In this document: positions 1 through 64,000 of the stretch, one piece after another | Position numbering within the stretch: the stretch's first letter is position 1 | How the letters are laid out: each line of letters starts with the position of its first letter | Assembly: GCA_029238785.1 (NCBI GenBank) | Contig: JAQWFN010000028.1 | Location: forward strand, 1-64,000 | Origin: Flavobacteriales bacterium | Lineage (GTDB): Bacteria > Bacteroidota > Bacteroidia > Flavobacteriales_D > Sanyastnellaceae | DNA length: 64,000 nucleotides | Reading direction: 5' to 3' | Made by a program: the position numbers and the translations under genes | Notes under the pieces: model-generated | The model's input: the letters and a program-made list of their open reading frames with translations, nothing else | What the model was told of the DNA's origin: nothing | Databases searched by the model: none

Positions 1-497
1 GCCTGATTGGCGCCAAATGCCCTTCCGGAAACACTAAAGGGCTCGGTGTTAATGTTTTCATAGTCAACATCTGCGGGAAGGTTTTCGATGTCTAAATAAT
101 GGCCTTCCTCAAGCAGTCCTTCAGGCAAAATAAACTCCATGGTGGCATAAGCGTTTAGACTTACAGTGTATTCTGGGACGTCAGAAGGGAAGTTGATGCT
201 TCCAACGCTGAAATTATTGTTGTAAAAACCTTCAGCATTAATCACCATATCTGTGGCTGAAGGATTATTACAAACCGTGCACTCGCCTTTAGCGTTGGTT
301 GTTTCTGCTTGAGTTACGGTGTACTGGGGGGCTGCTAAAGTGCCAGTGAATTCGTACACTTCAACCAGCGCATTTGGAACAGGATCGCCATTGGTGTCTT
401 GTACCTTAATGAGGATAGAACCTGGAGGTGCTTCTTCTTTTTTACATGCACTTAAAACAAGAAGTGCGGCCGAAATTAAAATCAACTTTGTTTTCAT
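1..497 (-). CDS. Partial lipoprotein with carboxypeptidase-regulatory-like domain
   Basis: The gene runs off the left edge: from the ATG at 497 there are 165 codons and no stop. Residues 1-18 are a lipoprotein signal peptide (MKTK, hydrophobic core, lipobox LSAC with Cys18), so the product should be anchored in a membrane facing the periplasm or surface. Residues about 25-90 (ILIKVQDTNGDPVPNALVEV and following) resemble the beta-sandwich CarboxypepD_reg-like fold common in Bacteroidota surface lipoproteins; a CTVC pair lies near residue 75. No enzyme motif is visible. It is separated by about 110 bp from the next gene on the same strand. The lipoprotein call is solid; the domain call is moderate. 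Confidence 0.8.
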   Translation of the reverse strand, partial: MKTKLILISAALLVLSACKKEEAPPGSILIKVQDTNGDPVPNALVEVYEFTGTLAAPQYTVTQAETTNAKGECTVCNNPSATDMVINAEGFYNNNFSVGSINFPSDVPEYTVSLNAYATMEFILPEGLLEEGHYLDIENLPADVDYENINTEPFSVSGRAFGANQ

Positions 498-611
498 AGT
501 ATTTCATTTAATGACCTGAAATTAGGCGCTTAAAACGAAAATACATGAGGAAAATGAAGGCACTTTGTGGATGATAGCCTCTGTTTTGTGGATGGAAGAA
601 AAATGAGGGTT

Positions 612-2426
612 TTATCCTAGATTATCGCCCCGAAAACGTCTAAATCGCTTCCGAGCTTCAATCACAAAAAGGCTTCCTGGGTATTCTAAAATGATGCGCT
701 CGTAAAGTGCTGCGGCTTGTTCCAAATCGAGATAAACGAGTTCATTGATTTCAGCCAGTCTAAACAAAGCATCATCAGCTAAAATATCCTTGAAGTGAAC
801 AGATAAGATGTCTTGTAAATAGCCCTCTGAGCTTTTAAAATCACCTGCTTTGAAGGCGATGTCGGCTTTCACCCAAAGAATTTCATCGCTCAAGGCATGA
901 CCAGGGTATTCGCTCACAATACTGTCTAATTTTGTCAAGGCTTCCGCGTTGCGATTTTGATATCGCAAGAGTTCTGCTTCGGCGAAGAGCATCATGGGCG
1001 TGGTGATGGTGTCCATGTTGAAGTTGTCAGTGATTAGCAAAGAAAGATCAATGGCATCATTACTAATCAACTTGGTAGTGCTTGCTTTGAGTACATCGAG
1101 TTGTGCCTGTGCCCATTCAAAATCGCCGGTGTAATAAGAGATTCGAGCGTTGCGAAACTTGGCTTCATGACCCAAACGGTCTTCTTTGAAATCCAGTTCG
1201 ACCTGACTGAAGAGCAAACTGGCTTCCCACACATTTCCTTCGAGCAAGAGAATATCACCCAACTCTAATTTACAAAGCGCTAAAATTGGTCCGTACAAGC
1301 CAGGAAGTTCAACACAAGCTTCTAATAAATCCAATGCTCCTTGGCTATCTTTCAGGTAGAAGGCCTTGATGTGAGCGAGCTCTTTCATCAAAATGGCGGT
1401 ATCTGCTGTTCGTCCTAAATCGTTTAAAGTGGCAGTATAACGATTGGCCAAGTCTTGCATGTCTTCTTCGCTGGGCTGAATGATTCCGGAAGTCAATTGT
1501 GCTAACCTGGTTTGTAGGGCTTCTGTTTTTGAGGTGATGTAGTAAGGGGTTTTATCGCCCTTTGAGGCTACATATTCGTAAGCGTCCACCGCAGTATCGT
1601 AATCGCCGTTTTTAGTGGCCATCTGAGCGATGGAGATGAGGCGATAGCCGTTCTCTTGCAGTCGGCGATCTAAGCTCTGGGCTTGAATAGATGCAGAGGC
1701 AAAGTCCTTTTTCTGATTGAAATACCAAATCAACAACTCAGCGTAAATGGTCTCATTGGGATAGCGCTGCACGCGTTGCAAAAGGGAAGAGCGAAGAAGG
1801 TCGGCCTTGTCTTCATTCTCCTGAATGTTCAGCGTACGGTTGAGGGAGTTTTGAACGGTTTGAATGTAGTTGGGGCTCACCATCAAGAGGTCCATAAACG
1901 ATTCAATCATCTCCTCGTGTTGACCCATCATTCCTTGTAGGTTGGCTATTTCATAGTGAAAAGGATAACCATCTGTAGATATGTTTTGGGCTTTTTCGTA
2001 GGTGCGAAGGGCGTAGTTGTATTCGTTCAATTTGATGAAGGCATTCCCCAAACGGATGGCAGCGCTTCTTCCGCCTTGGAGCTCTTTAACAGCACTGTCG
2101 AATTCCTTATTGGCCTTGTCTTTATCGCCAAATTGCTTGTAAAGCGCACCGAGGTCAACGTGGGCCTCTGCCTTTACTTTTGACGATTTCAACTTTTTCT
2201 TCACCATCTTCTCGGCTTCCTCAAGCTCCTCAAGCGCAATGAGTGTGGCCAAGTACTTTTCGTAAACCTTGTTGGAGCGGTCAGACTTATAGATTTGTTC
2301 GTAGTAGAGCTTTGCCTGCTCGAAATCACCATTGTTAAAATAATACTCAGCCAGTTCCACATCGGTTTGAGCGAAAGAAATGCTTCCAAAAAGGAGGAAA
2401 ATAAGGCTGATGATGAGGTGTTTCAT
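612..2426 (-). CDS. Secreted TPR-repeat protein
   Basis: 604 residues. A Sec signal peptide (residues 1-19, cleavage near FAQ) is followed by helical tetratricopeptide repeats almost end to end; clear units begin at VELAEYYFNNGDFEQAKLYY, and the last ones resemble the TPR arrays of outer-membrane tol-pal/BamD-like proteins. TPRs mediate protein-protein contacts; no catalytic motif is visible. Its start lies 2 bp after the stop of the upstream coiled-coil lipoprotein, so the two are probably co-transcribed and may form one envelope complex. That partnership is inference from spacing only. Confidence 0.85.
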   Translation of the reverse strand: MKHLIISLIFLLFGSISFAQTDVELAEYYFNNGDFEQAKLYYEQIYKSDRSNKVYEKYLATLIALEELEEAEKMVKKKLKSSKVKAEAHVDLGALYKQFGDKDKANKEFDSAVKELQGGRSAAIRLGNAFIKLNEYNYALRTYEKAQNISTDGYPFHYEIANLQGMMGQHEEMIESFMDLLMVSPNYIQTVQNSLNRTLNIQENEDKADLLRSSLLQRVQRYPNETIYAELLIWYFNQKKDFASASIQAQSLDRRLQENGYRLISIAQMATKNGDYDTAVDAYEYVASKGDKTPYYITSKTEALQTRLAQLTSGIIQPSEEDMQDLANRYTATLNDLGRTADTAILMKELAHIKAFYLKDSQGALDLLEACVELPGLYGPILALCKLELGDILLLEGNVWEASLLFSQVELDFKEDRLGHEAKFRNARISYYTGDFEWAQAQLDVLKASTTKLISNDAIDLSLLITDNFNMDTITTPMMLFAEAELLRYQNRNAEALTKLDSIVSEYPGHALSDEILWVKADIAFKAGDFKSSEGYLQDILSVHFKDILADDALFRLAEINELVYLDLEQAAALYERIILEYPGSLFVIEARKRFRRFRGDNLG

Positions 2427-2428
2427 AT

Positions 2429-3004
2429 TTATTCTTTGTTCGGCAAGAGTTCGCTCATTAAGTTGAGCATCGGCGCTTTTGCCGCTTCATATTGCTTGGA
2501 TGTACGCACAAGTCGACCATCAAGTTCCGAAATTTCTTCAATCAAACTCTGAGCCACTTTCGTTTCTACACTCATTTGTTTGTCGAGGTATTCTTTGGTA
2601 ATGTCTCTGCCTGAACCATCAACATCTGCGCCGCTTTCCATCACTTCAATTAAGCCATTGAGTTGAATTTTGGTGCGTTCAATTTCACTTTCGATGCGTT
2701 TGCATTGACGAGGGAAATCTTTAATCAAGCGTTTTACATTGTTGTACTCGCTTAAAACGCGCGCTTGCTCTTTCACCAACTCGCCCTTATAACCCATTTT
2801 AAAACGGTCGAGGTTGCCTTTTGTTTCCCCAAGGATGGTGTTGTACATGTCTTGATCGATGCTCAAAAAAACCTTTTCAACAGAGTCTACCTTGCTCAGA
2901 TAGCTTTTCAAGGTTTGAATGTCGGCACTGCGGTCTTGTTTTGGCTGACAAGAGATCAGGCCAATAAGCATCACTAAAGAAAGGAGCACAGAAAGTTGGC
3001 GCAT
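2429..3004 (-). CDS. Coiled-coil lipoprotein, function unknown
   Basis: 191 residues from the ATG at 3004, chosen because it gives a textbook lipoprotein signal (MRQL, hydrophobic core, LISC with the Cys at residue 19). An ATG 12 bp upstream (3016) is also possible and would add MFLS. The mature part is almost entirely charged helix (about residues 30-185), consistent with a coiled coil. It is the first gene of a two-gene unit with the TPR protein. I do not recognise a named family. Confidence 0.75.
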   Translation of the reverse strand: MRQLSVLLSLVMLIGLISCQPKQDRSADIQTLKSYLSKVDSVEKVFLSIDQDMYNTILGETKGNLDRFKMGYKGELVKEQARVLSEYNNVKRLIKDFPRQCKRIESEIERTKIQLNGLIEVMESGADVDGSGRDITKEYLDKQMSVETKVAQSLIEEISELDGRLVRTSKQYEAAKAPMLNLMSELLPNKE

Positions 3005-3090
3005 AGATAGGAACATTTTTTTGTGAACCTAAAGATACGTTTTTGTAGGCGTTTGAGGCGGAAAGAAAGTCCTAAAAAATATGAATAGCT

Positions 3091-4365
3091 TTATCCTTCA
3101 ATGGTATCAAATCCGCAATATGGAACTAGTACTTCAGGAATACGGATACCACCTTCGAATTGGTTGTTTTCCAAAAGGGCAGCTAAAATTCGAGGTAAAG
3201 CCAAAGCGCTTCCGTTGAGTGAGTGAGCCAATTCGGTTTTTCCTTCTTTGTTTTTGAAACGGCACTTCAAACGGTTGGTTTGGAAGGTTTCGAAATTGGA
3301 AACAGAAGAAACTTCCAACCATCTTTTTTGAGCGGCACTGAACACTTCAAGATCGAAGGTAAGTGCTGCAGCAAAACCAAGGTCGCCACCACACAAACGA
3401 AGGGTTCGATAAGGCAAGTTGAGTTTTTTCAAGAGTCCTTGTACGTGTGCCACCATTTGGTCGAGCGTGCTGTAAGACAGCTCCGGGTGCTGCAACTGAA
3501 CAATTTCTACTTTATCAAACTGGTGCAAGCGGTTCAAGCCACGAACATCTTTTCCGTAAGAACCGGCCTCTCGTCTAAAGCAAGGGGTGTATCCACAAAG
3601 TTTAATTGGAAAGTCTTCTTTGCGAAGGATCACATCTCTAAAGATATTGGTCAAGGGTACTTCAGCCGTAGGGATGAGGTAGAGGTCGTCTGCCACCGCA
3701 TGGTACATTTGTCCTTCTTTATCGGGCAACTGTCCGGTTCCAATTCCAGATGCTTGGTTCACCAAATGTGGCGGAATGAATTCTTCATAACCGGCATCTC
3801 TGGCTTCATCCAAAAAGAAATTGATCAAAGCGCGTTGCAAGCGAGCGCCTTTACCGCGGTACACGGGGAATCCTGCTCCGGTGATTTTTACACCAAGTTC
3901 AAAATCAATCAAGTTGTATTTACTGGCGAGGTCCCAATGCGGCACGGCTCCTGCGTACAAGGAAGGAATGTCGCCATGGCGATTGATTTCTTCGTTGTCT
4001 TCATCAGATTTTCCCTGAGGTACGCTGCTGTGCGGACGATTAGGGATTTGATAAAGCACTTGGGTTATTTGCTCTTCAGTGGCATTCATTTGGTCTTTGA
4101 GTGCAGCAATAGCATCCTTGTCGCCAGCGCTTTCTTTGCGAAGGGCGTTTCCTTCTTCGTGCTGACCACTTTTAAACAGCTCACCAATTTTTTTAGAGAT
4201 CTCGTTGGATTGCGCGAGAAGTCCGTCGAGGTCTTTCTGCGTGGCTCTTCGGAGTTCATCTAGTTCCAAGACCTGATCGAGGAGCTCTGCAACATCGAGG
4301 TTGCGTCTTTTGTAATCTTCAACGAGCTGATCTCGTTCTTGGCGAATGATGGCTATGGTGAGCAT
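3091..4365 (-). CDS. serS: Seryl-tRNA synthetase
   Basis: 424 residues, normal length. Charges tRNA-Ser (and tRNA-Sec where present) with serine in the cytoplasm. The N-terminal ~110 residues form the long antiparallel coiled coil that grips the tRNA (LDELRRATQKDLDGLLAQSN). The class II core follows, with motif 2 FRREAGSYGKDVRG around residue 262 and motif 3 GGIRIPEVLVPYCG near the C-terminus; TAEVPLTN, part of the serine/ATP pocket, is also present. ATG start at 4365. It lies downstream of the rplU-rpmA terminator, so it is probably transcribed separately. Confidence 0.97.
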   Translation of the reverse strand: MLTIAIIRQERDQLVEDYKRRNLDVAELLDQVLELDELRRATQKDLDGLLAQSNEISKKIGELFKSGQHEEGNALRKESAGDKDAIAALKDQMNATEEQITQVLYQIPNRPHSSVPQGKSDEDNEEINRHGDIPSLYAGAVPHWDLASKYNLIDFELGVKITGAGFPVYRGKGARLQRALINFFLDEARDAGYEEFIPPHLVNQASGIGTGQLPDKEGQMYHAVADDLYLIPTAEVPLTNIFRDVILRKEDFPIKLCGYTPCFRREAGSYGKDVRGLNRLHQFDKVEIVQLQHPELSYSTLDQMVAHVQGLLKKLNLPYRTLRLCGGDLGFAAALTFDLEVFSAAQKRWLEVSSVSNFETFQTNRLKCRFKNKEGKTELAHSLNGSALALPRILAALLENNQFEGGIRIPEVLVPYCGFDTIEG

Positions 4366-4394
4366 GGTTTAGTGCTTTTTAGAAGGGCATAAAA

Positions 4395-4429
4395 ATAAAA
4401 AAACTCCCGTCGATATGAACGGGAGTTTT
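4395..4429 (-). terminator. Intrinsic terminator of rplU-rpmA
   Basis: On the minus strand an 11-bp perfect stem (AAAACTCCCGT / ACGGGAGTTTT) with an 8-nt loop is followed by a T run. It sits 20 bp after the rpmA stop and before the serS start, so it should end the ribosomal-protein transcript. Confidence 0.88.
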
Positions 4430-4451
4430 AAAGATCTATGATATTCGAAAC

Positions 4452-4715
4452 TTAGTTCACTTCGAATGGATCAACCGATACGAATGAACGGTTGTTTCTT
4501 TTCTTTCTGAATGTAACAACACCGTCAACAAGCGCATACAATGTATGATCTTTACCGATCCCTACGTTTGTTCCTGGGTGATGTTGTGTTCCTCTTTGAC
4601 GAACAATGATGTTTCCAGCGATACAAGCTTGACCACCGAAGATTTTAACACCAAGTCGTTTCGATTCTGATTCACGACCGTTCTTAGAACTACCGACTCC
4701 TTTTTTGTGTGCCAT
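4452..4715 (-). CDS. rpmA: 50S ribosomal protein bL27
   Basis: 87 residues. bL27 reaches towards the peptidyl-transferase centre of the large subunit. The sequence begins [20 protein letters not shown] and contains the family signature region [19 protein letters not shown] (about residues 34-52). It begins directly with MAHKKG, with no N-terminal pre-peptide of the Firmicutes type. It follows rplU by 23 bp and ends before a strong terminator, the usual L21-L27 operon. Confidence 0.97.
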
Positions 4716-4738
4716 GGTTTCTGTGTTTTAAGGTGTTT

Positions 4739-5248
4739 TTATTTTGATAAAGCTTCGATTAACTCAGCTTTTTTCATTGAAGTGTAGCCAGTCAAACCTG
4801 CGTTTTTAGCCATTTCTTTCAATTCAGCTACTGTCATACGAGAAAGGTCACTGTCTCCTGAACTAACAGGAGCTGCTGCTTTAGGAGCTTCTTCCTTAGC
4901 AGGAGCTGCTTCTTTTTTAGCTGCAGGTTTAGCACCGCTTTCTGTAATGCCTTCAATGCGCAACTCAGTAAGAGAGGCACGGAAACCATTTTTCTTGCGG
5001 TATCCTTTTCTACGTTTCTTTTTGAAGATAATCACTTTATCTCCTTTAAGGTGTCTTTCAACCTTTGCAGTGATCTGTGCACCGCTGATAGCTGGGGCGC
5101 CAATGTTTACTTTGCCGTCGTTGTCAATCAAAAGAACGTTATCGAATGATACTTTCGCTCCTTCGTCATCCTGCAAACGGTTAACAAAGATCAATTGGTC
5201 TTTCTGTACTTTGTACTGGTGCCCTGCTATTTCTACAATTGCGTACAT
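4739..5248 (-). CDS. rplU: 50S ribosomal protein bL21 with C-terminal Rho_N/SAP-like domain
   Basis: 169 residues, against about 100 for the usual bL21. Residues 1-100 are ordinary bL21 (MYAIVEIAGHQYKVQKDQLI; the RNA-binding basic patch KKKRRKGYRKKNGFR). A low-complexity Ala/Lys/Glu/Pro linker (about residues 105-130) then leads to a compact module of about 36 residues, starting DLSRMTVAELKEMAKNAG and ending KKAELIEAL, that matches the Rho_N/SAP helix-turn-helix pattern. The protein is therefore a ribosomal protein with an appended probable nucleic-acid-binding domain. First gene of the rplU-rpmA operon, with a perfect promoter upstream. Confidence 0.95.
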   Translation of the reverse strand: MYAIVEIAGHQYKVQKDQLIFVNRLQDDEGAKVSFDNVLLIDNDGKVNIGAPAISGAQITAKVERHLKGDKVIIFKKKRRKGYRKKNGFRASLTELRIEGITESGAKPAAKKEAAPAKEEAPKAAAPVSSGDSDLSRMTVAELKEMAKNAGLTGYTSMKKAELIEALSK

Positions 5249-5281
5249 AATAATGAGCTTTAATCCTCAATTTGAGGGCTG

Positions 5282-5312
5282 CAAATGTAAAAAGAATTTT
5301 ACGCTTTACCAA
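5282..5312 (-). promoter_or_regulatory. -33/-7 promoter of rplU-rpmA
   Basis: On the minus strand TTG (5312-5310), a 20-nt spacer and TACATTTG (5289-5282) match the Bacteroidota TTG-N17..23-TAnnTTTG consensus exactly. The predicted leader to the ATG at 5248 is about 27-30 nt. The -33 box lies inside the 3' end of the upstream EamA gene. A 13-bp palindrome CCTCAATTTGAGG (5265-5277) lies at the expected transcript start and may be a small operator or leader hairpin. Confidence 0.8.
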
Positions 5313-6216
5313 CAATTGGACGTTTTCGGTTAATCAAATATACTCCGAAGAGGATAATTAAACCATAAACCAAGTGCATCCATTGAAGGTGCTCGTCGAA
5401 AAACACCCCCCACATGGCGGCAAAAATGGGGATAATGTAGGTGACGGAACTGGCGAAAATGACGGAGGTTCCAGCCACAAGCCGATTAAATAAAATAACG
5501 GCCAAAGCGGTACCCACAACAGATAAACAAAAGATGGCAGAAAAGGCGGTGCTGGCTTCGGCACTACGCTCGAATACTTCGCCAATATCCATCCCCAACA
5601 ACATTACCCCACAAGGAATGCTAATCATTCCTAAAGAGATGGCTGCAATACTTACCGGATGAACACCAACAAGCATGTTTCGAATAACGTTCAAAGAAAT
5701 GGCATAACACATGGTAGCGACCACCACCTTCGCGCTTGGCCAAAATAAAAAAGCACCCGTTCCATCTTTCAAACTAATTAAACCAATGGCGCCAAGTAAT
5801 CCTAAGCCCAATCCAATCAACTGGAGGTAATGAAAACGAACCTTGAAAACGACCATGGCCAAGATCAAGGCAAAAACGGGGGTTAAGGAGTTGAGTATCC
5901 CCGCCACGCTGCTGTCCAATTCCGTTTGAGCCGAAGTGAATAAAAAGGCGGGAATGAGGTTGCCAAAAACACCAACCACTAAACACCAAGCCAAATGCTG
6001 CTTGCTGATATTCTTAACGCGTTTAATGGCGATGGGAAGGAGAAATAGTCCGGCCAAAAACATTCTCAACGCAGCTACTTGATAGGAATTGAATACGGCT
6101 TCTCCCTCAAAACCACGCAAACCGATGCGCATCAAAATAAAGGAACTCCCCCAAACAAAGGCCAGGGCGAGCAGTGTTAAATAGTGCCCGCCGGTGGGAA
6201 GTGAATCTGCTTTCAT
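5299..6216 (-). CDS. EamA/DMT-family transporter
   Basis: 305 residues, ten predicted membrane helices arranged as two EamA repeats (residues about 12-145 and 160-298). Family members export or import small metabolites across the inner membrane; the substrate cannot be read from sequence. An upstream in-frame TTG at 6225 is part of the -7 promoter box TAATTTTG, so the ATG at 6216 is taken as the start. The gene would then begin about 6 nt after the -7 box, implying an almost leaderless mRNA. A second EamA protein lies at 49371. Confidence 0.9.
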   Translation of the reverse strand: MKADSLPTGGHYLTLLALAFVWGSSFILMRIGLRGFEGEAVFNSYQVAALRMFLAGLFLLPIAIKRVKNISKQHLAWCLVVGVFGNLIPAFLFTSAQTELDSSVAGILNSLTPVFALILAMVVFKVRFHYLQLIGLGLGLLGAIGLISLKDGTGAFLFWPSAKVVVATMCYAISLNVIRNMLVGVHPVSIAAISLGMISIPCGVMLLGMDIGEVFERSAEASTAFSAIFCLSVVGTALAVILFNRLVAGTSVIFASSVTYIIPIFAAMWGVFFDEHLQWMHLVYGLIILFGVYLINRKRPIVGKA

Positions 6217-6222
6217 CGGCGG

Positions 6223-6255
6223 CAAAATTAACTTTCTTTATTCACACTTGTACAA
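6223..6255 (-). promoter_or_regulatory. -33/-7 promoter of EamA gene, overlapping the start region
   Basis: TTG (6255-6253), a 22-nt spacer and TAATTTTG (6230-6223) on the minus strand match the Bacteroidota consensus. Only 6 nt separate the -7 box from the ATG at 6216. Confidence 0.75.
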
Positions 6256-6305
6256 CTTTGTTTTTAAGTTTGTACCTTCAATGAGGAACTGAATAAACGA
6301 CAATC

Positions 6306-6794
6306 ATGAAATACGCCCTCTCCCTCCTTTTTGCCTTGTCTGTTTTGATGGCTTGTAACGAAGCTCCACAAAAACAAAGTGCCGACGTGAAAACGGAAAT
6401 TGTTCATCTTACAGCTCAAGGACCATCAGCAAAAACAACGGCCAACATTCAAATCGATGGAATGATGTGCGAAATTGCTTGCGGTGGAAAAATCAAAAAG
6501 GAATTGTACGAATTGGAAGGCGTTTCTAAAGCAGATATTGCTTATAACGACGGAGATGCTGCTGATTTTGCAGTGGTTGAGTACGACCCAAATGTGGTGA
6601 GCGAAGAGGCCCTTATTGCAAGCATTCAAAGCATTGCTGATGGCGAATTGTACTCGGTGCCAAAAATGGAGGTAACTCAGTTCACCCCGGTAATGAGTAA
6701 TGAAAGTGGTGCTGAAGCGGAAGACGAAAACAACATGAGCGTTGGCTTCAGAATTCCAGGCATCTTAGAAGTACTCAAAAACTTCATGCCCTAA
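6306..6794 (+). CDS. HMA-domain lipoprotein (metal-binding)
   Basis: 162 residues. Lipoprotein signal peptide with lipobox LMAC (Cys17). Residues about 46-115 form a heavy-metal-associated ferredoxin-like domain, with the metal loop DGMMCEIACGGKIKKEL (Cys55 and Cys59). The spacing is CxxxC, one residue longer than the classical CxxC of copper chaperones, so metal geometry may differ. The tail (120-162) has no recognised domain. The gene lies 80 bp upstream of heme A synthase, which suggests, without proving, a role in copper supply near cytochrome oxidase assembly. The spacer before ctaA carries a -7-like box, so ctaA can be transcribed independently. Confidence 0.85.
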   Translation: MKYALSLLFALSVLMACNEAPQKQSADVKTEIVHLTAQGPSAKTTANIQIDGMMCEIACGGKIKKELYELEGVSKADIAYNDGDAADFAVVEYDPNVVSEEALIASIQSIADGELYSVPKMEVTQFTPVMSNESGAEAEDENNMSVGFRIPGILEVLKNFMP

Positions 6795-6877
6795 TTTCTA
6801 TTTCCTGTTCTCTTAGCAGAAAACTTCTGCCTTATTTAGAAAGCTTATTTCTGCCTTAGCTTGTACCTTTGTGGGCA

Positions 6878-7897
6878 ATGAATTGGATGAAATTAATGCG
6901 CAGAGCAGCACGCGTTTCTTTAGTAGGCGTGTTCTTGATTATCCTCGCGGGTAGCGTTGTTCGAATGACGGGCAGCGGAATGGGTTGTCCTGATTGGCCG
7001 CGGTGTTTTGGACACGCGATTCCACCAATGAGTGAGGAGGAAGTGCTTTGGAAACCCAATACGGAATTCCACAAAAAGGAAATCATTGTCTATAACGAAG
7101 CCCTTTGGGTGGCTAAAAGCGATTTCACTTCGGGCTCAGAAATTCAGCTCGACCAAAACTGGGAGAAATACACCAAGCACGATTACGCCATCTTCAATGC
7201 TTTTCACACTTGGGTGGAGTTTATAAACCGACTCATTGGCGCACTCACGGGAATTCCAATTTTGATTACACTGATCCTCGCTTTCTTTGCTGCCCTCAAA
7301 ACAAAAAAGTGGTGGCTTTTTGCGGTGGCTTTTGCAACGCTCTTCATGATGGGCTTTGAAGCCTGGTTGGGTAAATTGGTGGTTGATGGCAACTTGATTC
7401 CAGGAAGTATCACCATTCACATGCTGGGCGCTATTCTTATTGTGCTTTTCTTGTTGATGCTGATTGTAAGAAGCAAAGAAGAACGCATCAACTCCTCAAA
7501 AAGAACGAAAAACACCTTGGCACTCTTCGGAATCATTGCCCTCATTCAACTGCTCCTCGGAACACAAGTGCGGGAAGCGGTAGACCACTTGGTGCACGAT
7601 GGGATCTTGGATCGCAGCTCGTGGCTAGCATTACTTCCTCCAATATTTATTGTGCACAGAAGTTTTTCATGGATTGTTATCGCGGTGCTCTACCTCGCTT
7701 TGCGTTTCTCGAAGAAAGATGGTGAGCAACTGGGCTTAGGTAAACGTTTGATTCCACTGGTGCTGCTGCAAATTGTGGTGGGCGTATCAATGGCTTACGG
7801 AAACTTCCCAGCCTATTTACAACCGCTGCATTTAGTGGGATCAATAGGGCTATTGGCTGTGGTGTTTGAACGCTGGCTGAAAATCAAAACGGCTTAA
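6878..7897 (+). CDS. ctaA: Heme A synthase (CtaA/COX15 family)
   Basis: 339 residues from the ATG at 6878. Converts heme O to heme A for terminal oxidases in the inner membrane. About eight hydrophobic segments are visible. The N-terminal motif GSVVRMTGSGMGCPDWPRCFG is diagnostic of the COX15 family, and His residues at FHTWVEFINR, ITIHMLG and VHRSFSW are candidate heme ligands. The upstream in-frame TTG at 6869 is the end of the -7 box TACCTTTG (6864-6871) and cannot be a sensible start, so the ATG 6 nt downstream is preferred (6887 is a weaker alternative). A heme O synthase is not in the window. It ends 11 bp from a convergent gene. Confidence 0.92.
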   Translation: MNWMKLMRRAARVSLVGVFLIILAGSVVRMTGSGMGCPDWPRCFGHAIPPMSEEEVLWKPNTEFHKKEIIVYNEALWVAKSDFTSGSEIQLDQNWEKYTKHDYAIFNAFHTWVEFINRLIGALTGIPILITLILAFFAALKTKKWWLFAVAFATLFMMGFEAWLGKLVVDGNLIPGSITIHMLGAILIVLFLLMLIVRSKEERINSSKRTKNTLALFGIIALIQLLLGTQVREAVDHLVHDGILDRSSWLALLPPIFIVHRSFSWIVIAVLYLALRFSKKDGEQLGLGKRLIPLVLLQIVVGVSMAYGNFPAYLQPLHLVGSIGLLAVVFERWLKIKTA

Positions 7898-7908
7898 ACC
7901 AAGCGCTT

Positions 7909-9027
7909 TTATTTTCCTTGCTTGAAGATGTTTAACTTCAATGAAAATACGTTGCTGTTTAAAGCACCGCCATTGCTCGATGAATCATCTCCTGCGATGG
8001 TGAGGGCATAATCCAAGAAGAGTTGACGAATGCGAAGCCCTACGCCAAAACTGGGCTGAGGAACAATGCTTTCTTCGCCATCCAATCCTCCGAAACGCTG
8101 AAAAGAAGAACCCCCGCGTAAAAAGATGGTGTTCTTGTACCCCAATTCTAAGCCCAAACGCGGATCAACGGAGATGGGATTGGCAGAAATCAAGGTGTTT
8201 CTTTGTCCGTCTGTGGTGATGTCAAAATTTACTTCAGCCAACAAACTCATTTGCTTTTTAATGTCCCACTGTCTCGCAGCGCCCAAAATAAAACGCGGCA
8301 AGGTAATTTCTAAGGAGTTCTCTGGAATTTCATTGCCCGTGGCGATGAGTACGGCTTGTTCTTCCGGACTCAAAGTAAAGTCCCAAGCATTGAAGGTGGT
8401 AGTCACGTCGCGGGCCATCAAACCAAACTTCCAATTCTTCACGTCGTACATCAAACCGGCATCCAAACCAAAGCCCCAAGCGCTGGCAAAATCGCCCACG
8501 CTGCGGTAAATGACTTTAGCGTTCACACCCATGCGTAAACCGGGTACTTTACTGATGTGTCGGGCATAAGAAGCCACAAAAGCATAATCAACAGCTGAGA
8601 AGAGCGAGATGCGGTCGTAATTGAAATTACCGTCGGCATCAACCAACTCAAGGGTGTTTGGAATATCATCTACACCAGAGCGAATAACGCTAAATCCAAT
8701 GGCACTGGTAGAATCAATGGCTTTTCCAATGGCGCCGTAATCATACTTGTTGATGTTGGCAAAGCGGTTGGCATGCAAACCAGCAAGTTGTAAATCGGCT
8801 TTGATTTCTAAGAGTCCGGCCGGATTCCAATAACCGGCAGTAATATCGTTCACAGAAGCCACCCCAACATTCCCCATGGCCATCGCTCGTGCACCAACTC
8901 CAATGGAAAGGAAGTCGTTGACGTACTTTGGCGTGTTGTCTCGCTCCTCGGTTTCGGTGCTCTGAGCAAAAGCGCTCTGGCTGCCAAACAAGAAAATAGC
9001 GAATAAAAGGAGGTGTTTATATCTCAT
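7909..9027 (-). CDS. PorV/PorQ-family outer-membrane beta-barrel protein
   Basis: 372 residues from the ATG at 9027; longer readings lack a signal peptide, whereas this start gives MRYKHLLLFAIFLFG...AFAQ. The N-terminal signature FLSIGVGARAMAMGNVGVAS with DITAGYWNPAGL is typical of the PorV/PorQ (FadL-like) family. PorV works with T9SS as the shuttle that carries substrates to the sortase. Several paralogues usually exist per genome, so this need not be PorV itself. The rest alternates amphipathic strands and turns, ending ...SLKLNIFKQGK as a barrel closing strand. Its presence fits the many T9SS substrates in this window. Confidence 0.85.
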   Translation of the reverse strand: MRYKHLLLFAIFLFGSQSAFAQSTETEERDNTPKYVNDFLSIGVGARAMAMGNVGVASVNDITAGYWNPAGLLEIKADLQLAGLHANRFANINKYDYGAIGKAIDSTSAIGFSVIRSGVDDIPNTLELVDADGNFNYDRISLFSAVDYAFVASYARHISKVPGLRMGVNAKVIYRSVGDFASAWGFGLDAGLMYDVKNWKFGLMARDVTTTFNAWDFTLSPEEQAVLIATGNEIPENSLEITLPRFILGAARQWDIKKQMSLLAEVNFDITTDGQRNTLISANPISVDPRLGLELGYKNTIFLRGGSSFQRFGGLDGEESIVPQPSFGVGLRIRQLFLDYALTIAGDDSSSNGGALNSNVFSLKLNIFKQGK

Positions 9028-9111
9028 GGGCCTTGTTTCCATTTCAAAAATGCGGATAATGTGGTAATAAATGGACTTTCCTCTAAAAAGTTTTGGCATT
9101 TGCTTCGTGAA

Positions 9112-9513
9112 TTACATTTCGAGCTGACGATAAGCGCGCATTTCCCCGTTTTCCATGTTCAATAGAAGTTGCCACCCTTCAGCTTTGTTTTCTTTCACCA
9201 GCATGCGATGGCTGTCAAAACCGGCATCCGCTTCACTTTCCCCCATCATCACCAGGTTCTTCTTTGCTTCAAAATTAAAATGTGAGGCATAACCTACTAA
9301 ATCGAGGTAGGAGGTGTTTTTTAGGGCTTCGATGTCAATAATAAAGTAGCTGATGTTGGCGGATTCGTCACATTGACAATCGGTATTTTTTGTTTTAGGG
9401 ATGTCAACACCGGTGAGTAATTCGTAGCGATCAATGTTGAAAGTGCATTGATCTTGACAAGCGCTTAAAAGCAGGGCAAGACCGAAAAAAAGGAGAAACT
9501 TTGGAGTGTTCAA
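9112..9513 (-). CDS. Small lipoprotein, function unknown
   Basis: 133 residues. The only in-frame start that keeps the signal peptide is a TTG at 9513; there is no upstream ATG before a stop. Residues 1-19 are a lipoprotein signal (FFGLALLLSAC). The mature part has a Cys pair DCQCDE near residue 48 and no recognised domain. It follows hemD by 21 bp on the same strand and is probably the last gene of the hem operon, so a link with heme or porphyrin handling is possible but only inferred from position. Confidence 0.75.
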   Translation of the reverse strand: MNTPKFLLFFGLALLLSACQDQCTFNIDRYELLTGVDIPKTKNTDCQCDESANISYFIIDIEALKNTSYLDLVGYASHFNFEAKKNLVMMGESEADAGFDSHRMLVKENKAEGWQLLLNMENGEMRAYRQLEM

Positions 9514-9534
9514 ATCGATGTTTTTGGTGTGCTA

Positions 9535-10194
9535 TTAACGCTTCAAAGCTTCCTTTATTGCTTCAAGTTGTGACTCAGGGAGGTAGTTATTCGGGGTGAT
9601 GGAAGGAAAGCCAAATTTCAGGAGTTCTTTTTGAGTGCTTTCACCCATGGCCATGATGGCGCTTCCTGGTTTTGGTTTTTGCTTCGCGAAGAAAGATTGA
9701 ACATTGCTCGGACTAGTGAAGAAGTAGAGGTCGGACTCGGGAATGAAGAAATTACTTTTAAGCTTGGTTTCATAGCTAAAGCGCACCTCGGCTTGATGGC
9801 CAAGAACTTTTGGAATGCGCTGCAGGCTGTTTTTGGAGCAGGGGAAGAGCACCTTTTCATGGCCCAAAACGTTTTTAAACGCTTCAGCCACTTCGGCCAC
9901 TTCTCCTTCGCCAACGAAATCGGCATGTACTTCTTCGGGTTTGGCGCGGAGTGTTCCTTCACCCAGAAAAGCCAACTTGAAGCCTTTAAAAGAACAATGC
10001 TCATCATACACACGCACTGCTTTTGGAGAGGTGAAAAACAACCAAGAAAATTCAGTGTTGTTGGGACAAGTGAAAGGGAGCGCTTCGAATTCAATCAAGC
10101 TTTCAGCATGCACTTTGAGGTCCATTTCACGAAGGCCGATGGAGACAGGGTGGTCCAAATCCAGCTTTGAACTATAAAAAACTAGGGCTTTCAC
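9535..10194 (-). CDS. hemD: Uroporphyrinogen-III synthase
   Basis: 219 residues, GTG start at 10194 overlapping the hemC stop (GTGA). It closes hydroxymethylbilane into uroporphyrinogen III with inversion of ring D. The family is poorly conserved. The pattern WLFFTSPKAVRVY (first lobe), KVLFPCSKNS and DLYFFTSPSNVQSFF (second lobe) matches the two-lobed HemD fold, and the length is slightly below the usual ~240. The operon position directly after hemC makes the call strong. One copy of the CTTCGCGAAG word lies inside it at 9682-9691. Confidence 0.92.
   Translation of the reverse strand: MKALVFYSSKLDLDHPVSIGLREMDLKVHAESLIEFEALPFTCPNNTEFSWLFFTSPKAVRVYDEHCSFKGFKLAFLGEGTLRAKPEEVHADFVGEGEVAEVAEAFKNVLGHEKVLFPCSKNSLQRIPKVLGHQAEVRFSYETKLKSNFFIPESDLYFFTSPSNVQSFFAKQKPKPGSAIMAMGESTQKELLKFGFPSITPNNYLPESQLEAIKEALKR
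9677..9691 (-). repeat. Copy 1 of CTTCGCGAAGCAAAA word
   Basis: Exact 15-bp copy on the minus strand within hemD, where it is read in the sense direction as Phe-Ala-Lys-Gln-Lys. See the finding on this iterated palindrome. Confidence 0.9.
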
Positions 10195-11072
10195 TTGACC
10201 ACATCTTTCAAGCCCAGATGAATGAGCTTTTCGGTGCTTTCAGAGAAGTATTGTGCAAACCAGGCTTGTCCATCAATCATGCTGAAGAGGTTCAACTCAT
10301 GTTGTTCATTTTTCTCGTTCCATTCGCAAAAGGCTCCAAAGGGAACCTGACAACCGCCGTTAATTCCGCGCAAGATTTCACGCTCAACACGAATGTTCTG
10401 AGCGGTATGTTCGTGGTGCAATACCTTAGTTACAGCTTCATTGTCTTCTCCTGCTCGCATTTGAATGGCCAAGGCCCCTTGAGCTGGCGCACTCACAAAA
10501 TCACGTGGATCGAGATCAAACAGCTCCAAATCGCTCACGTCGAGGTTCAAACGATCGAGTCCGGCACGAGCGAGTAAAATGGCGTCGTACTGTCCTTCAC
10601 GCAACTTGTTAATTCTGGTGGGCACATTTCCCCTCAGCATGTTAATGGTGGTTTTAGGCAAAGCGGCCTTGATTTGCTCACTTCGGCGGGCAGAAGAGGT
10701 ACCAACAAGGGCGTCTTCGTGCAGTCCCCACTTCCCTTCCAAGTTGAATTTTGACTTGCGAATCAGTAAAACGTCATTGGGCGCAGCGCGTTCTCCTACA
10801 GCAACAATTTCTAAACCCTCAGGCATGGTGGTTTCAAGGTCTTTATGGGAATGAACGGCAATGTCGATGCTTTTGTCGAGCAAAGCAGCTTCAATTTCCT
10901 TGGTGAAAAATCCTTTGCCCTCCATTTTGTCGAAAGACAAGTGCTGGATTTGATCGCCTTGGGTTTTGATGATCTTGATTTCGGTTTCAATGCCCGCTGC
11001 TTTGAGTCGGTCTTGAACATGATGCGCTTGCCATAAAGCCAAGTCGCTGCCTCTGGTGCCAATGGTGTACAA
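10191..11072 (-). CDS. hemC: Porphobilinogen deaminase (hydroxymethylbilane synthase)
   Basis: 293 residues. Polymerises four porphobilinogen units into hydroxymethylbilane. The N-terminal IGTRGSDLALWQAHHV is the family signature, with LEGKWGLHEDALVGTSSARR and RLREGQ-type substrate-binding arginines in the middle. Cys241 in GGCQVPFG carries the dipyrromethane cofactor. The start is TTG at 11072, since no ATG precedes the conserved N-terminus. It starts 7 bp after the hemA stop and overlaps hemD. Confidence 0.97.
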   Translation of the reverse strand: MYTIGTRGSDLALWQAHHVQDRLKAAGIETEIKIIKTQGDQIQHLSFDKMEGKGFFTKEIEAALLDKSIDIAVHSHKDLETTMPEGLEIVAVGERAAPNDVLLIRKSKFNLEGKWGLHEDALVGTSSARRSEQIKAALPKTTINMLRGNVPTRINKLREGQYDAILLARAGLDRLNLDVSDLELFDLDPRDFVSAPAQGALAIQMRAGEDNEAVTKVLHHEHTAQNIRVEREILRGINGGCQVPFGAFCEWNEKNEQHELNLFSMIDGQAWFAQYFSESTEKLIHLGLKDVVK

Positions 11073-11079
11073 GGGGGAG

Positions 11080-12306
11080 CTAGTTTTTGGTGACGTTTTC
11101 CAAGATGACCGCTCTGGCCATTTTCATTGGAAGACTGATGTATTTTTTCTCCATATAAAGAAGAATCTTTTCGAGCACTTCTTTGGAGTTGGAATCGAGG
11201 TTTTCGAGGTCTTTCGCAAACACTTCGCCGATGGCGGTAGAACGAATGTCTTTAATGGTTTGCGGAATTTCACGCATGGCAATTTCCAAACGGCGCTGCT
11301 GAATTTCTTGGTTCACTTGGTGAAGGCCGTCTTGGATGATTTCCAAACAGGCTTCGAGTTCCTGGCCTCGTTGTGCGATGTTCACGTCTGCTTGGGCTTT
11401 CAATTCTTGCATCCCAATGAATTTCGAACCCAGCGTGTCAATCAAACTCTGGTCGGTATCTGCAGGCAAAGCGATGTCGGTCAACAATTCAAAATGAGCA
11501 GCAGCCAATTGTTCAAAAAGCGCGGGTTCAATCAAAGGTGCTTCAGAACCGGTACAAGTGAAAATGGCACTGAAGCGCTGTTTTCCATTGCGGAGGTCTT
11601 CAAGTGATATCGCCTGCCAGCCTGTTCTTCCAGAGCAGAGTTCTTGGGCTTTGCTGAGGGTTCTGTTGGCAATCACCACGTTTTTGTATCCGCCTTTATA
11701 AAGAAAACGAGCCAAATTACCGATGGTTTGACCGGCACCAATCAAAAGCACGGCCCGATCTTGAGGAACACTGCGCTGCTTGAATTCTTGCCATGCCAAG
11801 GAAACAACGGAAACGGGTTTGGTGGAGATTTTGGTCTCGGTGAACACGCGTTTTGCGGTTTCGATGACTTTTTTCGACAAAATCTTAAGGAAGTCGCCAC
11901 TGTTTCCAAAAGCCAGCGCTTCGTCAAAAGCTTTTCTTACTTGGGTAATGATCTCACGCTCACCAAGTACCATGGACTCCAGAGAGGAGGCCACTTTAAT
12001 CAAGTGCAATACGGCTTCTTCGCCTTGGTAATGTTCGAGTTGATCTTGGAGTTGATTGGTTTCCTCTTGGTCGAGCCCAAAAAAGGAAAGCAAAGCAGCG
12101 CGCTGACCTTGGCAGAAGTAAGCCGGCGCATGAACGATGAATTCCACGCGGTTGCACGTGCTTACATAGGCAATCTCGTGCAAGTTCAATGCAGATTTGA
12201 TTTTGCCGAGAACCGATTCCTTCCGAGTTTCTTCTAAATGAAGTTTACCAACAAGCTCAAGTGGCGTGTTGCGGTGGGTGATGGCGATGACTTGTAATTG
12301 CTCCAA
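11080..12306 (-). CDS. hemA: Glutamyl-tRNA reductase
   Basis: 408 residues. Reduces Glu-tRNA to glutamate-1-semialdehyde, the first step of the C5 route to heme; the next enzyme, HemL, is encoded at 31171. ITHRNTPLEL and VSTCNRVEFIV (catalytic Cys51) are diagnostic, followed by a Rossmann NADPH domain (AVLLIGAGQTIGNLARFL) and a helical dimerisation tail. The start is TTG at 12306: upstream in frame there is only a stop within five codons, and the N-terminus aligns with the family from this point. First gene of hemA-hemC-hemD. Confidence 0.97.
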   Translation of the reverse strand: MEQLQVIAITHRNTPLELVGKLHLEETRKESVLGKIKSALNLHEIAYVSTCNRVEFIVHAPAYFCQGQRAALLSFFGLDQEETNQLQDQLEHYQGEEAVLHLIKVASSLESMVLGEREIITQVRKAFDEALAFGNSGDFLKILSKKVIETAKRVFTETKISTKPVSVVSLAWQEFKQRSVPQDRAVLLIGAGQTIGNLARFLYKGGYKNVVIANRTLSKAQELCSGRTGWQAISLEDLRNGKQRFSAIFTCTGSEAPLIEPALFEQLAAAHFELLTDIALPADTDQSLIDTLGSKFIGMQELKAQADVNIAQRGQELEACLEIIQDGLHQVNQEIQQRRLEIAMREIPQTIKDIRSTAIGEVFAKDLENLDSNSKEVLEKILLYMEKKYISLPMKMARAVILENVTKN

Positions 12307-12447
12307 GGTGAAATTCGTTTACATTACAAAGTACGTAAGAGAAGCTTTTTTGTTTGTCATGCATTTGTCAGAAGGGCTTATTTAGAATTGTTTTATGATA
12401 GTTGGTCGGGCTTTGGGGGTGGCTTTGAGGGAAGAGTTGGTGTAGGG

Positions 12448-12548
12448 CTGCGCCTGTTTATGGTCGCTGCGCGCCTGTTTATGGTCGCTTCGCTTCGGTT
12501 TATGGTCGCTTTGCTTCTGTTTAGGGCGCTTTGCTTCTGTTTAGTTTG
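12448..12548. repeat. Five-unit degenerate ~20-bp tandem repeat
   Basis: Units start at 12448, 12467, 12488, 12509 and 12529, of 19, 21, 21, 20 and 20 bp. The first three end in GTTTATGGTCG; the last two share CTTTGCTTCTGTTTAG. Divergence rises from left to right, so it is an old array rather than a fresh expansion. Confidence 0.85.
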
Positions 12549-12690
12549 CTGGCGCGCGGGTTTTCTTGGGAGTTGCTTCAACACTTGATGCCAAATGTTA
12601 AAACACAAGCCCCATGTTAAGCACATTTAAATAAATGCTACCTTTTTAAAGACCTAACAGCCATTAATTTCGCTTTCTTTCTTTTAACAT

Positions 12691-12732
12691 CCGCTCAGTG
12701 GGCCACTTCGGCTCCGCTCAGTGGGCCACTTC
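12691..12732. repeat. 19-bp direct repeat, period 23
   Basis: CCGCTCAGTGGGCCACTTC occurs at 12691-12709 and again, identically, at 12714-12732. It lies in the same non-coding spacer as the tandem array. No function is evident. Confidence 0.9.
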
Positions 12733-12772
12733 TGGTCCCTTTAGCTTTCAGTAATTAATTTTTTCCAAGTTC

Positions 12773-12810
12773 AAAAAAAACGCCCAATCAAATCAATGAA
12801 TGGGCGTTTT
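12773..12810 (-). terminator. Intrinsic terminator of nrdA
   Basis: On the minus strand a stem AAAACGCCCA / TGGGCGTTTT with an 18-nt spacer that can itself pair partly (ATTCATTGA/TTTGAT) is followed by a T run of eight. It lies 18 bp after the nrdA stop. Confidence 0.88.
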
Positions 12811-12828
12811 GAGTGAGGTATAATCGGC

Positions 12829-15195
12829 TTATCCGCTGCACATTTCGCAGTCTGGGCCATTTTCGATAGAGCAAGCAGCAATGGCGTTTTGCTCGTCAAT
12901 TTGTGCTTGCGACATCGCTGTTGGTTCTTCTTTGTACTTCTTCTCAACGGTGAACTTGATGGCATCGGTAGCCGCTTTGGTTCTGAGGTAGTACATTCCT
13001 GTTTTTAATCCTTTTTTCCATCCGTAGAAGTGCATAGAGGTGAGCTTACCGAAGTTGGCGTTCTCCATGAAGATGTTCAAAGACTGTGATTGGCAAATGA
13101 ATGCCCCGCGGTCTGCAGACATGTCGAGAATGGCTTTCTGAGAAATTTCCCATGCTGTTCTGTACAAGACTTTCAAGTTGTCTGGAATCTCCTTGATGTT
13201 TTGAACAGATCCGTTCGCAGCAATCAATTTGTTCTTCATGTTCTCATCCCAAAGACCAAGCTTGGTCAAATCGCGAAGCAAGTGCTTGTTTACAATGATG
13301 AACTCACCAGAAAGTACTCTACGGGTGTAGATGTTCGAAGTGTAAGGTTCGAAGCACTCGTTGTTTCCAAGGATTTGAGCTGTAGAAGCCGTTGGCATTG
13401 GCGCCATCAACAAAGAGTTTCTCAAGCCGTGCTCTTTGATTTCTTCTTTCAAGACGTCCCATTCCCAACGCTTCGATGGAGTTACTCCCCACATGTCGAA
13501 CTGCAATTTTCCTTCAGATGCAGGCGATCCTTTGAAGGTATCGTAAGCACCTTCTGCTTTGGCCAAATCTTTCGACGCTGTAGCCGCTGCGTAGTAGATG
13601 GTTTCGAAAATGTCTTTGTTCAAAGCACGTGCTTCTTCCGAGTCAAATGGATGACGCAAAAGGATGAAGGCATCAGCCAATCCTTGCACACCAATTCCGA
13701 TTGGACGGTGACGCATGTTGGAGTTTCTCGCTTCGATGATAGGGTAGTAGTTCTCATCAATGATGCGGTTCAAGTTTTTGGTGACTTGATAAGTCACATC
13801 GAACAAACGTTGGTGGTCGAAACTACCGTCTTTCACAAACTTAGGAAGCGCAATGGAAGCGAGGTTACATACAGCCACTTCATCTGGAGCAGTGTACTCG
13901 ATAATCTCTGTACAAAGGTTCGAAGAACGGATGGTACCCAAGTTTTGTTGGTTGGATTTACCGTTAGCCGCATCCTTGTACAACATGTAAGGCGTACCTG
14001 TTTCAATTTGCGATTCGATGATTTTGAACCACAACTCTTGTGCTTTGATGGTTTGTCTTCCTTTTCCTTCTTTCTCGTACTTCAAGTAAAGTGCCTCGAA
14101 TTCTTCGTTGTGCGTATCGGTCAAACCAGGACACTCGTTAGGGCACATCAAGGTCCACTCACCATCTTGTTCCACACGCTTCATGAAGAGGTCTGGAATC
14201 CAAAGTGCGTAGAACAAATCGCGTGCACGTTGCTCTTCTTTACCGTGGTTTTTCTTCAAATCGAGGAAGTCGAAGATATCGGCATGCCAAGGTTCAACAT
14301 AAATCGCAAAAGAACCTTTACGCTTACCACCACCTTGATCAACGTAGCGCGCAGTATCGTTAAACACCTTCAACATCGGAACGATTCCGTTCGACGTACC
14401 GTTGGTTCCTTTAATGTAAGAACCTTTAGCGCGGATATCGTGAATGGCCAAACCAATTCCACCGGCATTCTGTGAAATTTTCGCGGTTTGCTTCAATGTA
14501 TCATAAATCCCACCGATGCTGTCTTCCTTCATGGTAAGGAGGAAACAAGAAGACATCTGCGGTTTCGGAGTACCTGAGTTAAAAAGGGTAGGAGTTGCGT
14601 GGGTGAACCAACCTTCGCTCATCAAGTTATAGGTGGCTACTGCAGATTCAAGATCGGTTTTGTGAATCCCTACAGAAACACGCATCAACATGTGTTGTGG
14701 ACGTTCTGCAACAACACCGTTGGTTTTAAGGAGGTATGATCTTTCCAGTGTTTTGAACCCGAAGTAGTCGTAGTTAAAATCACGGTCGTAAATGATGTTT
14801 GAATCAAGGAAATCGGCATTTTCCTGGATAATTTCATGAACATCATCAGCGATAAGAGAAGCTCTGTCGCCATTCTTAGGGTCTACATATTCGTAGAGCT
14901 CTTTCATGGTTTCAGAGAAGGACTTTTTCGTTCCCTTGTGCAAGTTAGACACGGCAATTCTCGAAGCGAGCAAAGCGTAATCTGGGTGAGTTACTGCATT
15001 TGTTGCAGCTACTTCCGCAGCGAGGTTGTCGAGTTGTGAAGTGGTTACTCCATCAAACACCCCTTCAATCACCTTCATGGCGATTTTTAGTGGATCTACA
15101 CTGGCGTGCAAACCGTAGCAAAGTTTTTTAATACGAGCTGTGATTTTGTCGAATTTCACAAGCTCCTTTCTGCCGTCTCTTTTAATTACATACAT
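12829..15195 (-). CDS. nrdA: Ribonucleotide reductase class Ia, large (alpha) subunit
   Basis: 788 residues. Reduces ribonucleoside diphosphates to deoxyribonucleotides together with NrdB. An N-terminal ATP-cone ([22 protein letters not shown], about residues 1-90) gives dATP/ATP control. The ten-stranded barrel follows with the conserved stretches [47 protein letters not shown]. The C-terminal tail carries redox cysteines in PDCEMCSG. Unusually for this phylum, the start at 15195 is preceded by a perfect Shine-Dalgarno AAGGAGG with a 7-nt spacer. It is downstream of nrdB with a 150-bp spacer containing two hairpins. Confidence 0.97.
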
Positions 15196-15202
15196 ATTAA
15201 GT

Positions 15203-15209
15203 CCTCCTT
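15203..15209 (-). promoter_or_regulatory. Perfect Shine-Dalgarno (AAGGAGG) of nrdA
   Basis: On the minus strand AAGGAGG precedes the nrdA ATG with 7 nt between. It is the only such match I found ahead of a start in the window; most other starts have A-rich leaders or none. Confidence 0.85.
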
Positions 15210-15248
15210 AAATTATATAGTTGTTTCGAAATAAAGGTTCAATTTATT

Positions 15249-15285
15249 AGGGGGATAAATCCCCTTTCTCATGCTTTTCAGCATG
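15249..15285 (-). promoter_or_regulatory. Tandem hairpins in the nrdB-nrdA spacer
   Basis: Two short inverted repeats lie back to back: CATGCT/AGCATG (15270-15285, 4-nt loop) and GGGGA/TCCCC (within 15249-15265, 4-nt loop). Neither is followed by a T run on the minus strand, so they look more like processing or stability elements between nrdB and nrdA than a terminator. Confidence 0.5.
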
Positions 15286-15345
15286 CAGTAGTTGGTAGTA
15301 GTAAAACTGCTTTTGGTTAATTAAGTCAGTGCGCTTAAAAGTGGT

Positions 15346-16389
15346 TTAGAAGTCTTCGTCCACTGAAAAACTTCTGTTATCATTTCCACCCATCACACCT
15401 GCTTTTTGGTATTCTGCTACTCGCTTCTCGAAGAAATTGGTTTTTCCTTGAAGTGAGATCATGTCCATAAAGTCAAACGGATTGCTTGCATTATAAACTT
15501 TATCGTTTCCGAGTTCAACCAGAAGGCGGTCTGCAACAAATTCGATGTATTGGGACATCAAATCGGCGTTCATTCCGATCAATTTCACTGGAAGTGAATC
15601 GGTCACAAATTCTTTTTCGATCGCCACTGCATCAACAATGATTTTCTCTACAGTTGATTTTGGCAATTTGTTCACCAAGTGCTTCGTGTAAAGCAAGCAA
15701 GCAAAATCGCAGTGCAGGCCTTCATCGCGAGAGATCAACTCATTCGAGAAGCTCAAGCCGGGCATCAAGCCTCTTTTCTTCAGCCAGAAAATAGAACAGA
15801 ACGAACCAGAGAAGAAAATACCTTCCACTGCGGCAAAGGCAACCAAACGCTCAGCATAAGAACCATTGTCGATCCAGTTGAGTGCCCAATCTGCTTTTTT
15901 CTTCACACAGTCCATGGTATCAATCGCATTGAACAGGCGGTCTTTTTCAGCAGAATCCTTGATGTAAGAATCAATCAACAAAGAGTAGGTCTCTGAGTGG
16001 ATGTTCTCCATCATGATTTGGAAGCCGTAGAAAAACTTTGCTTCAGTGTATTGAACCTCAGCCAAAAAGTTCTCCGCCAAATTTTCGTTCACAATACCGT
16101 CACTTGCTGCGAAAAAAGCCAAAACGTGTTTAATGAAATAACGCTCATCATCATTCAACTTGGTGTTCCAATCCACGAGGTCGGGATCCAAATCAATTTC
16201 CTCAGCGGTCCAAAAACTAGCCTCAGACTTTTTATAAAACGCCCAAATGTCATCATGCTGTATTGGGAAAAGCACAAAGCGTCCAGGGTTATCATCTAGA
16301 ATGGGTTCAGCTACCTGTGTGTTTTCAGGTAAAACTTGGTCGATGGTGACTTGCTGGTCTTTTTTTTCGTTCTGAGTTACGTTATCCAT
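15346..16389 (-). CDS. nrdB: Ribonucleotide reductase class Ia, small (beta) subunit
   Basis: 347 residues. Houses the di-iron-oxo/tyrosyl radical cofactor used by NrdA. Helical ferritin-like fold with ligand motifs [23 protein letters not shown] and [16 protein letters not shown]; an acidic C-terminal tail ending SVDEDF binds the alpha subunit. The first ~35 residues are a polar Gln/Glu-rich extension. The order is nrdB then nrdA, the reverse of enterobacteria. No clear promoter or NrdR box was found upstream by eye. Confidence 0.97.
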
Positions 16390-16873
16390 TTTTCAATGTG
16401 GCTTTTCCAATTGCTTGGGGTTCAATAAACTAATTTTTGGGTAAGACCGAAGTCTCGAGTAGTCAACCGGAAGCTGTGAAAAACGATTTCCGTGATGAAT
16501 ATTGACACAACAAAAATTGTCATTTTATGGTCAGTTGTCAATCCAAAACAATTCACATTTGGACGGAGTTTTGAACAACGGTCGTTGATGTTTTTCTGTG
16601 TCCCAACAACCACGCGGATTAGGCTCGTTTTCACATCGTTAATAGCTTGTTTATTTTAATTTTGGACTTGTTTTTTTGGCATAATTTTATTTAAAAGGCA
16701 AAGCGCTCGAGAAGCGGCAGACTGCTTGTCATACAAGACCTTCAAGATGTGCCACCTTGTCATAAAAAACAGGCATGGCATCATTTTCGTCAAAGGAAAT
16801 CGCTCCCACTCCAATGGGCTTTGTATTTTTGTAGCGCCTAAAGAGGAAAACATTTGGGCAAACACTTTTTATT
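16390..16873. other. Divergent intergenic region nrdB / secA
   Basis: 484 bp. The small ORFs here have no recognisable product. It should contain the nrdB promoter (not recognised) and the secA promoter: TATTTTTG at 16824-16831 fits a -7 box, with no good -33 TTG at the usual distance, giving a ~40-nt leader. An imperfect inverted repeat (ATTGACACAAC ... GTTGTCAAT, 16501-16542) may be an operator. Confidence 0.5.
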
Positions 16874-19800
16874 ATGCTAGGAACAGTAACGAAGATTCTG
16901 AAAAAATTTCTCGGAGATAAAGCCGAAAAAGACATTAAAGAGGCACAGCCCTTAGTGGACAAAGCGAACGAGATTTTTGCAGGTCTTGCCCAAATATCTA
17001 ACGATGAGCTTCGAGGCAGAACGAATGCGCTAAAAGCAAGAATTCAAGACTATATCCGCGAACAACGCGATGAGATAAAAGCCCTTGAACTGCAAACCGA
17101 AGGTCCTGCCCAACTCGATATCGACGCGAAAGAAGCCATCTACGAACGCATCGATCAACTCAAAAAGGAAATCGACACCCGTATTGAAGAAGTGCTGATG
17201 GAGATACTCCCCGAGGCCTTCGCCATTATGAAAGATACGGCGCGCAGGTTTACTAATGAAGCCCCCCTTCGCGTTACAGCAACACCAATGGATGCCGAGC
17301 TTTCAAGCGAAAGAGGATCGATCAAAATCGAGGGTAAAGACGCCCTGTGGTCGAACACTTGGAAGGCAGCAGGAGCAGACATTACTTGGAGTATGGTGCA
17401 TTACGATGTGCAGCTTATTGGAGGTATTGCCCTCCACCAAGGGAAGGTAGCAGAGATGCAAACGGGTGAAGGTAAAACATTGGTGGCAACACTCCCGGTT
17501 TTCTTGAATGCCCTCACCGGAATGGGCGTGCACTTGGTAACAGTCAACGACTACCTGGCCCGACGAGATTCTGAGTGGATGGGTCCGATTTTCGAATTCC
17601 ACGGCCTTACGGTAGATTGCATCGACAAGCACCAACCAAACTCTGAATCAAGAAGAGCGGCTTATAAAAAGGACATCGTTTACGGTACCAACAACGAGTT
17701 TGGTTTCGATTACCTTAGAGACAATATGGCCACTTCGCCAGACAACCTCGTTCAGCAAAAACATCATTATGCCATTATTGATGAGGTGGATTCTGTTTTG
17801 ATTGATGAAGCGAGAACGCCTTTGATTATTTCCGGACCAACACCTAAAGGCGATGAGCATGAGTTTGATGAGTTGAAGCCGAAAGTGCAGTTGCTTGTGA
17901 GCGCTCAGAAACAAGTGGCAACAAAATTCTTGTCTGAAGCGAAACAGCTTTTGAATAAAGAAAACGCAACAAAAGATGAGCTTACCGAAGGCGGATTGGC
18001 CTTGTACCGAGCTTTCAGAGGTTTGCCAAAAAACAAAGCCTTGATCAAATTCCTCTCTGAAGAAGGAATGCGTCAAACCTTGCTGAAAACAGAAGGATAT
18101 TATCTCCAAGACAACAAACGCGAAATGTGGAAGGCCGATGCCGAACTCTATTTTGTGATTGATGAGAAAAGCAACCAAGTTGAACTCACAGAAAAAGGGC
18201 TCGACCTGATTTCTCAAAACATGGACGATAGCGATTTCTTTGCACTTCCAGATATTGGTGCTGAGATGGCTGACATTGAGAACGCTAGCATTTCAGAAGA
18301 AGAAAAAGCCGCTAAGAAAGAAGCCCTGGTACGAAATCACTCAGAGAAAAGCGCCCGCGTTCACACCATCAACCAACTCCTAAAGGCCTTTGCGCTTTTT
18401 GAAAAAGACGTTGATTATGTGGTGATGAACAACAAGGTGATGATTGTTGATGAGCAAACGGGTAGAATCATGGATGGTCGTCGTTATTCAGACGGACTCC
18501 ATCAAGCCATCGAAGCAAAAGAAAGTGTAAAGATTGAAGCAGCCACGCAAACCTACGCAACGGTGACGCTTCAGAACTACTTTAGAATGTACCACAAGCT
18601 TTCTGGGATGACGGGTACGGCAGAAACAGAAGCACAAGAGTTGTGGGACATCTATAAGTTGGACGTGATGGTGATTCCAACCAACCGACCAATTCAGCGT
18701 CAAGACAAAGAAGATTTGGTGTACCGTTCGAAGCGAGAAAAATACAATGCCGTTATTGATGAGATTGTGCGTTTAACCGAAGCGGGCCGACCAGTTTTGG
18801 TGGGTACAACAACGGTTGAGGTATCGGAGTTGCTTTCGAAAATGCTCAATATTCGTAAAATCACCCACGAGGTGTTGAACGCCAAAATGCACCAGCGCGA
18901 GGCGGAAATTGTGGCCAACGCGGGTATCGGCGGAAACGTTACCATTGCCACCAACATGGCGGGTCGTGGAACCGATATCAAAATCAGCGAAGAGGTGAAA
19001 GCAGCCGGAGGTTTGGCCATTGTAGGTACGGAACGTCACGATTCTCGAAGAGTTGACCGACAGTTGAGAGGACGTGCTGGTCGACAAGGAGATCCGGGAA
19101 GTTCACAGTTCTATGTTTCGATGGAAGATGATTTGATGCGCTTGTTTGGTTCAGACCGTATGGCCAAGATGATGGACCGTTTGGGGATTGAAGAGGGCGA
19201 AGTGATTCAGCACTCCATGATTACCAAATCCATCGAGCGAGCTCAGAAGAAAGTAGAAGAGAACAACTTTGGTATTCGTAAGCGTTTGCTCGAGTATGAT
19301 GACGTGATGAACTCTCAGCGTGAAGTGATTTACAAACGACGTAAGCACGCTTTGTTTGGCGAACGTATGAAGTTAGATATTGCTAACATGTTCTACGATT
19401 TGGCAGAAAAGGTGGTGTTGGAGTTTCAAGGAGATCGCGACGCTCAAGGTTTCCAGTTGGAATGTTTGAGGGTGTTTGGAATTGATCCGGGCTTCAGTGA
19501 AGAACAATTCGCCAAGTCAACACCCGACGCTCTAACACTTGCCTTGTACCAAAAAGCAGAACAGCACTATCAAAAGAAGATGGCGCAGTTGGTGGAGCGC
19601 GTGTACCCTGTTATTGATCAAGTACATAACGATCAAAACAACACTTACCGCAACATGGCCATTCCGTTTACCGATGGTAAAAAGTTGTTGAACATCACTT
19701 GTAACATCGAAAAGGCTTTTGAAACAAAGGGAAGCGAAGTGATGGATGCACTCGAAAGAAGTGTTTCTTTAGCCTTGATCGACGACCAATGGAAAGAACA

Positions 19801-20209
19801 CTTGCGCAACATGGATGATTTGCGTTCAAACGTTCAGCACGCGCAGTTTGAGCAAAAAGACCCGCTTTTGATTTACAAGTTCGAGTCCTACGAGTTGTTC
19901 AAATCAATGGTGTATCAAGTAAACGAACGTGTGGCTTCTTTCTTAATGCAGAGTGATTTGCCAGCCAACCCAGAGGCCAAAGCGCCAAGTCAGGTTCGTC
20001 AAGCACCACAAAATGTAACCACAAGTAAAGCCGGCATCAGCAACTTGAACGAAAGCATGCAAGCTCAACAGCGGGCGGCAAGTGCTCCCCAAGGACAAGC
20101 GCCTCAAAAGTTAGCCCCCATTAGAGCTGAAAAAACAGTAGGTAGAAATGAGCCTTGCCCTTGTGGTTCTGGAAAGAAGTACAAGCAATGCCATGGAAAG
20201 GGAGAATAA
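16874..20209 (+). CDS. secA: Protein translocase ATPase SecA
   Basis: 1111 residues, the long form usual in Bacteroidota. It drives pre-proteins through SecYEG, and so feeds every signal-peptide protein in this window, including the T9SS substrates. Walker A MQTGEGKTLVA lies near residue 195, Walker B IIDEVDSVLIDEART near 300, motif TNMAGRGTDIKI and the GRAGRQGDPG arginine finger near 690-740. The C-terminal zinc finger CPCGSGKKYKQCHG that contacts SecB and phospholipid is intact. ATG at 16874. Confidence 0.98.
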   Translation: MLGTVTKILKKFLGDKAEKDIKEAQPLVDKANEIFAGLAQISNDELRGRTNALKARIQDYIREQRDEIKALELQTEGPAQLDIDAKEAIYERIDQLKKEIDTRIEEVLMEILPEAFAIMKDTARRFTNEAPLRVTATPMDAELSSERGSIKIEGKDALWSNTWKAAGADITWSMVHYDVQLIGGIALHQGKVAEMQTGEGKTLVATLPVFLNALTGMGVHLVTVNDYLARRDSEWMGPIFEFHGLTVDCIDKHQPNSESRRAAYKKDIVYGTNNEFGFDYLRDNMATSPDNLVQQKHHYAIIDEVDSVLIDEARTPLIISGPTPKGDEHEFDELKPKVQLLVSAQKQVATKFLSEAKQLLNKENATKDELTEGGLALYRAFRGLPKNKALIKFLSEEGMRQTLLKTEGYYLQDNKREMWKADAELYFVIDEKSNQVELTEKGLDLISQNMDDSDFFALPDIGAEMADIENASISEEEKAAKKEALVRNHSEKSARVHTINQLLKAFALFEKDVDYVVMNNKVMIVDEQTGRIMDGRRYSDGLHQAIEAKESVKIEAATQTYATVTLQNYFRMYHKLSGMTGTAETEAQELWDIYKLDVMVIPTNRPIQRQDKEDLVYRSKREKYNAVIDEIVRLTEAGRPVLVGTTTVEVSELLSKMLNIRKITHEVLNAKMHQREAEIVANAGIGGNVTIATNMAGRGTDIKISEEVKAAGGLAIVGTERHDSRRVDRQLRGRAGRQGDPGSSQFYVSMEDDLMRLFGSDRMAKMMDRLGIEEGEVIQHSMITKSIERAQKKVEENNFGIRKRLLEYDDVMNSQREVIYKRRKHALFGERMKLDIANMFYDLAEKVVLEFQGDRDAQGFQLECLRVFGIDPGFSEEQFAKSTPDALTLALYQKAEQHYQKKMAQLVERVYPVIDQVHNDQNNTYRNMAIPFTDGKKLLNITCNIEKAFETKGSEVMDALERSVSLALIDDQWKEHLRNMDDLRSNVQHAQFEQKDPLLIYKFESYELFKSMVYQVNERVASFLMQSDLPANPEAKAPSQVRQAPQNVTTSKAGISNLNESMQAQQRAASAPQGQAPQKLAPIRAEKTVGRNEPCPCGSGKKYKQCHGKGE

Positions 20210-20224
20210 GCCCTTCTAGAAAAT

Positions 20225-21115
20225 CTAAAACAAAGCGCCTTGACTCGAAATGAGTTGGGGCGTTTTCATTTTAATGCCGAGTCGTTTTTCAAGTTGCGCA
20301 TTGAAATAAATGCACGATTCTGGCGTGGTGATGGAGTCGGGTTGATGCATGAGCAAGTGCAGCGACTTCAAACCACCGGCGTTCCATTTTTCGATGCGAT
20401 CTACCCAATCATCGAAGCGTTTAAAATCGCTTGGATCTTGATTGTAGCCGCCAAAGCGAAGCACCAAAAAGGGAGCGGTAAGCGCCATGTGCACCGCGTC
20501 TCGTCGGCCCGCCGTATCTGAAATCACAGCGCCAATGCCTTCGCGAAGCAAAAACTCCCAGATGTACTTGTGCTCTTCAATGAACCAATCGGGATGCCTG
20601 AATTCAACAGCAATGCGGATGTCTTTGGGCAATGAGGCCAAGTATTCCATCAAACGATCAGCGTATTTCGGCGTGTAGTTTGGAGGAAGCTGAATAAAAG
20701 CCGGTCCGAGCTTATCGCCAAAAGCACTAATCGCTGTCAAGAATTCATCAGTGAGTCCTTCCGAATTCGTGAACCTTCGGTAATGTGTAATGAGTTGCGG
20801 CCATTTGGGACAAAACTCGAAGCCTTTTGGAGCCAGGTCAGCCCATTTCTCAATCGTACTCGCGGGATGAATTCGGTAGTGTGTGGCGTTCAATTCAATG
20901 CAGCCAAATTGCCGACAATAGGCCTCGCCGAAGTCTTTAACGGGCGTTTTGGGCGGATAAATTTTGCCTTTCCAAGCCTTAATTCCCCACATGGTTCCAC
21001 CTGAAAAGGCTTGCAGCGTATTTTTTTGTGTCTGAAGGAATTTTTGGGTGATGGGGTGATCTTCAGGCAAATCGAAGTTGATATGGTCTATTTGTTCAAG
21101 TTTCCCGAATTTCAT
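20225..21115 (-). CDS. DUF72 family protein (TIM-barrel)
   Basis: 296 residues. N-terminal GTMWGIKAWKGKIYPP and the FGCIELNATHYRIHPASTIEKWA motif, followed by AFIQLPPNYTPKY, RIAVEFRHPDWF and VLRFGGYN, match DUF72 (YecE-like), a TIM barrel of unknown activity with conserved acidic and aromatic residues. The family is typically cytoplasmic and single-domain, as here. It converges on secA with 15 bp between stops and is divergent from the membrane protein at 21150. Confidence 0.9.
   Translation of the reverse strand: MKFGKLEQIDHINFDLPEDHPITQKFLQTQKNTLQAFSGGTMWGIKAWKGKIYPPKTPVKDFGEAYCRQFGCIELNATHYRIHPASTIEKWADLAPKGFEFCPKWPQLITHYRRFTNSEGLTDEFLTAISAFGDKLGPAFIQLPPNYTPKYADRLMEYLASLPKDIRIAVEFRHPDWFIEEHKYIWEFLLREGIGAVISDTAGRRDAVHMALTAPFLVLRFGGYNQDPSDFKRFDDWVDRIEKWNAGGLKSLHLLMHQPDSITTPESCIYFNAQLEKRLGIKMKTPQLISSQGALF
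20539..20553 (+). repeat. Copy 2 of CTTCGCGAAGCAAAA word
   Basis: Exact 15-bp copy on the plus strand, antisense to the DUF72 gene; on the coding strand it is read through Phe-Leu-Leu-Arg-Glu-Gly. Confidence 0.9.
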
Positions 21116-21149
21116 GAATGAAGTGCTTATTTTGTGTCCAATTTAAAAC

Positions 21150-21554
21150 ATGTCATTGACAAAGGAGAACGACATATTAGATCTACCTGAAGGGGATGAA
21201 GACAACAGCTTTTGGAAGCGATTTGTTTTGGTGATGCGTCGCCTTAGTGTGCTGTTGGTGCTTTGTGCTTTGGTGTTTTACTTTCAGCATTGGCCTTACA
21301 TCAATCAGGTTTTTCTCGTCAGTATTATTGTTTGGTTTTCTTGGAATAGCATTTACATTTTCTTGTTGTTGAAGGGTGTTTTTGGAAAGGAGGGCATTTT
21401 TTCTGAGCTCAGTTACAGTTTGGGCAGGTTGGTGCTTTTAGCTGCCGTTTTGGTGATGCCTCTCGGCGGAAACTACCGCATAGCCATGGTTTTTTTTAGC
21501 GCCGCCGCCATTGCCTTTGTGGCCGGTGTGCTGAGTTCGAAGCGTTGGTTTTGA
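21150..21554 (+). CDS. Four-helix membrane protein, function unknown
   Basis: 134 residues. A short acidic cytoplasmic N-terminus (about 28 residues) precedes four hydrophobic segments (about 30-48, 50-74, 86-102, 108-128). FQHWPYIN after the first helix resembles the KxxHWPG turn seen in GldL-like and related small Bacteroidota membrane proteins, but the match is short. No function assigned. Confidence 0.7.
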   Translation: MSLTKENDILDLPEGDEDNSFWKRFVLVMRRLSVLLVLCALVFYFQHWPYINQVFLVSIIVWFSWNSIYIFLLLKGVFGKEGIFSELSYSLGRLVLLAAVLVMPLGGNYRIAMVFFSAAAIAFVAGVLSSKRWF

Positions 21555-21627
21555 ACAAGTACAAAAGATAGTAGTGCGGCCACAAAGTTCTTCTGCGCGC
21601 TATTGTTTTCTGTTTTTTATTTGTCCC

Positions 21628-22311
21628 ATGAATCTGTTGCAAGAAACATGGAATGTCTTGTACCCCTTGCGTTGCAAGTCGTGTCAATCGCCACTCATTC
21701 ACGCAGAGCGTGTTTTGTGCTTGCGTTGCCGCGCCGGTTTGGACCTGGTCTTTGGTGGCCGTGGTTTTCAGACGATAGAGCAGCGGTTTTGGGGCAGGGT
21801 TCGGGTTGACGAAGCGTACAGTTTGCTGAGGTTCTCGAATAAATCCATGACGCAGCGTTTGATTCACTTGCTGAAGTATGATGGGGACGCGGACGTTGGT
21901 TTGCTTTTGGGAGAAATGTTGGGCCGCCGTCTGCTCTCCGTTATACCACAAGGACACTGGGTACTTGTTCCAGTACCGATTCACCCCAAAAAGAAGCGGG
22001 TGCGCGGTTATAACCAAAGCGAAGTTTTGGCTCGGGGCATGGTAAAGCACTTGGATGCGCACATCGATGAAAAGGCTTTGATTCGAAAAGAAAAAGGGAA
22101 GTCTTTAACAACGATGAACCGGATAGAACGCGCGGTGTATACCGATCAGCTCTTCGATCTTCATCCCGAGTGCAATCTCAAAGGACAGTCGGTGATCTTA
22201 ATCGACGATGTGCTCACCACGGGTGCAACATTGTGTTCTTGTGCCCGTTTACTTCGCGAAGCAAAAGTAGATGAACTCATCATAGCAACAGCTGCTTTTA
22301 CTGATGATTGA
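21628..22311 (+). CDS. comF: ComF-family phosphoribosyltransferase
   Basis: 227 residues from the ATG at 21628; the longer reading adds an unrelated stretch. Two CxxC pairs at the N-terminus (CKSC, CLRC) form the ComF zinc finger, and the C-terminal PRTase domain contains VILIDDVLTTGATL, the PRPP loop. The block VLVPVPIHPKKKRVRGYNQSE is diagnostic. ComF homologues (GntX in E. coli) are needed for natural DNA uptake in several bacteria. Contains copy 3 of the iterated word at 22252. Confidence 0.93.
   Translation: MNLLQETWNVLYPLRCKSCQSPLIHAERVLCLRCRAGLDLVFGGRGFQTIEQRFWGRVRVDEAYSLLRFSNKSMTQRLIHLLKYDGDADVGLLLGEMLGRRLLSVIPQGHWVLVPVPIHPKKKRVRGYNQSEVLARGMVKHLDAHIDEKALIRKEKGKSLTTMNRIERAVYTDQLFDLHPECNLKGQSVILIDDVLTTGATLCSCARLLREAKVDELIIATAAFTDD
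22252..22266 (+). repeat. Copy 3 of CTTCGCGAAGCAAAA word
   Basis: Exact 15-bp copy in the sense direction near the 3' end of comF, read as Leu-Arg-Glu-Ala-Lys. Confidence 0.9.
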
Positions 22312-22336
22312 AAGACGAACTAAGACCGTATCTTTG
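22308..22336 (+). promoter_or_regulatory. -33/-7 promoter of the fRMsr gene
   Basis: TTG (22308-22310), an 18-nt spacer and TATCTTTG (22329-22336) match the consensus. The -33 box overlaps the comF stop. Only CACC separates the -7 box from the ATG at 22341, so the transcript is predicted to be leaderless. Confidence 0.82.
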
Positions 22337-22340
22337 CACC

Positions 22341-22823
22341 ATGGCAGAATCTCTTTACGTTGATTTGAATCAAGACCGAGCGTCGATTTACAGCTCACTT
22401 TATCCGCAGATGAAAGCGCTTATTGAGGGCGAGACACATCCTGTGGCGAACATGGCCAACTTTTGTGCAGTGCTTAAATCGGTGTTCGATTGGCATTGGA
22501 TTGGTTTCTACACCGTTCTCGGAGACGAACTGGTTTTAGGTCCGTTTCAAGGTCCGATTGCCTGCACCCGTCTGTACAAAGGAAAAGGGGTTTGCGCCGC
22601 TGCTTGGGAGAGCAAATCGGCCGTTTTGGTTGATGATGTTGAGGCTTTTCCCGGACACGTAGCTTGCAGTAGCTTTACGCAAAGTGAGTTGGTGATTCCC
22701 TTGTTTGATGGCGCTTGTGAAGTCTGGGCTGTTTTGGATTTAGACAGTACCGAGTTGGCTGGTTTTGACGACTTGGACCGTGTAGAATTAGAAAAAATGC
22801 TTCAATTAATTCCTGCACCGTGA
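22341..22823 (+). CDS. Free methionine-(R)-sulfoxide reductase (GAF domain)
   Basis: 160 residues, one GAF domain. The three cysteines Cys75, Cys85 and Cys109 (PIACTRLYKGKGVC ... GHVAC) keep the 10- and 24-residue spacing of the free-Met-(R)-O reductase family, where one acts as nucleophile and the others resolve; SQSE-like TQSELVIPL follows. It would repair oxidised free methionine in the cytoplasm. The start at 22341 was chosen because the longer reading from 22308 runs through the promoter. Its stop overlaps the next gene's GTG start. Confidence 0.92.
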   Translation: MAESLYVDLNQDRASIYSSLYPQMKALIEGETHPVANMANFCAVLKSVFDWHWIGFYTVLGDELVLGPFQGPIACTRLYKGKGVCAAAWESKSAVLVDDVEAFPGHVACSSFTQSELVIPLFDGACEVWAVLDLDSTELAGFDDLDRVELEKMLQLIPAP

Positions 22824-24424
22824 GGCCTTTATATTTTATACTTTTCCCCCTGCTGTTGGCCTCTTGCGCCAAGGTTGTTCCTCCCTCAGGTGGGGAGCGC
22901 GATACGACGGCTCCTCAACTGATCCAAGCCATTCCATCCAATGGAACTGTCAATTTCAACGCTGAGAGTATTTACCTCGTTTTTGATGAGTATGTTCAAC
23001 TCAACGACATCCAAACTCAACTTATCGTATCTCCACCTTTGGAGAAAAGGCCGAACATCAGGCTCAAAAAAAAGGGAGTATTGATTGAGTTGAACGAACG
23101 TTTGAAACCATCAACTACCTACACCTTTAATTTCGGTACTGGAATTGGAGATTTTACCGAGAACAACCCAGCAGAGTCTTTGATTTATGTGATCTCAACC
23201 GGCGATGTGCTCGATTCACTGCAATTTCAAGGTGATGTGATTGACGCCTACACCGGCTTGCCCATTGACGGCGCCAAAGTGATGCTTTACAAAGAGCACG
23301 CAGATTCCTTGCCCTTAGTTCAAAAGCCTTATTATTTCGGACGAAGCGATAAAAATGGTGCATTTCGAGTGAGCAACATGTCGGAAGGCGATTACAAGGT
23401 TTTTGTGTTGAACGAAAGCAATGCCAACTACCTTTACGATGATCCAAGTTCAGAGTCCTTTGGCTTTTTGAGCACCTTGGTTCGTCCATCAAGCCCTCAA
23501 GATAGCGCCGAGGCAAAAGTTCGTTTCAGACTGTCTCAAGAGCGCGACACCTTGCAGTATTTTCAAGATTACTATACCGACAGTACCGGCTTTGCGAAAT
23601 TGGTTTATTTCCAAAAGCCCCTTGAGCCCAGCGCAAAGTTTTTGGATGGGGAGGGAAGCTTTGTTTTCAAAAATCGCGCGGCAGATGATGATACCACTTA
23701 CATGTGGATAAACGAAGCGCCATTAAATCAAGAAAGAACTGTGGTGTTTTTCGATGAAGGAAAACCCTTAGATACTTTGCAAATCAAGCACTTTCGTGTT
23801 TCTGGAGAAAAGTCTGAAGAACGATATAAGCTGCTTAGTACCTCCAAGCCACAAGGGAGTGTTCGAAAAGAGGACACCTTGCGCTTCGTGTTCAACAGGC
23901 CCATTACTGGCTTTGAGCAAGATTTAATTCAAGTCTTAAAAGATTCGATACCGCTTGATTTTAATGTGAAAACGCAAGACTTCAGTTTGTTGATTGATGC
24001 TCCTTTTAAGGACGGTGATCGCTGTGAAATCACTTTGTATCCCGGTGGAGTTGAATCAAGGGAAGGGATGTTTTCGCAAGATACGTTGAGAACTAGCATC
24101 AGTTTTATGGGCGAAGAAGAACTGGGCGATTTAAGCCTTATTTTGCCTTTTGAAGCTGGGGAAAACGATAGGATTGAGCTCGTGGATAAAAACGGTAGGA
24201 CCATTGATTCGCGGTTGATTTCTGGGCGAGGTGAAATCCTTTACAAAAGATTAAAACCCGCAGTGTATCGCTTCCGTATATTTGAAGATATGAACCAGAA
24301 TGGAAAGTGGGATGCAGCCAACTATTCATTGGGGATGCAGCCTGAATTGGTGTACAATTTCAGCGATGATATTCAACTGCGGGCAAACTGGGAGATGGAA
24401 ATCGTGTGGAATTTGATAAAATGA
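22820..24424 (+). CDS. Lipoprotein with bacterial Ig-like domain
   Basis: 534 residues, GTG start overlapping the preceding stop (GTGA). Lipoprotein signal with lipobox LASC (Cys16), then CAKVVPPSGGERDTTAPQL, a wording common to Bacteroidota Ig-like lipoproteins. Residues about 30-125 form an SbsA-type Ig-like domain (IYLVFDEYVQLND ... STTYTFNFG). A CarboxypepD_reg-like domain follows (QGDVIDAYTGLPIDGAKVML, about 135-210). The second half is beta-rich and ends with a repeat of a similar sandwich fold. Predicted outer-membrane lipoprotein; no enzyme motif. Confidence 0.87.
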   Translation: MRPLYFILFPLLLASCAKVVPPSGGERDTTAPQLIQAIPSNGTVNFNAESIYLVFDEYVQLNDIQTQLIVSPPLEKRPNIRLKKKGVLIELNERLKPSTTYTFNFGTGIGDFTENNPAESLIYVISTGDVLDSLQFQGDVIDAYTGLPIDGAKVMLYKEHADSLPLVQKPYYFGRSDKNGAFRVSNMSEGDYKVFVLNESNANYLYDDPSSESFGFLSTLVRPSSPQDSAEAKVRFRLSQERDTLQYFQDYYTDSTGFAKLVYFQKPLEPSAKFLDGEGSFVFKNRAADDDTTYMWINEAPLNQERTVVFFDEGKPLDTLQIKHFRVSGEKSEERYKLLSTSKPQGSVRKEDTLRFVFNRPITGFEQDLIQVLKDSIPLDFNVKTQDFSLLIDAPFKDGDRCEITLYPGGVESREGMFSQDTLRTSISFMGEEELGDLSLILPFEAGENDRIELVDKNGRTIDSRLISGRGEILYKRLKPAVYRFRIFEDMNQNGKWDAANYSLGMQPELVYNFSDDIQLRANWEMEIVWNLIK

Positions 24425-24443
24425 AGCAACTTTTTAGTGTTCT

Positions 24444-27400
24444 ATGCAGTCTAATAACTTGAAGAACACAAATTCGACAAAGGAAGAAAAGGTGAAAAAC
24501 GAATTGAGAAGTACAATTAAACAGCTCTCGGTGCTAGTGGCAGCCCTACTTCTTTGTGTTCATGTTTTTGCGCAAGATATCATTCCCACTAAGGGAAAGG
24601 AGTTTTGGGTAGGCTTCATGCAGAACTACGAAGTGGAAACTTTTCAAGAGGAGTTGAACCTTTTTGTGGTGTCTGATCAGCCCACTACTGGTTTGGTTGA
24701 AATTCCCGGACAAGGATGGACATTCCCTTTCACCGTGAACCCAAATCAGACCACCACTGTTACCATACCAAATAACATTGCAGAGCACTTTTCAAATGAA
24801 ACCGTGGATAACCGTGGAATCATTGTGACGACTGAAGATACCGTGGCCGTATTTGCGATCAACTTCAACGGCTTTACAGCGGATGGAACCAAAATCCTTC
24901 CAACGCCTTCTTTAGGTATTGACTACAGAATCAGTTCTTACCAAGGCTTGGGTACTTACGGCTCAGAATTTTTGATTGTCGCCACCGAAGACGGAACAGA
25001 AGTGGAGATTACCCCAGCTGAAGCCACTTTGGGAGGTAATCCTGCGGGAGTGCCTTTTTTGGTGCAATTGGATCGCGGACAAAGTTACCAAGTAAAAGTA
25101 GCTGCGGCTGGTGGAGACTTAATGGGGACCACTATTGTGGCTACTGAACAAAGTGGTGAATGCAGGCCCTTCGCGGTGTTTAGCGGTACTTCCTGTACTA
25201 ATATCCCTGTTAATTGTACGGCTTGCGATCATATTTTTGAGCAGAACTTTTCTACCGATACCTGGGGAACGGAATTTTACGTCGTGCCCTTTAGTTTTGC
25301 TACAAGTTACACTTATCGTGTGATGGCGCACGAAGACAACACCGCCGTTCAAATCAATGGTGCAGCCCCTTTTAATCTTGATGCAGGAGAGTTTCAAGAG
25401 TACAATTCAGTGGGTGGAGTGCGTTGTGTATCGGCCGATAAGGGAATTAGCGTCACCCAATACATGGAAGGCGTTACATGCGCAGGTGCTGGAGATCCGG
25501 CCATGTTGATTTTGAATGATGTTAGTCAGAAAATCGATAACATTACGTTCAGTACGGTAAACTCCACAGTAATTACTGAACACGGTTTGAATGTCATCAT
25601 TGAAAGCAGCGAGGTAGGTTCTTTACAACTCGATGGAGCTACTGTTGATGCATCAAATTTCACCGCCTTCCCCAATTGCCCGTCTCATTCATACGCGCAG
25701 CTCACCATCGCTGAGGGAAGTCACACTTTAGAAGCTGCCGATGGCTTTACGGCTTACGTTTATGGAACAGGTAATGCCGAAAGCTATGCCTATTCTGTAG
25801 GCTCTTTCAAGTTAACAGATCCGATTCAAGTAGACACCGTTTTGTGCAGCTCAGGAGAAGTAAACTTGGGGGTGAACGAGCCTTGGACGAACATCTATTG
25901 GTACGGTGAAGCTTTTCCAAACGACACTTTGGCAACGGGTAACGCGCTTACGCTGACCCCACCATACAATACCGATATTTATGTTGCTGTGGGAGAGCAA
26001 TTTGTTAGTGGCTGCCAAGAATTTGAATACTTCAGTGTTGAAAATCTTGAACCACCTTTGTTCTCCGTTTTCCCAAATGAAGACACAGAAATCTGCCAGT
26101 ACCAGGAAGTGCAGCTTGGGGTGGACTTGATTACTCCGGGTACATTTACCTACACTTGGACACCGGAAATCAGCCTATCAAATCCCAACATCGCCAACCC
26201 GATAGCTTCACCACTACAATCAACCACCTACGAAGTTTTAGTGAGCACTTTGAGCGGGTGTTCCTTTGCTACAGATACGCTGCGTATTGAGGTGACCAAC
26301 GGAAACATCACTGAATTTAACGCCTCAACGCCTGATGACCTTATTTGTACGGGCGAAAGCACGAGTTTAGAAATTGATATCGAACAACAATTATTTGAAG
26401 ATAATTTCGACCCTGGCGTTTCATGGGGTATTTGGACCACCATTAACGCAGGAGCTCAAGGAGATGAGTGCGGATCGGTAGATGGAAACGCACTTTACTT
26501 TAACGGGGCCGGACAACGTGTGGCTGAAACCATCGACATGGATGTCAGTGCAGGAGGAACGGTTCGCTTCGCCATAAAAATTGGAAACGGTCTTGCCCCA
26601 TGCGACAATACCGAAGTGGGCGACGATGTGGTGCTCGAATATTCAACAAACGGAGGTGGGAACTGGAGTTTAATGCAAACGCTCTTCGAATCAGGCTACC
26701 CGAATTTTACGGTCTTGAATGTGGCTATACCAGTTCCAGCACAAACGGCAAGTACACGTTTTCGTTGGCGACAACTGGCCAACTCAGGAGCGGGTACCGA
26801 CAACTGGAGCTTGGATGATATTGCCATTGGAGCTTTATCAGATGCAGGTTTGGCTTATTCTTGGTTCCCGAATTATCAGATCGACGATATCAGTAGCCCA
26901 ACACCTACAGTAGATCCTTTGGTAGACACCATGTACTACCTCTCGGTTGAAGACAATCAAACAGGTTGTGTGTACACCGACTCTGTATTTATTGATGTAG
27001 GGCAAGGTTTTACACTAGACATTACCCCAGACATCACGCTTTGTGATGCAGAAGGTGTTCAACTCGAGGCCATTCCCGATGGTGATGATGAATACAACTG
27101 GGTTTGGTCGCCAAACAATGGGAGCATCAATAACATTTTCTCCGCTACACCAATCGCTAACCCTATCACTACCACGACCTACGAGGTGGATGTAACGAGC
27201 GATCAAGGATGCAGTGCTTCCGGTGAGGTAACGATTATTGTTAACCAATTGCTGTCGCTAGATATCACAGCCACTCCTGATGAAATATGTGTGGGTCAAG
27301 AGAGTCAGCTTATCTCAGCTGTAGGTGGCATAAATCAGGGCTTGGAATACTCGTGGTTCCCGGCAACCGGACTAAGTGCAACAAACATTTCTAACCCGAT

Positions 27401-29096
27401 TGCCTCACCAAATCAAGACATCACCTATGAACTTACCGTAACGGAAACAGTTTCGGGTTGTGTGTTGACGGAAGAAATTGATATTGACGTATTTGAAAGC
27501 TTTACCGTTGATGCCGGTCCCGACCTCGCTTTCTGTGTTTTGGCAGGAGAACAACTTCAAGCAGTTCCTTCAACAAATGAGGCCTTAACTTGGGAATGGA
27601 CGCCAGCATTGGCTTTAGTTAACCCGCTTGTGCAGAACCCCATCATTGCCTTGGATGAAACCCAAACCTATGTTGTTACCGCTCGAAATCTTTTGAATTG
27701 TGCTGCGACTGATACTATTACGGTGACCCGTTTGGTGAATAATTTGGATTTAGGTCCGGATCAAACCGTTTGTGATGGAGACAGCTTTACCATCGATACA
27801 GGCTACGACAATAGTTTTGATTTCGATTGGAGCACCAATGAAAGTACAGCTAGTATTGACGTTGATGCAGCGGCTGTTTATGAAGTTACAGTAACAACAC
27901 CAGATGGCTGTGTAGAAAACGACGCTATTGAAATTTTCATTCAGTCCTTACCACAAGTGAATTTGCCCAGCAGTCCGAACGCCTGTGAAGGACAAGACTT
28001 TATTTTGGACGCCGGTAATCCTGGGATGACCTACAGTTGGGACACCAATGAGAACACGCAAAGCATTGTTGTAACGAATTCAGGTACGTATTCTGTGGAG
28101 GTTACCGACGCTTTCAATTGCGTGGGTGGAGACACTGTTACTGTGGAGTTCTTCCCTGTTCCAGAGGCGAATTTACCTGATGAGGTCCTAGCTTGCGAAG
28201 ACGAGATTGTAGTGCTCGATGCCGGTAATCCTGGCTATAACTATCAATGGAGCACATTGGAAGCGACTCAAAGCATCATCGCAATGGAGAGTGGAATCTA
28301 CACTGTTACCGTTACCAGCGCTGATAATTGCTCCATTCAAGACCAAACCGAAGTAACGATACTCACTTACCCCATTGTTGATTTGGGAGCAGATCAAGCT
28401 TTGTGCGCAGGTGAAAGTTTCTTGCTTGATGCCGGGAATCCAGGACTGAACATTCTGTGGAGTACAAATGAAACAGGGCAAACCATCAATGCAACATCTA
28501 CCGGGGTTTACACCGTGAGTGTTGACAATGGGGCTTGTTTTTCTGAAGACCAAATCTCATTGGTATTCAATCCTCAGCCAATAAATCCTTTTGGAAACGA
28601 CACCATTGTTTGTTTTGATGGCCCTCCTTACAACCTGCTATTACAAGCCTTAAACCCAGGTGCTACTTATTTGTGGGACACTGGATCAACACAAAGCAAT
28701 ATCCTTGTCTTCAGCGGAGGAACTTATAATGTCGAAATCACCACTCCAAATGGTTGCGACCAAGTTTTTAGCACCAATGTTTTGGAAAGCTGTTTTGGCG
28801 ATTTCCTTTATGTTCCGAATGCTTTTACGCCTGACAACGACGGAATCAATGACGTCTTCGCTGTAGAAGGAACGCGTGTAGAATCTTTTGAGCTGGAAAT
28901 TTGGAACCGTTGGGGAGAGCGAATTTTCTGGACCGATGACATCAACGACCACTGGAATGGATCCCATAAAAATGGCGACCACTACGTAGAATCAGAGGTG
29001 TACATTTACACTATCAACTACCGCTATTTCACCGACGAATTTGGTGGCGTTTCTGAATGGGTAACGAAAGATGGTTTCGTTACCATGATTCGATAA
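24444..29096 (+). CDS. Giant T9SS type B surface protein with reelin-like and Ig/PKD repeats
   Basis: 1550 residues. After a ~20-residue polar start comes a signal peptide (LSVLVAALLLCVHVFAQ). Residues about 45-460 match the IgGFc-binding N-terminal domain (GKEFWVGFMQN ... CRPFAVFSG). PKD/Ig-like modules follow (TYTWTPEISLSNPNIANPIA type). A reelin-like module lies about 650-795 (FEDNFDPGVSWGIW ... LYFNGAGQRVAETI ... DNWSLDDIAIG). Then come more Ig repeats, the last four of which (about 1170-1450) share LDAGNPG and W-T-TQSI-SG-Y-V-VT-C. The CHU_C-type C-terminus (FVPNAFTPDNDGIND-like, about 1452-1550) targets it through T9SS. Likely a surface adhesin. Confidence 0.92.
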   Translation: MQSNNLKNTNSTKEEKVKNELRSTIKQLSVLVAALLLCVHVFAQDIIPTKGKEFWVGFMQNYEVETFQEELNLFVVSDQPTTGLVEIPGQGWTFPFTVNPNQTTTVTIPNNIAEHFSNETVDNRGIIVTTEDTVAVFAINFNGFTADGTKILPTPSLGIDYRISSYQGLGTYGSEFLIVATEDGTEVEITPAEATLGGNPAGVPFLVQLDRGQSYQVKVAAAGGDLMGTTIVATEQSGECRPFAVFSGTSCTNIPVNCTACDHIFEQNFSTDTWGTEFYVVPFSFATSYTYRVMAHEDNTAVQINGAAPFNLDAGEFQEYNSVGGVRCVSADKGISVTQYMEGVTCAGAGDPAMLILNDVSQKIDNITFSTVNSTVITEHGLNVIIESSEVGSLQLDGATVDASNFTAFPNCPSHSYAQLTIAEGSHTLEAADGFTAYVYGTGNAESYAYSVGSFKLTDPIQVDTVLCSSGEVNLGVNEPWTNIYWYGEAFPNDTLATGNALTLTPPYNTDIYVAVGEQFVSGCQEFEYFSVENLEPPLFSVFPNEDTEICQYQEVQLGVDLITPGTFTYTWTPEISLSNPNIANPIASPLQSTTYEVLVSTLSGCSFATDTLRIEVTNGNITEFNASTPDDLICTGESTSLEIDIEQQLFEDNFDPGVSWGIWTTINAGAQGDECGSVDGNALYFNGAGQRVAETIDMDVSAGGTVRFAIKIGNGLAPCDNTEVGDDVVLEYSTNGGGNWSLMQTLFESGYPNFTVLNVAIPVPAQTASTRFRWRQLANSGAGTDNWSLDDIAIGALSDAGLAYSWFPNYQIDDISSPTPTVDPLVDTMYYLSVEDNQTGCVYTDSVFIDVGQGFTLDITPDITLCDAEGVQLEAIPDGDDEYNWVWSPNNGSINNIFSATPIANPITTTTYEVDVTSDQGCSASGEVTIIVNQLLSLDITATPDEICVGQESQLISAVGGINQGLEYSWFPATGLSATNISNPIASPNQDITYELTVTETVSGCVLTEEIDIDVFESFTVDAGPDLAFCVLAGEQLQAVPSTNEALTWEWTPALALVNPLVQNPIIALDETQTYVVTARNLLNCAATDTITVTRLVNNLDLGPDQTVCDGDSFTIDTGYDNSFDFDWSTNESTASIDVDAAAVYEVTVTTPDGCVENDAIEIFIQSLPQVNLPSSPNACEGQDFILDAGNPGMTYSWDTNENTQSIVVTNSGTYSVEVTDAFNCVGGDTVTVEFFPVPEANLPDEVLACEDEIVVLDAGNPGYNYQWSTLEATQSIIAMESGIYTVTVTSADNCSIQDQTEVTILTYPIVDLGADQALCAGESFLLDAGNPGLNILWSTNETGQTINATSTGVYTVSVDNGACFSEDQISLVFNPQPINPFGNDTIVCFDGPPYNLLLQALNPGATYLWDTGSTQSNILVFSGGTYNVEITTPNGCDQVFSTNVLESCFGDFLYVPNAFTPDNDGINDVFAVEGTRVESFELEIWNRWGERIFWTDDINDHWNGSHKNGDHYVESEVYIYTINYRYFTDEFGGVSEWVTKDGFVTMIR

Positions 29097-29099
29097 GTA

Positions 29100-29798
29100 C
29101 TACTGGTTAATTTCTAGGAAGCGCTTGACGTTATTCAGCGTGCCGAAAACAACAAGGGTGTCTGTATCATAAATCACCGTTTCTTCCTTCAATACACCCA
29201 AGATGTGCTCTTTGAATTCCACTTCACCATCATTGGTCTCTTCTTCGAACTGACGCTTTAGTGTGATGAGTGTGAGGTTATATTTTTCGAGGAGTTTGAT
29301 GTCTTCCAAGGTTCTGTTTAGAATCTTCTTCGGCGCTTTGATCTCTGCAATTTCGTAATCATCAGGAAGTTGCAGAAAGGCGGTAATGCTTGGGTTGATG
29401 AGCCTTTCAGCTACAATGCTTGCAATCTCTCCCTCAGGCTCTAATATCTCGGTAACACCTAAGTTTTTTAGAATTCGAATTTGATTGTCACCACTTGCTC
29501 TAACAATAACACGAGGAATTTTTAAGTCGATCATGTTCAAGGCGGTGAGCACCGTCGCCTCGAAGTTTTCTCCAATAGCAACAATGGCCGCATCCATTTC
29601 TTGAATCCGTTGCGACATCAAGGCTTTTTTGTCTGTAGTATCTAACGCTACAGCAAGCGCAACATCGTCTTTGATGTTCTCAATACGCTCTTCACTCACA
29701 TCAAAAGCATAGACTTCAGCGCCTTTGCTCGACAATTTCTGAGCAATTTCGCTTCCGTATTTACCCACCCCAATCACAACGACTTTCTTATGATTCAT
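29100..29798 (-). CDS. TrkA/KtrA-type RCK potassium-channel regulator
   Basis: 232 residues. N-terminal Rossmann RCK_N domain with VVVIGVGKYGSEIAQKL and the acidic end of beta-2 (YAFD) for NAD(H) or nucleotide binding, then an RCK_C domain (about 140-220). Gates potassium uptake from the cytoplasmic face; the membrane partner KtrB/TrkH is not in the window. Follows kynU by 30 bp on the same strand. Its stop faces the giant surface gene with 3 bp between. Confidence 0.93.
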   Translation of the reverse strand: MNHKKVVVIGVGKYGSEIAQKLSSKGAEVYAFDVSEERIENIKDDVALAVALDTTDKKALMSQRIQEMDAAIVAIGENFEATVLTALNMIDLKIPRVIVRASGDNQIRILKNLGVTEILEPEGEIASIVAERLINPSITAFLQLPDDYEIAEIKAPKKILNRTLEDIKLLEKYNLTLITLKRQFEEETNDGEVEFKEHILGVLKEETVIYDTDTLVVFGTLNNVKRFLEINQ

Positions 29799-29828
29799 GA
29801 TCTAAAATTTTAAACGAAGATAAGACCT

Positions 29829-31109
29829 TTATGCCTCACAAGCTGCTTCAAGGATTTCAGCAAATCGGTAAATGTCTTCAAAAGAATTATAAAAAGGAAC
29901 GGGCGCCATGCGGATCACATTGGGCTCCCGCCAATCGGCAATTACACCTTCTTTGGTCAATTGGTCGAAAAGGGCCTTTCCAAAGCCATGTGCCACCACA
30001 GAAACTTGCGAACCTCTCGCGTCGTGCTCTCTTGGAGTGATGATTTCTAATCTACCTTTTCTCAACTTGGCGCTAATGCGATCGATCTCAAACATGAGGT
30101 AATCTGATAATTTGAGCGACTTTTCCCTCAATGCGCTCATGCCCACTTCATCAAAGAGGTCTAAGGCCACCTTGTGCGCTGTCATGGCCAGCACTGGGGC
30201 GTTGCTCAACTGCCAGCCTTCCGCTCCTGGTATAGGTCTAAAACCCGGCTCCATTAAAAAACGTTCGTCTTTATCATGACCCCACCAGCCGGCCATGCGC
30301 GGTAGGTTCTTATCCACGCCATTGCGCTCATGAACAAAGGCTCCAGAAATACTTCCTGGTCCGGAATTCAAATACTTGTAAGTACACCAGCAGGCAAAAT
30401 CCACATTCCAATCATGCAATTGCATTGGGATGTTCCCTGCAGCATGTGCCAAATCAAAACCGCAGTAGGCATCAACTTTGTGTGCAGCAGCAGTAATGGT
30501 TTTCATATCGAAAACTTGTCCGCTATAATAATTCACACCACCAATCATCACGCAGGCCAATTCATCCCCGTGCGCTTCAATGGCGGCAAGAATGTCTTCT
30601 GTAGCAATGATGTCGCTTCCTTCTCTCGGACCAACTTCAATCAAAGCATCTTCAAGACTTAAACCGTGCAGCTTGATTTGAGATTCGAGGGCATATTGGT
30701 CTGAAGGAAAGGCTTTTTTCTCGCAGAGAATTTTGAAACGCGCTTTTGTTGGGCGATAAAAACTCGTCAAAAGCAAGTGAAGATTTACCGTTAATCCGTT
30801 CATCAATACCACTTCATTTTCCTTCGCTCCAACCAAACGCGCGGCTCCTGCAGTGAACAATTCGTGGTAACTAAACCAGGGGTTTTTGGCGTGAAAATGA
30901 CCTTCAACGCCCCATTTTGCCCAATCGTCCAGCTCCTGATTTATCGCCTCCCGCACTCCTTTCGGTTGAAGTCCGAGCGAATTTCCAGTAAAATAGATCA
31001 CTTCCTTACCGTCAATTATGGGAATATGGAAGCTCTTTCTGTACTTAGAAAGGGCGTCTGCGCCATCAAATGCGCTTACCTGAGATAAATCATGTTGGAA
31101 TTGGTTCAT
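29829..31109 (-). CDS. kynU: Kynureninase
   Basis: 426 residues, a fold-type I PLP enzyme that cleaves kynurenine or 3-hydroxykynurenine to (3-hydroxy)anthranilate and alanine. The motif CTYKYLNSGPGSISGAFVHE carries the PLP lysine (about residue 243); GLDLAHAAGN-like CGFDLAHAAGNIP holds the PLP-contacting Asp and His, and YFTGNSLGLQP is the typical N-terminal block. With the 3-hydroxyanthranilate dioxygenase at 50317 it supports a kynurenine to quinolinate route. Divergent from hemL across a 61-bp spacer. Confidence 0.95.
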   Translation of the reverse strand: MNQFQHDLSQVSAFDGADALSKYRKSFHIPIIDGKEVIYFTGNSLGLQPKGVREAINQELDDWAKWGVEGHFHAKNPWFSYHELFTAGAARLVGAKENEVVLMNGLTVNLHLLLTSFYRPTKARFKILCEKKAFPSDQYALESQIKLHGLSLEDALIEVGPREGSDIIATEDILAAIEAHGDELACVMIGGVNYYSGQVFDMKTITAAAHKVDAYCGFDLAHAAGNIPMQLHDWNVDFACWCTYKYLNSGPGSISGAFVHERNGVDKNLPRMAGWWGHDKDERFLMEPGFRPIPGAEGWQLSNAPVLAMTAHKVALDLFDEVGMSALREKSLKLSDYLMFEIDRISAKLRKGRLEIITPREHDARGSQVSVVAHGFGKALFDQLTKEGVIADWREPNVIRMAPVPFYNSFEDIYRFAEILEAACEA

Positions 31110-31124
31110 GTAGCCTTACTTTTG
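31095..31124 (+). promoter_or_regulatory. -33/-7 promoter of hemL
   Basis: TTG (31095-31097), a 19-nt spacer and TACTTTTG (31117-31124). The -33 box lies within the kynU coding start. The predicted leader is about 40 nt. Confidence 0.78.
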
Positions 31125-31170
31125 TGGCTCAAAGAAGGCCGAAATTTCTTAAAATTCAAAACCCAATTAC

Positions 31171-32469
31171 ATGATCAATCGCACAAAGTCAAAAGCCCTG
31201 TTTGAAACAGCTCAAAAACTTTTCCCCGGAGGAGTGAATTCTCCAGTACGCGCATTTAAATCTGTTGGAGGAACACCACTGTTTATTGCAAAGGGAGATG
31301 GGTGTAGAATTTGGGATGAAGACGGTAATGAGTTTATCGACTTCTGCAATTCGTGGGGACCACTAATTTTAGGACACAATCACCCAAAGATTCGCGAAGC
31401 AGTTATTGAGGCGGTGTGCAATGGAACTTCCTTTGGTGCACCTACAAAATTGGAGAATGAGTTGGCGAGTTTGATTTTAGAAAACCACAGCTACATCGAA
31501 AAAATCCGTTTTGTAAGTTCCGGGACCGAAGCCGCAATGTCGGCCATTCGCTTGGCGCGTGGAGTTACAGGAAGAGACAAGATCATCAAGTTTGAAGGAT
31601 GTTATCACGGTCACGTAGATGCTTTGCTTGTTCAGGCAGGCTCTGGTTTGGCTACGTATGGTACTTCTTCATCAGCAGGAGTTCCTGAGGCTTATGTGAA
31701 AGAAACCGTGGTGCTTCCGCTCAACGACCGTGAAGCAGTGGAGAAGGCCATCGCATTGCATAAAGACAACATTGCCTGCATCGCCATTGAGCCTATTCCA
31801 GCGAATAACGGTTTGCTTATACAAGACATCGACTTCTTGCGTTTCCTTCGCGAAATATGCACAAGAGAGGGCATTATTTTGCTTTTTGATGAGGTGATTT
31901 CAGGCTTCAGAGTTGGTTTCGAAGGAGCTGCAGGTTACTACGGAATTCAACCAGATGTTATGGCCTTTGGAAAGATCATCGGTGGAGGTTTGCCGGTAGG
32001 TGCTTATGGTTCATCCAAAGAAGTGATGTCCCATGTTTCACCAGAGGGTCCGGTTTACCAAGCTGGAACCTTAAGCGGAAACCCAGTAGCCATGGCAGCC
32101 GGAAAAGCGCAATTAAGCGAGTGCCTTACGCCTGGATTCTATGAAGCCCTCCTAGAAAAAACGGAATACTTCAAAAACGCCATTCTTGATCACGCAAAAG
32201 CGAAGGGCTATACCTTTAATATGTTTAACCGTGGATCGATATTCTGGTTGGCATTTTCAGACAAAGTGGCCATTCGAAAGTCGTCTGAAATCGATGCAGA
32301 CAGCATGAAGTACTTCACTAAGTTGCACGCGGCCCTCTTGGAAAGAGGCGTTTATCTTGGACCGAGTGGCTACGAAGTAGGTTTTATTTCAGCAGCGCAC
32401 AGCATGGCTGATTTGGACATCGCCGTTCAAGCCTTTAAAGAAGCATTAGATATAGCTTTCGCAGATTAA
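31171..32469 (+). CDS. hemL: Glutamate-1-semialdehyde 2,1-aminomutase
   Basis: 432 residues. Second step of the C5 heme pathway: glutamate-1-semialdehyde to 5-aminolevulinate, using PLP/PMP. FPGGVNSPVRAFKSVGGTP is the family N-terminus, KFEGCYHGHVDALLVQAGSG the substrate loop, LLFDEVISGFR the PLP-ring Asp, and Lys268 in MAFGKIIGGGLPVGA the Schiff-base lysine. Lies apart from hemA-hemC-hemD. Its 3' end overlaps the convergent UbiA-like gene by 24 bp. Confidence 0.98.
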   Translation: MINRTKSKALFETAQKLFPGGVNSPVRAFKSVGGTPLFIAKGDGCRIWDEDGNEFIDFCNSWGPLILGHNHPKIREAVIEAVCNGTSFGAPTKLENELASLILENHSYIEKIRFVSSGTEAAMSAIRLARGVTGRDKIIKFEGCYHGHVDALLVQAGSGLATYGTSSSAGVPEAYVKETVVLPLNDREAVEKAIALHKDNIACIAIEPIPANNGLLIQDIDFLRFLREICTREGIILLFDEVISGFRVGFEGAAGYYGIQPDVMAFGKIIGGGLPVGAYGSSKEVMSHVSPEGPVYQAGTLSGNPVAMAAGKAQLSECLTPGFYEALLEKTEYFKNAILDHAKAKGYTFNMFNRGSIFWLAFSDKVAIRKSSEIDADSMKYFTKLHAALLERGVYLGPSGYEVGFISAAHSMADLDIAVQAFKEALDIAFAD

Positions 32470-33327
32470 AATGGCGAGGGCCTTTATAATGATGCTGCCA
32501 TCGAGGTAGGCAGAATAGAACAACTCTTTGCGCTCTGAATTGGTGCTCACAACGAGCGCAAGTGCATAGCTGTTGCCTCCAAGAAATGCCAGGAGCACAG
32601 GGAATTCTATTGTTTCGTTCGACCAAAGGATGAAGGTGCAAAAACTCGACATCAGCAAGAATAAAGCGGCCAAATAGAGCGCCCCTCTTCGCCCAAAAAG
32701 TTGAGGGATGGTTTTTTGCGAATGCGAATCGTATTTCAAATCGCGGATATCGAAAGGAATGGTAATGGCCAGAATAAAAAGAAAGCCTTCGCCCATCAGC
32801 CACCAAAATGCGCCATAATTAAAGATGTCCCAAGCGTGTTCGTGCACCAGCGGCAAGGCAACGCAGCTCATCATCCAAGTGAAGGCGATGAGGTAGATCT
32901 TGAGGTAGGGCAGCTGGCGAAAGGCCTTCGATTTTTTCTTACTCCATCCGAGAGGAAGCGCGTAAAAAATGGAAAAAACGGCAGGAATCGCCAAAAGTAT
33001 CCAATCCTGAATAGGCAGAAAAAGGGCCATAACAAAGCTAGCTGCAGCACCAATAATGCCCAATTTTTTTATTGTTTTTGCTTCGCGAAGCAGCCAATTA
33101 TTTCTCCCCGCTGCTCTATAGTGCCCTTCTTGTTCCAGCTTAACACTTCGTTGAAAATTGTAGATGAAAAAGGTGGCTACTCCAACAAAGGCGGCAATGA
33201 ACACATCGCCCTCACCCATGATTCTGGCAGATTGATAGGCAAACAAGGCTGCCGCAAGGGCAATCCAGACATTACTGTAAACCGCATTTCTGAGGTGTTT
33301 TTGAAAAAAGAAACGGGCCGCTCTCAC
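32446..33327 (-). CDS. UbiA-superfamily membrane protein with a degenerate first motif
   Basis: 293 residues, about eight membrane helices. GTG start at 33327, sharing one base with the stop of the upstream gene (TAGTG). The second Asp-rich motif is intact (FDIRDLKYDSHSQKTIP, about residues 195-211), as in UbiA prenyltransferases. The first motif, normally NDxxDxxxD, reads YNFQRSVK here (about residue 57) and lacks both aspartates that hold Mg-diphosphate. It may use another substrate or be inactive as a prenyltransferase. Function open. Confidence 0.8.
   Translation of the reverse strand: MRAARFFFQKHLRNAVYSNVWIALAAALFAYQSARIMGEGDVFIAAFVGVATFFIYNFQRSVKLEQEGHYRAAGRNNWLLREAKTIKKLGIIGAAASFVMALFLPIQDWILLAIPAVFSIFYALPLGWSKKKSKAFRQLPYLKIYLIAFTWMMSCVALPLVHEHAWDIFNYGAFWWLMGEGFLFILAITIPFDIRDLKYDSHSQKTIPQLFGRRGALYLAALFLLMSSFCTFILWSNETIEFPVLLAFLGGNSYALALVVSTNSERKELFYSAYLDGSIIIKALAILICESYI
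33076..33090 (-). repeat. Copy 4 of CTTCGCGAAGCAAAA word
   Basis: Exact 15-bp copy on the minus strand in the sense direction of the UbiA-like gene, read as Leu-Arg-Glu-Ala-Lys. One extra flanking pair makes the palindrome 12 bp (GCTTCGCGAAGC). Confidence 0.9.
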
Positions 33328-33941
33328 TAGTTCTGAACAATGAAGTAGACCGCAACGCCCAACACCGCACCGATGCTACTACCTTTTAATCCGCCAAGTA
33401 CTTTTCTAGATCGGGCAACGCTTTCATAACCCATGGCATAGATTTCATCGTATCGGTGGTTGGGATTGGTGATGGTTTTTTCTCGGATTTTTACTTTAGG
33501 GACAAGCTGCAAAAGGGTGTAAGAAACAGGAATTAGGAGCGGTGTAATGAGTCCGCCCTCAGCCAAGTATCCACTAGCCGCGCCTAAACCAAGGCCTACA
33601 TAAGTTGTTGGACGAGGGTCGTAACCCGCCATAGCATCTTGTTCTCCAGCAATATAAATGCGCATTTCTTGAACCGTAAAATCGTCGCCGATGAAGGTGT
33701 CTTGGCTATAAAAAATGTTTTCGGTGCTGTCTTTTTGGGTGATGGAGAAGATGTCAGACCTTGGGCTAGCAATCGAGCGCAATTTTCCGCGCTTATTCTT
33801 CACCTCATAACGCACCTCAAAATCATTAACTTCCGTAATTTTGCATTCGATTTCGTGTCCTGACATTTTTAGGATCAGATCTTGAGCTGAACTACTTAAA
33901 GAAAGAAGGACAAAAATCGCGAGGGATAAACTGGTTTTCAT
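33327..33941 (-). CDS. Secreted or envelope protein, function unknown
   Basis: 204 residues. Signal peptide MKTSLSLAIFVLLSLSSSAQ, then a beta-rich stretch (LILKMSGHEIECKITEVNDFEVRYEVKNK) typical of Bacteroidota proteins of unknown function, and two weakly hydrophobic Gly/Ala-rich segments (about 115-145 and 180-202) that may insert in a membrane. Probably co-transcribed with the UbiA-like gene. A -7 box TACCTTTG (33963-33956) lies 14 nt before the ATG without a clear -33 box. Confidence 0.75.
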   Translation of the reverse strand: MKTSLSLAIFVLLSLSSSAQDLILKMSGHEIECKITEVNDFEVRYEVKNKRGKLRSIASPRSDIFSITQKDSTENIFYSQDTFIGDDFTVQEMRIYIAGEQDAMAGYDPRPTTYVGLGLGAASGYLAEGGLITPLLIPVSYTLLQLVPKVKIREKTITNPNHRYDEIYAMGYESVARSRKVLGGLKGSSIGAVLGVAVYFIVQN

Positions 33942-34084
33942 GAGGTGAATTTTGTCAAAGGTAAAAACCCTGAAACAACTGCTTCATGCACTTTGAATTG
34001 TTTGTTAATAACTCAGCGTGAACAAGCGGTCTTATCAAATGTATATTTGCCATCGGAAACTTTCCGATTAATCCGATTTTGGAG

Positions 34085-36925
34085 ATGAAAAATGGAACTT
34101 TTGCCTCACGGCACATCGGCCCAAGAGCCGCTCAGGAACAAGAGATGCTAGCAGTATCTGGAGTGTCCACAATGGAAGAATTGGTTGCGAAAACCATTCC
34201 CGCCAACATTCGTCGGAAAGCCCTCGACATTAAGGAGGCAATGACCGAGCAAGAATACCTGGAGCACATTCAAGGTTTAGGAGAACAGAATCAAGTGTTT
34301 ACCAATTATATCGGAATGGGTTACTACCCAAGCGTTACGCCTTCGGTAATTATGCGTAATGTATTGGAGAATCCGGGTTGGTACACGGCCTACACACCTT
34401 ACCAAGCAGAAATTGCGCAGGGTAGATTGGAAGCGCTTTTGAATTTCCAGACGGTGGTTTCAGACCTTACGGGAATGGAAATCGCCAATGCGTCTTTGCT
34501 TGATGAAGGCACGGCTGCAGCGGAGGCAATGATCATGTTCTTCAACAACAGAAGCAGAACTGCAGTTAAGGCGGGAGCCACCAAGTGCTTTATTGATGAA
34601 GACATGTATCCACAAACCAAAGAAGTACTTGCTACAAGAGCAAAATACATCGATGTAGAATTGGTGGAGGGTGATTTCAGAACAGCACAGCTCGATGAAA
34701 GCTTCTTCTGTGCGATGGTTCAATATCCATCTGCAAAAGGTGAAGTTCGCGATTACGCCACCTTCGCGAAGCAAATAAAAGAACACGAAATTAAACTGGG
34801 TGTTGCCACAGATTTGATGGCGCTCACGCATTTGCAAGAACCAGGAGCATGGGGAGCTGATGCGGTTTACGGAAACAGCCAACGCTTCGGTGTGCCGATG
34901 GGCTATGGTGGTCCGCACGCGGCTTTCTTCGCAACGCACGACAGTTATAAAAGACACATCCCGGGAAGAATCATTGGTGTGAGCCAAGATCGCCTTGGGA
35001 AATCAGGATACAGAATGGCGCTCCAAACAAGAGAGCAGCACATTCGTAGAGACAAAGCAACATCAAACATCTGCACAGCCCAAGCGCTTTTGGCAGTTAT
35101 GGCTTCGATGTATGCGGTGTATCATGGAAAAGAAGGTTTGTTGCGCATTGCCTCAAACATCCATCAAAAAGCCGATGCCATTGCGGATGCTGTGAAAGCT
35201 GCAGGACTCACCTTAAAGTACGAGCATTTTTATGATACCGTTTGCATTTCAGGAGCAGACCAAGAAAGCATCAGAACGAGGGCGCTTGCTAAACGCATTA
35301 ACCTGGCTTATCACCAAGATGGCGACATCAGTATTTCCACTTTTGAGGGGATGAATGATGCTCAACTTGAAGAGTTACTTGAGGTTTTAGGACTGAAATC
35401 AGCTCCAGCAGCGAAGGCAGACCGTTTGCATTCCTTGAAGCGAAGCAGCGATTTCTTGCAGCATCCAGTGTTCAATACCTACCGTTCTGAAACCGAGATG
35501 ATGCGCTACATGAAGCGTTTGGAAAACAAAGACCTTTCTTTGGTTCATTCCATGATTCCGCTGGGGAGCTGCACCATGAAGTTGAATGCAGCAACAGAGC
35601 TGATGCCCATCACCTGGCCAAAATGGGCTGGATTGCATCCTTTTGTTCCTGTGAATCAAGCGCAGGGTTACCAAAAGATGTTGGAGATTTTGGCTGAAGA
35701 TTTAGCTGAAGTAACAGGTTTCGCTGGTGTTTCCTTACAACCAAACTCAGGTGCTCAAGGAGAGTATGCTGGTTTGATGGTGATCCGCGCATACCACGAT
35801 GCAAGAGGAGATCATCATAGAAATATTTGCCTTATCCCGTCTTCTGCTCACGGAACAAACCCAGCTTCTGCAGTAATGGCAGGAATGAAGGTGGTAGTGG
35901 TGGCTTGCGATGATGAAGGGAATGTTGATTTAGCTGACCTTAAAGCGAAGGCCGATTTGCATAAAGACAATCTTGGTGCACTCATGGTTACTTACCCTTC
36001 AACACATGGAGTATTCGAGGAAGCCATTGTTGAGATGAATGATTATATTCATGCTTGTGGCGGACAAGTTTACATGGACGGAGCAAACATGAATGCTCAA
36101 GTGGGCTTAACAAGTCCCGGACACATTGGTGCAGACGTATGTCACCTCAACCTCCATAAAACCTTTGCCATTCCTCACGGTGGTGGTGGCCCTGGAATGG
36201 GTCCGATTGGTGTTGCAGCACACCTCGTACCTTTCTTGCCGGGCAATCCGGTGATTACTACAGGTGGTGATCAAGCAGTGACGGGAATCAGTGCAGCTCC
36301 ATTTGGTTCAGCTTTGATTTTGTTGATCAGCTATGCTTATAATAAAATGCTGGGAGCTAAAGGCTTGCAGTCGAGCACCGAGTGGGCCATTTTGAATGCA
36401 AATTACATCCGGGCTCGACTAGAAGGACATTATCCAATTCTTTATAAAGGTAAAAACGGTACTGTTGCGCATGAGATGATCATTGATTGCCGCGCCTTTA
36501 AAAACAGTGTTGGAGTTGAGGTGGCCGATATTGCTAAGCGATTGATGGATTATGGTTTCCATGCTCCAACGGTGTCATTCCCTGTTGCAGGAACTTTGAT
36601 GATTGAGCCAACAGAAAGCGAATCAAAAGAAGAGTTGGATCGTTTTTGCGATGCGATGATTCAGATTCGTGAAGAGATTCGTGAAGTAGAACAAGGAATC
36701 TATGGCTTAGAAGATAATGTATTGAAAATGGCTCCTCACACAGCTGAAGAAGTTTGTGCTACGGAATGGAAGCATTCATATTCTCGTGAGAAAGCCGCTT
36801 TCCCAATGTCGTACGTGAGAATGAATAAATTCTGGGTAGCTGTTTCAAGAATCGATAACGCTTATGGCGATCGAAATTTAATTTGTACTTGTCCGCCGAT
36901 GGAGCAATACGAAGAAATGGCTTAA
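34085..36925 (+). CDS. gcvP: Glycine dehydrogenase (decarboxylating), P-protein
   Basis: 946 residues, a single chain with both halves fused. Decarboxylates glycine in the glycine cleavage system. The N-terminal FASRHIGPR is diagnostic; the catalytic PLP Lys692 is in HLNLHKTFAIPHGGGGPG. PSTHGVFEE and GANMNAQVGL contact the cofactor. An in-frame TTG at 34079 was rejected in favour of the ATG at 34085. A -7 box TATATTTG (34042-34049) lies 35 nt upstream; its -33 partner is poor. No glycine riboswitch is seen in the 143-bp spacer. The T-, H- and L-protein genes are elsewhere. Confidence 0.98.
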   Translation: MKNGTFASRHIGPRAAQEQEMLAVSGVSTMEELVAKTIPANIRRKALDIKEAMTEQEYLEHIQGLGEQNQVFTNYIGMGYYPSVTPSVIMRNVLENPGWYTAYTPYQAEIAQGRLEALLNFQTVVSDLTGMEIANASLLDEGTAAAEAMIMFFNNRSRTAVKAGATKCFIDEDMYPQTKEVLATRAKYIDVELVEGDFRTAQLDESFFCAMVQYPSAKGEVRDYATFAKQIKEHEIKLGVATDLMALTHLQEPGAWGADAVYGNSQRFGVPMGYGGPHAAFFATHDSYKRHIPGRIIGVSQDRLGKSGYRMALQTREQHIRRDKATSNICTAQALLAVMASMYAVYHGKEGLLRIASNIHQKADAIADAVKAAGLTLKYEHFYDTVCISGADQESIRTRALAKRINLAYHQDGDISISTFEGMNDAQLEELLEVLGLKSAPAAKADRLHSLKRSSDFLQHPVFNTYRSETEMMRYMKRLENKDLSLVHSMIPLGSCTMKLNAATELMPITWPKWAGLHPFVPVNQAQGYQKMLEILAEDLAEVTGFAGVSLQPNSGAQGEYAGLMVIRAYHDARGDHHRNICLIPSSAHGTNPASAVMAGMKVVVVACDDEGNVDLADLKAKADLHKDNLGALMVTYPSTHGVFEEAIVEMNDYIHACGGQVYMDGANMNAQVGLTSPGHIGADVCHLNLHKTFAIPHGGGGPGMGPIGVAAHLVPFLPGNPVITTGGDQAVTGISAAPFGSALILLISYAYNKMLGAKGLQSSTEWAILNANYIRARLEGHYPILYKGKNGTVAHEMIIDCRAFKNSVGVEVADIAKRLMDYGFHAPTVSFPVAGTLMIEPTESESKEELDRFCDAMIQIREEIREVEQGIYGLEDNVLKMAPHTAEEVCATEWKHSYSREKAAFPMSYVRMNKFWVAVSRIDNAYGDRNLICTCPPMEQYEEMA
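34762..34776 (+). repeat. Copy 5 of the CTTCGCGAAG word (14 of 15 match)
   Basis: CTTCGCGAAGCAAAT in the sense direction of gcvP, read as Phe-Ala-Lys-Gln, a different frame from copies 3 and 4. Confidence 0.88.
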
Positions 36926-36957
36926 TCCACTTGAATTAATCGAGTATTGAAAGATGT

Positions 36958-36992
36958 AAACGAGGGTTTTGAGGGTTTCAGAACCCTTGTTT
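36958..36992 (+). terminator. Probable terminator of gcvP
   Basis: AAACGAGGGTT pairs with AACCCTTGTTT across a 13-nt loop, 33 bp after the gcvP stop; one mismatch in the stem and only a short T tract. Confidence 0.6.
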
Positions 36993-37037
36993 GTATCATT
37001 AATCTGTCAATTGCAGTAATCTTAGGTGCCTTTGAAC

Positions 37038-37069
37038 TTGATTCAATAGTGGAAAGATTGCTATATTTG
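37038..37069 (+). promoter_or_regulatory. -33/-7 promoter of the first tandem T9SS gene
   Basis: TTG (37038-37040), a 21-nt spacer and TATATTTG (37062-37069); the predicted leader to the ATG at 37119 is about 45 nt. Confidence 0.8.
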
Positions 37070-37118
37070 GCGCACAACAAATAGATTGTTCCCAATTAAA
37101 ACTAGAATTAAATATTAA

Positions 37119-39017
37119 ATGATTATGAAGAAAATCTACGCTTTTCTACTAGGTGTTGCGGTTTCAGGAAGTGCGCTAGCGCAGTTTGCTGTTGGTACGC
37201 AACCAATGGTGAAAGAAAAAACCACTAATTTCCGTACAGGAGCTCCTGCTGCTGTTCAAGGCGGAGAACGTGCAGTATTCTACACCGACGACTTTAGTGA
37301 TTGTAATGAGTGGACTATTGGTAATGCGTTTGCCGATGGGTTAACTCAATTCTATGACAACTTGAACTTCGAATGCGGAGCCGGACTTGCTCCAGCTGGA
37401 GGAGCTCCAATTCCTGCTCTGGCTTCAACAACTGCCGATAACGGATTCATGATGGTAGACTCTGATGGAGAAGCGAACCAAGTTGAAATCGAAAACTGCT
37501 ATTTCCAAATGGGAGATCCAGTTGACTGTTCAGAGCACCCATTTGTTTCTATTTCTTTCGAAACACAATACCGTATGTGGGATGGTGGTTCTTCAGATGG
37601 TAATGAGTTCTGCTGGGTAGAGGTTTCTACAGACGGTACAACTTGGCCAGATCAAAGTACTACTGATGCTGCTGCTGGTCGTTACGAATTGTTTCCAGAA
37701 ATGGGAACTCAAGACCCAGTTGAAAACCCAACGGTAATTACTTTTGACATTACTGATATTGCTGGTGGAGCTGAGACAGTATGGTTGCGTTTCCGTTGGA
37801 GAGGTACTTACGGTTATGCTTGGATGGTTGATGACTTGGCTTTCTTTGATACTCCTGCTAACGACATGCGTGTTGATGGTTACGTATCTTATACAGATGT
37901 TGCTACTTCAACCCAAGCTACTGGTCTTGGATACTACGAGTACGGAGCGATTCCAACTTCACAAATCACTGAGTTTGTTTTTGCTGGTCGTGCTCGTAAC
38001 ATCGGTTCAAACCCACAAACAAACACGGTAATGGAAGTGGCTATCAACGGTGATGTTGTAGGAACTTCTGATGCTGGCTTCACTTTGGAATATGGTTCGT
38101 TCGATACCTTGAGAATTGAAGGTTATACTCCAGACGCAACTTTGGGAATGTATGACATCACTTATACATTCATGTCTGATTCTTTAGACGAAGACATGAG
38201 CAACAATACTGCTACTCAGTCTTACGAAATCACAGACGGTTCTTATGGTCGTGACGATGCTACTTTCTCAGGTGTTTTCCCTGCGGATGGTACTGTTGAT
38301 TACACTGCTGCTACTCCATTCCAATTCTTTGCTGATGCAACGATCTACGGTGTTGAGGTGGCGATCATGGACAACTCTGACGCTGGTACAGATTTGATCT
38401 GCCACTTGTTGGATTTCGCTAACTTGGAAATTCAAGAGTCAACTGAAGAGTTGGTGTTGTTGAATCCAAACACCAATGGTAACGATGGTACTGATGGAGA
38501 CATTAACTGGTACTACTTCCCATTCGAAGATCCTATTGATGTTCTTGCTGGTGAAGGTTGGGTTGCTGCGTTCGAACACTACGGTGGAAACGACGTTCAA
38601 ATTGGAGAGTCTAAAAACGCTCCAGACCAAACGGCATTCGTTTACGGACCTTTCGGTGCGAACGCTGCTTATGACTGGTACTTTACAAACGAAGTTCCAA
38701 TGGTACGTTTGAGATTGGATCCAAACGGTGAGGTAGCTGTTAACGAAGTAGAAGGAACTAACTTCTCTTTGGGTCAGAACATGCCGAACCCTGCAAACGG
38801 AATTACTCGTATCAACTACGAATTGAACAACGCTGATGCTGTTGCTTTCGAAGTGCGCGATATCACAGGTAAATTGGTACAATCAATGAACCTTGGTACT
38901 CAAGCTGCTGGTAAAAACACCATCGAATTGAATGTTGAGCAATTCCAAGCTGGTATCTACACTTACACTTTAACTGTAGGTGGAGAGCGTTTGACAAACA
39001 GAATGATTGTTAAGTAA
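37119..39017 (+). CDS. T9SS type A secreted protein, tandem paralogue 1
   Basis: 632 residues (630 from the second ATG at 37125). Signal peptide KKIYAFLLGVAVSGSALAQ. Residues about 55-250 form a jelly-roll resembling cleaved-adhesin/MAM-type domains (FYTDDFSDCNEWTI ... TTADNGFMMVDSD ... RFRWRGTYGYAWMVDDLAFF). A middle block contains GVFPADGTVDYTAATPFQFF and HYGGNDVQIGESK, shared with the neighbour at 39324. The T9SS type A sorting domain is at about 545-632 (FSLGQNMPNPANGITRINY ... GERLTNRMIVK). GCT/ACT/GGT-rich codon use suggests high expression. Followed by a strong terminator. Confidence 0.9.
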   Translation: MIMKKIYAFLLGVAVSGSALAQFAVGTQPMVKEKTTNFRTGAPAAVQGGERAVFYTDDFSDCNEWTIGNAFADGLTQFYDNLNFECGAGLAPAGGAPIPALASTTADNGFMMVDSDGEANQVEIENCYFQMGDPVDCSEHPFVSISFETQYRMWDGGSSDGNEFCWVEVSTDGTTWPDQSTTDAAAGRYELFPEMGTQDPVENPTVITFDITDIAGGAETVWLRFRWRGTYGYAWMVDDLAFFDTPANDMRVDGYVSYTDVATSTQATGLGYYEYGAIPTSQITEFVFAGRARNIGSNPQTNTVMEVAINGDVVGTSDAGFTLEYGSFDTLRIEGYTPDATLGMYDITYTFMSDSLDEDMSNNTATQSYEITDGSYGRDDATFSGVFPADGTVDYTAATPFQFFADATIYGVEVAIMDNSDAGTDLICHLLDFANLEIQESTEELVLLNPNTNGNDGTDGDINWYYFPFEDPIDVLAGEGWVAAFEHYGGNDVQIGESKNAPDQTAFVYGPFGANAAYDWYFTNEVPMVRLRLDPNGEVAVNEVEGTNFSLGQNMPNPANGITRINYELNNADAVAFEVRDITGKLVQSMNLGTQAAGKNTIELNVEQFQAGIYTYTLTVGGERLTNRMIVK

Positions 39018-39323
39018 GGATTAGAATTCCTATAACTATAGAAAGGGAGAGCGTTTTGCTCTCCCTTTTTTGTGCTTAAGAATCTTTTTGCAATGGTGCA
39101 ATTAAAGCAGATAATGGTCGAAAAGCCGCTAATTCATGCTGATAGTTTTCCTTTAGGAAGAAGGAGATGCTTGAATTAGGGGAAACTTCTGGGGAATTGT
39201 ATTGTTTTTAATTCTAGGTTCACCAAATCCTTATCGAGATATGAATCCTATATTCAGATTAAAATGAGTGTATTCTGGTGAATAAATCCTTAAATTGAGC
39301 ACGCTAAAGAAAAAATCCCTAGT
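39018..39323. other. Spacer between tandem T9SS genes
   Basis: 306 bp. It holds the terminator at 39042-39071; the rest is AT-rich and should contain the promoter of the next gene, but no match to both the -33 and -7 boxes was found and no ORF of note. Confidence 0.6.
39042..39071 (+). terminator. Intrinsic terminator of paralogue 1
   Basis: AAAGGGAGAGC / GCTCTCCCTTT, an 11-bp perfect stem with a 5-nt loop, followed by a T tract. Confidence 0.92.
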
Positions 39324-41252
39324 ATGAAGAAAGTATACTTATTTGCTATTGCTGTGATCTTTGCCGCAACCATGAGTGCGCAAAGCATCAAGCCAAATCA
39401 AACATTCTTGCCAAAACAGAGTTTCCCAACAAATGAAATTTCTGTGGTGGAAAGAACACCTGCCGGACCAACATTCGCAGAGCGTGGTGGAGGCGGAATC
39501 ATTTTTTCAGAAGATTTCGCTAACGGTCTCGATGGAAACAATGGTTTTGGTGAATGGACAATTGATGATACTGCCGATGGAACAATCTGGCAAGTAGCTG
39601 ATGACAACAGTCCTGCTGGAGAGTGGTCTACACAAACTGGCGCACTTCAGTCAACTACCGCCGATAATGGTTGGATGATTTTTGATTGTGACCGTTACAA
39701 CACCCAGTTCGCTGGATCTACTGAAGGGTCTATTGATGGAGGTGAGGCTTATGTTGACGTTGAAGGAACATTGACTGCACCAACCATGGATTTCTCAGGA
39801 ATCAACGCAGTGGTTGTAGAGTGGGAGCACTACTACCGTTTTTGCTGTAACGATGAGCACCCATTAACAATCGAAGTGTCTAACGACGGAGGTGATACCT
39901 TTACACGTTTTAATGCTGGTGGTGTTAACCCAAGTGCTACAAACAGCTTCTCTGGAACCATTTCGCAATCAGTAGATATCAGCTGTGTAGCTGCAAATAA
40001 TGCTGACGTTGTTATTCGTTGGGCTTGGAGACAACCTGACGGTGGTGGAGATTCTCACTATGTTTGGGGTATCGATGATATCAAAATTTATGAGAACGAA
40101 ACGGGCAACGACATCACCATCGGAAACTACGCCTCTTATACTGATTACGAAACCACAGGTACTTACGAGTATGGTGTATGGCCTTTCTCTCAATTGGTAG
40201 AACTTCAAGCTGCGGCAAACTACCAAGTATTGGGTACCATTGCACAGCCAAATGCCAGTTTAACTGTTACTGTTGGTGATTTCACTGGAAGCACAGACCC
40301 ACAAGAATTATTTTACCCTACGTGTGTAGACGACACCCTGCGTGTAATTGGTTTTACTCCTGAAGCGGTTGAAGGGATGTATGATGTGACCTTTGAAATT
40401 GCGTCTGATTCTACAGATGCTAGCCCTTTAGACAACGTTCGAGTACAGTCGTTTGAAGTAAGTGAGTTTATCTATGCTCAAGACAATAGTGAAATCACTG
40501 GTGTATTCCCAGCAGATGGTACGGATGAGTTCATTGCGGCCTCAGGTTTCCAGATTTTCAACGATGTTACGGTATATGGTATCGACGTTGCTTTGATGAA
40601 TGGTTCTGATGCGGGAACCGATGTTATTGCTTACATCTTAGACGCCAACCTCGAGGTGCTTGAAGCTACAAACGAGATGGAGTTGAACCCAGAATTCTTG
40701 AACTCAACGAATGCTACTGAAATTGTTTGGACAACATTCTTATTCGATGATCCAATTGATGTTAGTGCAGATACTTTCGTAGCAGCCGGTTTCAACCACT
40801 ATGGTGGTAACGAAGTGCAGGTTGGTGAATCTAAAACAGTTCCACCTCAGTCGTGCTTCGTTAACGGTGATTTTGGAACAGCTGGTTTTGATTGGTATTA
40901 CACCACCGAAGCTCCTATGGTACGTTTGAACCTCAATCCAAATGCGGTACAAACTCCAAACGACGTTACCAACTTGAAAGACAAAGAAGGGAACCGTTTA
41001 TTCCAAAACAATCCAAACCCAGCAAACAACATCACGAACATTCGTTTCGAGTTGGTGAACGCAGGTGAGGTTGTTCTTGAAATTCGCGATATGACTGGTC
41101 GTATTGTTGAAACAAGAGATCTTGGAACACTTGGTACAGGTGTTCATGGTGAGCGTGTAAATACAAGCAGCATGGAAGCTGGTTTGTACACTTACAGCGT
41201 AATCATCAACGGTTCTAGATTAACCAAAACAATGGTTATTGCTGGAAACTAA
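39324..41252 (+). CDS. T9SS type A secreted protein, tandem paralogue 2
   Basis: 642 residues. Signal peptide KKVYLFAIAVIFAATMSAQ. Same order as paralogue 1: jelly-roll (IFSEDFANGLDGNNGFGEWTI ... TTADNGWMIFDCD ... YVWGIDDIKIY), middle block with GVFPADGTDEFIAASGFQIF and NHYGGNEVQVGESK, and a type A sorting domain (RLFQNNPNPANNITNIRFEL ... GSRLTKTMVIAGN). A short Gly-rich stretch RGGGGI precedes the jelly-roll. Two Cys of RFCCNDEH may chelate metal or form disulfides. The role is unknown; secreted and probably surface-attached through the sorting domain. Confidence 0.9.
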   Translation: MKKVYLFAIAVIFAATMSAQSIKPNQTFLPKQSFPTNEISVVERTPAGPTFAERGGGGIIFSEDFANGLDGNNGFGEWTIDDTADGTIWQVADDNSPAGEWSTQTGALQSTTADNGWMIFDCDRYNTQFAGSTEGSIDGGEAYVDVEGTLTAPTMDFSGINAVVVEWEHYYRFCCNDEHPLTIEVSNDGGDTFTRFNAGGVNPSATNSFSGTISQSVDISCVAANNADVVIRWAWRQPDGGGDSHYVWGIDDIKIYENETGNDITIGNYASYTDYETTGTYEYGVWPFSQLVELQAAANYQVLGTIAQPNASLTVTVGDFTGSTDPQELFYPTCVDDTLRVIGFTPEAVEGMYDVTFEIASDSTDASPLDNVRVQSFEVSEFIYAQDNSEITGVFPADGTDEFIAASGFQIFNDVTVYGIDVALMNGSDAGTDVIAYILDANLEVLEATNEMELNPEFLNSTNATEIVWTTFLFDDPIDVSADTFVAAGFNHYGGNEVQVGESKTVPPQSCFVNGDFGTAGFDWYYTTEAPMVRLNLNPNAVQTPNDVTNLKDKEGNRLFQNNPNPANNITNIRFELVNAGEVVLEIRDMTGRIVETRDLGTLGTGVHGERVNTSSMEAGLYTYSVIINGSRLTKTMVIAGN

Positions 41253-41272
41253 TTCAGAGAAACATTATTTTG

Positions 41273-41305
41273 AAAGGGTAGTCCATTAGGTCTGCCCTTT
41301 TTTTT
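41273..41305 (+). terminator. Intrinsic terminator of paralogue 2
   Basis: AAAGGGTAG pairs with CTGCCCTTT (one G-T wobble) followed by eight T, 20 bp after the stop. Confidence 0.85.
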
Positions 41306-41449
41306 GCTATTGAATCTTTCTTGTTAGTTGTTGGATATTAACAAGATAGTGTAGGAAAGTTCTTATATTATTATCAGCAATGCGCTGTCAGACGATGTAC
41401 CATTGTAATATAAATTCGTAACCTAATTGAACACTTAAAAGCCACACCA

Positions 41450-43351
41450 ATGAAGTATGTAATTCATACGGCTCTTTTTTTCGCCATCCTATGTAGTAGT
41501 GTGTTTTCTGGCAAAGCACAAAGTCAAAGTACCATTGAAGCAGCTCCCGGACGATATATCTTAGATGAGTCTGAGACCGCTTTTGAGGGCTATCAACGTG
41601 CAAACACCATTTGGAGTGAGGGTTTTGCTAACGGACTCCCAGCAGATTGGGAAAGCGAAGCCAGCCCAAGTCCAGCAGCCTGGGAATACCGAGGAATAGC
41701 AACAAATCCTTCAAATGTTATCGGTACTCGAGGGTCGTGCTTACCGGATGGTTCTCTTGGAGGAGACCCCATTGCGTCACCAACAGCAGCAAATGGTTTT
41801 ATGATTTTTGATTCAAATTATTGGGATGATTCCGAAGGTCCTTGCGGTAGCTTTGGAACGGGTTTAGCGCCAGGGCCACACATCGCTACACTAACAACAC
41901 CAAGTCTAGATTTGAGTGCTAGCCCAAATATTGGGATAGAGTTTTATCAGTACCACAAGAACTTCCAAACAGCCACAACAGTGCAAGCCAGCATCGCTGG
42001 AGGAGCATGGGTAGATATCTTTAGCAATACCACGCCATTAAATAACGGCTCAACTGCTTTAAATGATTACCAAAGAAAGAACGTCTCTTCTTTTATAGGA
42101 GGAGCGTCAGATGTGCGTTTGCGTTTTTCTTTTGATGGAAATTATTATTTCTGGATGATAGACGATATTGCTTTGTTTGAACTCAGCGAGAACAACCTCG
42201 TTTTGCAAGAAACGTCTTACGGAGATTTCAACCCCGATAATCCAGATTATATAACGGGCTATGAATTTATGGAGTATAGCCAATACCCGGTGGCCATGCC
42301 TCCACTCTTGAAGCTTTCAGGAAGGGTAGCCAATTATGGTTACGCAAATCAAACAGGGGTTGCCTTGAATACTGTTATTCTTGACAACGATGGTAGTACA
42401 GTATTGTTTGATGCTGCAGACGGCACTGATAACCTTGCTCCTGAGGTGGTCGATGTTTTCCGACCTGGTACGTTTCAGCTTCCCGCAGAAATGGGCGATT
42501 ACGCAATTAACTACACGGTAGAGCAAGCTGAAGAAGAAAGCGAGCCCGATGATAATGTGATTGAGCGAAATGTTGAAATCACAGAATTTGTTTATTCAAG
42601 AGACAGATTAGAAACGAATGGAATTTATTTTCCTCCAGCAATTTTTGACGATGTGAGTTATGAAGTAGGAAACATGTTTGTGATCACGGGAGAGAACCAA
42701 GCTTGCCATTCAGTATCTGCTGGCGTGTCTGTTGGAAGCACAGTTGGTTCGCCTTTATATGCAGCCATCTATAAACTCGACGTTGAAGGCGGTTTGGCCA
42801 CAGAAGAAATTGCAACGAGTGATGTTGTTCCACTAGAAGCAACTGCTTACAATACGATTGGAACAAATCATGTACAAGTGATTCCTTTCAACTCGCCGGT
42901 TCAACTCGATAAGGACAGTGTCTACTTGGTGGTTATTGGTGCTGAAGAAGGGCCAAACAACGTGCTTTTCCCGCTCAGTGGAAGCAGCCCTAACCTCACT
43001 TCTTTTGTGCGCTATCAGCCAAATACTTGGTTCTACTTAGTAAGAACGCCACTAATAAGAATGAATTTTGGTCCGGTCACCACTGTGGAAGAACAGCTAG
43101 AGGAAAGCGCAAGACTGAAGGTTTATCCTAACCCTGCGAGCCATGAAGTAAAAGTCGATATCCCATCGAACTTAGAACATGCTCGACTCTATGTTTACAA
43201 CCAATTAGGGCAAGTAGTAAAGCACCAATTATTAACTCCAGGAGGAGGCCTCACAAAAACCATTGACACAAGTGAACTCGAAAGTGGAGTTTATCAAGTG
43301 GTCTGGGAAGGAGAAGGTCAAATCCTCAAGTCACAATTGATTGTGCAATAA
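41450..43351 (+). CDS. T9SS type A secreted protein, diverged paralogue 3
   Basis: 633 residues. Signal peptide KYVIHTALFFAILCSSVFSGKAQ. The jelly-roll is recognisable (IWSEGFANGLPADWESE ... SPTAANGFMIFDSNYW ... YYFWMIDDIALFE), and the middle block is distant (YSRDRLETNGIYFPPAIF). The sorting domain is LKVYPNPASHEVKVDIPSNL ... LKSQLIVQ. Codon use is closer to the bulk genome than in the two upstream paralogues. No terminator is visible before the next gene, which starts 57 bp later. Confidence 0.87.
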   Translation: MKYVIHTALFFAILCSSVFSGKAQSQSTIEAAPGRYILDESETAFEGYQRANTIWSEGFANGLPADWESEASPSPAAWEYRGIATNPSNVIGTRGSCLPDGSLGGDPIASPTAANGFMIFDSNYWDDSEGPCGSFGTGLAPGPHIATLTTPSLDLSASPNIGIEFYQYHKNFQTATTVQASIAGGAWVDIFSNTTPLNNGSTALNDYQRKNVSSFIGGASDVRLRFSFDGNYYFWMIDDIALFELSENNLVLQETSYGDFNPDNPDYITGYEFMEYSQYPVAMPPLLKLSGRVANYGYANQTGVALNTVILDNDGSTVLFDAADGTDNLAPEVVDVFRPGTFQLPAEMGDYAINYTVEQAEEESEPDDNVIERNVEITEFVYSRDRLETNGIYFPPAIFDDVSYEVGNMFVITGENQACHSVSAGVSVGSTVGSPLYAAIYKLDVEGGLATEEIATSDVVPLEATAYNTIGTNHVQVIPFNSPVQLDKDSVYLVVIGAEEGPNNVLFPLSGSSPNLTSFVRYQPNTWFYLVRTPLIRMNFGPVTTVEEQLEESARLKVYPNPASHEVKVDIPSNLEHARLYVYNQLGQVVKHQLLTPGGGLTKTIDTSELESGVYQVVWEGEGQILKSQLIVQ

Positions 43352-43407
43352 CTCCGTCTGTTTTATGGTCGTTCTGAAAGCGCTTTTCTTGTAACTTTCG
43401 GGACACT

Positions 43408-44913
43408 ATGGGAATCAAATCTGCACTTAGTAAACCCTTCGCGGCATGGTCGATGAAACGCTTGAAAAAATCAAGCGAGAATGCCGTTGAAATGCAGGAA
43501 TATTGGCGAAATCAATTGATCCAAAAGGCGAAGAACACGGTCTTTGGTAAGGATCACGGTTTCGCCAATATCTCTTCTTATACCGAGTTTAAAGCCGCCG
43601 TTCCAGTTCGAGATTACGAAGATCTTTCACCCTACATCAAAAGAGTAGTAAAGGGAGAACGAGATGTTGTTTGGCCAGGCATTCCAAAGTACTTCTGCAA
43701 AACTAGCGGTACTACCAGTGGTGTAAAGTACATTCCCATCAGCCAAGAAAGCATGCCAGAGCACATTAATGCTGCACGAAATGCATTGCTTTCATTCATC
43801 CACGAAGAAAACAATGCCGATTTCGTGAATGGCAAAATGATCTTTCTGCAAGGGAGTCCGGAAATGCACCAGCTCGAAAGTGGAATTCCTTATGGCCGAC
43901 TTTCAGGCATTGTTGCTCATCACGTTCCGGGCTATTTACAGAAAAACCGACTCCCGTCTTTTGAAACGAATTGCATTGAAGATTGGGAGGAGAAAGTACT
44001 GGCGGTAGTAAAAGAAACGGCGCATCAGAACATGACGCTCATTTCGGGTATTCCAGCTTGGGTTCAAATGTACTATGAGAAACTGCTTGAATACACCGGT
44101 AAGTCCACCGTTGCAGAAGTATTCCCTAATTTGAGTCTTTTCGTTTATGGAGGAGTGAATTTTGAACCATATAGGAAGAAATTCAGAGAATTGGTGGGGA
44201 AAGACCTTCCTTCGGTAGAAACCTATCCTGCATCAGAAGGTTTTATCGCTTTTCAAGACAAACAAGACGAAGACGGCTTACTCCTGAATGTAAATGGAGG
44301 CATCTTTTTTGAGTTCATCAAGGCGTCTACCTTCGGCGAAGCAAACCAAGAAAGAGTGAGCTTGGCTGATGTGGAATTGAATGAGAATTACGCTTTGGTG
44401 ATGAATACAAATGCGGGACTTTGGGGCTATTCCATTGGAGATACCGTGAAATTTACCTCCTTAACCCCTCCTCGAATTAAGGTAACAGGGAGAATTAAGC
44501 ACTTTACTTCGGCATTTGGAGAACACGTTATCGCAGAGGAGATTGAAGCAGCGATGGCAGCGGCAACATGCAATAGCAAAGCAGTAGTAAATGAATTCCA
44601 TCTGGCGCCTCAGGTACAGCCAGAAAAAGGCCTTCCATATCATGAATGGTTGATTGAATTTGATCACATGCCGGAAGAACTAGAGGCCTTTGCTTTGAGC
44701 TTGGATGAGCACCTTCGCGCAAAAAATCCTTATTACGATGACTTAATTAGTGGCAATATTCTCAGAACAGCGGTGGTAACTCCCTTAAGTAAGGGTACCT
44801 TCCATGCCTTTATGGAAACTCAAGGACGATTGGGCGGTCAAAATAAAGTGCAGCGTTTAAGTAATGATAGAACTACGGCAGAAGGTCTCTTAGCATGCGC
44901 AAGCAAGATTTAA
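43408..44913 (+). CDS. GH3-family acyl-adenylate enzyme
   Basis: 501 residues. Matches the GH3 auxin-responsive family of ANL adenylating enzymes: FCKTSGTTSGVKYIPIS is the P-loop-like ATP motif (about residues 95-111), SLFVYGGVNFEPYRKKF and ETYPASEGFIAFQ the adenylate site, and LWGYSIGDTVKFTS with GRIKHFTSAFGEHV the hinge. In plants GH3 joins amino acids to hormones; in Bacteroidota the substrate is unknown. A -7-like box TAACTTTC lies at 43392. The 3' end overlaps the convergent kinase gene by 4 bp. Confidence 0.9.
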   Translation: MGIKSALSKPFAAWSMKRLKKSSENAVEMQEYWRNQLIQKAKNTVFGKDHGFANISSYTEFKAAVPVRDYEDLSPYIKRVVKGERDVVWPGIPKYFCKTSGTTSGVKYIPISQESMPEHINAARNALLSFIHEENNADFVNGKMIFLQGSPEMHQLESGIPYGRLSGIVAHHVPGYLQKNRLPSFETNCIEDWEEKVLAVVKETAHQNMTLISGIPAWVQMYYEKLLEYTGKSTVAEVFPNLSLFVYGGVNFEPYRKKFRELVGKDLPSVETYPASEGFIAFQDKQDEDGLLLNVNGGIFFEFIKASTFGEANQERVSLADVELNENYALVMNTNAGLWGYSIGDTVKFTSLTPPRIKVTGRIKHFTSAFGEHVIAEEIEAAMAAATCNSKAVVNEFHLAPQVQPEKGLPYHEWLIEFDHMPEELEAFALSLDEHLRAKNPYYDDLISGNILRTAVVTPLSKGTFHAFMETQGRLGGQNKVQRLSNDRTTAEGLLACASKI

Positions 44914-46865
44914 GACACCAGCTCACTAAGCGATTCAAGCGTTAAAGGCTTTGGAATGTAAGCGGTGAAAGAACTGTCGACTTTATTAATCAATAAGCCG
45001 ATGTCTTCTTGCGCGGAAAGGGCTACAATCTTGCCTTTATACCCCAATTCTCTGAGCTTATCGCTCGTTTCAAAGCCATTCATGCCGGGCATGTAAATGT
45101 CCATAAGCACCAAATGAAATTCTTCCTCCATGCAAAATGAAATGGCTTCCTCTCCCGAAGATGCGATGGTGCTCTTGACCTCTAAATTTTCAAGCATCTT
45201 TTTGGCCACCAATTGATTTAGTTGATTGTCGTCAACGACCAAGACATTTATAAGATGTTTTTGCTTGCTCGCTTTTGAGTCTTCAGAGTCACTTTTATGG
45301 GCCAGTTCTTTTATTTGAGTTAAAAACAAACCGAGGTGGATTTGTGAAACGGGGAGCTTACCATCTCCTGAGGCCGAATAAAAAGTTAATTCCTTGGGTA
45401 GTTCTGATGCTTCGTTCAACGAAATAACTAAGGTGTTTTGTCGAATGTCTTTTGGGTCTAAAATACGTTCGCAGGAAAATTCATCGAGCCATAAAGAAAA
45501 ACGATTCAACAGAGAAGATGAGCTGTTCAAATAATACGAGTCAAATCCGAAGGGATGCGTATATGCCGTTCTAATGTTCTCTGATTTTGATATTAAGGGT
45601 AATTTAAGCGTGAAAGAACTCCCTTTGTCTAGTTCAGATTTCACCAAGAGTTGACCGCCCATTATTTCGGCGTTTTTCCAGCATACTGCAAGCCCTAAAC
45701 CAGCACCGTCAAAAGATCTACTGAGCGAACTATCAACTTGTTCAAAAGGCTCAAAGATTTTCTGAAGGTAGTCCTCACTAATGCCAATACCGGTGTCTTC
45801 AACAGTGAATACAAAGTCAGCGTTTTCGTCCTGCCTCACGCTAAGCCGAATCACACCTGCGTCGGTAAATTTTATGGCATTACTCATTAGGTTGTTCAAA
45901 ATTTGAAGAAAACGAGGCTTGTCGATTTCGAGCTTCGCTGGAAGTTCCATGTCAAAAACAAGTTCACAACTGAGCTTCTTTTCTGTCATCTTTGGCATAT
46001 GAAGGGTGCAAGCATTAGAAATGGTACTAATGATCTCTACCTCTTCCAACCTAACCGTATTCAAGCTTTTCTGCAGGCGTGAATAGTCCAGTACTTGGTT
46101 CATCAAATCGAGCAATTGCTCACCTCCCTGAAGAATGTGGTTATTCAGTTCCTTTTGCTCATCGTTTAAAGCGGTCTGATCTAAGAGTTGACTAAATCCT
46201 AAAACAGCGTTCAAGGGCGTGCGAATTTCATGCGACATCACCGAAAGAAAATCTTCTCGTGTTTTAAGAGCAGCAAGTGTTTGATCATGTGCCCGCTCTA
46301 TTTCCTGTGTTTTGATTTGATTTTCTTGACGCTCTTTTCTAATCCACTTGTTGCTGTAAATTGAAAAGTAAGTGGTCATCCCTACCAAAATGAAAATAGA
46401 AATAACAACATCCGCATAACGAATGTCGCGAGATTCATAAGGAACGACTAAACTGGGGAAGTGATATTCTAAAAGCAGAATTACACAGACCACGATTGGA
46501 ACAGCAAATGCAAACCAGTAGGCCTTTGTACGCCCGGTGATTAAAAAACCTGCTTGAATCAAGGCGAGATATATGTACACAATTGCGCCATCGGCCCCAG
46601 CGTTAAGGAAGTAAACAATGGCAACAACGGCGATGCAAAAAATGAGATAAAAATGAACAAAAAAGCCATACCAGTGAGGCCTGAGCTTTACAAATCGCTT
46701 TAGACCAAATAAGATAATTAATGCAACGAAATGAACAGCAATTACATAAAATGGCATATTTTCAAGCCATGTAGTGAGAATGCCAACCAACACGAGGATC
46801 AAACTTCCGTTAAGCACGGTATTAAAGAAGCGCTGATCTCCCCTTATTTCTATTTCGTTAATCAT
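44910..46865 (-). CDS. Hybrid sensor histidine kinase with receiver domain
   Basis: 651 residues. Five to six membrane helices (residues 15-175) form the sensor part without a periplasmic domain. A short coiled linker leads to HisKA with the phospho-accepting His in FLSVMSHEIRTPLNAVLGF (about residue 212), then HATPase with NLMSNAIKFTD, VEDTGIGI and FDGAGLGLAVC. A degenerate stretch of about 110 residues precedes the C-terminal receiver (LVVDDNQLNQLVAKKML, Asp near 587 in LVLMDIYMPGMNG, PKPLTL). The partner regulator is unknown. Divergent from the VWA gene. Confidence 0.95.
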   Translation of the reverse strand: MINEIEIRGDQRFFNTVLNGSLILVLVGILTTWLENMPFYVIAVHFVALIILFGLKRFVKLRPHWYGFFVHFYLIFCIAVVAIVYFLNAGADGAIVYIYLALIQAGFLITGRTKAYWFAFAVPIVVCVILLLEYHFPSLVVPYESRDIRYADVVISIFILVGMTTYFSIYSNKWIRKERQENQIKTQEIERAHDQTLAALKTREDFLSVMSHEIRTPLNAVLGFSQLLDQTALNDEQKELNNHILQGGEQLLDLMNQVLDYSRLQKSLNTVRLEEVEIISTISNACTLHMPKMTEKKLSCELVFDMELPAKLEIDKPRFLQILNNLMSNAIKFTDAGVIRLSVRQDENADFVFTVEDTGIGISEDYLQKIFEPFEQVDSSLSRSFDGAGLGLAVCWKNAEIMGGQLLVKSELDKGSSFTLKLPLISKSENIRTAYTHPFGFDSYYLNSSSSLLNRFSLWLDEFSCERILDPKDIRQNTLVISLNEASELPKELTFYSASGDGKLPVSQIHLGLFLTQIKELAHKSDSEDSKASKQKHLINVLVVDDNQLNQLVAKKMLENLEVKSTIASSGEEAISFCMEEEFHLVLMDIYMPGMNGFETSDKLRELGYKGKIVALSAQEDIGLLINKVDSSFTAYIPKPLTLESLSELVS

Positions 46866-46921
46866 GAAGTATTATTCAGGTATGGTCTTTGTCTTTCACG
46901 CCATAAATTACACCTTCTGCA

Positions 46922-48385
46922 ATGAAAATAACAATAGGCTTTTTCATCTTTTTTCTGTCGGGAGTCATCCTACAAGCCCAAATAACACCAAACAAAAGGT
47001 CGGTGGATTTTGGATTGATAGATGAAGCTAGTAGCAGGGTAATAGAATTGAGTTTTGTGAATAAAGGAAACAAAGAAACTCGTCTACTAACCAATAACTT
47101 TCCGAGAGAATACGATGTGGTTTTTTCTAAGATAAGCATTCCTGCCGGAGAAGAGCTGCAAATTCGCATCAAATTAAATCCTTTCAAAAAAGGCAAGCTA
47201 AACGATGAAGTCTTGCTCTATTTCACAGATCAACTTAGCCCGGTGAAAATTTCTATTCAGGCAAAAGTTGAATTTATCGACCTCGCTTCAAACACACCTT
47301 GTCCTAAATTCAATGAAGAACAAGATTGTTGTGATGATTGGCTTTTTGAGGTGGAGCTTCGCGATGCTAAGACATTAGAGCCGCTTCCAAAATCACGCTT
47401 CAGAATCATTCAAGAAGGGGTGGTTCAACGCGATGTCATTACCAATAAAAAAGGGCAATACACGGAAGAAGTTCCTATTGCTTATTACTACCTCATTGGA
47501 TCAGAAGAAGGCTACCTTGCTGCAGATACTGCAATGTATATCAATAGAAGAAACAGCAGGCTTACCCTTTACCTCGAACCTCAAGAAGAAAGGCTTGATG
47601 AAAACGAGCTCGCGCTTCAGCCAGAAGAAAAACAAATGGAGAAGAGGGAAGACGATGAAAACCCAAGCCAAATCTTGGAGGAAGACGATGAATGGACCAT
47701 CAATATCAAACCACAAGAAACCTTAGAAAAGCCCGATAAACCAGTAGAGCTTGAAGAAGTGACTGAAGAGCCGGAACTCCCCAAGGAAGCTGAAAACCTT
47801 GATGATGAGGGAGAATTGCCTTTGTCGCTATACAAACCAAACAACATCGTTTTTCTGATTGATGTGAGTCAGAGCATGAACCAAAGTGGGAAGCTCGACA
47901 TCCTCAAAGCATCGATGTACCGTTTGATTGAAGCACTTCGTCCTGGAGATAAAGTGAGCATTATGACCTACGCCTCAGAAACCAAAGTGCTGGTGGAAGG
48001 GGTTTCGGGCGATGATAAGGCGGCCATGATTAAAGTTATCCAAGGCCTCAGTGCAGGTGGAATGACGGCAGGAGCGAAAGGCTTTAGATCGGCATACCTG
48101 AAGTTAAGGGCGAATTGGCTTGCGGAGGGGAACAACCAAGTGATTGTGGTTACCGATGGCGCCTTTAGAAAAGTTGATAACGACATCATCCAAAAAGTAG
48201 TGCGAAAAGAACAAAAACGAGGCGCTATTACCACACTTGTGGCCGTGAAGAGCACTGATTATGCAGAAAAAGTAATGAACAACATCGCCACAGAAGGAAA
48301 GGGCTCTTTGGTGGAAATTGAAGATTTTGACCGAGATACCGATGCCTTGTTGATTGAAATTAAAAAACAAAGCTTGAGGAGATAA
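46922..48385 (+). CDS. DUF1573-like and VWA-domain secreted protein
   Basis: 487 residues. Signal peptide KITIGFFIFFLSGVILQAQ. Residues about 20-120 form an ASPM-SPD-2-Hydin/DUF1573-like sandwich (RSVDFGLIDEASSRVIELSF). A CarboxypepD_reg-like part follows (about 140-220) and then a very acidic linker (about 220-300, rich in Glu and Asp). The C-terminal von Willebrand A domain (about 305-485) has an intact MIDAS: DVSQSMNQS, the TAG turn and VVTDGAF. Expected to bind a partner through Mg2+/Ca2+ in the periplasm or at the surface. It starts 57 bp from the divergent histidine kinase. Confidence 0.88.
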   Translation: MKITIGFFIFFLSGVILQAQITPNKRSVDFGLIDEASSRVIELSFVNKGNKETRLLTNNFPREYDVVFSKISIPAGEELQIRIKLNPFKKGKLNDEVLLYFTDQLSPVKISIQAKVEFIDLASNTPCPKFNEEQDCCDDWLFEVELRDAKTLEPLPKSRFRIIQEGVVQRDVITNKKGQYTEEVPIAYYYLIGSEEGYLAADTAMYINRRNSRLTLYLEPQEERLDENELALQPEEKQMEKREDDENPSQILEEDDEWTINIKPQETLEKPDKPVELEEVTEEPELPKEAENLDDEGELPLSLYKPNNIVFLIDVSQSMNQSGKLDILKASMYRLIEALRPGDKVSIMTYASETKVLVEGVSGDDKAAMIKVIQGLSAGGMTAGAKGFRSAYLKLRANWLAEGNNQVIVVTDGAFRKVDNDIIQKVVRKEQKRGAITTLVAVKSTDYAEKVMNNIATEGKGSLVEIEDFDRDTDALLIEIKKQSLRR

Positions 48386-48403
48386 ATGGAGAGGCTATCT
48401 TTG
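48374..48403 (+). promoter_or_regulatory. -33/-7 promoter of udk, leaderless
   Basis: TTG (48374-48376), a 19-nt spacer and TATCTTTG (48396-48403). The GTG start follows after 4 nt. The -33 box overlaps the end of the VWA gene. Confidence 0.8.
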
Positions 48404-48407
48404 CATA

Positions 48408-49034
48408 GTGAAGAAGAACAGCGCTTATATCATTGGAATAGCCGGAGGAAGTGCCTCAGGTAAAACCACCTTCTTGCAAGAATTGTGCAAGCGATTTAAC
48501 TCAGAAGACCTTGCTTTGGTGTCGCAAGACAACTATTATAAAGCACGAGAAGAGCAGCAATTGGATGACAATGGGGAAATCAACTTTGATCTTCCAAGCG
48601 CCATCGACCTCGATCGTTTTGCTGCTGATTTGAAAAAACTACGCGAAGGTCTGGCCATTCATAAAACAGAATACACCTTTAACAACGATGGAAAATCGGC
48701 GAAGAAAATCGTCATTGAGCCCGCAAAAGTCATCATTACCGAAGGCCTGTTTGTTTTTCACTATGAAGAAATTGCCGCCATGATGAACCACAAGGTGTAT
48801 TTTCATGCCGATGATGAGCTCAGATTAGACCGCAGAATCAAGCGCGATCAAAACGAAAGAGGTTACCCAGAAAGCGACGTGAGGTACCGCTGGAAAAACC
48901 ATGTTCGTCCGGCAGACCAGCAATTCCTCGAACCCCACCGCGATGGTTGCGATAGGGTCATCATCAATAACATTTCCTTCAATCAAGAACTCGACGAACT
49001 GGAACGTTTTATTAGAAAGATTATCGCCCAATGA
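48408..49034 (+). CDS. udk: Uridine kinase
   Basis: 208 residues, GTG start. Phosphorylates uridine and cytidine with ATP or GTP in pyrimidine salvage. P-loop GGSASGKTT (residues 13-21), SQDNYYK (substrate Asp and Tyr), FDLPSAIDLDRF, and IITEGLFVFHYEEI as the lid region with RIKRDQNERGYP. The GTG follows the -7 box by 4 nt. First gene of a four-gene run (udk, ArsC-like, EamA, dioxygenase); its stop overlaps the next ATG (ATGA). Confidence 0.95.
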   Translation: MKKNSAYIIGIAGGSASGKTTFLQELCKRFNSEDLALVSQDNYYKAREEQQLDDNGEINFDLPSAIDLDRFAADLKKLREGLAIHKTEYTFNNDGKSAKKIVIEPAKVIITEGLFVFHYEEIAAMMNHKVYFHADDELRLDRRIKRDQNERGYPESDVRYRWKNHVRPADQQFLEPHRDGCDRVIINNISFNQELDELERFIRKIIAQ

Positions 49035-49387
49035 AAAAGATCTATCACCTCAGCTCATGTTCAACCTGCGTGAAAATCATCAAGGAACTCGACCTTGAAG
49101 CTCGTGGCTTTGAGTTTCAGGACATCAAAACAGATAAAATGACGCCCGAACAGGTGGATGCCATGAAGGAAAAGGCAGGGAGCTATGAGGCGCTGTTTTC
49201 AAAACGTGCGATGAAGTTCAGGTCGATGGGCTTGAACGAAATGAAGTTAAGTGAAGCTGATTATCGCAAGTATATTTTAGAAGAGTATACCTTTTTGAAA
49301 CGACCGGTGATCATCATTGATGAGCAGCAATTCGTGGGAAATGCGAAAAGTACCGTTCAAGCTGCAAAAGATGTCTTCACTAACTAA
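49031..49387 (+). CDS. ArsC/Spx-like thioredoxin-fold protein
   Basis: 118 residues. Belongs to the arsenate reductase (ArsC)/YffB/Spx group: N-terminal SSCSTCVK puts Cys10 and Cys13 in a CxxC, with YEALFSKRAMKFR in the middle and FLKRPVIIIDEQQFVGN near the end. The CxxC resembles Spx or YffB more than glutaredoxin-dependent ArsC with a single Cys, so arsenate reduction should not be assumed. Overlaps udk by 4 bp and the next gene by 17 bp. Confidence 0.9.
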   Translation: MKKIYHLSSCSTCVKIIKELDLEARGFEFQDIKTDKMTPEQVDAMKEKAGSYEALFSKRAMKFRSMGLNEMKLSEADYRKYILEEYTFLKRPVIIIDEQQFVGNAKSTVQAAKDVFTN

Positions 49388-50294
49388 GAAGCAGGGGCTC
49401 ACGGCTCACGCGGCCTTGCTTGCTGTGGCCTTTATCTATGGGGCAAACTATCTCATAGCGAAAGGCCTCATGCCCGACCTCATTCAAGCTTCGGGTTTTA
49501 TTGTTTTAAGGGTGATGGGTGCCTTGGCCTTGTTTGGACTGCTATACATGTTCAAATATGAAGCCATTGAGAAAAGAGACCTCCTGCGCTTTTTCTTTTG
49601 CGGATTAACCGGCGTGGCCCTGAATCAGCTCTTCTTTTTTAACGGCTTGAGCTTAACTTCGCCTTTGAATGCCTCAATAATCATGACAAGCAATCCCATC
49701 CTCGTGATGGTAATGAGTGCCATCATCCTCAAAACGAAAATTACTTCGCGCAAGATTGCGGGGATTGTTTTAGGTGCGGGTGGAGCAATTTCTTTGTTGC
49801 TTTTAAGTGCAAGTACCTCTTCTGTTTTTGCTAGCGCGAAGGGCGACTTGATGATCTTGATCAACGCCGCTAGCTATGGAGTTTACTTGGTAATTGTGAA
49901 GCCGCTGATGCAGCGTTACAAACCCACTACGGTGATCTTTTATACCTTTTTAATGGGGGCGATGGTGGTGCTGCCTGTTGGAGCTCAACAGGCCTTGGCA
50001 ATCGATTGGACCTTGTTCTCCTCGGCTGATTATTCCGCTTTGTTCTATGTGATTTTGGGAACTACATTTCTGGCCTATCTCCTTAATGTCTTTGCTTTGA
50101 AGCGAGTTCAACCTACAGTGGTGAGTGTGTACATTTACCTTCAGCCCTTAATGGCGGGAGTTTGTGCTTTGCTTTTCGCTTATTGGGGACTGACAGATTA
50201 TACGGGTGATTTTTCATGGAAAACCCTCGTGTGCGCGATCCTCATTTTTATTGGGGTCTATCTTGTCAGTTTCACCCCGAAAAAAACAGAATAA
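49371..50294 (+). CDS. EamA/DMT-family transporter
   Basis: 307 residues from the ATG at 49371, which is inside the 3' end of the ArsC-like gene; the longer reading from 49317 only repeats that gene's frame-shifted sequence. Ten membrane helices in two EamA repeats (VAFIYGANYLIAKGLM ... GDLMILINAASYGVYLVIVK). The substrate is unknown. Placement before a dioxygenase of the kynurenine route hints at an aromatic or amino-acid-derived substrate, but this is inference. Not a close copy of the transporter at 5299. Confidence 0.9.
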   Translation: MSSLTKKQGLTAHAALLAVAFIYGANYLIAKGLMPDLIQASGFIVLRVMGALALFGLLYMFKYEAIEKRDLLRFFFCGLTGVALNQLFFFNGLSLTSPLNASIIMTSNPILVMVMSAIILKTKITSRKIAGIVLGAGGAISLLLLSASTSSVFASAKGDLMILINAASYGVYLVIVKPLMQRYKPTTVIFYTFLMGAMVVLPVGAQQALAIDWTLFSSADYSALFYVILGTTFLAYLLNVFALKRVQPTVVSVYIYLQPLMAGVCALLFAYWGLTDYTGDFSWKTLVCAILIFIGVYLVSFTPKKTE

Positions 50295-50316
50295 TTTTAC
50301 CTTTAAAGAAAAAATT

Positions 50317-50853
50317 ATGGCCATTCGCAGACCTTTCAACCTCAATCAATGGATAGACGATAACCGTCATCTCCTAAAACCCCCCGTAGGAAACAAAAAC
50401 ATGTACGTCGAAAGTGAAGACTACATTGTGATGATTGTTGCTGGTCCGAATGCCCGTAAAGACTACCACTACAACGAAACCGAAGAGCTTTTTTACCAAC
50501 TCGAAGGCGAAATTAATGTGAGGATTCAGGAAGACGGTAAAGCAGTTGATGTGCCTTTGAAAGCGGGCGACATGTACCTTCACCCAGCAAAAGTACCCCA
50601 TAATCCGAGCCGTTCTGAAGGGAGCATTGGTTTGGTGATTGAACGAAAACGCACTGATCCAAGCATGAAAGACGGTCTGCTTTGGTTTTGCGACAATTGC
50701 AACACAAAGCTGCATGAAACTTACTTCCCTCTAGACAATATTGAGAAGGATTTCCTTCCCCGTTTCAAGGAATTTTATGGTTCCAAGGACTTAAGAACCT
50801 GTAAGAATTGTGGTACCGAGATGCCTGTAGATCCTCGCTTTGTTGCAGAATAA
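50317..50853 (+). CDS. 3-hydroxyanthranilate 3,4-dioxygenase
   Basis: 178 residues from the ATG at 50317; the long ORF from 50206 overlaps the transporter. Opens 3-hydroxyanthranilate to the quinolinate precursor with Fe(II) and O2. Cupin core: RKDYHYNETEELFYQLEG supplies the His and Glu ligands and HPAKVPHNPSRSEGS the last His. A C-terminal rubredoxin-like site with two CxxC pairs (CDNC, CKNC) is typical of the bacterial homodimeric enzymes. With kynU it makes a pathway from kynurenine towards NAD. Last gene of the udk run. Confidence 0.95.
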   Translation: MAIRRPFNLNQWIDDNRHLLKPPVGNKNMYVESEDYIVMIVAGPNARKDYHYNETEELFYQLEGEINVRIQEDGKAVDVPLKAGDMYLHPAKVPHNPSRSEGSIGLVIERKRTDPSMKDGLLWFCDNCNTKLHETYFPLDNIEKDFLPRFKEFYGSKDLRTCKNCGTEMPVDPRFVAE

Positions 50854-50963
50854 GGATTGGCTTATCAGGAGCAGATTCTGAGGTTTGTGCTCATAAAGAC
50901 GCAACCTATGATGTCAAATTGTTGTCTAATGGTCAACAACAACTATACTGAATTATCCTTTAT

Positions 50964-53753
50964 ATGAAGTACTTAAACAGCTTGACGCTCCTTTCGATTT
51001 TGCTATTTGCTTTCGGGATGAGTTCCCATTTGAGCATGAATGCACAAGATTGTATTTCTGGTGCTCTCATCTTCGAATCCAACATCAACGACGGCGGTCC
51101 GCAACAAATTTCTTACAACCTTAGCAATACAGACACCTTTGAGATGATCGAAGCTGGTGGTATGGGATTGGGAAATAATGAGGCCCAAAGCATTTCGTTT
51201 TGCATTCCAGAAGGGTGTTATACCTTAGTGGTTCAGGGAAACGCAGAAGCGCTCAATTCGGGGTTTTTTAATGCTGAAATACAACTCGGAGGCGCAGTGC
51301 TTAGTCCGGAAATTTCAATTTTTGGCGGTACAATTTATTATGAATTCTGCACCACAGAAGGCTTTGTTAGTTGTCCTCAAGAGATTGAGGTCATGCCTTC
51401 TCCTAACCCATGTGGTGCTTTTGTTTTCGCTATTCCTAGTTACGAGAATCACCCAGGTATCAGCTGGTTTTTGCCAGACGGTAGCGTTTTTATTGGTGGA
51501 GGAGTGGTAGAGTATGCTCCGGAAATGTCAGGCCAATTTGAGGTATGTGCGGCATTGGAAACGCCCAATTGTCCGAACGGAGTTGAACTCTGCGCAAGTT
51601 TTGTTTCCAATTGCTTGGACGACTGTGAGTTTTCCATTTCATCCGAAGTAACGAACAACGGTAATTTTATTTTTAGCGCTGAAAACATACTGGGAGCACC
51701 GCTGCCAGGGCTTACTTACAGCTGGTTTGTAGATGGAGAATTGATTGAAACGAATGAAGGCATCTTCTTCGATTATTCTTGGGACGATTGTGAACTCCAC
51801 GAAGTAGGACTCCTTGCTAGTAGCGAGTTTTGTTCTTCCGAAGTGAGTATTTTTGTTGAGGGCGCTGGTTGTGAAAACAATTGCCCTCAGGAGATTGCTT
51901 TTGGGAATGATGGATGTAATTATTGGTTTGAAGTGGGTAGCGCTTGGCCAAATGAAAGTGTAACGTGGTATATCGGTGGTTTGGTCTTTGAAGGCGGACA
52001 CTATTTTACGTACAACAATGATGGCTTTTCAGGAGAGGAAGTCATAACGGCCGTGATCAATAACGGAGAATGTGAGGGTTACCAAGTTTCTACGTGGATC
52101 AATTTTGATGATGATTGTGGCTGTTCTTCTGCTTTTGAATATATGATGTCTGATAATGGCCAATTAATGGCCTATCCGCTTGAAGCCTATGACCCAGGAA
52201 TTTACTACTCATGGGTATTGGATGGGCAATGGTTTGAGGGCTCTCAGTATGAAATAGCAGCAGATCTGGAATGTGGGACTCACGAGCTCTGTCTTTACAT
52301 GGAAAGCGGCAACTGTTTGTCAAATACCTGCCAAGATATTAATGTAGACTGCGCTAACTGTGATTTGAACCTTGTAGCTTTAATGGACAATTGTGCGGGC
52401 TTCTTTTATATCGAGAACCCCGGTGTTTCAGAAATCCTATGGTTTACCGAAAACGGAAGTGTTCTCTCAGGAAATGAAGTAGTGATTGAATTTGAGAATG
52501 ATGGTCCGCACATCATCTGTGTAAATGCCATATTACCCGGTTGTGGTTTGCTTGATGCCTGCATAACAGTAGAAAGTGAATTCTGCGATGAAGCATGCAC
52601 TCCTGTGAGTTTTGCTATGGACAGTTTTGTGGGTGAGGGCGGTCCTACAGAGGCCTACATGAACATCATTAATCAAGATGGGCAATTTTGGAGCTTGGTG
52701 GCGAGCTACACAGAAAACAACACCTTCTTCGATGGCGAACTTTGCTTGCCTGATGGATGTTACGAGGTGCTGATAGACACACCAATAGGCACAGATAACC
52801 CTGATGCATTTTTTTCTGCCGCTTTTGTTGATGGCCAGGAACTTGAGTTTACTCACGGACCAACATGGAATGGAGTGGTTTACGAATATGGTTTCGCCTT
52901 GAATAGTGATTGCGGCATAGATGAGTGCAATTTGGCCATCGATTTAATCAGCCAAAATGGGAATGCCTATCTGTTCACAGCAGAAACAGATGTTTGGGCT
53001 GAAGGAATCTCTTGGTTTGTTGATGGCGAATTCGTAGAAATGAGCGCCAATTTCGATGTCGCACTAGACCCTGGTCAGCACGAAGTTTGCGCCATGATTG
53101 AAACACCTGCTTGCCCAGAAGGTGTTTGGTCTTGTCTTGAAATCATGGTGGATGAAGACGAAATTTGTGTTCCAATCTTGTTTCAAATCTCGGTAGATGG
53201 CGAATTACTTGAAGACCTTTTAATTAGCTATAATGCCGAAAGTTTGTTGGGAAGCATCGAAGGAGAGCTGCTCTTATCAAGTATTCAAGGTGAAGCAAGT
53301 GTGCTTGCTTGCGTACCAGAAGGATGCTACAATTTAACGCTTGGCATGGAAGAAGGAGTGCTTATTCCGCTCTTGTTAAATACCTTCATTGATGGTGAAT
53401 TCAGCTTCGATTATGTGATTGATCCACTAGCTCAAACGATGAGCATTGAATTTGGTGTGAATGCCGAATGTTCGAATACGATCAGTGAGAACACAGAAAA
53501 ACAAGACCTGCTCATTTACCCTGTACCAGCAGATCAGGTCTTAAATGTTGTTTTACCCGAAAACACTGCAGGTGCTGTTTGGGAGATCATGAATGCAAAC
53601 GGACAATTAGTTGCTTCTGGTGTTATTCAGCAGGTGGGGCTAAATCGTTTCGACATTGCTGATTTTGCTGCCGGAGTATATCATTTCCAAGTGAGGATCT
53701 TGGATAATAATGAATTTGACCTCTTACAAAAAACATGGATAGTTACGCACTGA
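50964..53753 (+). CDS. Acidic Cys-rich modular T9SS type A protein (1 of 2)
   Basis: 929 residues. Signal peptide KYLNSLTLLSILLFAFGMSSH ... NAQ. The mature protein is very acidic and rich in paired Cys. It contains a sandwich block ending CIPEGCYTLVV, repeated later as CLPDGCYEVLI and CVPEGCYNLTL, and PKD-like modules with W-F-D/NG (YSWFVDGELIE, YYSWVLDGQWFE, ISWFVDGEFVE). A type A sorting domain ends it (LLIYPVPADQVLNVVLPE ... QKTWIVTH). A terminator follows, so it is probably monocistronic. Related to the gene at 54021. Confidence 0.88.
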   Translation: MKYLNSLTLLSILLFAFGMSSHLSMNAQDCISGALIFESNINDGGPQQISYNLSNTDTFEMIEAGGMGLGNNEAQSISFCIPEGCYTLVVQGNAEALNSGFFNAEIQLGGAVLSPEISIFGGTIYYEFCTTEGFVSCPQEIEVMPSPNPCGAFVFAIPSYENHPGISWFLPDGSVFIGGGVVEYAPEMSGQFEVCAALETPNCPNGVELCASFVSNCLDDCEFSISSEVTNNGNFIFSAENILGAPLPGLTYSWFVDGELIETNEGIFFDYSWDDCELHEVGLLASSEFCSSEVSIFVEGAGCENNCPQEIAFGNDGCNYWFEVGSAWPNESVTWYIGGLVFEGGHYFTYNNDGFSGEEVITAVINNGECEGYQVSTWINFDDDCGCSSAFEYMMSDNGQLMAYPLEAYDPGIYYSWVLDGQWFEGSQYEIAADLECGTHELCLYMESGNCLSNTCQDINVDCANCDLNLVALMDNCAGFFYIENPGVSEILWFTENGSVLSGNEVVIEFENDGPHIICVNAILPGCGLLDACITVESEFCDEACTPVSFAMDSFVGEGGPTEAYMNIINQDGQFWSLVASYTENNTFFDGELCLPDGCYEVLIDTPIGTDNPDAFFSAAFVDGQELEFTHGPTWNGVVYEYGFALNSDCGIDECNLAIDLISQNGNAYLFTAETDVWAEGISWFVDGEFVEMSANFDVALDPGQHEVCAMIETPACPEGVWSCLEIMVDEDEICVPILFQISVDGELLEDLLISYNAESLLGSIEGELLLSSIQGEASVLACVPEGCYNLTLGMEEGVLIPLLLNTFIDGEFSFDYVIDPLAQTMSIEFGVNAECSNTISENTEKQDLLIYPVPADQVLNVVLPENTAGAVWEIMNANGQLVASGVIQQVGLNRFDIADFAAGVYHFQVRILDNNEFDLLQKTWIVTH

Positions 53754-53786
53754 TCGTGGTGCTGAGCAACTCATTTTTGCTTATCG

Positions 53787-53816
53787 AAAAGGACTCACAT
53801 CAAGTGGGTCCTTTTT
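53787..53816 (+). terminator. Intrinsic terminator after the 929-residue T9SS gene
   Basis: AAAAGGACTCAC / GTGGGTCCTTTT with a 5-nt loop and a T tract; one wobble pair in the stem. Confidence 0.88.
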
Positions 53817-53866
53817 CGTTTTCAACAGCTTATTAACAATAGCTATTTAGTAATCGATTGATATTG

Positions 53867-53899
53867 TTGCGAATAGCTAAAGTGCCTTCCTTACTTTTG
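53867..53899 (+). promoter_or_regulatory. -33/-7 promoter of the 773-residue T9SS gene
   Basis: TTG (53867-53869), a 22-nt spacer and TACTTTTG (53892-53899). The predicted leader to 54021 is about 115 nt, long for this genome. Confidence 0.75.
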
Positions 53900-54020
53900 T
53901 TCAAGGCACAGAAACGTCTGTCTTAGATATGAAACCCTTATGAAGCAACAGCGTAAAAAATGTTGTTGAATCGTTGTATATCAACCCTAAACTTTAAATA
54001 CTTACCTAATCTTTAGAAAT

Positions 54021-56342
54021 ATGAGAGTAATCTTTACCTTCATCACAATGATGTTGGCACTCCCTTTCCTTGGAACTGCCAATGCCCAAAATGGACTTAT
54101 CTGTCCAGAAACAATTACTGTAGAAGCCTTGGAATGCGGGACCTATGCTATGAGCATCCAGAATGTTGATACAGAAGTTTCAGTTCAATGGATTATTAAC
54201 GGTATTACAGACCAATCAACAACAGATAACACTGTATTCATGCAGTCTACTGGCGGTATGATTGAGGTAATTGCGGTTTATTCAAGCCTGGAATGTGGGA
54301 CAACAGAATTGATGACTTCCTTTGAGGCTCAAGATTGTGGTTGTGACGCTAACTTTGACTTCGACCTTGATGGAAACTTGCTTACAGCAACACCTTCATT
54401 GCCGGAGGATATGGAGGCATTCTATGGTTGGTCTGTGAATGGTAGTACTATCGAGGTCAACTATAACCTAGAGTACACTTTAGATGCTCCTGGAGAATAT
54501 GAACTTTGCTTAACAAAGGAGTCTCCAAATTGTAACATTGAATTTTGCCAAACAGTAATTCTCGAAGGAGCTTGTCCTGACGCCATTAACATTGAAGAGG
54601 TAAGTTGTGGAGAATACAACCTTAGTATCGCCACAGAAGATACAGGCGTGAATGTAGAGTGGTATGTTGGCGGTGTTCTTCAAGATGAAACGGGAGCAAG
54701 CATTTCATTGAGTTTAGATAACGCCGCGGTGGTTGATATCTTTGCTTTGTTTACGAGCGATGCTTGTGAAGCTGCAGAGATTGAAGACTTTATTGAAGTG
54801 CCAGATTGTGCTTGCAACGCTGATTTTGAATACACCCTAGATGGAGACATGGCTTCGTTTACACCAACACTTGCCGAAGAAATGGGAGAGGTGTTCTACA
54901 ACTGGTCTGTAAACGGAAATACTGTTAGCCAATCTTACCTCTTCGATTATACCTTTGAAGAATGTGGAGATTACACCATCTGTTTAACAAAAGAAAATCC
55001 ACTTACTCAGTGCAACGAAACAACGTGCCAAGACATCAATATTGCTTGTGATTGTCCAACAGCTATTGGCGTTGATAACCCAAGCTGTGGTGTTTATGTG
55101 TTTAGCATTGAGGGAGCTGCAGCAGAGGGAACTGTTACTTGGTTCGTTGCTGGTGTTGAGCAAGATGAAACAGGAACTAGCCTTGAAGTTAGTTTTGATG
55201 CAAGCGGTACCTATGATGTGTTTGCCGTGTACAATGATTTGCTTTGTGCAGATGTTGAGATGGAAACTGCAGTTGAAGTACCAAACTGTGCATGTGATGC
55301 CACCTTCACTGGTGAAGTAGTGGACAATATGGGCATGTATGAGCCAGTGTTGCCTTTCAACCCAGACTTCTTTTACTACTGGGCAGTAGATGGCAGCACA
55401 ATCTTCGAAGGTTACTCATTCGAAACAACTTTTGAAACATGTGGTGAGTTTGAAGTATGCCTTCTTGTTGAAGGTTTGGATTGTGAAGCCCAATCTTGCC
55501 AAATGGCAGAAGTAGCTTGCGACGATTGTAACATCGATATCCAAGTTAACGCGGAGAATGGAGACATCTACAGTTTCCAAGCAATGACGGATGCTACCCT
55601 TGTAAACTGGTCGGTAAACGGAGAGTTTATTCAAGCTGGTTTGGAGTTTGTTTTTGAATTTGGTCAGGGAGACTTTGTTGTTTGCGCAGAAGTTAATGAC
55701 CTAGAATGTACTGAAGGCGGAAGCGCTTGCGTTGACATTCACAACCCAGGAGTTGCAGATTGTACAGAGTTGACTTATGTGGTGGATTTTGAAACTACTC
55801 AAGCAGCAGACTTGATCTTGCCTTACTTGATCAGTACTTTGGATTTCGCAATTGAGAATGAAATGGAAATCAACACCTTCAACACTCAATCAACGATCAG
55901 TGCTTGTGTTGCAGATGGATGCTACAACTTTAACTTGGACATGGGAATGGGTGCAGATGCGGCCTTCTCTGTTATGGCCTACGTGAATGGTGAACTCGCT
56001 TTCACTTACAACGCAGAACCAATGGAAACAAACATCACATTTGATGTAGGGGTGAACGTAACATGTGAAGACAACGTGAACAACATCGATGCTTTGAGCA
56101 TGATCACCTATCCAAACCCAACAAGCGGTGCCTTGAACATTGAACTTCCTCAAACATTGAGCGAAGTGAGCTACGTGTTAACTGATCTCACTGGGAAAAC
56201 AGTTCAAAGCGCTACCTTATCTCAAGGTCTGAACAGCCTTGAACTAGGGGCTTTGGCGAACGGCATGTACAATTTAACTGTGATTGGAATGAACGGGAAC
56301 CAAGCTGTTCAAATGAACAATAGAGTGATTGTTCAGCGCTAA
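54021..56342 (+). CDS. Acidic Cys-rich modular T9SS type A protein (2 of 2)
   Basis: 773 residues. Signal peptide RVIFTFITMMLALPFLGTANAQ. Two module kinds alternate: B (CP..I ... CG.Y ... V.W.V.GV.QDETG ... DVFA.Y ... C.CDA) and A (FYNWSVNG ... YTFEECGDYTICL ... CQ), in roughly 150-residue BA pairs repeated three times over residues about 28-510. A variant A-like unit follows, then a terminal domain with CVADGCYNFNL (about 590-690) shared with the gene at 50964, and a type A sorting domain (MITYPNPTSGALNIELPQ ... MNNRVIVQR). Strongly acidic, which could mean Ca2+ binding. Function unknown. Confidence 0.88.
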   Translation: MRVIFTFITMMLALPFLGTANAQNGLICPETITVEALECGTYAMSIQNVDTEVSVQWIINGITDQSTTDNTVFMQSTGGMIEVIAVYSSLECGTTELMTSFEAQDCGCDANFDFDLDGNLLTATPSLPEDMEAFYGWSVNGSTIEVNYNLEYTLDAPGEYELCLTKESPNCNIEFCQTVILEGACPDAINIEEVSCGEYNLSIATEDTGVNVEWYVGGVLQDETGASISLSLDNAAVVDIFALFTSDACEAAEIEDFIEVPDCACNADFEYTLDGDMASFTPTLAEEMGEVFYNWSVNGNTVSQSYLFDYTFEECGDYTICLTKENPLTQCNETTCQDINIACDCPTAIGVDNPSCGVYVFSIEGAAAEGTVTWFVAGVEQDETGTSLEVSFDASGTYDVFAVYNDLLCADVEMETAVEVPNCACDATFTGEVVDNMGMYEPVLPFNPDFFYYWAVDGSTIFEGYSFETTFETCGEFEVCLLVEGLDCEAQSCQMAEVACDDCNIDIQVNAENGDIYSFQAMTDATLVNWSVNGEFIQAGLEFVFEFGQGDFVVCAEVNDLECTEGGSACVDIHNPGVADCTELTYVVDFETTQAADLILPYLISTLDFAIENEMEINTFNTQSTISACVADGCYNFNLDMGMGADAAFSVMAYVNGELAFTYNAEPMETNITFDVGVNVTCEDNVNNIDALSMITYPNPTSGALNIELPQTLSEVSYVLTDLTGKTVQSATLSQGLNSLELGALANGMYNLTVIGMNGNQAVQMNNRVIVQR

Positions 56343-56365
56343 TTATTCTTAGGAAATAGATATCT

Positions 56366-56396
56366 AAAAGGGCTTCACTGCGGTGAGGCCCTTTTT
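56366..56396 (+). terminator. Intrinsic terminator after the 773-residue T9SS gene
   Basis: AAAAGGGCTTCAC / GTGAGGCCCTTTT with a 4-nt loop, then a T tract, 24 bp after the stop. Confidence 0.9.
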
Positions 56397-56514
56397 GTTT
56401 TAACAAGGCGCATGAATAACTTGCGTTTTTTAACTGAATCCCATAGCATTCAATCGTGTAGCAAGTGATTGATTTTCCTAACTTCGCACTCGTCCAACTT
56501 TTAGGAAAAGTATC

Positions 56515-59500
56515 ATGAAGTATCAAAAAATTAACCTCCTCACCGGATGGAGCATCTGGCTCATCGCAACGGTTGTTTACTTGCTTACCATTGAACCAAC
56601 TTCCAGTTTCTGGGATTGTGGCGAGTTCATCGCATCAGCATTTAAATTAGAGGTTGGTCACCCACCAGGAGCACCATTGTTCATGATGTTGGCCAGAATG
56701 TTCTCCATGCTGGCCCCAAGTGGAAAAGAAGCAATGGCGGTGAACGTGCTTTCTGCGCTGTGCAGCTCCTTCACCATCCTTTTTCTCTTTTGGACGATCA
56801 CACATTTCGCTAAGAAAATTGCCACGAAAACTTTGGCCAAAGCCACTGAACTGAGCAAAACTCAAGTTGGAGGAATTATGCTGGCCGGTGCCATCGGAGC
56901 CTTGGCTTATACCTTCTCAGATTCATTCTGGTTTTCAGCCGTGGAAGGTGAAGTTTATGCGATGTCTTCTCTCTTCACCGCCCTTGTTTTCTGGGCGATT
57001 TTAAGATGGGAGGCACTGTCTTCAAACGACAGTTCTGAACTGCGTTGGATCATTCTTATCGCTTATTTGATGGGACTTTCAATTGGAGTCCACCTCTTGA
57101 ACCTCCTGGCAATTCCGGCCATCGCCTTTGTTTACTACTTCAAAAAATACCAACCAAACATCAAAGGAGTAGTTATTACTACAGTTATTTCTTTAGTGGT
57201 TTTGGGATTCATTCAATCGGGAATTATTCGCGGATTTGTTCTACTCGCAGCTAAGTTTGAGCTCTTTTTTGTTAATTCTATGGGAGCCAGTTTCAACACT
57301 GGAGTATTGGTTTACGCGGTGGTGGTGATTGCGCTGATTTCCTTCATCCTTTGGTTCACACAAAAAAAGGGCTACGCGGCACTTAATACCATTGCTTTAG
57401 GAACTACAATGCTGCTCATCGGTTATTCCACTTTCGCGCTTATCGTGGTGCGTTCTGCAGCAAACCCGCCCATGGATGAAAACAATCCGGAAAACATTTT
57501 CTCGCTGCTTTCTTACCTCAACCGGGAGCAATATGGCGACCGACCTTTACTTTTTGGTCAGTACTTCAATACGCCAACCATCGCAGATGACCCCTACCAA
57601 GATGGAGCAAAAACATGGGTGAAAAGCTACTCGGTAAGAAAAGAAGCTAGAGGAAGAACCTCCAGTCTCATCCGCTCTTACAGAAGTGAATTCGAAGCAA
57701 AAGCCTTCGCCGAGGAGCTGGGCGAGAAGCACTTTGTTCAAGAAGAATACATCGACTCTGGTGAAAAGCGTGACGCTATTCCAAACTACGATCCAGAATA
57801 CAGCGGTTTCTTCCCAAGGATGTACAGCTCTTCTGCCAACCACATTGCTGAATACAAGCAATGGAGTAACTACAAAGGATGGCAAAAAACGAGGGTTTAT
57901 TTTAGTCCGTTTACAGAACAAATGATGGACCGTGAGTCTTTCGCCATTCACCTCGACCTTGAAGTTTTGGGCAATGGGAAGAGCAAAGCTGAGCTCGAAA
58001 GAGACCTAAATAAACTCTTCAGAGCCTACAAGCACAAACCAAGCGATTTCTTCACGGTTGCTTCGGCAAACGAAATTGTGGTGAAGAGTCCAGGATCTAG
58101 CCAACAACAAAGTGCAGTGCTTAACGATGAACAAGTGCGCTACGCCCTTACACAATACCTTACGGATGTATTGAGCGAGAAACTCACTGAAGGAAGAGCT
58201 GCAGTTCAAAGCAAAGAAGCCCTCAAAAGCGAGTTGGAAAGAGCGGTGAATGAACTCATCATGAGAGCGAATCAAACCCGTTCAGAGGAAGACCGAAACC
58301 GTGCAGAATTCTACCAAAAACAACTGGCAGAACTTCAAAAAGAATTGCTTCCCTCATACGGAGAAGACTTCCGCTACTTCATGTCGTACCAAGTGAATTG
58401 GATGTATTTCCGCTACTTCATGTGGAACTTCGCAGGTAAGCAGAACGATTTACAAGGACACAAAGGCTTTATCGATGGAAACTGGCTTACAGGTTTGAAT
58501 TTTATTGATGAAGAACGACTTGGAAACAGAGACGAGATCAGCCAGCAACAAAAAGACAACAAGGGCTTCAATAGGTATTATTACTTGCCCCTCTTGTTGG
58601 GCCTCATTGGTCTGATTTTCCAGTTGCTGAAAACACCTAAAGACTTCTCGGTAACTGCGCTTTTATTCCTTTTAACCGGTTTGGCAATTGTGGTTTACTT
58701 GAACCAGTACCCACTTCAGCCAAGAGAGCGTGATTACGCCTACGTTGGGTCATTCTACGCATTTGCTATTTGGATTGGCCTTGGTGCATACGCCTTGTTT
58801 GACGCGGTGAATTTGAAATGGAAAGACTTCGGACCAATGGCGCTTTTGACCGTGGGTACAGGAATCGTGCTCTTAACAGTTGAGAATATTGTGGGCGATG
58901 ATAATGTGTGGTCGCTTTCTATCCTCTACATGAGTGGAATTGCACTTGCTGCGATGGCATTGATGAAAGTTCTTGGTAGTAATTCCGCTTTGCGCTTAGG
59001 TGCTGCCGGACTCATTTGCATCATCGTCCCTGGAGTGATGGCTGCCGATGGTTGGAACGACCACTCTCGTGCTAAGAGAACTACCGGTGTGGACTTTGCT
59101 AAAAACTACCTCGATAGCCTTGAACCCAATGCTATCATCTTCACTAATGGAGATAACGACACCTTCCCATTGTGGTATGTGCAAGAGGTAGAAGGCTACA
59201 GAACCGATGTTCGTGTGGTTAACCTGAGCCTTTTGAATACCGATTGGTATGCCGACCAAATGAAACGCGCGGCCTACGAATCTGCTCCTGTGCCTTTCTC
59301 GGTGCCTGAATACCAATACAGACAAGGAACACGAGATGTGGTTTTGTTGAACCCACCTGCAAATAGAGAAGATCCTTATGTTAACTTGAGTGAAGCCATG
59401 AAAGTGGCAACAGACGACAACATGCGTAGAGATTTTGGTGATGGAAAATCGTATGCTTACCTCCCATCTTATGCCTTGCGTATTCCTGTTGATTCAGCTG

Positions 59501-60414
59501 CTGTTGTTAACGCTGGGGTAGTAGCTCCTGAAGATGCCGATCAAATTGTTGATGCCATCGAATGGACCATCACAGATGGTGGAGATCGTCCGAAGAGCTA
59601 CTTGTTGAAAAACCACTTCCTCGTTCTCGACCTCTTGAACAACAACGATTGGAGCAGACCAATTTACTTTGCGGTAACTACTGGTCCGGATTCATACATA
59701 GGCCTTAACCAATACTTCCGCCTCGAAGGTTTGGCTTACCGTTTTGTGCCTGTGAAATATCCAGAAAACAGAAACCCGAACGTTCTTGGAGGCTTTGCTA
59801 GTGATTTGATGTATGAGAAAATCATGAACGACTTTCAGTGGGGTGGTATGGATGACGTTTCTGGAAATGGGGTGTATATGGACGAGAACAACAGAAGAAT
59901 GTCAGACAACCTGCGTCTTCAATTCTCGAACCTTGCAGAACAACTTATCGAAGAGAGCAAGAACAAAAAAGCACTCAATGTGCTAGATAAGGTTGTTGAA
60001 ATCACGCCAGAAAAGAACTTGCCTTACGATAGAATCATGCTTCCTATTATCGAAAGCTTGTATGAACTGAGTTCTAACGATACCCTGAAAACAGGGGCTG
60101 CAATCAATAGTGATTTGAGTGCGGAAGATCGTGCAAGAGCGAAAGAGCTTGCAGACCAGGTGGGCGAGCGCTTGTTCAGTATTTTCGAAGATGAAACCGA
60201 CTATTACTTAAGCCTTGACCCAGAATACTATAACGAAATTGTGGGCGAAGTGGGCTTGATGAAGCAAATCAACGAGCGTGTTCAACAGGTACTGAGCTTC
60301 TATCACCCAGAAGACCCTAAAGCCAAAGAATGGAATGATCGACTTAAAACGATATCGAAGAAAATTGAAGCCAAAGAAAAAGGCGTAACAATTCTTGACG
60401 ATGTTGAGTTTTAA
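56515..60414 (+). CDS. DUF2723 membrane glycosyltransferase (GT-C type)
   Basis: 1299 residues. The N-terminal half has about ten helices and the GT-C start LTIEPTSSFWDCGEFIASAFKLEVGHPPGAPLF, with the catalytic-type Asp/Glu in the first loop, as in protein O-mannosyltransferases; DUF2723 proteins are thought to glycosylate exported proteins in Bacteroidota. FAGKQNDLQGH (about residue 640) and the LNQYPLQPRERDYAYVGSF motif are family markers. The C-terminal ~450 residues are soluble, begin with FTNGDNDTFPLWYVQEVEG and end helical. Between about residues 440 and 625 lies an unusual charged coiled-coil insertion. Adjacent to two T9SS substrates that could be its targets. Confidence 0.9.
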   Translation: MKYQKINLLTGWSIWLIATVVYLLTIEPTSSFWDCGEFIASAFKLEVGHPPGAPLFMMLARMFSMLAPSGKEAMAVNVLSALCSSFTILFLFWTITHFAKKIATKTLAKATELSKTQVGGIMLAGAIGALAYTFSDSFWFSAVEGEVYAMSSLFTALVFWAILRWEALSSNDSSELRWIILIAYLMGLSIGVHLLNLLAIPAIAFVYYFKKYQPNIKGVVITTVISLVVLGFIQSGIIRGFVLLAAKFELFFVNSMGASFNTGVLVYAVVVIALISFILWFTQKKGYAALNTIALGTTMLLIGYSTFALIVVRSAANPPMDENNPENIFSLLSYLNREQYGDRPLLFGQYFNTPTIADDPYQDGAKTWVKSYSVRKEARGRTSSLIRSYRSEFEAKAFAEELGEKHFVQEEYIDSGEKRDAIPNYDPEYSGFFPRMYSSSANHIAEYKQWSNYKGWQKTRVYFSPFTEQMMDRESFAIHLDLEVLGNGKSKAELERDLNKLFRAYKHKPSDFFTVASANEIVVKSPGSSQQQSAVLNDEQVRYALTQYLTDVLSEKLTEGRAAVQSKEALKSELERAVNELIMRANQTRSEEDRNRAEFYQKQLAELQKELLPSYGEDFRYFMSYQVNWMYFRYFMWNFAGKQNDLQGHKGFIDGNWLTGLNFIDEERLGNRDEISQQQKDNKGFNRYYYLPLLLGLIGLIFQLLKTPKDFSVTALLFLLTGLAIVVYLNQYPLQPRERDYAYVGSFYAFAIWIGLGAYALFDAVNLKWKDFGPMALLTVGTGIVLLTVENIVGDDNVWSLSILYMSGIALAAMALMKVLGSNSALRLGAAGLICIIVPGVMAADGWNDHSRAKRTTGVDFAKNYLDSLEPNAIIFTNGDNDTFPLWYVQEVEGYRTDVRVVNLSLLNTDWYADQMKRAAYESAPVPFSVPEYQYRQGTRDVVLLNPPANREDPYVNLSEAMKVATDDNMRRDFGDGKSYAYLPSYALRIPVDSAAVVNAGVVAPEDADQIVDAIEWTITDGGDRPKSYLLKNHFLVLDLLNNNDWSRPIYFAVTTGPDSYIGLNQYFRLEGLAYRFVPVKYPENRNPNVLGGFASDLMYEKIMNDFQWGGMDDVSGNGVYMDENNRRMSDNLRLQFSNLAEQLIEESKNKKALNVLDKVVEITPEKNLPYDRIMLPIIESLYELSSNDTLKTGAAINSDLSAEDRARAKELADQVGERLFSIFEDETDYYLSLDPEYYNEIVGEVGLMKQINERVQQVLSFYHPEDPKAKEWNDRLKTISKKIEAKEKGVTILDDVEF

Positions 60415-60435
60415 CAAGAGAAAAAATGAGAATAA

Positions 60436-60463
60436 AAAAGGGGATGCGTAAACATCCCCTTTT
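60436..60463. terminator. Bidirectional intrinsic terminator
   Basis: AAAAGGGGATG / CATCCCCTTTT with a 6-nt loop, flanked by an A run on the left and T-rich sequence on the right. It lies between the DUF2723 stop and the convergent 49-codon gene and can serve both. Confidence 0.9.
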
Positions 60464-60491
60464 CTTTCTAATTAATTTTAACCAAAACGAA

Positions 60492-60641
60492 TTAACTAAA
60501 TAAGCTTACTTCCTTATAACCACGAGGAAACTTAACTGTCTTACGCGTGCGTTCGTAATAATTGCTCCAAAGCGGACCATTAAAGTCGTAAACATCTTGT
60601 GATGCCTTTTTCTCTGAAAGATGAGGTTTCGTTGTCTTCAT
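60492..60641 (-). CDS. 49-residue conserved-looking small basic protein
   Basis: ATG at 60641 to TAA at 60492, 49 codons. The product starts MKTTKPHLSEKKASQDVYDF and ends TVKFPRGYKEVSLFS; it is basic and aromatic-rich with no signal peptide or membrane segment. Support for coding: it is the only ORF in a 358-bp gap, begins with ATG, has genome-like codon use and is followed 29 bp downstream by a strong terminator oriented to end it. I do not recognise a family. Confidence 0.6.
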   Translation of the reverse strand: MKTTKPHLSEKKASQDVYDFNGPLWSNYYERTRKTVKFPRGYKEVSLFS

Positions 60642-60772
60642 GTTACAAGTAGTTTAGCGTTGTATTACAATGACGCAGCAGTTTAAAAAAGGGTTGCACA
60701 AACAGTTCTTCGATGATGGAGTTCGTCTCACCCACTCATATTTCCTAACTTTCGCTCCTGTAGATTTTATAT

Positions 60773-62113
60773 ATGTTGAAGCCATTTAAAATTTTTGTTG
60801 TTGAAGATGATCCATTCTATGGAGAGCTTCTCGAGTACATCCTAAATCGAGACCCGGAGTTGGAGGTTGAACTCATGACCAGCGGTAAAGAATGCCTCAA
60901 AAACATGTATAAAAACCCGGATGTGGTGACCCTCGATTACGGCCTGAGTGACATGAACGGTTTGGAGGTTATGGAGAAGATCAAAACAGCCAATCCAAGT
61001 GTGGAGATTATTGTGGTTTCGGGTCAAGAAGACGTGGCTACAGCAGTGAATATTTTAAGAAATGGCGCTTACGATTATTTGGTAAAAGACGAAGAAGCCA
61101 AGGATCGTATTTGGAATTCTGTTCAAAAAATCCGCGACCGAAAGCGCTTAGAATCGGAGTTAGATGAGCTTCGTGTAGAGGTAGGGAAAAAGTATGAAGT
61201 GGCTAATTTCATTGGTCAGTCAAAACCCATAGAACAAGTCAAAAGCTTAATTGGCAAAGCCATATCAACCAACATTACCGTTTCCATTACAGGTGAAACG
61301 GGAACTGGTAAAGAAGTGGTAGCAAAAGCCATTCACTACAATTCTACCAGAGTTAAAGGCAACTTTGTTGCTGTAAACGTAGCCGCCATTCCCAATGAAC
61401 TTATCGAAAGTGAACTCTTTGGTCATGAAAAAGGCGCATTTACAGGAGCAAATGTTACCAGAAAGGGAAGGTTTGAAGAGGCAGACAAAGGAACCCTGTT
61501 CCTAGATGAAATTGGTGAGATGAACCTCAATATGCAAAGTAAGTTGCTCCGTGTGCTGCAAGAACGAGAAGTAACCCGCGTGGGGGGCAACAAGTCCATA
61601 AATCTGGATGTTCGTGTTTTAGTGGCCACCCATAAAGACCTCGCCAACGAAGTAAAAGAAGGAAGGTTTAGAGAAGACTTGTATTACCGTTTGTTGGGTT
61701 TACCCATCACCCTGCCTCCGTTAAGAGATCGAGGTAACGACATTTTACTTTTAACCCGCTTTTTCTTAGATACTTTCGCCAAGGAAAACAAAATGAAACC
61801 CAAACTGCTATCGCCCCAAGCCAAAAATAAACTCCTCAATTACTCCTTTCCAGGGAACGTGCGAGAACTCAAAGCCATTGTTGAATTGGCGGTTGTGATG
61901 AGTGATTCTGATGTGGTTGAAGAGGAAGATGTTCGATTAACGCCACTCAACCCGCTTACAGACTTCTTGAGTGCAGAAATGAGCTTGAAAGAATACAGCC
62001 AGAAAATTTTACGTCACTTTTTAGACAAGTACGACCAAAATGTACTCTTAGTGGCAGATAAGCTTCAAATAGGAAAATCTACCATTTACAGGATGTTGAA
62101 GGAGATGGATTAA
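60773..62113 (+). CDS. Sigma-54-dependent response regulator (NtrC family)
   Basis: 446 residues in three parts. Receiver domain 1-120 with acidic pocket Glu11-Asp12-Asp13 and phospho-acceptor Asp55 (VVTLDYGLSDMNG). AAA+ domain about 145-375 with Walker A GETGTGKE, the sigma-54 contact loop GAFTGA (ESELFGHEKGAFTGA), Walker B GTLFLDEIGEM and the arginine finger LRDRGNDI. A C-terminal Fis-type helix-turn-helix (VADKLQIGKSTIYRML) completes it. It activates sigma-54 promoters on phosphorylation. No sensor kinase is adjacent. A -7-like TAACTTTC lies at 60745, 20 nt before the ATG. Confidence 0.96.
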   Translation: MLKPFKIFVVEDDPFYGELLEYILNRDPELEVELMTSGKECLKNMYKNPDVVTLDYGLSDMNGLEVMEKIKTANPSVEIIVVSGQEDVATAVNILRNGAYDYLVKDEEAKDRIWNSVQKIRDRKRLESELDELRVEVGKKYEVANFIGQSKPIEQVKSLIGKAISTNITVSITGETGTGKEVVAKAIHYNSTRVKGNFVAVNVAAIPNELIESELFGHEKGAFTGANVTRKGRFEEADKGTLFLDEIGEMNLNMQSKLLRVLQEREVTRVGGNKSINLDVRVLVATHKDLANEVKEGRFREDLYYRLLGLPITLPPLRDRGNDILLLTRFFLDTFAKENKMKPKLLSPQAKNKLLNYSFPGNVRELKAIVELAVVMSDSDVVEEEDVRLTPLNPLTDFLSAEMSLKEYSQKILRHFLDKYDQNVLLVADKLQIGKSTIYRMLKEMD

Positions 62114-62457
62114 CCTTTATCGCTCACTTTAATTAAACGCTGCGTTCGAACCAGAGTAGGGGTAATGAGCTGGAGAAAGTAAATTCCTTCTTCGAGGTGA
62201 GCCAATTCCAAATCTCCGCCTTGAAAACCATTTAAGCGAAAGACTTCTTTGCCACGAATGTCTAAAATCAACAAATCAACAGGCTGGTTGACTTCCAGAA
62301 CACAGTCGCGGTGCACAGGGTTTGGAGAAAGCATAAATGAGAGCGGTTCTTGCTCCGCACCAAGCGAATAATTGCGTGCATCTGGCTTCCCTTCAGCCCG
62401 AAAAGAAAAAGGCATCAACAAAAAGATGAAAGATATGAGTAAGGTAAACACTTGCAT
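62110..62457 (-). CDS. Miniature secreted protein that is mostly a T9SS sorting domain
   Basis: 115 residues: a signal peptide (QVFTLLISFIFLLMPFSFRAEG), about 15 linker residues, and then directly a type A-like sorting domain (FMLSPNPVHRDCVLEVNQP ... DIRGKEVFRLNGF ... LEEGIYFLQLIT ... QRLIKV). No passenger domain exists. It ends overlapping the convergent regulator by 4 bp. It may be a decayed remnant of a larger secreted protein or a functional small partner of the secretion machinery. Confidence 0.85.
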   Translation of the reverse strand: MQVFTLLISFIFLLMPFSFRAEGKPDARNYSLGAEQEPLSFMLSPNPVHRDCVLEVNQPVDLLILDIRGKEVFRLNGFQGGDLELAHLEEGIYFLQLITPTLVRTQRLIKVSDKG

Positions 62458-62541
62458 ATTTTCTTCTACGCAATAACAAAATCAAAGTTGCATTGAGTAG
62501 GGGAAGCATTTTACACTTTGTACCTTTGCCCTCGAAAAGGA

Positions 62542-63105
62542 ATGGAAAAGAAACGCATCGTCATATTGGCCTCCGGAGGTGGAAGCAACGCCGCTAAGAT
62601 CCTAGAGTATTTTCAGTCGAAGGAGCAGGCAGAGTTTGTTTTGGTGGGAAGCAACAGACGAGAAGCTGGTGTTGCTGCACATGCCAAGCGTTTTGTTGTG
62701 CCCATGCTCTTCTTTACCAAGGCGGAAATGGAAGAAGGCCAAGTGCAAAAGCTCTTACAAAACTTAGGCACAGACCTTATCGTTCTAGCCGGTTTCTTGT
62801 TGAAAATACCCGAAGCACTTGTTGAGGCTTTCCCAAACAAAATCATCAATATTCATCCAGCCTTACTACCAAAATATGGCGGAAATGGAATGTATGGAAT
62901 GAACGTTCATCAAGCAGTAAAAGCAGCAGGTGAGAAGGAATCAGGAATTACCATCCATTACGTGAACCAACACTACGATGAAGGGCAGATTATCTTTCAA
63001 GCCACAACGGCTTTAGAAACAAGCGATACGCCAGAAATCATAGCAAAGAAGGTCCTCGCACTCGAACACGAGCACTTTGCAAAAGTTATCGAATCAATCT
63101 TATAA
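62542..63105 (+). CDS. purN: Phosphoribosylglycinamide formyltransferase
   Basis: 187 residues from the ATG at 62542 (the longer reading passes through the promoter). Transfers formyl from 10-formyl-THF to GAR in purine synthesis. ILASGGGSNAAKIL binds the phosphate; INIHPALLPKYGGNGMYG holds the catalytic Asn and His, and GITIHYVNQHYDEGQII the catalytic Asp. A -7 box TACCTTTG (62521-62528) lies 13 nt upstream; the nearest -33 TTG is 25 nt further, slightly long. First of purN-marC-rnhA. Confidence 0.96.
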   Translation: MEKKRIVILASGGGSNAAKILEYFQSKEQAEFVLVGSNRREAGVAAHAKRFVVPMLFFTKAEMEEGQVQKLLQNLGTDLIVLAGFLLKIPEALVEAFPNKIINIHPALLPKYGGNGMYGMNVHQAVKAAGEKESGITIHYVNQHYDEGQIIFQATTALETSDTPEIIAKKVLALEHEHFAKVIESIL

Positions 63106-63107
63106 CA

Positions 63108-63686
63108 ATGAATTTTAATTTTACAGAGTTCTTTTCTGCAAGCATGGTGATGTTTGCGGTGATCGATATTATTGGATCTATTCCACTACTGGTCGACATC
63201 AAAAAGAAAACCGGTGAAATCAACGCGAAAAAAGCCACTTTCGTCTCACTGATCATCATGGTGAGTTTTCTTTTTCTGGGTGAAGGAATCATTAAGCTCT
63301 TTGGTATTGAGGTGCATTCTTTTGCTGTGGCGGGTTCTTTTGTACTCTTTTTCCTTTCTTTAGAGATGATTTTAGGAGTTCAGCTCTTCAAACCCAGCGA
63401 ACACAGCACAAAAACGGCCGCTATCGTTCCCATTGCCTTCCCCATCATTGCAGGTGCGGGTACCATGACGACCCTCATTTCATTGCGAGCAGAATACCAG
63501 CAGATCAATATCCTAGCAGCCATTTTTGTAAACATGATTTTGGTATATGCCGTTCTCAAACTAACGAAGCGCATTGAAAAGCTTTTGGGTGAAGGAGGAA
63601 TTGCTATTTTGCAGAAGGCTTTTGGAATCATCCTCTTGGCCATTGCCGTAAAATTATTCACTGCTAACGTGAGCAAACTCTTTTGA
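63108..63686 (+). CDS. MarC-family integral membrane protein
   Basis: 192 residues, six predicted helices. The pattern FFSASMVMFAVIDIIGSIPLLVDI and FPIIAGAGTMTTLISLRAEYQ is that of the MarC/YchE/YhgN family, whose transport role remains uncertain despite the name. It starts 2 bp after purN and overlaps the rnhA start, so it is translationally linked to both. Confidence 0.92.
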   Translation: MNFNFTEFFSASMVMFAVIDIIGSIPLLVDIKKKTGEINAKKATFVSLIIMVSFLFLGEGIIKLFGIEVHSFAVAGSFVLFFLSLEMILGVQLFKPSEHSTKTAAIVPIAFPIIAGAGTMTTLISLRAEYQQINILAAIFVNMILVYAVLKLTKRIEKLLGEGGIAILQKAFGIILLAIAVKLFTANVSKLF

Positions 63687-64000
63687 AAATAGTTCAAGTT
63701 TATACCGATGGCGGCGCGAGCGGAAACCCCGGTCCGGGAGGCTATGGCGTTTACCTGCGTTATGGAAACCACGAGAAGGAATTTTCGGAAGGTTTTCGCT
63801 TAACCACCAACAACCGCATGGAGCTCCTAGCGGTGATCAAAGCCCTAGAATGCCTCACCAAGCCCGGACAAAACGTTCATGTCTATTCCGATAGCAAGTA
63901 TGTGGTGGATGCTGTGGTGAAACGGTGGGTGTTCAATTGGGAGAAGAAGAACTTTGAGAAGAAAAAGAATCCCGACCTCTGGAAACGATTCCTCGCGGTT
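63683..64000 (+). CDS. rnhA: Ribonuclease HI (partial at the right edge)
   Basis: 106 codons before the window ends. Start TTG at 63683, overlapping the marC stop (TTGA). Hydrolyses RNA in RNA-DNA hybrids. YTDGGASGNPGPGGYG carries the first catalytic Asp (residue 9), TTNNRMELLAV the Glu and VYSDSKYVVDAV the third Asp. The C-terminal His and Asp lie beyond the edge. The basic stretch EKKNFEKKKNPDLWKRF is the handle region. No ATG precedes the conserved start. Confidence 0.95.
   Translation, partial: MKIVQVYTDGGASGNPGPGGYGVYLRYGNHEKEFSEGFRLTTNNRMELLAVIKALECLTKPGQNVHVYSDSKYVVDAVVKRWVFNWEKKNFEKKKNPDLWKRFLAV

Follow-up and report, generated by a model that had tools for sequence, protein, structure and literature searches.

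An 18-bp DNA dyad iterated over the chromosome of a member of the Bacteroidota and confined to few related genera

The chromosome of the bacterium studied here carries a palindromic word in about 140 copies. It is close to certain that this word is real, that it belongs to the DNA and not to the encoded proteins, that it occurs genome-wide, that it is a dyad and that it is restricted to one lineage. Our preferred reading, which we hold tentatively, is that it constitutes a double-stranded-DNA site of a putative homodimeric, sequence-specific protein acting chromosome-wide.

Results

Abundance of the word in the genome

The host genome (G000) belongs to the Bacteroidota, comprises 3.11 Mb in 132 contigs and is 99.6% complete; the nearest relative of its GcvP protein stems from a metagenome-assembled member of the Flavobacteriales (66%). 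The core word CTTCGCGAAG was found 140 times in the whole genome (45 per Mb), while the reversed letters, which also form a palindrome, occurred 18 times. Extrapolation from 3.67 copies expected in 1.24 Mb gave a Markov-4 expectation of about 9 for the whole genome, i.e., an approximately 15-fold excess, and extrapolated codon shuffling gave about 12. The 12-mer CTTCGCGAAGCA was present in 133 copies and backwards in three. In the first 697 kb examined, no word of 9 to 12 letters was more strongly over-represented than CTTCGCGAAG.

Detailed tests were carried out, beside the whole-genome word counts, on a sample of 1.24 Mb composed of stretches of G000. About 40 of these stretches had been picked for holding sites, so the enrichment within them (68 exact cores versus 3.7 expected by Markov-4) is biased upward and the whole-genome count of 140 is the unbiased figure. 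In the stretches selected irrespective of sites (430 kb), 17 copies were counted, a density in keeping with the 140 copies of the complete 3.11 Mb. Other 10-bp palindromes were not raised in the sample (1088 seen, 1232 expected). The excess that a preceding sequence-only reading had noticed in a single stretch, and had proposed to count against Markov and codon-shuffled nulls, thus extends over the genome, where the copies are randomly scattered across contigs with no clustering confined to that stretch.

Copies within the window

In the window, i.e., the whole analysed stretch of 64,000 nucleotides, the exact 10-mer occurs five times versus 0.13 expected by a second-order Markov model. The earlier chance figure of 0.06, calculated with uniform bases, was slightly low, while the conclusion of an excess holds. 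Allowing for one mismatch at most, 12 matches were obtained compared to a mean of 1.7 in dinucleotide shuffles. The copies and related sites are:

9678..9695, dyad copy 1 (16 of 18 letters), core CTTCGCGAAG at 9682-9691, in the hemD gene (9535-10194, minus strand), frame FAK
20535..20552, dyad copy 2 (15 of 18), core at 20539-20548, in the DUF72 gene (20225-21115, minus strand), frame LRE
22248..22265, dyad copy 3 (17 of 18), core at 22252-22261, in the comF-type gene (21574-22311, plus strand), frame LRE
33077..33094, dyad copy 4 (16 of 18), core at 33081-33090, in the UbiA-like gene (32446-33327, minus strand), frame LRE
34758..34775, dyad copy 5 (14 of 18), core at 34762-34771, in gcvP (34079-36925, plus strand), frame FAK
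31390..31399, plus strand, one-mismatch core ATTCGCGAAG, a variant class mildly enriched genome-wide
31846..31855, plus strand, one-mismatch core CTTCGCGAAA, a variant class near background genome-wide
47357..47366, plus strand, one-mismatch core CTTCGCGATG (= CATCGCGAAG on the other strand), the sole strongly enriched single variant
13271..13281, plus strand, half-site TCGCGAAGCAA from the sequence-only reading, not a full core

The 15-mer CTTCGCGAAGCAAAA, in which form the word had originally been reported, was confirmed at 9677-9691 (minus), 20539-20553 (plus), 22252-22266 (plus) and 33076-33090 (minus), and so was a fifth copy at 34762-34776 (plus) with a single change, the last A to T. 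The partial words at 13271-13281, 31391-31401 and 31846-31854 are also present. By Pfam, the copy-bearing genes encode HemD, a DUF72 protein, a ComF-type phosphoribosyltransferase (DZR_2 + Pribosyltran), a UbiA-like protein (below the Pfam cut-off) and GcvP, which agrees with the original assignment of all five copies to hemD, DUF72, comF, ubiA-like and gcvP genes. The reported use of different frames (LRE at 20539, 22252 and 33081; FAK at 9682 and 34762) was reproduced, and the one antisense copy is that at 20539 in its asymmetric orientation.

Structure of the word

Position weights calculated with both arms pooled revealed that the full signal is the perfect 18-bp dyad TTTGCTTCGCGAAGCAAA, in which C-A-A-A is preferred on both sides outside the core. 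The extension to 18 bp held in three genomes analysed separately, namely G000, G001 (the only congener compared) and G002 (another genus of the same family). In many copies, one arm matches well and the other less well, and for this reason the word had appeared as an asymmetric 15-mer. Its supposedly one-sided CAAAA tail is in fact one arm of the symmetric dyad. Beyond approximately 18-20 bp, the copies share no sequence.

Of the single-change variants in the 1.24-Mb sample, only CATCGCGAAG (18 versus 3.1 sites) and, to a lesser degree, ATTCGCGAAG were clearly raised; variants with two mismatches were at background (672 versus 679). Single deviations were most frequent near the core ends.

The word is a property of the DNA

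The fetched stretches contained 63 genic and five intergenic sites, which at a coding fraction of 0.905 means that spacers are occupied at the base rate. Copies were found in all three frames, with and against the direction of the gene. The LRE frame was the commonest and comprised 45 of the 63 genic copies, as might be expected if CTT CGC GAA GCA AAA were a favoured spelling of the common helix peptide LREAK. Several data speak against such a codon or peptide bias. Synonymous codon shuffling that kept the proteins intact yielded a mean of 2.3 copies (largest number 10 in 100 shuffles), whereas 48 were observed. The exact word was used for 34 out of 53 LRE[VADEG] peptides compared to 1.8 expected, and the full word also occurs in the other two frames and in the opposite orientation. 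Even the peptide itself is inflated, since LREA was encountered 37 times and the reverse AERL 13 times, indicating that peptide use is shifted by the word. Finally, amino-acid identity at the site codons did not exceed the value for the flanks (0.73 versus 0.79). A codon or peptide bias is therefore very improbable, and the shuffling null and the peptide counts led us to rule it out. Thus, the selected or driven object is the DNA; the corresponding claim of the sequence-only reading is strongly supported.

A role as promoter, operator or terminator was ruled out, as 5 of 68 sites lying in spacers corresponds to the base rate and the genes beside the intergenic copies have no common function. 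An RNA element was ruled out too; no Rfam families were found in the window and both orientations occur. Because the copies sit at the base rate in functionally unrelated genes, the copy within comF, previously taken as a hint of DNA uptake, is meaningless.

Distribution over the chromosome

Copy numbers on the 47 contigs with known counts fitted a Poisson distribution (chi-square 36 versus a simulated mean of 46). This per-contig dispersion gave no sign of large site-free regions, the power of the test being 0.87 for a half-empty genome and only 0.22 for a genome that is 20% site-free. With GC skew as a proxy for the leading strand, the asymmetric flank was located 30 times on the G-rich and 37 times on the C-rich strand. 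Hence, the strand bias relative to ori/ter that had been suggested for checking was not seen by this proxy.

Turnover and occurrence in relatives

Orthologous stretches of G001 are about 75% identical to those of G000 and mostly of the same length, the word being absent from them through substitutions. The G001 orthologue of dyad copy 2 (DUF72 gene), for instance, shows other letters at the word with unchanged length, and that of dyad copy 3 (comF-type gene) retains nine of the ten core letters. Copies arise and decay by substitution, not by insertion. A short palindrome found at many places could also stem from the insertion into genes of a scattered repeat, mobile or palindromic, of the REP, RPE or MITE kind. 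We regard this as highly improbable, as no empty sites were encountered at the mostly equally long G001 positions and nothing beyond approximately 18-20 bp is common to the copies; the same-length orthologues rule out insertion of such a repeat. A phage origin or multi-copy use by phages was also discarded: among the listed IMG/VR matches to the 14-mer GCTTCGCGAAGCAA, there were single copies only, which look like chance.

Six out of seven aligned G001 sites were exact in G000, whereas the background rate for ordinary windows of 10 bases was 13.5% (binomial p = 4e-5); in the reverse direction, six out of 18 aligned G000 sites were exact in G001 (p = 0.026). Therefore, the common ancestor of G000 and G001 had some of these sites. 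The majority of G000 sites have no exact counterpart in G001, so individual positions are dispensable. One-mismatch forms per exact copy were relatively more abundant in G001 and G002 than in G000, a pattern compatible with decay or with less strict maintenance.

The 12-mer CTTCGCGAAGCA was counted 133 times in G000, 38 times in G002, 19 times in G001, ten times in G060 (genus g20) and 0-5 times in others. CTTCGCGAAGCAA, counted across 399 genomes belonging to the order, gave a similar ranking (G000 104, G002 23, G001 11, G060 5, rest 0-3). In a draw of 396 genomes of the phylum, one without G001 and G002, the 14-mer reached 71 copies in G000 and at most one in each of the 395 others. The word is consequently elevated only in the host genus, in one sister genus and weakly in a third.

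The two members of the host genus differ approximately fivefold to sevenfold in abundance (12-mer 133 versus 19); almost every aligned copy of G001 also exists in G000. No description of the word was found in the literature searched; judging by titles and abstracts, the 15 papers in which it appears deal with different subjects, and primers or cloning sequence are its probable source there.

Candidate readers

One PF02195 match each was obtained in G000, G001 and G002, and no Noc-like ParB paralogue was found in them. In the same three genomes, no PF00437 match (type IV pilus/secretion ATPase) was above the cut-off, while ComEC was present; it is near-universal in the family and also occurs in relatives without the word. 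The methyltransferase search comprised the families PF00145 and PF01555. PF00145 (m5C) was absent from G000 and G001, and PF01555 gave no match above the cut-off in these two genomes.

Other repeated sequences

A second iterated word, the asymmetric cATCACCCAGAAAA, is located in the window at 9959-9970 (plus) and 63272-63283 (minus) and also at L340:8282, L101:1549, L084:1784 and other places. It is followed by an A-rich tail, and 15 of 41 listed copies were called intergenic (one or more at contig ends). Counted as TCACCCAGAAAA, it occurs 69 times in G000, 17 times in G001 and 0-6 times in 38 other relatives; the reversed word is missing in G000. Unlike the palindrome, the second word is not raised in G002. 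Both words were within 300 bp of each other four times compared to 1.5 expected, which is not significant.

A unit of approximately 21 bp with GCGACCCTAAACCGGAGC forms a tandem array at L106:17550-17705 and recurs at L104:11012 and 11828-11860, L087:3655 and 5308-5396, and L096:10229. AGTTACATGCTG repeats at spacings of 81, 108 and 189 bases at L095:331-1276 and L105:9816-10275, resembling a repeat protein gene across two contigs.

Discussion

The symmetry of the word suggests how it may be read. We infer a dimeric protein, each monomer of which would recognise CGAAGCAAA, with the inner CTTCGCGAAG being nearly obligatory and TTTGCTTCGCGAAGCAAA as consensus. Symmetric weights over 18 bp in three genomes, the sharp 10-bp core and the normal frequency of other 10-bp palindromes are in favor of such a protein site. 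The occurrence in both orientations, three frames and, at base rate, in spacers, the loss of copies upon codon shuffling (2.3 versus 48) and the retention of G001 sites in G000 (6/7 versus 13.5%; reverse 6/18) point in the same direction. The putative protein would act chromosome-wide if the approximately 140 scattered copies are kept for it, possibly by loading on the nucleoid, by organising it or by marking self DNA, and a homodimer system of this kind would tolerate the turnover of single positions. Weighing against the protein site is that no candidate reader emerged when a Noc-like ParB, a pilus ATPase and two methyltransferase families were sought, that most G000 sites are inexact in G001, and that mutation or repair bias can yield a palindrome without any reader. 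Moreover, a macrodomain is either spared or marked by the known organising sites of Noc, SlmA and MatP, but the sites here are Poisson-like in a test whose power is 22% for a 20% gap.

Noc sites of Bacillus and SlmA sites of E. coli, which serve nucleoid occlusion, are likewise scattered dyads, numbering from some tens to approximately a hundred round the chromosome; their readers are dimeric, as is the putative one here. The word differs from them in sequence, and it occurs in genomes with one ParB-type protein each, a second protein of this family being absent from G000, G001 and G002. In G000, the dispersion over contigs gives no sign of large site-free regions, although its power is low for a gap of 20%. 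Chi and KOPS are over-represented chromosomal words as well and are read by a DNA-processing machine. They are short, asymmetric and strand-biased, while the word presented here has a palindromic core, forms a perfect dyad over its full length and shows no link of orientation to skew (30 versus 37). A Chi- or KOPS-type signal is for these reasons unlikely, and the Chi-like function formerly considered fits badly.

Two further explanations have to be weighed against the protein site. Donor DNA bearing the word might be preferentially taken up and recombined, so that copies spread by molecular drive as in the uptake words of Neisseria (DUS) and Pasteurellaceae (USS). Similar to the DUS and to the USS of Haemophilus, the word is short, DNA-level, lineage-specific, located in unrelated genes and spread by substitution and recombination. 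Its random scatter, its gain and loss by substitution, its lineage-limited abundance and its A-rich flanks are what drive would give, and the ComEC protein of all three genomes is compatible with this explanation. However, ComEC is equally present in word-free relatives, and machinery of the type IV pilus type was not detected above the PF00437 cut-off in G000, G001 and G002. In addition, classic uptake words reach hundreds per Mb, so that 45 per Mb is far lower (tenfold or more sparser), and no uptake word is known to be a dyad. Altogether, an uptake or transfer word is unlikely.

We judge as rather improbable that the word is a HIP-type palindrome, which would originate without any reader from methylation-dependent mismatch repair or another biased mutational process in the surroundings of a sequence, for example TCGCGA, that a methyltransferase targets. 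As a description, the term highly iterated palindrome is suitable: HIP1 and alternative HIPs of cyanobacteria (GCGATCGC and others) are also over-represented and mostly genic palindromes that are symmetrically extended in some genomes, vary between lineages and have no assigned function (PMC4390886). The strong over-representation against a composition model (140 copies versus 18 reversed and about 9 by Markov-4) and single deviations that are commonest toward the core ends, as for HIP1 (PMC4390886), agree with it, and TTCGCGAA outside the full core was raised about twofold (52 versus 24). In contrast, TCGCGA apart from the word was near expectation (273 versus 256, second-order model). HIPs measure 5-8 bp and amount to roughly 500-2500 per Mb (PMC4390886), whereas the word has a core of 10 bp, a dyad of 18 bp and about 45 copies per Mb, not hundreds to thousands, in a host belonging to the Bacteroidota. 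The case for a HIP-like methylation origin is weakened by the length and density of the word and by the methyltransferase families missing from G000 and G001 (PF00145 absent, PF01555 with no confident match).

More specifically, and with greater reserve than for the protein site as such, we propose a lineage-specific chromosome address of Bacteroidota, previously undescribed: an 18-bp dyad of about 140 copies, by which a putative dimeric protein might organise, segregate or mark the nucleoid, or guide DNA exchange, and which expanded in one lineage and is sparser and maybe decaying in the sister.

It is rare that a genome maintains a word as DNA in genes that are otherwise unrelated. In every well-studied case (Chi, KOPS, DUS/USS, Noc and SlmA sites), the word pointed the way to a machine working on the whole chromosome; for HIP1, the nearest analogue, a function is to our knowledge still not agreed. 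The palindrome of G000 is unusually sharp and long, and its range comprises no more than two or three genera within a single family. As two methyltransferase families able to explain a HIP are missing, it would separate the methylation model from others. Given the approximately fivefold to sevenfold difference between congeners, one could follow directly how such a word is born or decays, and its reader along with it.

Follow-up and report, generated by a model that had tools for sequence, protein, structure and literature searches.

A candidate Shine-Dalgarno site before nrdA in a lineage of Flavobacteriales that shuns such sites

Introduction

Shine-Dalgarno (SD)-dependent control in Flavobacteriales is held to be confined to rpsU (PMC9976891). 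A sequence-only reading of 64,000 nucleotides from a Flavobacteriales bacterium, the whole stretch of DNA analysed here and referred to as the window, noticed an AAGGAGG motif before the start codon of nrdA and proposed that nrdA could be tuned through bS21 by the ribosome switch that has been tied to rpsU. Is this motif a start signal maintained by selection, and does it belong to the bS21 circuit?

Results

nrdA is preceded by a canonical SD motif

The nrdA gene (12829..15195, minus strand; ATG at 15193-15195) encodes a class I ribonucleotide reductase alpha subunit of 788 aa with the Pfam domains Ribonuc_red_lgC/lgN/ATP-cone. It is the second cistron of nrdBA; the cistron upstream of it on this strand, nrdB (beta subunit, 347 aa; 15346..16389, minus strand), has no SD at its own start. 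The two genes are separated by a 150-nt spacer (15196..15345, minus strand), which is 94% identical in the sister species. The minus strand at the nrdA start reads ...CTATATAATTTAAGGAGGACTTAATATG, and the same strand is also read as TATATAATTTAAGGAGGACTTAATATG. AAGGAGG (15203..15209, minus strand) was indeed found 7 nt before the ATG, behind the gap ACTTAAT (15196..15202, minus strand). It is a 7-bp complement of the anti-SD CCUCCUU with a pairing energy of -11.1 kcal/mol, and the site has the layout of a canonical SD (at least 4-7 nt complementary to CCUCC, located 5-9 nt before the start codon). A search of this assembly recovered no 16S gene, and the anti-SD was taken from relatives, in which it is ACCTCCTT (...GGATTACCTCCTTTTTAGAG in genera g2 and g6). 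The motif lies within an A+T-rich leader block of 54 nt (15196..15249, minus strand) and is surrounded by a small, weak dyad, TTAAG-GAGGA-CTTAA (15198..15212, minus strand), which is present in this genus only and whose fold could put GAGGA in a loop.

The nrdA site is an outlier in a genome with few SDs

Pairing energies were computed for 781 ATG starts in a sample of ~1.04 Mb, about a third of the genome. The nrdA site gave the strongest pairing of all, followed by one at -10.9; among the 42 called starts in the window, the second best after nrdA reached -5.6. GGAG or GAGG occurred at 3.5% of the sampled starts and in 3.8% of mock windows, and we rejected the idea that this genome commonly uses SDs, SD-like sites at starts being no more frequent than in mock windows. 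By the same kind of test, McNutt et al. judged the weaker SD hits in Flavobacteriales coincidental (PMC9976891). What marks the start regions of this genome is a raised A content around -14 to -10 and at -3. The view that the lineage shuns SDs and that nrdA is an outlier was thus borne out, and equally strong sites, which if numerous would have spoken against it, are uncommon. The 3.1-Mb genome contains 54 matches to AAGGAGG-N4-9-ATG, compared with 44 for the reversed control. On inspection of all 54, nrdA alone proved to be a clear start with a non-coding leader. The remaining 53 fall within other reading frames, run across them or are preceded by an open frame, although a few of those behind short frames may still be starts. 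Sites of equal strength occur in mock windows at a similar rate, ~1.3 per 781, and pairing energy taken by itself hence does not place the nrdA site beyond genome-wide chance. It is conservation and recurrence, described below, that raise it above chance.

A separate observation concerns the start of a MacB/FtsX-like permease gene (L374:3945, L378), which has GGAGG at -10.9 and, in the sister species, -11.9 with diverged flanks. This permease may be a second candidate SD gene, and nrdA may not carry the sole maintained SD.

The leader is conserved in the sister species

The comparison within the genus was made with G001, the single other species available. There, the nrdA leader shows no change over its last ~50 nt, AAGGAGG included; absence of the motif from a close relative was what the sequence-only reading had named as counting against its proposal. 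Of the 313 fourfold-degenerate sites of nrdA, 77 (about 25%) differ between the two species. The 54-nt leader aligns ungapped with 53 identical positions, the best of ten leaders on the syntenic contig, for which the other nine gave 31-51/54. Five ortholog pairs had a dG of -6 or below in their own genome, and the site was kept only at nrdA in this set, outside which the permease GGAGG was checked separately.

SD cores recur at nrdA within the family

We read nrdA leaders in 18 genera of the family, with gene starts called by simple rules. GGAG or GAGG was present at -17 to -5 before nrdA in g1, g2, g6, g12, g13, g17 and g18, in all species read there; g16 has GAGAG, and ten genera are without any SD core. 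Against a 3% background, 7 of 18 genera corresponds to a p of about 6e-7, and 4 of 8 lineages, after related genera were collapsed, to a binomial p of about 5e-5, both values belonging to a statistic framed post hoc, once the pattern had been seen. In five of these relatives 2.5% of starts contain GGAG or GAGG, and none of 23 nrdB starts does. A tree of NrdA and NrdB placed g1, g2, g6, g13 and g16 in one clade, the one to which the window belongs, with 100% support; the motif is absent from its sister group (g3, g5, g10, g11, g14 and g15), in which spacers are short except in g11. AAGGAGG is kept in the sister species, but the exact motif at nrdA is found in one genus only, the four other clade genera having weaker GAGG or GAGAG cores (-4.4 to -5.9) and most of the family nothing. 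Outside the clade, genus g12 keeps a GGAGGA core, ACGGAGGA, before nrdA in three of three species while the flanks have diverged. Across the wider order, 103 nrdA leaders gave an SD rate near that of mock windows, with no order-wide enrichment, and the SD signal at nrdA is limited to this family. A search of the literature for SDs at nrdA in Bacteroidetes found no paper.

The g12 spacer also contains short motifs, for example CCTAAAC and TTAACC, that it has in common with the spacer of g9.

Two predicted hairpins lie between nrdB and nrdA

Two adjacent hairpins are predicted in the nrdB-nrdA spacer of all five genera of the clade (z -2.6 to -4.9). Hairpin 1 (CATGCT-GAAA-AGCATG; 15270..15285, minus strand) is replaced at the same place in the four other genera by a hairpin of unrelated sequence, the stem differing by genus and the pairing always being preserved. 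Hairpin 2 (GGGG-loop-CCCC; 15250..15265, minus strand) is kept in all five. Spacer length goes with the SD core: where it could be measured, the spacer is 100-215 nt long in genera with a core, and in g3, g4, g5, g10, g14 and g15 spacers of 18-76 nt coincide with its absence. Exceptions are g9 and g11, in which long spacers lack the core. The pattern of hairpins and spacer length suggests that, in this clade, nrdA has to draw ribosomes by itself.

The spacer is present in a single copy per genome and is nrd-specific, and we rejected the possibility that it is a repeat or mobile element. We likewise rejected a riboswitch or attenuator of a known kind, a search of the spacer at 20 loci giving no credible Rfam match up to E = 5. 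No TAnnTTTG was found in the spacer, which speaks against a separate Bacteroidetes-type promoter for nrdA; this is weak evidence, as none occurs before nrdB either.

The g9 spacer is an observation in its own right. This nrdB-nrdA spacer, about 300 nt before nrdA, spans ~250 nt; it is conserved, structured and single-copy, and its TTTTCACATTTTATCGATGTGAATAATT hairpin does not vary. It has no match in Rfam and may be a cis-regulatory RNA not described before.

bS21 retains Tyr54 and rpsU lacks an SD

Tyr54 of bS21 stacks on the 16S tail. Alignment with F. johnsoniae bS21 (7jil chain z) showed that it is conserved, so occlusion of the tail by bS21 is plausible in this lineage, in line with the premise of the sequence-only reading. 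The proposed parent, a bS21 circuit centred on a strong SD at rpsU, was not recovered. The rpsU start of this genus, ATTAAAAGAAAAGACA-ATG, pairs at only -1.9 kcal/mol and has no SD, which led us to reject the presence of the rpsU circuit; SDs on rpsR or rpsF in its place were rejected too, the starts of both genes being without one. The published autoregulatory circuit is therefore not visible here, and a simple extension of it to nrdA does not follow. Autoregulated rpsU genes typically pair below -13 kcal/mol (PMC9976891), and the 7-bp nrdA site falls outside the extended type (9-13 bp, below -13 kcal/mol), which also includes a strong SD on the rpsU of the same genome; the Tyr54 of the occlusion pocket is what the genus shares with that type. 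Elsewhere in the family, rpsU leaders are mostly without a strong SD, and AAGGAGG is present at rpsU in g9.

Discussion

The reading that fits these observations best, to which we give about an even chance, is that selection has maintained AAGGAGG as an SD-type start site and that the nrdA cistron it serves is uncoupled from nrdB. The structured two-hairpin spacer would separate nrdA from nrdB, so that ribosomes ending nrdB would be unlikely to continue into nrdA, and the SD core of the leader would pair with the 16S tail and position a 30S subunit at the nrdA start. In this class the tail is normally hidden by bS21, bS18 and bS6; the 30S subunits best able to read the nrdA SD would thus be those with a free tail, and nrdA would be among the very few SD-assisted genes of the lineage. 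We infer that the SD pairs with 16S rRNA, that NrdA synthesis rises as a result and that the site exists because nrdA is uncoupled from nrdB. Against a selected SD stand the pairing energy, which is not beyond chance, the other leaders that reach up to 51/54 identity, the weaker GAGG or GAGAG cores of the clade relatives, the long spacers of g9 and g11 without a core, and the finding that normal F. johnsoniae ribosomes drew no benefit from a strong SD (PMC9976891).

The motif might instead be kept because it belongs to a DNA operator or promoter region, or to an RNA hairpin formed by the dyad, and not for pairing with 16S rRNA. Conservation does extend beyond the motif to the entire 54-nt block, and the dyad is able to fold around the SD. 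This explanation is nevertheless unlikely, as the fold of the dyad is weak (z -1.6), the spacer is without the TAnnTTTG promoter element, and in the other genera the dyad is absent but the GAGG core stays in SD register.

We consider it rather unlikely that nrdA is under a bS21-tuned switch, in which scarcity of bS21 would yield free-tail ribosomes that favour the nrdA SD and NrdA synthesis would track ribosome state. An artificial 7-bp SD reporter (AGGAGGU) is raised in bS21 mutants of F. johnsoniae (PMC9976891); such a switch is also consistent with the conserved Tyr54 and the lack of genome-wide SD enrichment. The absence of SDs from rpsU, rpsF and rpsR means that the parent circuit is absent or built differently, and the nrdA pairing is weaker than that of rpsU. 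What stands of the original interpretation is SD avoidance, the outlying position of nrdA and Tyr54; the rpsU circuit does not, and the energy falls short of that typical for it.

Chance, by which one gene in a few thousand has AAGGAGG and the nrdA leaders of relatives agree through coincidence or common ancestry, is improbable: the equally strong sites in mock windows, the small excess of genome-wide matches over the reversed control and the near-mock SD rate in the wider order favour it, but the sister species keeps the motif in the face of its divergence at fourfold sites, the core recurs in four lineages of the family, and GGAGGA is retained in g12 through diverged flanks.

A bolder reading, and one that we hold to be distinctly improbable, is that SD-dependent start selection moved in this family from rpsU to nrdA together with the structured spacer, so that the NrdA:NrdB ratio would be set by ribosomes with a free tail, such as those lacking bS21.

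If nrdA carries a selected SD while rpsU is SD-less, an occluded anti-SD would still serve metabolic genes, and nrdA would offer a natural test case for the role of free-tail ribosomes. The balance of ribonucleotide reductase subunits would then be tied to translation, not to transcription.

The closest known system is the extended SD of rpsU in Flavobacteriales (McNutt et al. 2023, PMC9976891), which likewise is a lone strong-SD gene in an SD-poor genome with Tyr54 present in bS21. It differs in that the gene here is nrdA and not one for a ribosomal protein, that pairing involves 7 bp instead of 9-13 bp, and that rpsU is itself SD-less. In other orders of Bacteroidia, rpsR and certain further genes for ribosomal proteins carry SDs with energies of -7 to -14 kcal/mol, as far as the account of Jha et al. 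(2021) in PMC9976891 goes, and the nrdA site lies within that range; those genes are ribosomal and from other orders, whereas nrdA is metabolic. The genome-wide A preference at -14 to -10 and -3 resembles the SD-less, A-rich starts of Flavobacterium, described in the part of Baez et al. (2019) related in PMC8710568 as Kozak-like (A-3/A-6, A-12/A-13); unlike these, the nrdA leader places G's at some of the A-preferred positions.
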